DNA from: Ianthella basta
Lineage: Eukaryota; Porifera; Demospongiae; Verongiida; Ianthellidae
Direction of reading: 5' to 3'
Assembly (NCBI GenBank): GCA_964019415.1
Contig: OZ025890.1
Location: forward strand, 1,472,458 to 1,536,457
DNA length: 64,000 nucleotides
Below, piece after piece: positions 1 to 64,000 of this stretch. The translations under genes and the position numbers were made by a program. The notes below the pieces were generated by a model. That model had not been told where the DNA came from and searched no databases. It was given only the letters and a program-made list of their open reading frames with translations. Within the stretch, counting starts at the first letter, position 1; each line of letters begins with the position of its first letter.

Positions 1-3000
1 CTGTGCAACCAGTGTCACAGCAAGATTTAAACTACCTTTATATGGGATCTGCCCTCTGTCTGATGTTAGGGTCTTCCCCTGCACATTATTTGGATGCACT
101 GATTACCATTCCATTGCCACCTTCACATGAGACAGCAAAACGGTCTTTTCTGTATTCTGTTTTCAGGTATGTGTACAGTATACTTCATATATGTATGTGC
201 ACACACAATACACACACAGTTCACAAGGCACTAATCCATATGTGTACATACTGTACATACAGGTACACACATACTCAGTACTCACACCCCACATACATAT
301 GGATACGCAGTACTCACACCCCACATACGTACATATGGATACGCAGTACTCACACCCCACATACATATGGATACGCAGTACTCACACCCCACATACGTAC
401 ATATGGATACGCAGTACTCACACCCCACATACATATGGATACACAGTACTCACACCCCACATACATATGGATACGCAGTACTCACACCTCACATACATAT
501 GGATACGCAGTACTCACACCCCACATACATATGGATACGCAGTACTCACACCCCACATACATATGGATACGCAGTACTCACACCTCACATACATATGGAT
601 ACGCAGTACTCACACCCCACATACATATGGATACGCAGTACTCACACCCCACATACATATGGATACGCAGTACTCACACCCCACATACATATGGATACGC
701 AGTACTCACACCCCACATACATATGGCTGTGTGTCAACTGCCTCCATGTGAGCATGTCTGCTTTCCTCATTTCTCCAACCCTTCCTCCGGATCCATTCAA
801 TTCCACATTTTAGGTATGCCCTCAGCTGTGTGCACAGAACCCACAGTTGCAGGCAGTATGCCAAGTGAGCCTTTTAGTGACAGCTACACACCTCTGTGGT
901 ACTCCACATTGGTAGTGGGTGAGGTTCTGTCTCAGTCTATCCTTCCCCCCTTCCTCCCTCATCCTTTCTTCCCTCCCCCCTTCCTCCCATACCCTTTTGT
1001 CCCTCCCCCTTTCATCCCTCCCCCTTTCGTCCCTCCCCCTTTCCTCCCTCCCCCCTTCCTCCCTCACCCTTTCATCCCTCCCCCCTTCCTCCCTCCCCCT
1101 TTCCTCCCTCCCCCCTTCCTCCCTCACCCTTTCATCCCTCCCCCCTCCTCCCTCACCCTTTCTTCCCTCCCCTTCCTCCCTCACCCTTTCTTCCCTCCCC
1201 CCTCCCTGACTGTCAAACAAGGTTTGTAGTTGCCTGTTCAATGTGTATGGCATTGATGGGTAAAGGACAGTCTGGGAAAGATGTCAAAGAGGTACTGCCT
1301 TCTACTGCTTCCCTGTGTGTGTGTAGTGCGCCTGTACTTGAAGGATAGCATTGTTCTTCATGTCTAGATTGCAATGGCAATGCCAGTACCTGACGGCTTT
1401 GTGAAAACAGTCTGTTCCACCAGTCCTTGGTAAATGTACATACACATGCGCATGCATGCGTGCACACACACAGACACACACACAGCGAGACACATGCATA
1501 CGTGCACACACACAGACACACACACGCACACACACAGACACACAACCAGACATGTGTAATATTGCCAAGGATATACATAGTGAGGTCAATAGGTGTGCTT
1601 CTTCCTATTCACATATGTATGTAGCCTTGCAGAAAGAGCTGGCATCCAGCTAGGCACCAAGTCCAGGGAGGTGACCTCCCTCCTGCTATGGGCCCTCGAT
1701 GACAACAGCAGTAGAGCGGACATTTTGGAAGTGGGTTGAGGCGCATGTAACACAGTCAGGGTATGCATTGGTCCACACAGCTTGATGTCCAACCATTGTT
1801 GTCTATAGTAGCCACAATCAGTATCCCCATTGCTGTCACCACTGTTAACAGCATGACATTGTCACTGTCACTGTCAGTCAGTACCGTCACCATCACTGTT
1901 TAGTGCTGTCACTACCACCCTAACTGTGACCACTGTTCGGGTGTCTGTGCTGTGCAGGTCTTTAGCGCTGAAATGAAAGGAGAAGTCTTCTCCACAAAGC
2001 AGCAGCAATTTGAGGAGGAGACTGAAGATGAAGATGAAGGGGGAGCAGAGGAGGAGGAAAGTGGAGAGGACATGGAAGAGGAGGAGGAGGTGTATGGCAC
2101 CGTCCTTTTATCTGTGGATGACAGCTGTATTGATGAATCTGAAGTGGACATTAAGGTGTGGCTTAATATGAGGAGAAACATGGCAGTGTGCACTGTCCTG
2201 CCCAACTGTCCCCCCAAATGTTCCACCCCCTTGCCCCCCTGTCCCACTCACTTGTCCCCCCCATCTGTCCTCCCCCTGTCCCCCTCCCACCTATCCTCCC
2301 ACCTTTCTCCCTCACCTGTACCCCTGTCATCCCTCCCATGTGTCCCCAACCTGTCTTCCATCCACCTGTCCCCTCACCCATCCCCCACCTGTCCCCTCAC
2401 CCGTCACTCCACCTATCCCCTCACCCATTCCCCCACCCGTCCCTCTACCCGTCCCCCCACTTGTCCCCCCACCCGTCCCCCACCTGTCCCCGCACCCTTC
2501 CCCCCACCTGTCTAGCGGTCCAGTGCACCCTTCTTACACTATTTGCTGGGGAGGACACTAGCTGTACACTGTACTGGTGTGTGTACACGCACACATAGCT
2601 GTCTGTGAGTGAGTAATGTCATGATGTACACTCAGGAGGATGACAGTGATCTGGGCCAGACTGGTGCCGAAGGAGAGTTTGTTTGGAAGAAGACAGGTTC
2701 AAGCCTTGAGGAAGATGAAGTAGAAGCCAGTGTTGACACAAGACATGAAGAAGACTTTCTCTCCTTAACAACCACGTCAGTTCAGCCATCTGTAGAAGAC
2801 CTACATAGTTCCCATATCGTACACTGGTGTACTATGAATGAATGTCACCTCATTACTGTGTGCACACAGCTCTGATAGTGCACTGGAGTCAGGGAGCAAG
2901 CAACTATCAAAGCAAAAGTGGAGGAAGAAGAGGGCCAACAATGAGGGGGAGTTGAGCTCTCTGGACGAGTTGACTGACGGGTCATTGGACTGTGGCCATA

Positions 3001-3223
3001 GAGACAAGGGCAGCACCTCCACACAGGGCAGATGCACTGGCACAAGGAAGCGTGAGGGTGCTTGTGTCATGATCAGCATTTGTTCTTGTGTGCACACTTC
3101 CACCCAGCACTGACTTGCGTAATTACAAGGCCTTCCACTGAACATACTCCTCTTTGTTTTTGGCTTCAATTTCTTTAGGAATGTCCCTGCGTCAGCGCTG
3201 CCTCCCCCCCTTATTGAACTGAC
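1..3223 (+). CDS. 3' part of an unrecognised acidic protein gene (multi-exon, 5' end outside window)
   Basis: I do not recognise this gene. Likely exons, joined by GT/AG sites: 1-166 (ends in SFLYSVFR), 814 to about 875 ([16 protein letters not shown]), 1633-1730 ([20 protein letters not shown]), 1958-2155 (opens [17 protein letters not shown], then a strongly acidic Glu/Asp tract), 2636 to about 2835 ([19 protein letters not shown]), about 2871-3056 ([20 protein letters not shown]) and about 3179-3223, where a TGA could end the protein after [10 protein letters not shown]. Phases agree for 1633-1730 to 1958-2155 to 2636; the join from the 814 exon to 1633 is not resolved and may need another small exon. 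The C-terminal part is low complexity, acidic then basic, as in many nuclear or scaffold proteins. Function unknown. The last exon is the weakest call, since an alternative frame (ending LPPLLIELTAR) runs into a possible GT donor. Confidence 0.45.
276..725. repeat. 32-bp minisatellite, about 14 copies
   Basis: Tandem unit of the type ggatacgcagtactcacacc + ccacatacatat; a few units carry a 4-bp insertion (acgt) and are 36 bp. It lies in the first visible intron of the acidic protein gene. Because three units make 96 bases with no stop, all forward frames look open; those ORFs are repeat artefacts. Confidence 0.95.
941..1208. repeat. Polypyrimidine CCT/CCCTCC-rich degenerate tandem repeat
   Basis: Short, imperfect units of ccctcccc(c/t)ttcctc type, intronic. 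Pure strand asymmetry (C/T on +, G/A on -) makes long false ORFs in several frames. A second C-rich tract of degenerate cccacctgtcc units lies in the next intron at about 2195-2515. Confidence 0.85.
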
Positions 3224-3349
3224 AGCCAGGTACATGTGTGCATGCTAACGTGTGCCTAGAACACAGATGCACACCATCCACTCACAATGATGAGATGATT
3301 ACTGTTTTATGTGGTTTCTGATGATCGAGCATACTGCTATTGAAATGTG

Positions 3350-3530
3350 GAGCATAAAGCCTGCGGTTTGCCGAAGGATGCTCAGCTGATATGTCAACTA
3401 GCAAGATCGGTGCGGGTTCTAGTTCAGAAGGTCCGGAAACTCTACCAGAGGAATCCCAACGTGAGACCCAAGAGAATGGGAGACAGTGGTAGCCCCCATG
3501 ACTGGTGGTACCTCCTCATCGTTTGCAGTC
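3350..3530 (+). pseudogene. Relic of the 3' end of a sulfotransferase gene
   Basis: This segment aligns with the last fifth of the intact sulfotransferase just downstream (about 4575-4745): both contain CGLPKDA, the string gttctag(t/c)tcagaaggtc, ctctaccagagga and gggagacagtggtagcccc. The relic has lost frame: the region matching HVGSSSEGQKALPEDIQ reads differently, and the stop and tail are gone. It is thus a decayed tandem copy, or the remnant of a family member next to the surviving gene. No matching 5' or P-loop segment is visible upstream. Confidence 0.8.
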
Positions 3531-3835
3531 GACGGCTTGTCGCTCTGTACGTAGCTATAGAACGCTAGCACTCTTTTTCCAATGTATTTATACGGGACAA
3601 TCAACCACCCCCGTCCTAGTCTGGCGCGCTAGCCCCGTCCTTGAGCGGCGAGAACTCGCCGTGCTTAGCGCAAAGAAATGCCAGTACGTGGTACAAGGAG
3701 CACGGCGCACTGACCGTAGCCAGTACGTACTGAACTGTGGTTCAAGAACCGGGACGTAGCTATTAGCTATCGGATCCGTCTCGGAGTAGCTATTGCGCTA
3801 ATAGCCGAGTGACAGTAGCTTCATTATTGTTCAGA

Positions 3836-4780
3836 ATGTCAACTGAGCTGAAACCTACTGGCTCTGAGGCCCTGGAGTGGCGTTTTGAGGGGGTCGGTCC
3901 AAATCTTGAGACAGAAGAAGGACGGCTGAAGGGGCTGAACTTCGCTCCACGCCCCACGGACCTCTTCATAGTGACCACCCCCAAAGCAGGCACCACATGG
4001 CTGCAGCAGATGGTGCACCAGCTGAGGACAGGAGGAGACATGGAGTTTACTGAGATTGGTCAGGTGATTCCTTTCCTGGAACTGGCTCACGACCTGGACC
4101 AGGACGTGCATGCTGAGCAGAAGGCCTTCCCGCGCTGCTACAAGACCCACTGCTGGTACGACCACTGTCCGAAGGGTGGGAGGTACATTGTGTGCCTACG
4201 AGAGCCGTGTGCTGTGGCATACAGCCACTTCAAGTTTCTTTGTGGTTGGGTTTTTCAGCCTGGGGAAGTCTCCTTGGAGGAGTTCACTCGAGAGTTCTGG
4301 CTCGCCCGTGGTGCTCCACAGAACAAGATGGAAGAGGCTTCATATTTCCACCAACTTACAAGCTGGTGGCCACACAGAAACGACCCAAATGTACTGCTAC
4401 TGTTCTATGAGGATATGAAGGAGGACCTGGAGAGTGCTGTTCGAGCTGTGGCAGAGTTTATGGGCATTGCTGATGAGGGACACATCAAGGCTGCACTGGA
4501 GATGAGCACTTTTTCCTTCATGAAACAACATGAAGATCAGTTCAACGCTAAGTTAAATAAGAAAGTAATGAATGAAACCTGTGGCTTGCCAAAAGATGCT
4601 GGTATGTCATTCAGCATTATCCATGTGGGTTCTAGCTCAGAAGGTCAGAAAGCTCTACCAGAGGATATCCAACGTGAGATCCAGGAGAAGTGGGAGACAG
4701 TGGTAGCCCCCGTGACTGGTTGTGGTACCTACCAAGAGCTTCGTAGAGCATGGAAGGAGGAAAAGAGCAAGTCAAAGTGA
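3836..4780 (+). CDS. Sulfotransferase domain protein (Sulfotransfer_1 family), single exon
   Basis: Predicted PAPS-dependent sulfotransferase of the soluble, cytosolic type: it would move sulfate from PAPS to a hydroxyl or amine acceptor. About 314 residues from the chosen start MSTELKPTG, close to the usual 290-320 for this family; an in-frame ATG nine codons earlier is possible. The PAPS 5'-phosphosulfate loop is TTPKAGTTWLQQM near residue 50 (family form PKSGTTW). The 3'-phosphate region follows as IVCLREPCAVAYSHFKF near residue 123. The C-terminal part has CGLPKDA and a basic tail. There is no signal peptide or membrane segment, so it is not a Golgi-type enzyme. It is uninterrupted by introns, unlike most neighbours, which suggests retroposition or an intron-poor family. 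The acceptor substrate cannot be told from sequence. Confidence 0.85.
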   Translation: MSTELKPTGSEALEWRFEGVGPNLETEEGRLKGLNFAPRPTDLFIVTTPKAGTTWLQQMVHQLRTGGDMEFTEIGQVIPFLELAHDLDQDVHAEQKAFPRCYKTHCWYDHCPKGGRYIVCLREPCAVAYSHFKFLCGWVFQPGEVSLEEFTREFWLARGAPQNKMEEASYFHQLTSWWPHRNDPNVLLLFYEDMKEDLESAVRAVAEFMGIADEGHIKAALEMSTFSFMKQHEDQFNAKLNKKVMNETCGLPKDAGMSFSIIHVGSSSEGQKALPEDIQREIQEKWETVVAPVTGCGTYQELRRAWKEEKSKSK

Positions 4781-5733
4781 CAGAATATACTGTAATCAAC
4801 TGCTCACCAATATAGCTTCCTTTTATTACAGTACTATACTTATGACAGAATAGCAGTATATATTTCCTCTGAGTAGCTATATATTGGTCCAGAATCCTTC
4901 CATCTCATTGTCATAGTAGCTAGCTAGGGTCCTTGGGACTGTTCAAATTGTTAGGATTTTTGTGCATAGTGCAAGCTAGTGCAGTTTGCCTGGCCATGTA
5001 GGGATAATACTTGTCGACACTGCTCCATGCATGCATGAACCCTCCTTGTTTCTGAGCCGTTTCTGCTCTTTACCAAGGGTATAGCTAGTGTCGTATGCAT
5101 GTGTGTCAGATTGGAGGGATTGATTCATGTCTACAGTGCTCTGAGTCCCAAACAGTGTGAAGGTCAGCAGCTAACACGTTCTGCTTGAGAATGTAGCTAG
5201 TGAATTTGAGGTACAGCCTCTAGTACTTCTGGGTCGCTTGATTCGTCCTCTTTAGGATGACCTTTCACCAGGCTCCCTTTAAGTAGCTATAGCTAGGTGG
5301 GCACTGCTCTACAGCTGGTGGAGATAATCGCATGCATGCAAGTGCCGTGATTTTCTGCCTTCACGTTTGGCTGTGGTATATAATGTTACACTGGTATCAA
5401 TCGTTTGAAACAAAAAACACATAAACCATATCAAAGTATCCAATTTATTGACATTGTATGCAGAGGCCCATACATGCTATACAATAGACTTTGTATTATG
5501 TAACTCTTGAGCTGATTGACTGAAACATGTATAGTACAGGACACTTCAGTTGCAAGAGCCTCTGTCATGCAACTGTATCTTGATATCCTGCTAGTTACAG
5601 CCCAAGTGTTAAACCAAGTCTACTGTAGCCAGTTTAACATGCATGCAGATAGAGGGGTATGGATCGACTTGCATTTTGGGAGAGAAGGGGTGTTGATATT
5701 TGTCAGTGTGTGTACGAATTTGCTTAGTGCTAC
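4781..5733. other. Intergenic region, no gene seen
   Basis: About 950 bp between the sulfotransferase stop and the convergent end of CCDC42. AT-richer than the coding DNA, with many agctagct and catgcatg tetramer palindromes. I see no coding exon, RNA gene or clear repeat. It must hold both 3' UTRs. Confidence 0.6.
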
Positions 5734-8847
<3,114 letters not shown>

Positions 8848-9007
8848 TCTTGCTGCTAGTCAGTTCCAAATATAGTGAGCTCGCAAGTTGTTTCAGGCTT
8901 CGCAACAACAAAATGTCTTCAGACAAAGTCACTAAGCAACACTTCCGGTAATGAATTCCCTTAGAAGGGGAGGGAGGGTAGGGGGCGTGGCTCGTAGCTG
9001 CAGCAAA
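8848..9007. promoter_or_regulatory. Shared bidirectional 5' region of CCDC42 (-) and WD40 gene (+)
   Basis: Only 160 bp separate the two start codons, which point away from each other, so both 5' UTRs and core promoters must be here unless there are upstream non-coding exons. No TATA box is obvious; contains gggagggagggtaggggg. Confidence 0.55.
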
Positions 9008-11019
9008 ATGCCCGTCCTTCATACAACAGAAGAACTAGCCCGCTTAAGGGGCCATCGCTGGCAGATATCTTGCCTAGAGTTCAGTCCGGACGGTAGCAAA
9101 CTTGCGTCTGGAGCATGGGACAAGGAGGTCCGTGTGTGGGACCTGGGCAGCCTGGACACGTCTGCAGTAATGAAACAGGTCCATGATGTTCCGATCACCA
9201 CTGTCTCGTGGTACCGCCCGGACGGAGCTCTGCTGGCGACAGGCTCCGCAGACTCCACCGTGGGACTGTGGAACGCTGAAACAGGAGAGAACCTCACTGT
9301 GATGCGGGAGCACTTCGGTTGGGTCCTAGGGAGCTCCTTCGCACCTGACGGTCGCTTCCTGGCCACTTCATCTTACGACAAGACGGTGCGGCTGTGGGAC
9401 CCTGCTAGCGGGATGCTCCTGAACACTCTCAATGCTCACACGAAGGGCGTGTGGTCTGTGGACTTCTATCCCGTCGGCAGCAGCACTCTCCTCTGCTCTG
9501 GGTCCGAAGATGCCACCGTACGGATATGGGATGCAAGGACCAACAAACCGGTGAACTGCTACAGAGGTGGGCACAAGGATGCCATCTTCTGCGTGTGCTG
9601 GTCTTCTGATGGCACGTACATTGCATCAGGATCCAGTGACACAAAGGTTTGAAGATATACAGCTGTAGCAGACATACACCAATGTGATTGTGCATGGGAT
9701 GGCATTCACCAATACCTCTTGTGATGGAAGTTAATACATGCACAACTCTAACAGCGTAGCAGCTAGCGCATGCCCGGCGGAACAGCCCAAACTGCCCAGA
9801 CCATGGTCTGTCCAGATTTTAGGCCTGGCCATTCGTTTGTATATCAAAGATACTTGCTGGCCTGTGCATGTGGCCATCTAGGTAAGATTGTCTTGATGTG
9901 GCCTGACCACCTTTAGAGCGCTTCCTCTAGGCCTATATAACTCATGCATTGCCTGCTTTTCAGGATATCCACTGTAAGAATGATGGAAAGAACTGTGACC
10001 TGTGTGTTTGTACATATTTTGTATTTATTTAGTGTGTGATCTTATTCATGTTTGCAAGAAGCTCATCTTTCGCTCACTGCCTGTGTACGTAGGTTGCTAT
10101 TTGGGATGCACGGAATGGCCAAGTTGTGAACTTTATCCATGGACACAAAGATACTGTCAAGTCAATTTCATTCAACAGGCAGACTGCAGAAGTGTGGGAG
10201 CCAATTTTGGCCTCGGCTGGGGATTTCACCATACGACTGTCTGACCCCCGACCTGACCAGAAAACTTACCTCATGCACCTTTCCCCACATGCACCTGGTA
10301 AGGAGGTGGAAGCTGTGGATATCTCTCCCGATGGCACCCTCCTTGCATCTGGTGGTCGTGATGGTGTGGTGGTACTCACAACACTGTTGACTCCTACTCT
10401 AACATCACAGTCATATTCTGAAGGGGCTTACGACCACTCCTCCTCAAAGGCCAACTCCTCCCATCAGCAAGGAGGCTCCGCCTTGCAGAACCAGCCTGAG
10501 GGCGAGGGAGAGGACATGGGGGATGAGATCATCCTTCGTACTGGATCTATTGTGAACAAACAAGCCCACCAAAGACATTCACTCCTAAGACGTCGAGGCC
10601 AGTCTGATCCTAAGGTTGGGTCCAAGCGGGGAGAACGATCTCCTACCAAGAAAGCACAGTCTAGTAGACAACAGGAAACAGAGTTGAAAATTCCTGTCCT
10701 TTTGACTGCAAATCGTGTAAGCCCTGAAGACTCTGCCGAAAGGGGTGAGGTTTCATTGACCATTCCCACAAAGATGGAGAGTTTGTCCACTGCTTCAAGT
10801 TCCCAGAGTGAAGGCCTGCCCACTATCCCTCCCTTCCCTGTACCCCTCCCTGACTTTGACTACTCCATGGATCGCCCTGTGTCAGTTGCCTCAGACCACT
10901 TCTTTGACACGGTTATTCACCCCGCGGGAGCAGACATTTGGACAACAGGAGCGCAGTACGTTCTTCAGCCTGACTCAGAGGATGATTTTGATGACGATGA
11001 ACCTGTTAGTGAAATATAA
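9008..11019 (+). CDS. WD40-repeat protein, two exons, 521 residues
   Basis: Exon 1 is 9008-9646 and exon 2 is 10093-11019; phase 0 join GSSDTK to VAIWDARNGQ. The N-terminal half is a WD40 propeller: repeats start at LRGHRWQISCLEFSPDG and recur about every 42 residues with GH and WD signatures (VRVWD, VGLWN, VRLWD, VRIWD, VAIWD, IRLSDPRP). About seven or eight blades are visible. From about residue 340 on, the protein is Ser/Pro/Glu-rich and probably disordered, ending in an acidic tail DSEDDFDDDEPVSEI. I cannot assign it to a named WD family; it is nearest in look to small WDR5/WDR38-like propellers with an added tail. An upstream in-frame ATG at 8951 is less likely, as its leader is Arg/Gly-rich. 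Exon 2 is the copy that was triplicated in this locus. Confidence 0.85.
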
Positions 11020-11536
11020 GTGGATAATGTTTATATGGTATATGTTTGTGTGTACATTGCAATCTGTACTGTTGTGTTTTATCACAGCATGTATACCAGT
11101 TTTCGTACCATTTGTTTGACATTGTACAGGTTTCCATATTATTTGTACACAAAATATTGTTAGTTCTATACATATGGCATTGTATGTGCTGGGTATTTAT
11201 ATCAGTTTGAATGAGTTGTGCATGGTGCCTTGGCATTAGGCCAATCTGTCCAGTTCAACACGATCACAACACATGTCTACTGTGATGTGTGTATTGGAAT
11301 GTGCATGCACATGCAGGTTATCATTTAATTGGTGTGATCAAAGAAGGCTGCATGAGCTTGGGTGTGTAGATTGATTGATTGATTGAAGGAAAGTGGACAC
11401 TGCACAAATAGCTAGGAGAAGTACGGTGTGTGTCGTGTGTAGACACCTCGCAGTCCCTTGTGTCCAAAATGTGTTGCAGTCCCCCAGTGTGCCTAAAATA
11501 TTATGCTAAAACCTTCTCCCCCCGTGGCCCAAAATG
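11020..11536. other. 3' flank of the WD40 gene
   Basis: Contains the 3' UTR of the WD40 gene; no further coding signal. Repeated almost unchanged in unit B (17689-18208). Confidence 0.6.
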
Positions 11537-12465
11537 GCAAACAAACAGACAAAATAAGCCTCGCCCAGAGCGTTGAGTTGAGCTGCAGACAAAATAAGCC
11601 CCGCCCAGAGTGTTTAGTCCAGCTACAGACAAAATAAGCCCCGCCCAGAGTGTTGAGTCCAGCTACAGACAAAATAAGCCCCGCCCAGTGCGTTGAGTCG
11701 AGCTACAGACAAAATAAGCCCCGCCCAGAGCGTTGAGTCCAGCTACAGACAAAATAAGCCCCGCCCAGAGCGTTGAGTCCAGCTACAGACAAAATAAGCC
11801 CCGCCCAGAGCGTTGAGTCCAGCTACAGACAAAATAAGCCCCGCCCAGAGCGTTGAGTCAAGCTACAGACAAAATAAGCCCCGCCCAGAGCGTTGAGTCA
11901 AGCTACAGACAAAATAAGCCCCGCCCAGAGCGTTGAGTGCAGCTACAGACAAAATAAGCCTCGCCCAGAGCGTTGAGTCCAGCTACAGACAAAGTAAGCC
12001 CCACCCAGAGCGTTGAGTCCAGCTACAGACAAAATAAGCCCCGCCCAGAGCGTTGAGTCAAGCTACAGACAAAATAAGCCCCGCCCAGAGCGTTGAGTCA
12101 AGCTACAGACAAAATAAGCCCCGCCCAGAGCGTTGAGTCGAGCTACAGACAAAATAAGCCCCGCCCAGAGCGTTGAGTCCAGCTACAGACAAAATAAGCC
12201 CCGCCCAAAGCGTTGAGTCAAGCTACAGACAAAGTAAGCCCCGCCCAGAGCGTTGAGTCCAGCTACAGACAAAATAAGCCCCGCCCAGAGCGTTGAGTCC
12301 AGCTACAGACAAAATAAGCCCCGCCCAGAGCGTTGAGTCCAGCTACAGACAAAATAAGCCCCGCCCAGAGCGTTGAGTCCAGCTACAGACAAAATAAGCC
12401 CCGCCCAGAGCGTTGAGTCAAGCTACAGACAAATAAGCCCCACCCAGAGCGTTGAGTCGAGCTAC
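11537..12465. repeat. 40-bp minisatellite with GC-box core, about 23 copies (unit A)
   Basis: Unit: agctacagacaaaataagcc followed by ccgcccagagcgttgagtcc. Differences are mainly at the last bases (tcc, tca, tcg, tgc) and single changes in the ccgccc core. One unit near 12430 is 39 bp. Each unit carries a CCCGCCC motif. No unique spacers, so it is not CRISPR-like. Confidence 0.97.
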
Positions 12466-12797
12466 CTACCAATTTGTATAGGGCCAGGGTGAGTGAAGTG
12501 AAGAATCAGTTTGAATGAGATGTGCATGCATATGGTGCCTTTGCATTAGGCCCAATCTGTTCTGTTCATCACACTCACATGACATGCCTATACTGTGTTA
12601 TGCATAACGTGTATTAGAATATGCATGCACAGGTTATATATCATTTGGTATGATTGAAGAAGGCTGAGCTGGGTGTGTAGATTGATTGAAGTACACTAGC
12701 TCCCATGTTTTATGTAATAGGCTTCAGGGGGAGAATAAAATGGACATTAGTGCCATTACGATCTACATTTCATGACAATTGGAATAGGAGCACAGGC

Positions 12798-12859
12798 AGT
12801 CTGGCTTGCTAGACCGACCACAATGGATGTTTATTTGGGATGGTCTTGCAAGCCAGACT
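12798..12859. repeat. Small foldback (inverted repeat), unit A
   Basis: AGTCTGGCTTGCTAGACC pairs with a right arm reading ggtcttgcaagccagact; 18-bp arms around a loop of about 26 bp. Also present in units B and C (best arms in C). Confidence 0.85.
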
Positions 12860-13211
12860 AGAGCACAGGAGAAGATAGACAATTAAAACACATTCACTGT
12901 TGGTTCTATTTATATATAAGTAGGATATCACAGACTTTATACAGATACAAAATACATTTTTACAGGTTACCTGTATAATATATAGACAAACAATGCACAG
13001 AAAACAATGAATAGAATGTCGTAGCAAATTCACATTGACCTTCTAAAGAAGTGATTCCAAAAATAACTAAGTGTTGGTATCATCAAAGTGGGCTACAGTA
13101 GAGACCCCTGGAACTGGGAAGGGATGAGAAGTAATGCTCAATCAGCACACAAGCATGCACATTGTCTATTTTGTATGTGTATATACCAATCCTTTGTGTT
13201 TTGCATAACAG

Positions 13212-15449
13212 TTACTGAAGGTAATGGTCAAGGTACTTCTCTGAGTTACCACTCTGATCATAGTCAGAAGTGTGAAAGAGTGATCTAGTGTGATTGACTA
13301 TATACCATGAACATGTACAGTACACACCCACACCCACAAACCCACACCCACCCACACCCACACCCACACACCCACACCCACCCACACCCACACCCACCCA
13401 CACACACATACACATGTGCACGCACACATACACATGCACACACGCATGCACACACACCTGGGAGAGGTAGTTGGCCATTTTCCACAATGCCATCGATATC
13501 TGTCAGTGACCCATCCTCCACAGCAGCAGACTCTGAAGTAGAATATACTCCATTGCAGCAACACACGGTACGGAGAATACTCTTGAAGAAGTCCTTAGTG
13601 TCATTGGTGCTTGCTATATCAGTTATGATGTAGAGGGGAGCTGCAACAACAAGCACACTGAGTAGGCACCACAAGTTGACTTTTACTGGGGTGAAAGTGG
13701 AGAGGACAAAGCTGGTACAGAAACCAGATGATATCCATGTCTGCCAGACGCTGAATGCTGTCTGCTTCTGGCTCCCTTTAGCAATGATACCTGTGAAGCC
13801 TAAAGAGCAATTGAGGGAGCAAGAGAGCAGTCAGTGCGGAGGAATTAGGATTGAAAGAGGAGGGATGAGGTGGCAGTAGGGCAGAATGTATCTGTATATT
13901 ATCTTACAGCAGCCCGCTAAACGACCACCTCTATAAGGCGACCACCTTAGAAATACGACCACTTTGGTTTAGTCCTATATCCGTGTATACATGAATTATG
14001 GTTCTCAGAAATAAGACCACCTCAAAAATCAGACCACTTTGCATGGCCCGAAGGTGGTCCTATTTCAGAGGTTCCAATGTATCATGTTTGTATCCCATAC
14101 ACATACTCTATTTATATTGCACAGTCATACAGTGCATGGAATAATTCTCAAAAGGTAACATGCAAGACTGCTTACTTGCAGGAACAGTGTTCCAAACTCC
14201 CATTCCTAAACCGAACACGATGGAGATGACAAACCCAGGAACATAGCTTGGGGCTCTCTCCCAGAAGATGAGGAAGAGGAGAACAGACAAGTCTCCAAGA
14301 GTGGCAACCAATACCAGTAATGTTCGCGGAATCTTGGTGGCCACCTTGCCCACCACCACGCTGCTTACACTGAGGCTCAGTCCCCACACAATCTGGGTCA
14401 AGCCCACCAGACCTACCCCAACGCACTCAGTCACAAAGTGCTGCATAGGTAAACAAATGACATATCAACACTCACATCTCACAAGGGCACAGTACGTTAC
14501 CTAGCCCGAAGGGGTGCTACTGTACCTTAAGGATTACTCCAGCAAGAGTCCCTATGTTGAATCCCAAATAGCCAACCATAGGTCCAGTGAGGAAGAAATG
14601 CCAGTTGAAGAGTGTCTTGAACAAGGTAGCAATAGACGTCTTGAACTCTTTAAAGATTCCAGAGCAGTTTCTCCTCTCCTGTGCCTTTTTAGAGAGCCGA
14701 TCTAATCCAAAGATGGCTAATACTACAGCAGCAATATCAAACATGCAGAAGATGGAAAGCAAGGAGTAGAACGCCCAGTCAGACACTTCTGCACCACTTT
14801 CAGTCAATGACATGCACATTGAACCGTTAGTCATATTTCCATCATCGACCATCAGCAACGAAAGACCCCCAGCATCGGACAACAACACAGCTGAGGAGAT
14901 GGCATTTCCAACTGGAACACTTGCGCCATAGATCATGAAGAAGACACCCATGAAAATGCTTATGTACTTTGGTGCTTGCTTCCCCAATGCTTGGGCTGTT
15001 TCTACTGCAATAGTGGTAACATAAATGGCTGAAGATATCCAGAGAGTCCCCAGCGACAACCCGCCTATGGCAGACCCGGGTATCAGGGTGTAGTAGTCGG
15101 GGTAGTAGTTGGTGGCTATGTACAAGACCTGGCCAATGCAGCAGAGAACAATAACGTACTTGGGTCCCAACATCCGGATTATGAAGGTGGCCATTATTGT
15201 AGAGACTATGAAGAACACGTAAAGAACTGCCAGAGCTACGAAGCCCAAGGTGGCATTAAAGGAGCCTTGGAGAGCTTGTAGCGTGAGGAAGGCGGCACTG
15301 ACCAAGTGAAAGCAGATACAAACCACGGCCAAGTTCTTGTAGTGGCGCTTTGGGTTGACACGAGTAGGTTGCCGCTTAATTTCGTCTTGGCGCTCACCGT
15401 CCGCCACCAAGCCATCATTTACTTTTCTCACTTCTACAGCCGAAGGCAT
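13212..15449 (-). CDS. UNC-93-like multipass membrane protein, copy A (538 residues)
   Basis: Exons 15449-14526, 14440-14176, 13799-13458 and 13297-13212; the sum is divisible by three and phases fit. I start at MPSAVEVRKVNDG because that ATG is shared by all three copies. A soluble N-terminus of about 35 residues leads into HYKNLAVVCICFHLVSAAF, the first membrane segment, followed by the family-typical LQGSFNATLGFVALAVLYVF and YYTLIPGSAIGGLSLGTLW. About 11-12 membrane segments in all, in two halves joined by the loop near LDRLSKKAQERRN. The family (UNC-93, a branch of the major facilitator fold) includes a regulator of a two-pore potassium channel in nematodes and UNC93B1, a trafficking partner of Toll-like receptors; which role applies here is unknown. 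The last exon gives a short tail ending KYLDHYLQ. A microsatellite sits just past the exon 3 donor. Confidence 0.85.
13319..13457. repeat. CA/CCCACA-rich microsatellite in UNC-93-like A intron 3
   Basis: Irregular cacacc/cacaca array filling the last intron of copy A. Equivalent arrays of other lengths are at about 20080-20250 (B) and 28850-28960 (C). Confidence 0.9.
13907..14079. mobile_element. TA-flanked MITE, 173 bp (unit A)
   Basis: Flanked by TA on both sides. The right end, read on the minus strand, is CATTGGAACCTCTGAAATAG and the left end CAGCAGCCCGCTAAACGACC; both then continue GACCACCT, so the ends are imperfect inverted repeats. Internal gaccacc/ggtggtc pairs fold the element. Unit C lacks it at the same place (gtacagcatatcatg). 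TA duplication suggests Tc1/mariner-type mobilisation. Confidence 0.75.
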
Positions 15450-15625
15450 GACCGACTTCACTCAGTTCGCATGAGGTCAGGGCTTTCTACGCCCTTTTTT
15501 CAAAAATTGAAAGGTCATGTGAATATCCTGATGAGAAGAGGGTTTTCTGCAGCGCGCGACTGTTTCCGCCGTTGTAGCTACCAGCCAGCGAGACACTTGT
15601 GATGAATTAAGGGCAATCTCTTATA
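15450..15625. promoter_or_regulatory. 5' flank of UNC-93-like copy A
   Basis: Upstream of the copy A start codon; nearly identical in unit B and partly diverged in unit C. It should include the promoter, but I see no defined element. Confidence 0.4.
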
Positions 15626-15745
15626 CAGTGCTCCAATCCTAAAGGTTCCACAATGTGTATCACAAATTGTTATTAATCATCACAGAGACACATTATCTCT
15701 TTTCCTCAAAATATAAAAAGAGGAACATTTAGGATTGGAGCATTG
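15626..15745. mobile_element. TA-flanked MITE, 120 bp (unit A)
   Basis: TA on both sides, with 24-bp terminal inverted repeats: CAGTGCTCCAATCCTAAAGG at left, and CAATGCTCCAATCCTAAATG at right on the minus strand, two or three mismatches. Absent from unit C, which reads cttatacactccgaaaat across the site. Confidence 0.85.
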
Positions 15746-16247
15746 TACATATATGTAGCTATTTCGAAAATCAGTTGAATCAGAATGTTCACAAACCATG
15801 GCTGCATGTCTGCTGAAATTCTCTCTGTTTAATATAGTGGTGTCAGTACTAGCAGGTCAGACATGTATCAACTCCAGTAACTGCAAGCAGCCTTGGGCTC
15901 CACTGCCATGCATGCAGATGCCAAACATGCCCCCGCTTGCATAATTATGCTACATTGATTATGTATGCAAACTGCTACTAATTCCAGCCCAATAGATACA
16001 TCTGGTGAGGCAATGTACAGCTGCACACGGATCATCATTCATTTGTATAATTCCTATCGATCCCGGCACTTCTTGCACTGTGCAGGTATGATGCTTCACA
16101 CATATAAATTCAGCTTCATATTAATTAAATATGCACGAACATATGCCTTTTTAATATATTCTGATCAATGCCAGGAACTCAAAGAGAATTATACCAACTG
16201 CATGGCGGTCATTATTTTCGTAATAATAATTGTCTTTTCGTAATTAT
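15746..16247. other. Duplicated spacer upstream of UNC-93-like A, no gene seen
   Basis: Matches 25972-26472 and, less well, 31015-31477. AT-rich; no ORF conserved among the three copies. Confidence 0.5.
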
Positions 16248-16325
16248 TTATTTGTGTTTCTTCTTTGGTTTTCTTGATGGCGGTGGGGTGGACTGAGTCA
16301 CCACAACATGTCCATCTTGAATATC
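16248..16325 (-). pseudogene. Relic of BRAP last exon, unit A
   Basis: Still reads the full 25-codon BRAP end (DIQDGHVVV...KPKKKHK, stop), but the splice acceptor G next to it is changed to A (TGCAG to TGCAA), and the preceding BRAP exon is missing from this unit. It therefore cannot act as a BRAP exon here. Confidence 0.8.
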
Positions 16326-16761
16326 TTGCATTGGCAGCAAGATGGAGACCACAAGAAAATTTGAAGACACTGCAGCTGATGACATGAAGTCATGAGGAAG
16401 GAGGCTGGTGAATCACTTGTATTACACACTCTTGCCTGATTGAATTAAATTGCTCCAATGTGACGTTATCGAAGGCCAGAGTGTTACTGTGTATATATAC
16501 AAGTGTTTTGGTATGGATGTACTCCTTCCATCTGTGTATATATATAACATGTATACACAGTATGAGTGTGCCCATACCCTACATTCCTTATCCACCTGCA
16601 TTCACGGGTTTCACTTGTATCCTGCACGTGTGCAAGAAAGTGTTTCTTGCACAATAGTAAAAAGGGCACCCGTTTACCTATGCTGGATGTGTATAACAAA
16701 AATCAATCTTATTTGCGTGTTTGCAAGAAGCTCATCTTTCGCTCACTGCCTGTGTACGTAG
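16326..16761. other. Junction region between units A and B
   Basis: Contains sequence like the BRAP intron at about 31556-31745 and then, directly joined, sequence like 32105-32150 (actccttccatctgtgt...cacagtatgagtgtg), so the BRAP penultimate exon was deleted. It then passes into sequence upstream of the WD40 exon 2 acceptor (tgtgtacgtag). Confidence 0.7.
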
Positions 16762-17688
16762 GTTGCTATTTGGGATGCATGGAATGGCCAAGTTGTGAAC
16801 TTTATCCATGGACACAAAGATACTGTCAAGTCAATTTCATTCAACAGGCAGACTGCAGAAGTGTGGGAGCCAATTTTGGCCTCGGCTGGGGATTTCACCA
16901 TACGACTGTCTGACCCCCGACCTGACCAGAAAACTTACCTCATGCACCTTTCCCCACATGCACCTGGTAAGGAGGTGGAAGCTGTGGATATCTCTCCCGA
17001 TGGCACCCTCCTTGCATCTGGTGGTCGTGATGGTGTGGTGGTACTCACAACACTGTTGACTCCTACTCTAACATCACAGTCATATTCTGAAGGCGCTTAC
17101 GACCACTCCTCCTCAAAGGCCAACTCCTCCCATCAGCAAGGAGGCTCCGCCTTGCAGAACCAGCCTGAGGGCGAGGGAGAGGACATGGGGGATGAGATCA
17201 TCCTTCGTACTGGATCTATTGTGAACAAACAAGCCCACCAAAGACATTCACTCCTAAGACGTCGAGGCCAGTCTGATCCTAAGGTTGGGTCCAAGCGGGG
17301 AGAACGGTCTCCTACCAAAAAAGCACAGTCTAGTAGACAACAGGAAACAGAGTTGAAAACTCCTGTCCTTTTGACTGCAAATCGTGTAAGCCCTGAAGAC
17401 TCTGCCGAAAGGGGTGAGGTTTCATTGACCATTCCCACAAAGATGGAGAGTTTGTCTACTGCTTCAAGTTCCCAGAGTGAAGGCCTGCCCACTATCCCTC
17501 CCTTCCCTGTACCCCTCCCTGACTTTGACTACTCCATGGATCGCCCTGTGTCAGTTGCCTCAGACCACTTCTTTGACACGGTTATTCACCCCGCGGGAGC
17601 AGACATTTGGACAACAGGAGCGCAGTACGTTCTTCATCCTGACTCAGAGGATGAGTTTGATGACGATGAACCTGTTAGTGAAATATAA
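16762..17688 (+). pseudogene. Orphan copy of the WD40 gene's last exon (open reading frame intact), unit B
   Basis: Same length as the functional exon (927 bp), with acceptor tacgtag, reading frame and stop all kept; only a handful of changes, such as R to W in VAIWDAWNGQ, I to T, Q to H and D to E. Exon 1, with most of the propeller, is not repeated upstream, so this cannot make a full WD40 protein by itself. It could be a dead copy too young to have decayed, or an alternative 3' exon reached by long-range splicing from 9646. No independent start codon with promoter is evident. Confidence 0.75.
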
Positions 17689-18218
17689 GTGGATAATGTT
17701 TATATGGTATATGTTTGTGTGTACATTGCAATCTGTACTGTTGTGTTTTATCACAGCATGTATACCAGTTTTCGTACCATTTGTTTGACATTGTACAGGT
17801 TTCCATATTATTTGTACACAAAATATTGTTAGTTCTATACATATGGCATTGTATGTGCTGGGTATTTATATCAGTTTGAATGAGTTGTGCATGGTGCCTT
17901 GGCATTAGGCCAATCTGTCCAGTTCAACACGATCACAACACATGTCTACTGTGATGTGTGTATTGGAATGTGCATGCACATGCAGGTTATCATTTAATTG
18001 GTGTGATCAAAGAAGGCTGCATGAGCTTGGGTGTGTAGATTGATTGATTGATTGAAGGAAAGTGGACACTGCACAAATAGCTAGGAGAAGTACGGTGTGT
18101 GTCGTGTGTAGACACCTCGCAGTCCCTTGTGTCCAAAATGTGTTGCAGTCCCCCAGTGTGCCTAAAATATTATGCTAAAACCTTCTCCCCCCGTGGCCCA
18201 AAATGGCAAACAAACAAA

Positions 18219-19253
18219 CAGACAAAATAAGCCTCGCCCAGAGCGTTGAGTTGAGCTGCAGACAAAATAAGCCCCGCCCAGAGTGTTTAGTCCAGCTACA
18301 GACAAAATAAGCCCCGCCCAGAGTGTTGAGTCCAGCTACAGACAAAATAAGCCCCGCCCAGTGCGTTGAGTCGAGCTACAGACAAAATAAGCCCTGCCCA
18401 GTGCGTTGAGTTGAGCTGCAGACAAAATAAGCCCCGCCCAGAGTGTTGAGTCCAGCTACAGACAAAATAAGCCCCGCCCAGAGCGTTGAGTCAAGCTACA
18501 GACAAAATAAGCCCCGCCCAGTGCGTTGAGTCCAGCTACAGACAAAATAAGCCCCGCCCAGAGCGTTGAGTCAAGCTACAGACAAAATAAGCCCCGCCCA
18601 GAGCGTTGAGTCAAGCTACAGACAAAATAAGCCCCGCCCAGAGCGTTGAGTGCAGCTACAGACAAAATAAGCCCCGCCCAGAGCGTTGAGTGCAGCTACA
18701 GACAAAATAAGCCTCGCCCAGAGCGTTGAGTCCAGCTACAGACAAAGTAAGCCCCACCCAGAGCGTTGAGTCCAGCTACAGACAAAATAAGCCCCGCCCA
18801 GAGCGTTGAGTCAAGCTACAGACAAAATAAGCCCCGCCCAGAGCGTTGAGTCAAGCTACAGACAAAATAAGCCCCGCCCAGAGCGTTGAGTCAAGCTACA
18901 GACAAAATAAGCCCCGCCCAGAGCGTTGAGTCGAGCTACAGACAAAATAAGCCCCGCCCAGAGCATTGAGTCGAGCTACAGACAAAATAAGCCCCACCCA
19001 GAGCGTTGAGTCGAGCTACAGACAAAATAAGCCTCGCCCAGAGCGTTGAGTCCAGCTACAGACAAAATAAGCCCCGCCCAGAGCGTTGAGTCGAGCTAGA
19101 CAAAGTAAGCCCCGCCCAGAGTGTTGAGTCCAGCTACAGACAAAATAAGCCCCGCCCAGAGCGTTGAGTCCAGCTACAGACAAAATAAGCCCCGCCCAGA
19201 GCGTTGAGTCGAGCTAGACAAAATAAGCCCCGCCCAGAGCGTTGAGTCGAGCT
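18219..19253. repeat. 40-bp minisatellite with GC-box core, about 26 copies (unit B)
   Basis: Same unit as the array in A. The first four units carry the same variants in the same order in both arrays, then the order differs and B is longer by about three units. Two units near 19090 and 19210 are shortened (gctagac in place of gctacagac). Confidence 0.97.
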
Positions 19254-19551
19254 ACCTACCAATTTGTATAGGGCCAGGGTGAGTGAAGTGAAGAATCAGT
19301 TTGAATGAGATGTGCATGCATATAGTGCCTTTGCATTAGGCCCAATCTGTTCTGTTCATCACAATCACATGACATGCCTATACTGTGTTATGCATAATGT
19401 GTATTAGAATATGCATGCACAGGTTATATATCATTTGGTATGATTGAAGAAGGCTGAGCTGGGTGTGTAGATTGACTGAAGGGGGAGAATAAAATGGACA
19501 TTAGTGCCATTACGATCTACATTTCATGACAATTGGAATAGGAGCACAGGC

Positions 19552-19617
19552 AGTCTGGCTTGCTAGACCGACCACAATGGGTGTTTATCTAATTGGGATG
19601 GTCTTGCAAGCCAGACT
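19552..19617. repeat. Small foldback, unit B
   Basis: AGTCTGGCTTGCTAGACC against ggtcttgcaagccagact, as in unit A, with a slightly longer loop. Confidence 0.85.
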
Positions 19618-19971
19618 AGAGCACAGGAGGAGATAGACAATTAAAACACATTCACTGTTGGTTCTATTTATATATAAGTAGGATATCACAGACTTTATAC
19701 AGATACGAAATACATTTTACAGGTTACCTGTATAATATATAGACAAACAATGCACAGAAAACAATGAATAGAATGTCGTAGCAAATTCACATTAACCTTC
19801 TAAAGAAGTGATTCCAAAAATAACTAAGTGTTGGTATCATCAAAGTGGGCTACAGTATAGACCCCTGGAACTGGGAAGGGATGAGAAGTAATGCTCAATC
19901 AGCACACAAGCATGCACATTGTCTATTTTGTATGTGTATATACCAATCCTTTGTGTTTTGCATAACAGTTA

Positions 19972-20153
19972 CTAAAGGTAATGGTCAAGGTACTTCTCTG
20001 AGTTACCACTCTGATCATAGTCACAAGTGTGAAAGAGTGATCTAGTGTGATTGACTATATACCATGAACATGTACAGTACACACCCACACACCCACACAC
20101 CCACACCCACACACACCCACACAACCACACCCACCCACCCACCCACACACACA

Positions 20154-20193
<40 letters not shown>

Positions 20194-23100
20194 CACACAC
20201 ACACACACACATGCACGCACACACACATGCACACACAGTCACACACACACCTGGGAGAGGTAGTTGGCCATTTTCCACAATGCCATCGATATCTGTCAGT
20301 GACCCTTTCTCCACAGCAGCAGACTCTGAAGTAGAATATACTCCACTGTAGCAACACACGGTACGGAGAATACTCTTGAAGAAGTCCTTAGTGTCATTGG
20401 TGCTTGCTATATCAGTTATGATGTAGAGGGGAGCTGCAACAACAAGCACACTGAGTAGGCACCACAAGTTGACTTTTACTGGAGTGAAAGTGGAGAGGAC
20501 AAAGCTGGTACAGAAACCAGATGATATCCATGTCTGCCAGACGCTGAATGCTGTCTGCTTCTGGCTCCCTTTAGCAATGATACCTGTGAAGCCTAAAGAG
20601 CAATTGAGGGAGCAAGAGAGCAGTCAGTGTGGAGGAATTAGGATTGAAAGAGGAGGGATGAGGTGGCAGTAGGGCAGAATGTATCTGTATATTTTAGAAT
20701 TTATAAATTATAATTATATCATATATATAAATACAAAGGCACACATGCGCACTGCCTTACAAGCTTGGAGTACAACAATAGTCAAGTCAAATATATTGTT
20801 AAAGAGTGTATGTGATTAGCTAAATCAAGGATAAAATCAAGCACAATGTCAAAGTGAGTTTCGTTGCTCATGATAATGGAACCTGGCCCTCACTGATTGT
20901 GAGGTCCAAGGCTTCGGGATAGGTGGGGCTGGGGACGAATCCAGCAATAGATCTTGTGCCCCTCAGGCAGGTGATGGAGGATCGAAGAAGAGAGAATCCC
21001 AGGCGGCATCTGATCCACCCAATTACGTGGCTGTAGGGCTGGTCCCTTTTCCTGGCGAGCAGGGAGGCAAGGCGTTTGAAGAAGACTGTGGCTTGCCTTC
21101 CCATGCCACCGGAGGTGGAAAAGACCAGAGGTGTGAAGCTCCCATGTTCAACTTCGCGGACACGTTCGTCATATTGTCTTCTTTTCTCCATCTCATGTAG
21201 GCGGTAGCAACTTTCTAGCGGGTGTTTGAGGTTAGACGGGGCGAATGGGTTGAAGACCCGCACATCACAGAATGCCCTTTCTGACCTCTCCCAGAAGCCA
21301 TTGGCGCTAATGTCCAGCCGTGCATTATCATCGGTGTTCGCTGTCCGTAGTTGAAAGCGTTCATCATTGAGCTTTTGCAAGCCTGGCTCCAGGCAAGTGT
21401 CATAGCACACGTGAGAGAGAAGCTCAGCAGTCAGATCCCGTATCTCATTATGACGGCAGATGGGGAAAGCCCCTCTGTTGCAGCTTAAGGCGTGTTCCAC
21501 TGAGAATGCATTCCCACAAATGCAGTTGGTTGGCAGGAATGGTGGAGTCCAACCGTACCTGAGGAAGACTGCATCTCTGAATGCTCTCTTATGTAAGGTA
21601 AAGCCCATGCTCTCAATGGGCAGTGCAGTCAGCCATGTGGAGGCACCTTTCTCTCCAGCAAGAGACAAGGATCTTTGCTGGCTCGCAGTGAGGACTTCCT
21701 TCAGATTGTCCAGGTCGTCTTTCTGTTTCTGCCATTTCTCCCTCCTTGAGATGCTTCTCTTTTCCTTCAGCTGCTGTTGAGTGGAGGTGTTATACTGTGT
21801 GCTCTGGTTGACAATTAGGGCAGCCATGACAGATGTAATTCGATCTGACGTTTCAAAGTCACTGAGAGCTCTCACGACAGGGTTGGATATTCCCATACCA
21901 CCCATGCGGCAAGGCAAAGCAAAGATCCTTCGCTCCTCATCATTGATTTGTCTCCCTATGAGTGCAGGAATGAACAAATGTCTGATGGCATCTTCCAGGG
22001 GTTGCATCAGATCAGCCGTGTTGGGCACAGTGCGTAACAGAAAGTTCCACCTGCTGCTCAGACCCTTAGTCAGGGCTGAGTAAGCAGCATGGGGCTGGCT
22101 TTTTGCAATTTCAGAAAGCTTCTCAATCTCACTCTTCCACTTCTCCACTTTCTGCATGACATAACTCTCGACAAACGATCTGGTACCCAAAGCCGCTCCT
22201 AGATAACGTTTCCCCTCCACTGTTACATTCACACCTGTTCCTGCAAACAGCCTTTCTGCTGCCTCAAGGTGCTCCTCCTTCACTACCAGCCATGACTTTT
22301 CTGCATTGGGGTAATAGCCATATTCTGGTCCTATGGTGTTCAAGTTTGACCACCACAGCCTGATCTGATCCAACTTCCCCCCAGCAGTGCCATCGTCTGC
22401 AAACCATACCTGTGTTGCATCAGTGTTCAGCTTTTGAATCAGTGGGAGGATGCCCAGTGCATACATTGGCATGGCTAAGGGATCGCCCTGAGTTGTCCCC
22501 TCTTTGGAATAGACGACTTCTTCGCCAATGAACAGTGAGGACTGCTGACGGTACGTGTTGGTAAGAATCCGGGCTAAAGGAGGGCAAAGGGTGTGGATGT
22601 TAATGAGGGTGGCACGTCTGTTAAGGCAGTTGAATGCATTGGAGGCATCAGCCAGTAAGACCCCTTGGTTGCCATCATTACTGAAGACTTCTCTCATGGC
22701 ATGGATTGCAGCCTCGCTTCCACATTCCTGTCCTGCACACAACTGTATATACCCAGTGGCACGCTGCACATCTTCCTTGAGGATTCCAAGAACGGCCTTC
22801 CCAATGGTTCTTCTGACAGTTTCTCCAATTCCAATGGGTCGCACTCCTGGGTTCTTGTCTAAAGCGATCAGTCTACAGGCTGTGAAAGAGGACAAACCTT
22901 CGGGGTCCACATATTCTGTACACAGTCTTCTAGCCATCAATGCGATGTTGTTGCAGAGATCTGATGAGGCCCTGGAGAAGGACGTGCACATTCTGCGCCA
23001 GCCAGAGGCATCTATGCCAGATGGACCGGCAGAGCCCTGTATTCGCAAGATGGTCTCTCTGATAGTTTTGCCATCTAGGTTGTCGAAGATGACTGGGTGG

Positions 23101-25675
23101 AATGCAGCATCGTTAGGGCTCTCATCAACAATACTGTTCAGACTTGCTGGTTTTCCTTCTGGGTGCTTACTCCTAAGCTCGTCAAGTACAGTCCATTCAT
23201 CCGTCTGCCCAGGGGGAGATTCTACCAGGCTGTGGGGTGACAGAGGGCCTCCGCCCTTATCCTCAGTAATGAGCTTAAGGGCAGCTTTAGTCCTCCCGCA
23301 GAACATTAAGCGAGCGAAAGCTCGACCTGTGTCAACTCTGTCTGCATGGCCTGCATTTCTCAGTCTTAACTGGATTGCTCTTCCCTCCTGAAGGAGGCTG
23401 TCAATGTCCCCTTCCTTCCACAGGCTGAGCCTTCTTTCAAGACATAAGGCATGATCCCTTGATTTGGACTTGGCATGGGGCTTCTGTAACATTAAGTGTG
23501 GAATGGTCATTGCAGCAGTAATGGCAATCTTCTCCATTGGCGATTTACTGCCGTACTCGCAAAATAATCGGGAGAGCTCATTTACAAACATCGTGCCAGC
23601 TTTGCCTGTCGGTACATTGAAGACATTTCTCCTCCACTTCGTGACTTCTTGGTAAGCTGCTCCTATTCTCCGACAGAATGTCGAGCCGTCAACTGCATTT
23701 CCCCAGGTGAAACTTGGGGATCTCATTTTCTCGAAGGGAGGGAGAGTCCGAACTGAATCATTGAGATTCGCGTCGATGTCATGCGCATTCCGCTGGTAAA
23801 CCGTACCATCGTCGGGATTCGGAATGGGTACACTGGCAGTATTCGTAGAAGGTTGATCGCTGCAGAGGTCTTGATCATTGCCTGAGGGTCTGTTCGAATC
23901 TTCGTTCTCACATCGTCCGTTTTTCGATGGGACGCATCCTGTACATTTCCTTCCATTCTTAACACATACACACTTTATACATCTACTGCTGATATTACAC
24001 GTACAGCAGGCAGGCATCTTTCGTCTCACTGCTTCAATTCTGCGTAATTGGTTTCTCAGGTCTGCACGCCATCATCCGCCATCATCCGCCATCTTTTCTC
24101 AAGTGAGATCAATGTATCTGTATATTATCTTACAGCAGCCCGCTAAACGACCACCTCTATAAGGCGACCACCTTAGAAATACGACCACTTTGGTTTAGTC
24201 CTAAATCCGTGTATACATGAATGATGGTTCTCAGAAATAAGACCACCTCAAAAATCAGACCACTTTGCATGGCCCGTAGGTGGTCCTATTTCAGAGGTTC
24301 CACTGTATCATGTTTGTATCCCATACACATACTCTATTTATATTGCACAGTCATACAGTGCATGGAATAATTCTCAAAAGGTAACATGCAAGACTGCTTA
24401 CTTGCAGGAACAGTGTTCCAAACTCCCATTCCTAAGCCAAACACGATGGAGATGACAAACCCAGGAACATAGCTTGGGGCTCTCTCCCAGAAGATGAGGA
24501 AGAGGAGAACAGCCAAGTCTCCAAGAGTGGCAACCAATACCAGTAATGTTCGCGGAATCTTGGTGGCCACCTTGCCCACCACCACGCTGCTTACACTGAG
24601 GCTCAGTCCCCACACAATCTGGGTCAAGCCCACCAGACCTACCCCAACGCACTCAGTCACAAAGTGCTGCATTGGTAAACAAATGACATATCAACACTCA
24701 CATCTCACAAGGGCACAGTACGTGACCTAGCCCGAAGGGGTGCTACTGTACCTTAAGGATTACTCCAGCAAGAGTCCCTATGTTGAATCCCAAATAGCCA
24801 ACCATAGGTCCAGTGAGGAAGAAATGCCAGTTGAAGAGTGTCTTGAACAAGGTAGCAATAGACGTCTTAAACTCTTTAAAGATTCCAGAGCAGTTTCTCC
24901 TCTCCTGTGCCTTTTTAGAGAGCCGATCTAATCCAAAGATGGCTAACACTACAGCGGCAATATCAAACATGCAGAAGATGGAAAGCAAGGAGTAGAACGC
25001 CCAGTCAGACACTTCTGCACCACTTTCAGTCAATGACATGCACATCGAACCGTTAGTTGCATTTCCATCATCGACCATTGGCGACGAAAGACCCCCAGCA
25101 TCGGACAACAACACAGCTGAAGAGATGGCATTTCCAACTGGAACACTTGCGCCATAGATCATGAAGAAGACACCCATGAAAATACTTATGTACTTTGGTG
25201 CTTGCTTCCCCAATGCTTGGGCTGTTTCTACTGCAATAGCGGTAACATAAATGGCTGAAGATATCCAGAGAGTCCCCAGCGACAACCCGCCTATGGCAGA
25301 CCCGGGTATCAGGGTGTAGTAGTCGGGGTAGTAGTTTGTGGCTATGTACAAGACCTGGCCAATGCAGCAGAGAACAATAACGTACTTGGGTCCCAACATC
25401 CGGATTATGAAGGTGGCCATTATTGTAGAGACTATGAAGAACACGTAAAGAACTGCCAGAGCTACGAAGCCCAAGGTGGCATTAAAGGAGCCTTGGAGAG
25501 CTTGTAGCGTGAGGAAGGCGGCACTGACCAAGTGAAAGCAGATACAAACCACGGCCAAGTTCTTGTAGTGGCGCTTTGGGTTGACACGAGTAGGTTGCCG
25601 CTTAATTTCGTCTTGGCGCTCACCGTCCGCCACCAAGCCATCATTTATTCTTCTCACTTCTACAGCCGAAGGCAT
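19972..25675 (-). CDS. UNC-93-like multipass membrane protein, copy B (537 residues)
   Basis: Exons about 25675-24752, 24666-24402, 20592-20251 and about 20057-19972. Nearly identical to copy A; differences include RRINDG for RKVNDG, SSPMVDDGNATNGS for SLLMVDDGNMTNGS, and a CAG-to-TAG change that removes the final Gln (ends LDHYL). All exons stay open and splice sites are kept, so it may be functional. Intron 2 is about 3.8 kb instead of about 0.4 kb, because a retroelement in the same orientation sits in it; correct expression requires splicing over that insertion. Same topology as copy A, about 11-12 membrane segments. Confidence 0.82.
20678..20693. repeat. Target-site duplication of the retroelement (3' side copy)
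   Basis: aatgtatctgtatatt, identical to 24111-24126; the empty site in unit A has a single copy at 13886-13901. Confidence 0.92.
20694..24110 (-). mobile_element. Non-LTR-type retrotransposon, about 3.4 kb, apparently full length
   Basis: Bounded by a perfect 16-bp target-site duplication, and missing from the matching intron of units A and C. No terminal repeats. The 5' UTR is about 80 bp with repeated atggcggatg-type units; one long ORF follows. The 3' UTR is about 175 bp and ends A/T-rich without a poly(A) tail. Orientation is the same as the host UNC-93-like gene. Confidence 0.88.
20868..24029 (-). CDS. Retroelement polyprotein: Cys-rich N-terminus, reverse transcriptase, zinc finger, candidate endonuclease (1053 residues)
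   Basis: Single uninterrupted ORF. Residues 7-40 are Cys-rich (CCTCNISSRCIKCVCVKNGR then CTGC). Reverse transcriptase motifs: GPSGIDASGW near 345, GVRPIGIGETVRRTIGKA near 405, LLADASNAFNCLNR near 460, EGTTQGDPLAMPMYALG near 510 and the catalytic box VWFADDGTAGG near 541-551. A C-terminal finger CICGNAFSVEHALSC is near 835, followed by RHNEIRD near 860. ARLDISANGFW and AFCDVRVFNP near 902-930 look like a PD-(D/E)XK core, as in the restriction-like endonucleases of R2/R4/CRE-type elements, but I cannot confirm this. No apurinic-type endonuclease or RNase H was seen. Proteins of this build are common in cnidarian and sponge genomes, from memory. The intact frame suggests recent insertion. Confidence 0.85.
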   Translation of the reverse strand: MRRKMPACCTCNISSRCIKCVCVKNGRKCTGCVPSKNGRCENEDSNRPSGNDQDLCSDQPSTNTASVPIPNPDDGTVYQRNAHDIDANLNDSVRTLPPFEKMRSPSFTWGNAVDGSTFCRRIGAAYQEVTKWRRNVFNVPTGKAGTMFVNELSRLFCEYGSKSPMEKIAITAAMTIPHLMLQKPHAKSKSRDHALCLERRLSLWKEGDIDSLLQEGRAIQLRLRNAGHADRVDTGRAFARLMFCGRTKAALKLITEDKGGGPLSPHSLVESPPGQTDEWTVLDELRSKHPEGKPASLNSIVDESPNDAAFHPVIFDNLDGKTIRETILRIQGSAGPSGIDASGWRRMCTSFSRASSDLCNNIALMARRLCTEYVDPEGLSSFTACRLIALDKNPGVRPIGIGETVRRTIGKAVLGILKEDVQRATGYIQLCAGQECGSEAAIHAMREVFSNDGNQGVLLADASNAFNCLNRRATLINIHTLCPPLARILTNTYRQQSSLFIGEEVVYSKEGTTQGDPLAMPMYALGILPLIQKLNTDATQVWFADDGTAGGKLDQIRLWWSNLNTIGPEYGYYPNAEKSWLVVKEEHLEAAERLFAGTGVNVTVEGKRYLGAALGTRSFVESYVMQKVEKWKSEIEKLSEIAKSQPHAAYSALTKGLSSRWNFLLRTVPNTADLMQPLEDAIRHLFIPALIGRQINDEERRIFALPCRMGGMGISNPVVRALSDFETSDRITSVMAALIVNQSTQYNTSTQQQLKEKRSISRREKWQKQKDDLDNLKEVLTASQQRSLSLAGEKGASTWLTALPIESMGFTLHKRAFRDAVFLRYGWTPPFLPTNCICGNAFSVEHALSCNRGAFPICRHNEIRDLTAELLSHVCYDTCLEPGLQKLNDERFQLRTANTDDNARLDISANGFWERSERAFCDVRVFNPFAPSNLKHPLESCYRLHEMEKRRQYDERVREVEHGSFTPLVFSTSGGMGRQATVFFKRLASLLARKRDQPYSHVIGWIRCRLGFSLLRSSITCLRGTRSIAGFVPSPTYPEALDLTISEGQVPLS
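24111..24126. repeat. Target-site duplication of the retroelement (5' side copy)
   Basis: Second copy of aatgtatctgtatatt, running directly into the intron sequence shared with unit A (atcttacagcagcccgc). Confidence 0.92.
24133..24305. mobile_element. TA-flanked MITE, 173 bp (unit B)
   Basis: Same element as at 13907-14079. Its right end on the minus strand is CAGTGGAACCTCTGAAATAG, closer to a CAGTGGAACC consensus than the copy in A. Confidence 0.78.
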
Positions 25676-25851
25676 GACCGACTTCACTCAGTTCGCATGA
25701 GGTCAGTGCTTTCTACGCCCTTTTTTCAAAAATTGAAAGGTCATGTGAATATCCTGATGAGAAGAGGGTTTTCTGCAGCGCGCGACTGTTTCCGCCGTTG
25801 TAGCTACCAGCCAGCGAGACACTTGTGATGAATTAAGGGCAATCTCTTATA

Positions 25852-25971
25852 CAGTGCTCCAATCCTAAAGGTTCCACAATGTGTATCACAAATTGTTATT
25901 AATCATCACAGAGACACATTATCTCTTTTCCTCAAAATATAAAAAGAGGAACATTTAGGATTGGAGCATTG
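25852..25971. mobile_element. TA-flanked MITE, 120 bp (unit B)
   Basis: Same element and same position as 15626-15745 in unit A. Confidence 0.85.
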
Positions 25972-26472
25972 TACATATATGTAGCTATTTCGAAAATCAG
26001 TTGAATCAGAATGTTCACAAACCATGGCTGCATGTCTGCTGAAATTCTCTCTGTTTAATATAGTGGTGTCAGTACTAGCAGGTCAGACATGTATCAACTC
26101 CAGTAACTGCAAGCAGCCTTGGGCTCCACTGCCATGCATGCAGATGCCAAACATGTCCCCGCTTGCATAATTATGCTACATTGATTATGTATGCAAACTG
26201 CTACTAATTCCAGCCCAAAAGATACATCTGGTGAGGCAATGTACAGCTGCACACGGATCATCATTCATTTGTATAATTCCTATCGATCCCGGCACTTCTT
26301 GCACTGTGCAGGTATGATGCTTCACACATACAAATTCAGCTTCATATTAATCAAAATTGCACGAACATATGCCTTTTTAATATATTCTGATCAATGCCAG
26401 GAACTCAAGAGAATTAAACTGACTGCATGGCTGCCATTATTTTCATAATAACAATTGTCTTTTCGTATTTAA

Positions 26473-26551
26473 TCATTTGTGTTTCTTCTTTGGTTTTTCT
26501 TGATGGCGGTGGGGTGGACTGAGTCGCCACAACATGTCCATCTTGAATATC
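26473..26551 (-). pseudogene. Relic of BRAP last exon, unit B
   Basis: The acceptor is kept (TGCAG), but one extra T in the ggtttttc run shifts the frame within the basic tail, and the original TAA is altered. The penultimate BRAP exon is missing from this unit. Confidence 0.8.
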
Positions 26552-26976
26552 CTGCATTAGCATCAAGATGGAGACCACAAGGAAATTTGAAGACACTGCA
26601 GCTGCAGCTGATGGCATGAAGTCATGAAGGAGACTGCTGAATCACTTGTATTACACATTCTTGCCTGATTGAATTAAATTGCTCCAATGTGACGTTATCG
26701 AAGGCCAGAGTGTATATACAAGTGTTTTGGCATGGATAACTTATGCACTCCTTCCATCTGTGTATATATACACAGTATGAGTGTGCTCATACCCTACATT
26801 CCTTATCCACCTGCATTCACGGGTTTCACTTGTATCCTACACGTGTGCAAGAAAGTGTTTCTTGCACAATAGTAAAAATGGCACCCATTTACCTATGCTG
26901 GATGTGTATAACAAAAATCAATCTTATTTGCGTGTTTGCAAGAATCTCATCTTTCGCTCACTGCCTGTGTACGTAG

Positions 26977-27843
26977 GTTGCTATTTGGGATGCACGGAAT
27001 GGCCAAGTTGTGAACTTTATCCATGGACACAAAGATGTATTGCCAAGTTATTTGCATTCAACAGGCAGACTGCAGAAGTGCGGGAGCCAATTTTGGCCTC
27101 GGCTGGGGATTTCACCATACGACTGTCTGACCCCCGTCCTGACCAGAAAACTTACCTCATGCACCTTTCCCCACATGCACCTGGTAAGGAGGTGGGGATA
27201 TCTCTCCCGATGGCACCCTCCTTGCATCTGGTGGTTGTGATGGTGTGGTGGTACTCACAACACTGTTGACTCCTACTCTATCATCACAGTCATATTCTGA
27301 AGGGGCTTAGGACCACTCCTCCCATCAGCAAGGAGGCTCCACCTTGCAGAACTAGCCTGAGGGCGAGGGAGAGGACATGGGGGATGAGATTATCCTTCGT
27401 ACTGGATCTATTGTGACCAAAGACAATTCACTCCTAAGACGTCGAGGCCAGTCTGATCCTAAGGTTGGGTCTAAGCGGGGAGAACGGTCTCCTACCAAGA
27501 AAGCACAGTCTAGTAGACAACAGGAAACAGAGTTGAAAACTCCAGTTCTTTTGACTGCAAAACGTGTAAGCCCTGAAGACTCTGCCGAAAGGGGTGAGGT
27601 TTCATTGACCATTCCCACAAAGATGGAGAGTTTGTCCACTGCTTCAAGTTCCCAGAGTGAAGGCCTGCCCACTATCCCTCCCTGACTTTGACTACTCCAT
27701 GGATCGCCCTGTGTCAGTTGCCTCGGACCACTTCTTTGACACTGTCATCCACCCCGCGGGAGCAGACATTTGGACAACAGGAGCACAGTACGTTCTTCAG
27801 CCTGACTCAGAGGATGATTTTGATGATGATGAACCTGTTAGCG
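26977..27843 (+). pseudogene. Degenerate copy of the WD40 gene's last exon, unit C
   Basis: Aligns with WD40 exon 2, but with a +2 shift near 27035 (gatgtattgcc for gatactgtc), a 7-bp loss near 27195, an in-frame stop at ggggcttag, loss of the Ser-rich stretch after it, and a loss of the PFPVPLP segment near 27680. The original stop region is replaced by gcgcggggatg. Clearly non-functional. Confidence 0.9.
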
Positions 27844-28792
27844 CGGGGATGATGCTTATATGGTGCATGCTTGTGTGTTGCAATCTGTTCTGTTGTGCTT
27901 TTTCAGAACGTGTATACCAGTTTTCTTACCATTTGTATGACTTTGTACAGGTTACCATATTATTTATACACAAAATACTATGAGTTCTATACAAGTCATA
28001 TAACATTGCAAGTGCATGCAGGGTATGGTGCCTTGCCATTAGGCCATATCTGTCCATTTCAACATGATCCCATGACATGTCTACTGTGTTATGTGTATTG
28101 GAATGTGTGACTTGTATGTGTTGAGCACAGCTTCCTTGTGGACGGACTTCATTGGAGCAGAATTCATAGAAGGCCTAGGCTGATGCATGTTGGCTCTTCC
28201 ACAAACAGTAGCATAGAGTGGTTGTAGGCATGTGTTCTGTGCATGCTTGCAGTACATGTACGTGTGTTTGTGCACTAGCTCTCTAAGCGCCGCTCCATAG
28301 TCGATCTGCATTTCATGACAATTGGACTAAGAGCACAGGTATAGTCTGGCTTGCTAGACTATCCCAAGTAAACTAGGTGTTTATAATTGGGATGGTCTAG
28401 CAAGCCAGACTAGAGCACAGGAGAAGATAGAAAATTAAAACACATTCACTCTTGGTTCTATTATAAATAGGATATCACAGATTCTATACAGATGAAAACT
28501 TTTAAAGAATACCTGTATAAATAGAAGAATAATGCACAGAAGACAATGAATAGCATGTTGTAGTGAGCTCACATTGACCTTCTAAAGAAGTGATTCCATA
28601 AAAAACTAAGTGTTGATATCATCGAAGTGGGCTACAGAATAGACCCCTGGAACTGAGAAGGGATGAGAAGTAATGCTCAATCAACACACAAGCACATTGT
28701 CTATTGTGCATACATTTATACCAATCCTTTGCTTTTTGCATAACAGAAGGTAATGGTCAAGGTACCTCTCTGTGTCACCACTCTGATCATAG
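27844..28792. other. Spacer between WD40 relic and UNC-93-like copy C
   Basis: Matches the flanks of the 40-bp array in A and B, but the array is absent. A foldback at 28343-28411 has the longest arms of the three copies: agtctggcttgctagac + tatcccaa against ttgggatggtctagcaagcc. No gene seen. Confidence 0.6.
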
Positions 28793-30782
28793 TCAGAAGT
28801 GTGAAAAGTGATCTATAATGTGATAAACTAGCATGCACATGCACATGTACACACCCACACGCCCACACCCACCCTCACATCCACACATGCGCACACCCAC
28901 ATCCACACATGCACGCATGCACACATACACACACACATGCACACACGCATGCACACACACCTGGGAGAGGTAGTTGGCCATTTTCCACAATGCCATCGAT
29001 ATCTGTCAGTGACCCTTTCTCCACAGCAGTAGACTCTGAAGTAGAATATACTCCACTGTAGCAACATACGATACGGAGAATACTCTTGAAGAAGTCCTTA
29101 GTGTCATTGGTGCTTGCTATATCAGTTATGATGTAGAGGGGAGCTGCAACAACAAGCACACTGAGTAGGCACCACAAGTTGACTCTTACTGGGGTGAAAG
29201 TTGAGAGGACAAAGCTGGTACAGAAACCAGATGATATCCATGTCTGCCAGACGCTGAATGCTGTCTGCTTCTGGCTCCCTTTAGCAATGATACCTGTGAA
29301 ACCTAAATAGCAAACGAGGGACCAATAGAGCAGTCAGTGCGGAGGAATTAGGATTGAAAGAGGAGGGATGAGGTGGCAGTAGGGCAGAATGTACGTAACA
29401 GTATATTATCGTACAGCATATCATGTATCCATACACATATTCTATTTATATTGCACATACAGTGCATGGAATAATTCTTAAGAAGTAGGACATGCAAGAC
29501 TGCTTACTTGCAGGAACAGTGTTCCAAACTCCCATTCCTAAGCCAAACACGATGGAGATGACAAACCCAGGAACATAGCTCGGGGCTCTCTCCCAGAAGA
29601 TGAGGAAGAGGAGAACAGCCAAGTCTCCAAGAGTGGCAACCAATACCAGTAATGTTCGCGGAATCTTGGTGGCCACCTTGCCCACCACCACGCTGCTTAC
29701 ACTGAGGCTCAGGCCCCACACAATCTGGGTCAAGCCCACCAGACCTACCCCAACACACTCAGTCACAAAGTGCTGCATTGGTGTAGAAAATGACATATCA
29801 ACACTCACTTCTCACAAGGGCACAGTACGTGACCTAGTCCGAAGGGGTGCTACTGTACCTTAAGGATTACTCCAGCAAGAGTCCCTATGTTGAATCCCAA
29901 ATAGCCAACCATAGGTCCAGTGAGGAAGAAATGCCAGTTGAAGAGTGTCTTGAACAAGGTAGCAATAGACGTCTTAAACTCTTTAAAGATTCCAGAGCAG
30001 TTTCTCCTCTCTTGTACCTTTTTAGAGAGCCGATCTAATCCAAAGATGGCTAATACTACAGCGGCAACATCAAACACGCAGAAGATGGAAAGCAAGGAGT
30101 AGAACGCCCAGTCAGACACTTCTGCGCCACTTTCAGTCAATGACATGCACATCGAACCATTAGTTGCATTTCCATCATCGACCATTGGCGACGAAAGACC
30201 ACCAGCATCGGACAACAACACAGCTGAAGAGATGGCATTTCCAACTGGAACACTTGCACCATAGATCATGAAGAAGACACCCATGAAAATACTTATGTAC
30301 TTTGGTGTTCGCTTCCCCAATGCTTGGGCTGTTTCTACTGCAATAGTGGTAACATAAATGGCTGAAGATATCCAGAGAGTCCCCAGCGACAACCCGCCTA
30401 TGGCAGACCCGGGTATCAAGGTGTAGTAGTCGGGGTAGTAGTTTGTGGCTATGTACAAGACCTGGCCAATGCAGCAGAGAACAATAACGTACTTGGGTCC
30501 CAACATCCGGATTATGAAGGTGGCCATTATTGTAGAGACTATGAAGAACACGTAAAGAACTGCCAGTGCTGCGAAGCCCAAGGTGGCATTAAAAGAGCCC
30601 TGGAGAGCCTGTAGCGTGAGGAAGGCGGCATTGACCAAGTGAAAGCAGATACAAACCACGGCCAAGTTCTTGTAGTGGCGCTTTGGGTTGACACGAGTAG
30701 GTTGCCGCTTAATTTCGTCTTGGCGCTCACCGTTCGCCACCAAGCCATCATTTACTTTTCTCTCTTCTACAACTGGCGGCAT
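28793..30782 (-). CDS. UNC-93-like multipass membrane protein, copy C (516 residues)
   Basis: Exons 30782-29859, 29772-29508, 29302-28961 and 28812-28793; exon lengths 924, 265 and 342 are the same as in copies A and B. Starts MPPVVEERKVNDG; about 95% like copies A and B over the membrane part. A one-base loss in the last exon (gtgaaaagtg for gtgaaagagtg) shifts the tail, so the protein ends DHFSHF, about 22 residues short of A. The membrane domain is untouched, so function may be kept with a different C-terminus, which often carries sorting signals. Confidence 0.82.
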
Positions 30783-31477
30783 GGTTGATTGACAATGGGC
30801 TGATACTTTCCACAAGACAGCTCCTAAAGGTCTTTGCGCCCCTTGAGGTTTTCTGCTATGGTAACGTCATCTATGGTATTGCGCAACTGCCTGGCTCGCG
30901 AGAATTTCTGCAACGCACGTCTGTTTCCTCCGGCCGTACGCGTTGTAGCTATTTGCCACACCATAGAGTCTACACAGCGAGACTCTTGCGATGAATTAAG
31001 GGAATCTCTTATACACTCCGAAAATCCGTTGAATCAGAATGTATGTGTGCATAGTTGCATGTCTGCTGTTCAAAACTCCAATAATAATACAGTAGCTACA
31101 GTGCTAGCTGGTCAGACATGCATCAGCTCCGGCAACTGCAGTCTCGGGCTCCACTGTCAAATGCCAAACTTGCCACCACGTGTATATGCTACATTGATTA
31201 TGTATGCAAACTGCTAATTCCAGCCCAAAAGGATCTGATGTGGCAACAGCTGCACACAGATCACTATTCAATTTGTAATTCCTATCATTCCCGGCATTTC
31301 TTGCACTGTGCAGGTATGCAATGCTTCACACATACAAACTCAGCTTCATATCAATTAAAACTGCATGAATGCATTCCTTTTTGATGTATTCTGATCAACG
31401 CCAGGAACTCAAGAAGAATTAAACTGACTGCATGGTTGCTGTCATTTTCATAAAAATCATTGTCTTCTCGTAATTAT

Positions 31478-33168
31478 TTATTTGTGTTTCTTCTTTGGTT
31501 TTCTTGATGGCGGTGGGGTGGACTGAGTCACTACAACATGTCCATCTTGAATATCCTGCATTGGCATCAAGATGGAGACCACAAGGAAGACACTGATGAC
31601 ATGAAGTCATGAGGAAGGAGACTGCAGAATCACTTGTATTACACACTCTTGCCTGATTGAATTAAACTGCTCCAATGCTTCGACGTCATCAAAGGCCAGA
31701 GTGTACATACAAGTGTTTTGGCATAGATAACTTATGTAAGTACCCAGCCATGAAAGATAACGTTGGCATCAAATCAATTCAGGACACTTCTCTAATGAGG
31801 GGCAGAGTGTACTGTTCCAGCTACAAAGAGATGTGTACAAAACTACCTTTGAAGTATAGACACCACTCTCTTATCTGCACACTTGGGCCTGTCCTAACTA
31901 TCCCATAGGTAGGTGCTGGAATGGAGAGCTGTCGCTGTAGCTTGCTGCACAAAGACACTCATGCTGACTGACCTGTTTCATCCCGTCAGTTGCACTAGCC
32001 ACCTTCTTCTGAGTGTCAAGGTAGAACATGAGGTCCCCTACTTGTGCCTGGAGCTCTTGAATCTCCTGCATGTGAGGTATGCGCCGCACACATACACACT
32101 GTTCACCCACTCCTTCCATCTGTGTGCACAGTATGAGTGTGTGCATACAGCCAAAACTCCTTATTCTCCCCCGATCCAACCTAATTCCTCTTTCCCCATC
32201 TCTTCTCTCTCCCACCTCTCCCTCTCCTTTTTCCTTCCCCTCTTCTGTCCCTTGCTTTCTCACAAACCTTATCTTTCTTAGTGACAGCGTCCTCCAACTT
32301 CTCCTCCAGAAAGGAGCAGTGCTTCCTCCATTTGTCCTGGTTAGCAGTTAATGCTTTATTCAGCTATAGATAGAAAGACAGTAATCATTATGTACTTGTG
32401 TGAAATACCCACCACACCCACATGGACACGCACAGACACATATGTACACACACACACACACACATGCACACGCACACATACACACACACATACAAACACA
32501 CACACGCGCCATCCACATAGCTCACCTCTTTTTCCACCTCTAAAGACTCGCCCTCCTTGTCAACTTTACACTGTAGAGCAGCAATCTTCTTCTCCAAAGC
32601 CTTCTTCTCCCTATCCAGCCCTGACACCCGCACCTCAAGCTTCTCTACTTCAGCCACAGCAGACTTGCATCTACACTCTGCTAACTCAATCTGGAAGAAA
32701 ATGAAGTGACCTTATCAAAGAACGGACCACCTTGCAACAACAGAAGGGGTGCACCTTACACAGACCTGCTCATTGGCTGCAGTCTCCACTCTGGTAAGCT
32801 TCTCCTCAAAGTAGACCCTCTGGGACTCAAGCTGATTTGTGAGCAGGAAGGTGTACTCCAACTGGAGCGAGTCCAGCTTCTCTTCATAGCCCACCTGTGG
32901 GGAGGAGGGAGGGGAGGGAAGGTCAAGAAGAGAGAGAGGGTGTGAGGGAAGGTAGGGGAGGAGGAAGAGGGTTTGGGGGGAAGTTAGGGAGAGGGAGAGA
33001 GAGCATTAACGAAATCCTCTATCGTCTGTACATCTGCCAGGTCTCAGCTGAGCAGCTCACCCCCGGCACACTGCCAGGTCCCTCCACCTCCACCAGTTTC
33101 CCATCACTTTTATTCTGCACCAGACGGTGGACGTAATTATCTGTCAATAATAGGTGTGAATATATGTG

Positions 33169-33201
<33 letters not shown>

Positions 33202-33510
33202 GTGTGGGGAAAGGATTCAGATGTTCAATACACAGGGCAACTAAGTACGTATGTATGAGATGGTTGTGTTGCTAACAATGTGAAGTGCAGCAATGCAGAC
33301 AGGTACTATGTTGTGTGTAAAGCACCTCCAACATAGTCCCACACTCGGCCATTGCCCAACTGCATTGAATATGTATGGTTGGTCTCACTGAAGTGACTGA
33401 TGAATAGAATAGGAGAGAGGATAGGACAGGATGAAATGTACAAAAGAGACTTGACACACAATCAATCATGTTCAGATACACATACTAACACATGCAAGCA
33501 CAAACACACA

Positions 33511-33563
<53 letters not shown>

Positions 33564-34522
33564 ACACACACAGACACACACACACCACACACACACACAC
33601 ACTTGTGAGCATGACGGCCAACATATCTCCCACATCCTACATGGCCACAAATTAGGCAGATCCACAAATCCTGAAGAGAAAGAGAAAGAGATACTGTAGG
33701 TAGAGAGGCAGGCGGGGACAGACAGAGGAGCAAGAAACATGGAAGGGAAGGATGCCTCCCTCACCTCTCTGCTCTCACACTCGGTGCAAGTGTGGCTGTC
33801 TGACATCTCCGGGCTCTGGTAGCACCTGCAGATGGGACAGGTATTGTCCTGCCATTTTGTGAGGCAGTCCAAATGGAAGGAGTGGTTGCAGAGGATGGTC
33901 AGAACACCACTGACAGACTCGTCCTGCAGGTGCGCAGGCAAGGGGAGGGACTACATGTCATTGACACCAAACTGTCACTAACACCAAACTGTCACTAACA
34001 CCAAACTGTCACTAACACCAAACTGTCACTAACACTAAACTGTCACTAACACCAAACTGTCACTAACACCAAACTGTCACTAACACTAAGTTGTCACTGA
34101 CACCTAGCTCTCAGTGATACTAAGCTAAAGTGATGCTTCTTCTGTCACTCAGTCCCACTTTCACATAACAACACAGTTCTCCCTCGGGCTCAATATTAGC
34201 ATCCAGAAGCTATCCCACCCCTTCCCCCTCAACTACACACAACTACAGTATCTCACCATCCTCTCTAAGCAGACAGGGCAGTTTGGCAGCTCTGTCAGTC
34301 CGGCTAATGGGAGAGCTGCCCCTGCCGTCTTGTGCTTGATGTCTAGGCGAGTCACAAACACCACGTGACAGACATAATCCTCAAACGAGCTGTACTTCTT
34401 CCCGTTGTACACGTTGTAGAAGTCTAGAGCTGACGGCTTGTCCTTGAGCTTGAGCAGAGCAAGATAGTGATTGGGTGCCATTTCACGAACAATCTGAAGA
34501 CAGTGAATTGTGTGACTGGATG

Positions 34523-34620
<98 letters not shown>

Positions 34621-34781
34621 CATGCATGGGAAGCATTTGAGTTGGAGGCAGGAATCAATTCAATGTAGGTGGTAGTGGGTCTCACAAAGACACCACACAC
34701 ACGTACGTACATACATACACAACACACATACACGCGCGCGCACGCGCACACACACACACACACACACGTACATACACACAC

Positions 34782-34817
<36 letters not shown>

Positions 34818-35900
34818 TGTGCTCACCACACTGGAGCCAGAAACTGAATCAAGTCAGCACACGTAAGTGATGTAGGGATACCATAGATGCACACCTTCTC
34901 GGAAGGAGCTTCAGACAAGGAGACAGAGGTACTGCAAGGAGTGTGTAGAGCAGGGAGTGAACTGGTCTTACAAGTCCCAGCACGAAGTTGTACTTTAGTT
35001 GGGGTACAGATTCACTCTCAAATCAGTGATGAAGAAGCTGTCACAAATTAAGTTGGAAAGCTGTCACCATGCAGTGACAGTAGTAATGATGTGAAACTTT
35101 CATTAGGGTGTCACCATACTGTGATAACATCATGATGGTGTACACAAGCTGTAACAATGCCACAAAGTGACAAAACAGCACGACAATAACCACCCACAGC
35201 AGCCCCTACCTCTCCTTGAAGAGATGTAGAAGACCCTTCACTGTACCAACGGCTGGGACACCACTGGTGAAGGAGAGTTGACTGGGGAGCTCCAGTTTTG
35301 CTCCTCCATCTGTCTGTCCCTCTCCTGTGCCAGCAACATAACTGGCAACCTCCATGGGTAGGTAGCTGCGCTTACCAAGAATCTTGACAGCCAAGTCGGG
35401 GTCAGTCAACACCTCGGCAACAGGTTCCTCTGTGAATAATGCACAAAGTAGTCATGTAGCAACCATACTAAGGAAACTGGATGAAATCCCGTGTATGGTC
35501 CATACTATAGCTAAGACGTACGTGTTTAAAGGCCCCAGGAACATTAATTAAATTGAGTGCAGCCAATGACAAGGGATTACTTGTTTGGGTTGCAAATCAA
35601 AATCAACATCAGTGATATTATTTTGCCCTTCATGTTTTAAGAAGAGATTCGTAAAATTACTGTATATTTAATAATCACTGTTGGATGAAGCTATATATCC
35701 ACGACCAAACCTTGAGGCTCGACGAAAAGCTGGAATAGATCCTTCAACACCGGAACGTCCTGGCTTTCTTCTAGCTCAAATTGTAGCACTAAGGGAGTAC
35801 AGCTTTCAACACTTGAGCTCTGTGCGCTTGGAGGCGAGCAGAATCTACACAACGTCTTCACACCGTCTCGCACTGGCTGACCATGGTCGCTATCGCTCAT
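31478..35900 (-). CDS. BRAP: BRAP (BRCA1-associated protein; RING and UBP zinc-finger E3 ligase)
   Basis: Cytoplasmic E3 ligase of the Ras/MAPK pathway (also called IMP). Start [10 protein letters not shown] at 35900. The N-terminal BRAP2 domain includes [20 protein letters not shown] and [18 protein letters not shown], then [20 protein letters not shown]. The RING-H2 reads [11 protein letters not shown] ... [10 protein letters not shown] ... CPICR, and the UBP finger CTECE ... [20 protein letters not shown] coiled coil follows (exons about 32900-32540) and [21 protein letters not shown] place the last exon at 31555-31478 (DIQDGHVVV to KPKKKHK, stop), because it joins in phase 0 after GMKQ and resembles the human QEIQEGQ... 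basic tail. Without that join the frame would read on to a stop at 31898. That last exon lies in unit C and was copied into A and B. An exon of the coiled coil may be missing from my list. Confidence 0.9.
33515..33600. repeat. (CA)n microsatellite
   Basis: Intronic in BRAP, with few aga interruptions; other intronic CA/GT arrays are at about 32440-32510, 34526-34619 and 34740-34815. Confidence 0.95.
33962..34105. repeat. 17-bp tandem repeat, about 8 copies
   Basis: Unit aactgtcactaacacca with few changes, in a BRAP intron between the RING exons. Confidence 0.92.
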
Positions 35901-36011
35901 ACTTCACAACAAAAGCAGCCATTTGCAAAATATAATGATATTCATAATGTGTGCTGTAATATTCATGCGTGCATATCTGCATGAGGTGCCTTAGTGTGTT
36001 GACTGTGTCTT

Positions 36012-43490
<7,479 letters not shown>

Positions 43491-43683
43491 TTCAAGCTGG
43501 AGTAGGACTAAAGAGCTTGAAAAAGCCCACGCGGTAAAGTCCCCACCACGACAGTTTGACGTCACGTGCACACTTCAAAATGGCCGGCTGTGGGCGTGTG
43601 CATTTCTTTCTTCGCTTCCTGACAGTGTCCTTTAGTTAGCATCATGTATAGGCCGTGGAAGCGGGAGAAAGGCGGGTAGCCAC
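43491..43683. promoter_or_regulatory. Shared bidirectional 5' region of CWC22 (-) and O-fucosyltransferase-like gene (+)
   Basis: About 195 bp between divergent start codons. Contains gacgtcacgtgc (CRE/E-box-like) at about 43559 and atggccggc; no TATA box seen. Confidence 0.55.
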
Positions 43684-45102
43684 GTGAAGACAGCCACTGG
43701 ATTAAGTGTGATAATGAAGAGAGTGAAGAAATTGGTTGCTCTTATGTTACTTGTCTCTTTGGTGCTAGTATTTTCCCATATACTGCGAACGAACAAAAAA
43801 GCTGACACTCGGCAGGCCACCGTGCCGTATCCCCGTTTTAGTGGACCTGCACGCATAACAGTGCCACAGCTGCGTGATTCTGCCCAGCCATCACACAGTT
43901 CTGCTGCTGGGCGTGGAGCAGGGAACGTTAGCAGTCAAGCGGAAGAAGACAGTAACAGGCTCTTGAACCCAATACACAAGCATCACAAGAGGTACCTTTC
44001 GTACCAGTCGCCAGGCAATGGATGGAACAACCAGCGGCAGGCACTGGAGAATGCAATTGTGCTGTCCAGGCTGCTGAACCGAACACTTGTGGTCCAGCCA
44101 ATGTCCCCACACGATAAAGTGAGACAACTGAAGCATGGTGGTCTGCCGGGATATATCGCTTACAACAAACTCACAGAGGAAGATTTAATGCCACTGTCAA
44201 GATTTCTTGACATGCAGAAACTGGGCCAAATTGTTCCCTATGTTGACAATAGAAAGGCTGATGTGGATTTCAAGGAGGAGTACCACCACCTGAGCTGGCG
44301 ATACGTCTGCCATAGTGTTGGATTTGGCTACTGGGTTGACAGGCATCCACGCACTCCCGAAGAGGAAGAATTACTGCGGAATCAAAGAGCGGAATTGAAG
44401 CACCTTTGGCAGAAGAAATGTCCCCGTGAGCAGCACCAGTTCTTTGAAGCTAATCCTAAGAAAGTGATTGTCGAGTACATTGAGGATCTACTAAACTGCA
44501 ACGAAGAAATGCTCTACTTCGAACAAGGCACTCTCTATGGCATTACACTGCGGTTCTTTGAGTATGAAGAAGCCAAAGAAGCACAGTACTGGGTGAACAC
44601 TGCCATTGACTACTCCTCTTCAGTGAAAGCCGTCAGCAATAGAGTGGGAGATATTTTGGGTGGGCGATACAATGCCGTGCACGTGCGACGAACAGATCAC
44701 TACAACCGTAACTTTGAAGTGGAGTACTGGATCCAGTCCCTGAGGGATGCCAGTGTCACTCCGGAGCTTCCTCTTTACGTTGCAACAGACGAAGAAGACC
44801 ACCGCTACTTCCTACCTATGCAGAAGGCGGGGTACCGGCTGTACTTTTACACAGATTTACTGTTCCTGTTTGATTTTACTGGAGTTCCCTCAACTTCCTA
44901 TAAAGACTATATTGGCATGCATGAACAGTACATTTGCTGGAAGGCTGTCACATTTGTTCCCAGTCCACATTCCACTTTCTCGTTTTACATTTTGAGGAAA
45001 AGGGAGACTAGTGAGATTTGGAAACAGGGACTGATTGACAAGTACATTCCTGCACTATGGATACCTAATCATACTCGCAGTACAAATGCCACAGTCACAT
45101 GA
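43684..45102 (+). CDS. O-fucosyltransferase-like type II membrane protein (single exon, 472 residues)
   Basis: Predicted Golgi/ER glycosyltransferase of the GDP-fucose protein O-fucosyltransferase superfamily. A short basic N-terminus leads into one membrane anchor, LVALMLLVSLVLVFSHIL; the second ATG, ten codons in (MKRVKK), is an equally good start. After a Ser-rich stem comes YLSYQSPGNGWNNQRQALEN, the family's first loop (G-GxNNQR), then NRTLVVQP. Near residue 330 HVRRTDHYN matches the HxRxxD donor-binding motif, and LPLYVATDEEDH follows as the usual next strand. No introns. The acceptor is unknown; it is not recognisably POFUT1 or POFUT2, and resembles the broader family found in plants and invertebrates. 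Confidence 0.82.
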   Translation: MKTATGLSVIMKRVKKLVALMLLVSLVLVFSHILRTNKKADTRQATVPYPRFSGPARITVPQLRDSAQPSHSSAAGRGAGNVSSQAEEDSNRLLNPIHKHHKRYLSYQSPGNGWNNQRQALENAIVLSRLLNRTLVVQPMSPHDKVRQLKHGGLPGYIAYNKLTEEDLMPLSRFLDMQKLGQIVPYVDNRKADVDFKEEYHHLSWRYVCHSVGFGYWVDRHPRTPEEEELLRNQRAELKHLWQKKCPREQHQFFEANPKKVIVEYIEDLLNCNEEMLYFEQGTLYGITLRFFEYEEAKEAQYWVNTAIDYSSSVKAVSNRVGDILGGRYNAVHVRRTDHYNRNFEVEYWIQSLRDASVTPELPLYVATDEEDHRYFLPMQKAGYRLYFYTDLLFLFDFTGVPSTSYKDYIGMHEQYICWKAVTFVPSPHSTFSFYILRKRETSEIWKQGLIDKYIPALWIPNHTRSTNATVT

Positions 45103-46062
45103 TTGTCACATGACACTGTCATACGTATGCCCCTACACTACAATGATCACAGGTGCTCTATTCTGTCACTGTATGTCACAGATACTTATTTTTTTTTTTA
45201 TAAAACAAGCAATTCACAATTTTTGTATTTCTGCGGCCTGGTGCACACTGTGTAATGGGCTTGTATTTGACTGTGGTTCGCCTGATCTGAAAGTTGTGAC
45301 AACATTATCTTCAAGGAATATCTGTATACTTTGGCTCCCCGTTTGCTGCCAGGTGACACCTCGCATTAGTTTATTAGGCGTTGATGAGCATTCACGTAGC
45401 TAAAAAGGAAAGTTCAAGTAAAACGTTTCGACCACGAGGGTCTTCATCAGTTACAAAACGTTTTGTAACTGATGAAGACCCTCGTGGTCGAAACGTTTTA
45501 CTTGAACTTTCCTTTTTAGCTACGTGAATGCTCATCAACGCCTCATAAACCTGCTAGACAACGTAGCATGAGCCTCTACCACATTATTAGTTTATTGTCC
45601 ACAGATACTCACTCTTGATCTCGAAGTTAGTGTGGCTGTATGCCCATATGCACCAGCCGCAGGGAAGGCCTAGTCTTTGTAGCTGCACCAGACTCAGCTT
45701 CTTTTGTTATTGTGCAGGGGCAGAAGACAAGCTCCGTCTCTACATAATATAGCATGGGCCCCATTGCATGGCCAGACTACAGGATCTGGTGAAGGACCTT
45801 GTTTATGTGTGTGTTCTAGTTAATACAGGTTACTTTTAACCAACTGGTATGTGTGTGTGCATGGCCATGTTGCATGCATGCCAGCTCACCACAATTATGT
45901 ATTCAAAATAATTGTACACATACAGTAATATTTATAGGTAGACATGTAAGATAAATTTGATTCTGTTAGTTACTTTATACAACACAAGCAATAAATACCA
46001 AATGCAGGTTGCTGTAGCGTCTGTTTGTGCATTCATAAATAGGCAAGTGTGCTAGGGGGCTC
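45103..46062. other. Convergent 3' region between O-FucT-like and S6 kinase genes
   Basis: Holds both 3' UTRs and the large palindrome at 45376-45543. Otherwise no coding signal; a short oligo(T) run at about 45189. Confidence 0.6.
45376..45543. repeat. Perfect 168-bp palindrome, 84-bp arms, no spacer
   Basis: Every base of the left arm (starting aggcgttgatgagcattcac) pairs with the right arm; the centre is caaaacgttttg between 45459 and 45460. Just outside, pairing stops. Both strands contain ctgatga, a gacc/ggtc stem and gaaacg. Confidence 0.97.
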
Positions 46063-51614
<5,552 letters not shown>

Positions 51615-51773
51615 TCTCGAGATTAAAATCAAGAGAACTGGAGTTCGGCTGGGCGTCCCCCGTGATTAGGTCATTCTTAAGTCACGTGCGCAATCACGCG
51701 GCCAACACGTGAACAGGGAATTCCCGGATTGCATGTGACGTCAAATTGCACGCACATCATCTTTTGGGCAAAT
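51615..51773. promoter_or_regulatory. Shared bidirectional 5' region of S6K (-) and UBE2L3 (+)
   Basis: 159 bp between divergent start codons. Contains gtcacgtg, acacgtgaa and gtgacgtcaa, i.e. two E-box (CACGTG-type) sites and a CRE-like TGACGTCA. Confidence 0.6.
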
Positions 51774-52912
51774 ATGGCTGCCTCCAAACGGCTGAACAAG
51801 GTTGTTTTATGCGTTTATCTGCCAACTCTGTCTTTGCCAGACGCACCACATTCTCTATAACTGTATATAGTATTGGTTTTGAGTGCAAGGTATTATCCCA
51901 TTCTCCGTTTATCGGTAATTTTTCAATTCTGCCCCCGTAGGAGTTGGCGGAACTGCAGAAGTCGGATATTCAAACAGTTTTCCGAGACATTCAGATCGAT
52001 CCTGCCAACGTACTCATATGGACAGGGCTCATCGTGCCTGTAAGTTGTTTCAACGGCGCTCTTGTGATTTTGCTAATAGATTTGCATGTCTGTTACCCCC
52101 CTTTCGTCTCCCCTTCCTTCGCATCTCTTCCTCTTCCTCCCACCCACTTAGGAACAACCGCCGTATAATAAGGGAGCTTTTCGAATTGAGATTAGCTTCC
52201 CTGCAGAGTACCCATTTCGGCCTCCCAAGGTGAGTAAATTTGACAGTCAACCCTGTGCAGGAAGTAGTTACCAACACCACTGCCTTTAGCCTCTTATTTT
52301 GTTTTACTGGCTGAATACCTGCCCTTCAGGCGGCTTCAAAGCCTGTCACCTTCAATTCGAGCGTTTAGCCAGCCAAACAAAATTGTCTACTTGAATGTTT
52401 ACCTTTCCGTTGACAGTCTCCATAATAAGAGTCCATGGTCACAGACATTTCATACGTCGTTTGCATCACCTAAAGAAGGACTGCGGTGATGATGCCAACC
52501 ACCTTAAATCATTCCCCGGGTTGCTGTGATAAACTCTGCGGTTGGCCTGGATTGATACAGAACTGATGAGGATTTCGGAAAGAGATCTTACGTAGACATA
52601 TTGTGGTGACTGCAAAAGATGCAGGAAGTGAAACAGGATCTGTGTCACTCACCCAATGCCTTCTGGTATTCCTACCACATTTTTTGGTGGCCATCCCTCA
52701 AAACTGGTGTGGGATTGGGACTTGATGGCCTGACTTCTAGTACTTCCCTAGTCACATGCACCAATGGCGTGGGCTCACATGTCCATTGTGTGTCCTCTTC
52801 TACAGATCACCTTTAAGACCAAGATCTACCATCCCAATGTTGATGAGAAAGGTCAGGTTTGCTTGCCAATCATCATAGCAGAGAACTGGAAACCAGCTAC
52901 CAAGACAGAGCA

Positions 52913-52978
<66 letters not shown>

Positions 52979-53419
52979 GTGTGCACATTGCACACGTGTT
53001 GTACGATGCATAGTTTAGTGACCCTCCCTTCATTCCCCTCTCTTCTCCCTAACCCTAACTCTCTTCTCTTCCTCTCTCCATCCCTCTCTTCCCTTCCACT
53101 TCCCTCCTATCCTTCCCTCTCCACTTCATTTCTCCCCTCCCCTCTCCTCCACTCCTCTCCCTCCCCTCCACTTGTCTCATATCCCCTCCCTCCCCCCTCC
53201 CTTTCTGGCCTCCACTTCCCCCCTCCCTCCTATCCTTCCCCTCTCCTCCCTTCCCCCCTGCCTCCAGTTGTCCAAGCCCTGGTTGCCCTGGTACATGATC
53301 CTGTGCCAGAGAACCCACTCCGTGGCGATCTAGCCGAGGAATACGTAAAGAATCGTGCAAAGTTCAATAAGAATGCGGAGGAATTCACAAAGAAACATGC
53401 GGAGAGGAGGCCCTCCTAA
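51774..53419 (+). CDS. UBE2L3: Ubiquitin-conjugating enzyme E2 L3 (UbcH7)
   Basis: E2 that passes ubiquitin to HECT and RBR ligases through its cysteine. Exons 51774-51800 (MAASKRLNK), 51941-52039, 52152-52229, 52806-52914 and 53268-53419, with phases fitting throughout, give about 154 residues, as in human (154). Landmarks: [40 protein letters not shown], then [15 protein letters not shown] with the active-site Cys, [12 protein letters not shown], and the end [13 protein letters not shown]. The fourth intron begins directly as a (GT)n array: CAAG|gtgtgtgtg, so the donor is the first GT of the repeat. The intron before exon 5 ends in a long C/T tract. Confidence 0.96.
52230..52805. other. UBE2L3 intron 3, no gene seen
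   Basis: Unique-looking sequence; a short oligomer match to itself in inverted form near 52495-52570 but nothing assignable. Confidence 0.5.
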
Positions 53420-54060
53420 GGGACCGTCTTTAAGCCATGTGTGTAACTTCTTCTAGTTTGTGTTCAGTATTGAACTTGGCGTAATATTATGGCATAGGCT
53501 TATGCATTGTGTTATAGTATTAATAAGTGGCTTATAAGGTACTTTGTAGTAGTGCTATTTGAATTGTTAGTATGATACTTGTGTACTGTATTGGCTGGTG
53601 TACGATTGCTGGGGGTGTATGCATGTATCTTGGCGCATTAGTATCCTTAGGTCCATGTAAGCTATACACATATGACAAAGTGTGCGTGATTCATGAAGCT
53701 AGGAGCCGTGTGAATCTGACAGCGAATACTTTGAATTTGCATGCTCTCCTGCACTTACTCCACACCACGCACACTTCAGCTGGAGGAAGAAGCAGTACAA
53801 TTTTCCTGTGGACAAGCTACCCACTATCAAATGTCCATTGAGGACTTTAGCTCATTAGGACACATGGAGTCTGTCCCAAAATTAATCTGTCCACACAAAG
53901 TTGACCGTTGCCATGACAACAAAGTCACCTGACAGACTTTACCATCACTTTACAACCGTACACATACAATGGACCGATGCTGACTCTAGTTGGAAACACA
54001 ACTCAAGAGCAGTACAGACTAATACCACACTGGTGATGTGAACACTTATTCTGTACTATG
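53420..54060. other. Convergent 3' region between UBE2L3 and eIF4H
   Basis: 3' UTR sequence of both genes; no coding exon recognised. Confidence 0.55.
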
Positions 54061-59097
<5,037 letters not shown>

Positions 59098-59944
59098 TTT
59101 TCGACATCAGGCATGACGTCACAGCATGCGATTTCGCAATTTCGTTTCCACACGCTGATCGACACACTGCCCCCTCTCCTCCAGCCGCTGCATGGCCACT
59201 CTGGTCACGACTAGGTCGTGTTTCGTCGCGATAATGTAGCCGTCTTGTTCTTTGTTGAATGGAGCACTCCAAAGTTTACATCTATGCAGCTGCAGCTACC
59301 TATAGGCATATAATTCATTATGAACTTACGTAGTAACTGTAATAATTACAACAAGAGCAAAAGAGTATCTCTTATGTACGCATATGCTCTTGATTATGTT
59401 AGTGTATATACATCTTTTTGCTGTACTTGTGATTCATGAATAATTAACCAGTAGTATTAATTCAATACTCAAAATTAATCATGACTGTATTATATAATTA
59501 TTGCTTACAAGTGTTAGTAACACAAACTGAATTTCATGAATTGTTGAATAATAAAAATCTACATCTGAAGCTGATTGATGCACCACTTCACCAGTGTCCT
59601 GCAAGGGAGAAGAAGATCACTCTCTGCAGTTGCCAAAGAGGACACACCGTCGTATATGAATGCTAGGCATCTTGTTGGGACATTACCTCACCGCACTGCA
59701 GGTGACGCAGCAAGCACAGGGGCATGGGCAGAGGATGTTGCATGAGTGTGTGCATGAACATGGAGTGTGGGATAGAGGACATTTCCAAGGACATGTGGAG
59801 ACACCATGCGGAGCACCGGTTGACAGTGCCTCTGGGCCTAGGCCTCCGGGATATGGCAGCCATGCAGGGCCAAAAACCAGACACCGTGGTCCTAGACCCA
59901 GACCCTATGCAGCTAGAGCCATTTGTAGGCTCTGGGTCTGGACA
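59098..59944. other. Intergenic region upstream of eIF4H
   Basis: The first 100-200 bp should contain the eIF4H promoter. From about 59570 it matches 60880 onward (caccacttcaccagtgtcctg), and 59818-59940 matches 61520-61645 (ggcagtgcctctgggcctag), so this is the left end of a local duplication that also carries the SVOP-like relic. Confidence 0.6.
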
Positions 59945-60548
59945 CCACTTGTCTGCTCTGTCTCACTTTGAGCTTCCTCCCTCTGGTCTCAATTGGGAGG
60001 AGGAACACACAAACAGCTGAGATGAAGGGTACGGCCATGAAAACGATGATACCAGCAATGTCACTGGCTGTAAATAAAACCTGAGGAAGGAATATAAAAG
60101 AGAAGTGGTCATGCAATGTTCAAGTGGTTATCAAATAGCTAACACACCTGTGCAATGTAAGGTATCCCCCCAATAATCCCTCCAATGCGTCCAACAGTGC
60201 TGCTAATACCCAGTACAAGAGCTAACCCTTGTTGGATACACCTTGGGTGTGTAGACAAAGAGGGCCTGGAATATGCCAGCAATGAGAGCTCGACAGACAA
60301 AAAAAACATAATCAGCCAAATCCTAAGAGGAGTGGAGAAGCCGAGAAGGCAGGAGCAGGTGAGCATGTTACTCCTGAAGATGTGTATGCTCAGTGTCACA
60401 GGGTCACCTTGGTACACTGAAATGTGTACATTTACTCACTCTTCAATACAGAGGAGCTGGAGCCCAGTGAATTTAAGAGTGCTGCTACTAGCATCTCAAT
60501 GAAAACCACAATTTTCCTTCCAATGAAGGTCAAGACCAACATTAATAT
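59945..60548 (-). pseudogene. Partial, frameshifted duplicate of the SVOP-like gene's 3' exons
   Basis: Three exon-like blocks mirror the functional gene. 60080-59945 is open ([39 protein letters not shown]). 60300-60145 is broken: it has lost two bases in the stretch after YPTRV and gained extra bases at ggattattggggggatac. 60548-60460 matches the [13 protein letters not shown] exon but is cut off at its 5' side. No further exons follow upstream, so no protein can be made. Confidence 0.88.
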
Positions 60549-61659
60549 TGTGAATCTTCAATTAATTGAACAAACTTTGACTAATTATAAGTAACTAGTA
60601 CAAATTTGCTCCATAACACAAAATAGCTACAAATGGTTGACCAAAAGTTATATGCCAATAAGATTTCAACATGCCACTGTGACAGCAAATGATATCTGAA
60701 GTATAAAAACTTTAGAACTTGCATATTGTGGTGGATGCGTTTATATATTTATGATACATGCATGGAATTCCTCCTTCAGGCTCAGCTGTATGTGTTCACT
60801 CAGCAAGTGCACATGTATAACACTTCATATAAGATTAGCTACACACTGACTATACTGCAGCCAACCCCTGGAGCTATTGCACCACTTCACCAGTGTCCTG
60901 TAGAGGCAAAGAAGAATACACTCTACAGCTACCTGTGAGAATACAATGACATAGTACGTATGAAGCTGCTGTCTCTGGAGACAACCTCTCCGGGCAGCAC
61001 ATGCATACACTTCAGTCTTGAAGAAAGAACAGTAGCAACCTCACCACTGTAAGCACCGCATATAGTTACTACAGGTATATAGCTGGTCTTGCATGCCAAC
61101 TCCTCTGTCCATTCTCTCTCCGTGGAAAGGTCAATAGCTGGAGCATTGCATACGCTGAGTTGTGTTATGGTGCCAAAGATGGAATTATTGCATAATTGCA
61201 GTTAGATCTTGTGCAATGCTGCTGTTGCCCAATAAAGACACTTGCTCTGCTTTAGACTCCGGCGATTAGTTCAAGCCACCATATGTCTGACAATATCCCT
61301 CAAACTTAGTGCAATCAGCATTTAAGATATGTCAAACACATATTATCTTAAAGGGGTCTGCTAAGTGGGGAGGAATGATGTCATTCAAGAATTGGCAAAT
61401 TTGATTGGTCAGGACAAGATCTCATTCTTGACACAACTCAGCTTATGCAATATTACCAATACCTAACGTAAAGGGAGTTGGCATGAGACTACAACGTGAA
61501 TGCAACATTGATGCATCGATTGGCAGTGCCTCTGGGCCTAGGCCTCCGGGATTCGACAGCCGTGCAGGGCCAAAACCAGATGCCGTGATCCCAGACCCAG
61601 AGCCAGAGCTTAAAAAGGTCCATTTTTAGGCTCTGGGTCTGGGCCATAATATGATTCAC
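60549..61659. other. Intergenic spacer between the SVOP-like relic and the SVOP-like gene
   Basis: Includes the second copies of the flank repeats named for 59098-59944. No intact gene; AT-rich. Confidence 0.55.
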
Positions 61660-64000
61660 CTAGTGCCACAGAAGCACCCTATCTACATGCAAGTGTGGGG
61701 GCTCACTCAGGCACACCCCAAATACAGTAGGTTGTGAAAGCACAGCGAGTGGAAGGTGTGGATTGTGAAGTGTATATAATACTGGGAGCAGGAGGGTGCA
61801 TGGAGGATGATGGGTGTTTGCAAGAAACACCACTTGTCTGCTCTGTCTCACTTTGAGCTTCCTCCCTCTGGTCTCAATTGGGAGGAGGAACACAATTACA
61901 GCTGAGATGAAGGGCACGACCATAAATACAATGATACCAGCAATGTCGCTGGCTGGAAACAAGACCTGTTGGTGGGGGGAGGGGATAAAGGGAGGGAGGT
62001 GAACATGCAGTGTTTATGTGGTTATCAAATGGCCAACACACCTGTGCAATGTAAGGTGATGTAATCCCTCCAATGCGTCCAACAGTGCTGCAAACACCCA
62101 TTCCAAAAGCTCGAACCCTCGTTGGATACACCTCAGGTGTGTACACGTAGAGAGCTTGAAAGGCTCCCGCAATGAGAGCTCGACAGACGAACAAGAAGAC
62201 AGTCAGCCAAATCCTAGTAGGAACAGGGAGGTGGAGATGAAATGAGTTAAGCAGTTAAATTCCTCCTGGATATTGATATGTACTGGGTCATCATTGGTAG
62301 ATACCAAGATGTACATGTACTCACTCGTCAATACAGAGGAAGAGGAGTCCAGTGAAGAGTGTTACTATTAGCATCTCAACACCAATCACAATTTTCCTTC
62401 CAATGAAGGTCAGGATCAACATTGTGATTAAGATGCCTGGCACCTCTGCAGCCGAGGTCCAGAGCAATCTGACGTAGTCTGCGCTCTCTAATGACTTGCA
62501 AACATCCAGCCGAGGTAGACCACTCTGCAGGCCTACAGTCAGTACAGGAGTGGATGATGCCCATGCATAGGCAGAGAGAAAGGAGGGAGGAGTGGAGAAC
62601 AGTGAATGAGCACAGCAGTCACTCTGCTTGTTCCCAGGCATGTTTGCATCCACTACCCCCTCCACACATGCATAGCCATGCACATGCAACCATGCACCAA
62701 CACACCCACCCACACACTTACTGCAGTGCTTATCATACTGGAAGATGGTGGTTGTGAGAAGGATTATGCCGTAGTAATAGAACACAAAGTCTAGCCAAAT
62801 TGGCCAGAGCAGAAAGGTGGTCTTCCACATTCCATTCTTGAAGATGTACATAAAGAAATAGCTGTCCCACTACAGAGACAGTAGTGTAGAAGACCATGCA
62901 GTCAAAGACAGACAGAAAAATGAGAAACAGGGTTAGCTACTGTTGATATACCCCTTAGTGGAATACATGGAGTTAATTCACATTACAACTGTGACAAAAT
63001 GTGTGCTACTTCACTGCTACTAGAGTGCTTGCATGCATGCATGTATGTGTGCTAGGATGCATGCATGCAGTTTCTACATCAATGCACTGCATGCTGGAGG
63101 CAGCATCTTGTATCATGTAAACCCTTGTTGACTGGATAGATGCAGTGATTCCAACCTTCGACTTCCCATTGCTTGGAAGGAGAGTTGAAGAAGGAGGTAT
63201 TGACTGTACTTCCCTTCTATCCTCTTCTTCATCTGTTTGCCTGTTTGAATTGCTATCAGGCAGTTCTCCATCCCTCTGCATCCTTTCCTTCTCCTCCACA
63301 GTCACTAAGCGTCCATGAAGTCTGGGTTTGCAGTTTATCCTGGCCACAAGGTTGAGGACAGAGAGTGCCTTGTCCGCTTGACCATGCAGAATCAGGAACC
63401 GAGGAGATTGGGGCACAAACTGGACAGGGAGTAAAAGAAGTATGCATACAGCTCTGGGCTGTGTGAGCACAGTAAAGCAAGGCACTCCACACTCCACACT
63501 ACATAACACAGCAGGTTATCATACATACTACAAGTGAATTGCCATTTTAGGGATGAGTCCAATGATGGATTGTGTGCATGCGAGCAGCAAAGAGTAGACT
63601 CCTTGTGCCTCCTCTCCTTCTTTACGTGACTATAACATGGTTCAGGTGACATCCATACACTATGCGCTACCAGCGGCTCCTTCATCATTGTTTTATACCA
63701 CATACAACACACCATGTGTAACTTAGTGCATCGACTTACAGGGAAAATACAAGCCATTGCAGTGACTGGCAAAGCAGCAATACCGAGCATCCACTGCCAT
63801 CCAAGGGTGGGCACTGTTGCCCATGCTATGCCGACAATACCAATGGAGCCAGCAACCCAGAACACCTGAAACGGGGACAGTCAAAAAAGACAAAAACAAG
63901 TTTCAATTCATAAACATCATGCAATAATACATTAATTATGCAAGCCTCTTCATATATGTGTGTGTGCGCACACCTCAATCAGGAGCACACCAATCACTCG
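61660..64000 (-). CDS. SVOP: SVOP/SV2-like major facilitator transporter, 3' part (5' end outside window)
   Basis: Membrane transporter of the synaptic-vesicle-2-related branch of the major facilitator superfamily; substrate unknown. Exons, 5' to 3': to 64000 (RVIGVLLIE), 63865-63740 ([32 protein letters not shown]), about 63420-63120 ([20 protein letters not shown], a cytosolic loop), about 62867-62723 ([20 protein letters not shown]), about 62533-62325 ([20 protein letters not shown]), 62213-62042 ([20 protein letters not shown] then [11 protein letters not shown]) and about 61962-61660 ([11 protein letters not shown]). [18 protein letters not shown] and the PIET(R/K)GR end are shared with human SVOP. 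The C-terminal tail after KVRQSRQVV has no family match and may be intron read-through. The 5' exons, with half of the membrane segments, lie past the right edge. Confidence 0.87.

Follow-up and report, generated by a model that had tools for sequence, protein, structure and literature searches.

An UNC-93-like transporter gene of the sponge Ianthella basta is carried in three tandem copies within the 64,000-nucleotide stretch of DNA analyzed here (contig OZ025890.1, hereafter the window), and each copy is accompanied by the last exons of two flanking genes, encoding a WD40 protein and BRAP. We attribute this array, with a probability of roughly 0.86, to a two-step tandem segmental duplication that would have left the outer gene ends usable and amplified the transporter. 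Self-comparison of the window (large matches E = 0) and a three-way alignment delimit three units in direct orientation: unit A (10039–16705), unit B (16706–26920), and unit C (26921 to ~32170). Each contains a WD40 last exon (+ strand), a four-exon UNC-93-like gene (− strand), and a BRAP last exon (− strand). The original prediction had described a repeat of three units with this gene content at 10040–32160 and had proposed a self dot plot as a check; the self-comparison and the alignment bear it out.

Organization of the Array and Its Flanking Genes

On the WD40 side, homology between units begins within ~10 bp of 10039, and on the BRAP side it is traceable to ~32165–32175, close to the predicted right edge of 32160. 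Units A and B lack a segment of ~365 bp (estimated by eye) that contains the BRAP penultimate exon in unit C. Unit B is longer than the others owing to a 3.4-kb LINE in intron 2 of its UNC93 gene. The self-comparison also revealed a 40-bp minisatellite in unit A (11545–12465), located between convergent 3′ ends, and in unit B (18218–19255).

The WD40 gene is continuous with unit A. Its penultimate exon (8936–9646, + strand, 5′ edge approximate), which harbors five Pfam WD40 stretches in an ORF starting at 8936, has a donor site after 9646 and joins in one frame to the unit A exon (10093–11019 plus stop). This last exon, annotated at 10093–11022 (+ strand), is open over 308 aa before its stop and matches WD40 with 39 bits; positions 11020–11022 lie after, or include, the stop. 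The copy in unit B (16762–17691, + strand) is an open orphan differing from A by four amino acids and has the A|B junction, rather than a WD40 exon, before it. Conversely, the copy in unit C (26977–27870, + strand, 3′ edge approximate) is a dead relic with five indels (frameshifting ones among them), two stops in A's frame, and a lost stop codon (pS 0.072, pN 0.034). A genome search in which 40 of 272 candidates were scored placed the WD40 last exon at three places.

BRAP (BRCA1-associated protein) is characterized by a RING domain, then a zf-UBP domain, then a coiled coil, its N-terminal part being the BRAP2 domain. The same order was found here, in exons mapped from 33923 downward: the upstream exons (31973–33923, − strand) encode a zf-RING_2 match (27.8 bits, cut-off 27.3), a zf-UBP match (85.1 bits), and a coiled-coil-like part recognized by eye. 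The nine exons extend from 33923 to 31478 and run in one reading frame into the last exon of unit C (31555–31478, − strand). In unit A, the orphan copy of this exon (16248–16325, − strand) has kept its coding letters; its acceptor differs from that of C and it has no BRAP exon upstream. The orphan in unit B (26473–26551, − strand, 3′ edge approximate) is shifted in frame by a one-base difference in length. These frame-continuous joins agree with the expectation that the intact WD40 gene uses the exon of the left-most unit and BRAP that of the right-most one. The inner copies, predicted to be orphans or relics, comprise an open orphan and a dead copy for WD40 and two damaged orphans for BRAP.

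The three UNC-93-like genes, all on the − strand, are located at 13067–15449 in unit A (exons 15449–14526, 14440–14176, 13799–13458, and 13113–13067), 19824–25675 in unit B (exons 25675–24752, 24666–24402, 20592–20251, and 19870–19824), and 28606–30782 in unit C (exons 30782–29859, 29772–29508, 29302–28961, and 28652–28606). As predicted, all are open, with 525 codons (1578 nt including the stop) and identical splice positions. The unit A protein matches PF05978 over residues 64–450 of 525 (45 bits, cut-off 22.9). Members of the UNC-93 family act in Toll-like receptor trafficking and as receptor chaperones or channel regulators. In a structure search, UNC93B1 (7c77, 7c76, and 7cyn), the nearest solved relative, was the sole molecule listed at E ≤ 0.1 (best E 1e-10). 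The similarity is remote, the best stretch spanning ~70 residues, and need not imply receptor trafficking or channel regulation for the sponge copies. We considered a variable C-terminus generated through a GT repeat and rejected it: the exon 3 donor lies at the start of the repeat and the 47-nt last exon is in frame in all three copies. Nor is the unit B transporter broken by its 3.4-kb insert, which lies within intron 2 and leaves the four exons open.

Junctions, Mobile Elements, and Origin

At both inner junctions, a fragment of a foldback element separates BRAP-intron from WD40-intron sequence (16601–16706 at A|B and 26816–26921 at B|C, edges approximate). The two junctions match at 97.6% over 209 bp and are unlike the outer flanks. 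The element belongs to a dispersed family of ~487 bp, of which the fragment represents ~105 bp, its BRAP-side limit being the end shared by the family. When the window was searched with two family members, matches above noise were found only at the two inner junctions. The element was not found in the outer flanks, so that the first step of the proposed origin is incompletely explained.

In this first step, a block extending from ~10040, in the last mapped WD40 intron, to ~32170, in a 3′-proximal intron of BRAP, would have been duplicated in place, leaving a junction composed of BRAP intron, foldback-element fragment, and WD40 intron. Because the two flanking genes point toward each other across the block, WD40 would stay whole in the left unit and BRAP in the right one, and only the UNC-93-like gene would be copied entire. 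The useless exon copies would then have decayed. Later, unequal exchange in the two-unit array may have produced unit B as a further left-type unit and duplicated the junction with it; this order and this exchange are suggested by the divergence of the units and by the junctions. The continuity of splicing and frame, the damaged state of the inner copies, and the common junctions uphold the earlier claim of an in-place duplication whose two breakpoints fell within the convergent neighbors, the outer genes surviving and the enclosed one being amplified.

Could the first step have been a recombination between two foldback copies located in the WD40 and BRAP introns, respectively? The ~105 bp of the family at both inner junctions, extending from its common end on the BRAP side, would fit, but the fragment is truncated and does not form a whole hybrid element, the window holds no match above noise elsewhere, and no match between the WD40 and BRAP breakpoint introns exceeds 8 bp. 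The data are matched equally well by a fragment captured in end joining or by breakage within an element carried by one homologue, and we regard recombination between foldback copies as improbable. Even less probable is that A and B are two haplotypes of one unit which the assembler placed in succession, so that the real array would have two units (A/B and C). An A–B dS of 0.03 and a LINE present in only one of them could occur between two alleles in a diverse animal. However, a real allele of B would follow the WD40 intron, whereas B, like C, follows the element-bearing junction, and a letter private to B lies 74 bp from the unit edge. Given this junction and this letter, a false join would have to hit the unit boundary with little overlap.

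The LINE in unit B (20694–24110, − strand) carries a 1067-aa ORF and is flanked by a 16-bp direct repeat (20678–20693 and 24111–24126). Its reverse transcriptase match (27.6 bits) is slightly below the Pfam cut-off of 29.6. The cysteine-rich start of its protein presumably resembles sponge proteins.

Divergence of the Units and Selection on the Transporter

Across the alignment, 609 sites unite A and B against C, 51 unite B and C, 37 unite A and C, and 5 differ in all three units. Likewise, UNC93 dS is 0.03 for the A/B pair and 0.06–0.08 between C and the others (A–C 0.080). Since the A–B distance is far below that of either unit to C, two events are indicated and a single triplication is rejected; the original prediction had described no two-step history. 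The ages are concordant, the A–C dS of 0.080 comparing with a silent difference of 0.072 for the WD40 relic. Noncoding divergence of C reaches ~11–18% in several stretches, exceeding silent divergence, in part through indels and poor alignment.

Pairwise dN/dS of the transporters is 0.35 for A–B (p 0.016), 0.28 for A–C (p 6e-6), and 0.28 for B–C (p 8e-5); A and B are separated by ~25 nucleotide differences in this gene. The original prediction had named a ratio near 1, combined with a lack of transcripts from copies B and C, as refuting; the three pairs depart from this ratio, but the B branch, with only five changed codons (two silent and three replacement, ratio 0.47, p 0.34), is compatible with neutrality. 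On the A branch, the ratio is 0.31 (p 0.03), and positive selection on this copy was therefore rejected. Copy A has eight private amino acid changes. The C12 paralogue is informative at three of these residues (206, 478, and 479) and agrees with B and C there, indicating that A is the changed copy at these positions. In unit C, the 1578 nt of UNC93 contain no indel versus five in the 930 nt of the WD40 relic (conditional P 0.007). The dN/dS values and this contrast support the view that purifying selection kept the A and C transporters intact.

The openness of the three transporters might instead reflect lack of time, the copies being merely young and unselected. The few changes on the B branch and the abundance of tandem clusters in this genome (see below) agree with this explanation, which we consider unlikely given the A–C and B–C ratios, that of the A branch, and the absence of indels from the UNC93 gene of C as opposed to the relic exon of the same unit. 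Gene conversion (concerted evolution), rather than recent duplication, might also keep the UNC93 copies alike. Sites at which B and C agree against A are in excess in the UNC93 exons, nine of them in the bin 14789–15038: private changes number 19 in A versus 5 in B in these exons (p 0.007) and 32 versus 32 in the rest of the unit, a contrast between exons and remainder with a Fisher p of 0.016. Either copy A changed faster or B and C exchanged sequence by conversion could account for this excess. The exon 1 protein tree, joining A and C with B outside (95/72, not starred, on a branch of about one residue), also fits conversion; it comprises 20 of the 21 UNC-93 matches (the partial C23:4841707 was omitted) and carries a long-branch warning. 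On the other hand, the likeness of A and B spans most of the unit, beyond UNC93, the A–C pair of UNC93 and the WD40 relic show similar silent divergence, and the C12 paralogue sides with B and C at residues 206, 478, and 479. Conversion as the cause of the likeness therefore appears doubtful.

The grouping in the exon 1 tree runs against the nucleotide site pattern.

Under the two-step duplication, the transporter copies may have been retained because of dosage, as opposed to small differences in function. Selection on dosage is only a candidate, because unit C aligns poorly with A and B immediately upstream of UNC93, A has its eight private changes, and tandem clusters are common genome-wide.

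Comparable Arrays and UNC-93 Clusters in the Genome

The array is a clear example of an ordinary way of gene multiplication. The closest known case is the CUP1 array of Saccharomyces cerevisiae. As described in PMC4232551, the enclosed gene is tandemly repeated and its copy number shifts by unequal crossing over; repeats of the S288c type each include an end fragment of the flanking gene RSC30 (YHR054C), which is found in full at one edge of the array. Similarly, the sponge units are direct tandem repeats that each enclose a complete UNC-93-like gene and WD40 and BRAP fragments, whole copies of the two flanking genes being found only at the outer edges. The S288c repeat, as portrayed there, clips one flanking gene, whereas the sponge array clips both, the breaks lying in 3′-proximal introns. 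The sponge array further differs in its three units of unequal age and in the mobile-element fragment at its junctions. As to non-homologous joining as the origin of the first duplication, another trait of CUP1-like amplification, the sponge breakpoints point both ways: the lack of a match above 8 bp between the introns would fit it, but a mobile-element fragment lies at the junction. In yeast, copper selects CUP1 copy number, whereas selection on copy number is only a candidate in the sponge. Tandem blocks including whole genes, along with others shuffling gene parts, are reported in a population sample of Drosophila yakuba (PMC5460883). Those duplications are population variants, unlike the sponge array. 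In that sample, duplication of whole transcripts is reported to show little evidence of expression change, which calls for caution with the dosage reading (PMC5460883). Within each sponge unit, one gene is kept and the adjoining exon copies are free to decay; the array is thus a natural experiment in which the relics provide a local neutral yardstick for selection on the amplified gene.

The array suggests that UNC-93-like transporters have expanded in clusters in the I. basta genome. Among the 21 UNC-93 matches, which include three near-identical UNC93 copies, 19 fall within three clusters, all on the chromosome of the array. No such expansion appears in the titles or abstract openings of the papers found on UNC93 in sponges or on its tandem expansion, and a search for UNC93 in metazoan evolution found no paper. 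This clustering is not peculiar to UNC-93: in the one control family, the sulfotransferases, 48 of 64 matches have another one no more than 20 kb away (45 of 62 after merging matches less than 1 kb apart), indicating that tandem arrays are common in this genome.

A scan for flanking genes, based on ten ORFs chosen from a list filtered to remove ORFs of low complexity or shorter than 110 aa, showed that in one other UNC-93 cluster the 3′ part of the flanking gene (SMPD4-like) is repeated too. It is conceivable, though unlikely, that selection has repeatedly favored additional copies of UNC-93-like transporters, with at least two separate amplifications (the triplet and the 5.3-Mb cluster), each cutting into the 3′ portion of a flanking gene and leaving this neighbor to survive at the edge. 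A "harmless breakpoint" rule would then become visible, by which duplications are kept when breaks hit the 3′ parts of neighbors and the outermost copy of each neighbor remains whole.

Unit content and flanking genes

Self-comparison of the window (G000:C23:1472458–1536457; this genome comprises 209 Mb in 96 contigs) identified three direct units between 10039 and ~32170: A (10039–16705), B (16706–26920), and C (26921 to ~32170). Each carries, between WD40 and BRAP sequences and on the minus strand, an UNC-93-like gene (UNC93) of four exons of 924, 265, 342, and 47 nt. The three copies share identical splice positions and have 525 open codons each. The protein of A matches PF05978 with 45 bits (cut-off 22.9), and a structure search returned UNC93B1 as the best solved relative, with a best stretch of ~70 residues. 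The exon 3 donor (13457, 20250, and 28960) consists of the first bases of a long GT-rich repeat (CCAG/gtgtgt...), which varies among the copies.

In a three-way alignment made without the insert of B, A and B are 96–100% identical at compared positions in most 100-column bins; the GT repeat, parts of a minisatellite, and the BRAP side are less similar. The divergence of C from both is ~1–9% for coding bins and higher for noncoding ones. The 40-bp minisatellite, at 11545–12465 in A and 18218–19255 in B, separates the convergent 3' ends of WD40 and UNC93; neither the self-comparison nor the alignment gave a match to it in C.

The WD40 gene reads in a single frame from an exon ending at 9646 to 10093 onward in unit A. 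Likewise, BRAP, whose product scores 85 bits for zf-UBP in a profile search, continues in a single frame from its mapped exons (33923 to 31973) to 31555–31478 in unit C. In B, the copy of the last WD40 exon is open, but it adjoins upstream the junction and not a WD40 exon. The copy in C is a relic that has lost the stop codon and has two stops in the frame of A; its indels are one insertion of 2 bp and deletions of 7, 18, 12, and 17 bp. The last BRAP exon has intact coding letters and an altered splice acceptor in A, and a one-base frameshift in B. The penultimate BRAP exon is absent from A and B; in C it lies within ~365 bp that both lack. A high-copy dispersed repeat (9769–9934, found in at least 37 other places) occupies the WD40 intron ~100 bp to the left of the duplication edge.

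This array belongs to an already known kind of structure, that of the yeast CUP1 arrays. In the S288c type, as the source describes it, RSC30 is complete at one end of the array, and every repeat contains a terminal piece of this gene (PMC4232551). In the sponge array, however, both neighbor genes are clipped. Elsewhere in the window, self-comparison detected another diverged direct duplication (59813–62423, 77–82%), and an ORF of 693 aa at 36012–38093, with abundant Arg, Ser, and Glu, consists of repeats that recur every ~159 bp in the DNA.

Junctions and order of events

At the A–B (~16601–16706) and B–C (~26816–26921) junctions, ~105 bp of a dispersed family lie between BRAP-intron and WD40-intron sequence. 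The family occurs in at least 18 places outside the window; a search of the window revealed no further copy above noise besides the junctions. According to six compared loci, one of which is interrupted, the element is ~487 bp long and has long inverted symmetry; the alignments of these loci start within ~10 bp of one point. The junction fragment begins at this common start on its BRAP side and is cut on its WD40 side. Comparison of the two breakpoint introns gave no common match longer than 8 bp. The junction possibly originated from a break within an element on one homologue, or from capture of a fragment in repair.

Silent divergence (dS) between UNC93 copies is 0.032 for A–B, 0.080 for A–C, and 0.058 for B–C, the silent difference of the WD40 relic is 0.072, and over the whole unit 609 sites single out C, 51 A, and 37 B. 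C was therefore the first to separate from the A/B ancestor, and B arose later. Counter to this order, A and C group together in the exon-1 protein tree; the branch amounts to about one residue, and its support (95/72) is not starred. The two junctions are 97.6% identical over 209 bp, the expected result of unequal exchange in a two-unit array, by which B probably arose. At the far left edge of the unit, B and C share a short length difference from A; this would be consistent with an exchange point at that edge, judging from few sites.

In unit B, intron 2 of UNC93 harbors a 3.4-kb LINE, which has a 1067-aa ORF and is on the same strand as the gene. The LINE is flanked by a 16-bp direct repeat, with a matching empty site in A, and its reverse transcriptase scores 27.6 bits, slightly below the Pfam cut-off of 29.6. 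Several long copies elsewhere are 97–99% identical, and this family has therefore moved recently.

Retention of the transporter copies

UNC93 dN/dS is 0.35 for A–B, 0.28 for A–C, and 0.28 for B–C (Fisher p 0.016, 6e-6, and 8e-5, respectively). By branch, silent and replacement codons number 8 and 8 for A (ratio 0.31, p 0.03), 2 and 3 for B (0.47, p 0.34), and 18 and 16 for C against A/B (0.28, p 0.0003). In C, no indel is present in UNC93 (1578 nt) versus five in the WD40 relic (930 nt; conditional P 0.007). These ratios and the indel contrast thus indicate that selection retained the transporters of A and C; the five changed codons of B are too few to judge this copy alone.

Private changes in A and B number 19 versus 5 in UNC93 exons, and 32 versus 32 elsewhere. 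Among the eight private residues of A, the paralogue on contig C12 is informative at three and agrees with B and C at all three. Immediately upstream of UNC93, C aligns poorly with A and B, partly because a short inverted-ended piece, recognized by eye, is present only in the latter two. Given these residues and this upstream alignment, dosage, suggested in the original prediction, would be one of several possible reasons for retention. In Drosophila yakuba, the RNA-seq results reported in the source associate whole-transcript tandem duplication with little expression change (PMC5460883).

UNC-93 clusters across the genome

The genome contains 21 PF05978 matches: 19 are on C23, the chromosome holding the window, and the remaining two on C12 and C7. 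Those on C23 form three clusters: the triplet of units A, B, and C, six matches at 4.82–4.86 Mb, and ten at 5.30–5.35 Mb. A tree built from 20 of these 21 matches, which carries a long-branch warning, places C12 with the triplet (100/100) and C7 with the other clusters. The ten 5.3-Mb members form one set (98/99), and those at 4.8 Mb do not. The triplet and the 5.3-Mb cluster were therefore amplified separately, and the 4.8-Mb cluster may represent an older stock. In the latter (C23:4815001–4865000), the listed stretches are ~68–86% alike and one match is on the opposite strand.

The 5.3-Mb cluster (C23:5286001–5356000) contains blocks up to 96–99% alike, and two of its matches have an internal stop. 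Within the cluster, further copies of a flanking gene's 3' part occur: 5289758–5291344 recurs at 5315140–5316672 (94%) and 5291550–5293643 at 5316537–5318633 (98%), with a third copy of 5289758–5290467 at 5328452–5329131. For mit_SMPDase (SMPD4-like), an upstream exon at the outer edge reaches 53.5 bits, and the repeated C-terminal exon falls slightly below the cut-off of 23.7, at 23.6 and 23.2 bits; 5286001–5289757 has no second copy within the 70 kb examined. This architecture resembles that of the triplet array. The blocks also carry a repeated ORF, without Pfam match, beside the SMPD4-like gene.

As a control, 48 of 64 sulfotransferase matches (PF00685) have a neighboring match within 20 kb (45 of 62 after merging those less than 1 kb apart), versus 19 of 21 for UNC-93; tandem clusters are therefore not specific to UNC-93 in this genome, as judged from a single control family. 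The many sulfotransferase clusters are located on C1, C3, C4, C7, C19, and C23, including six matches at C23:365–375 kb.
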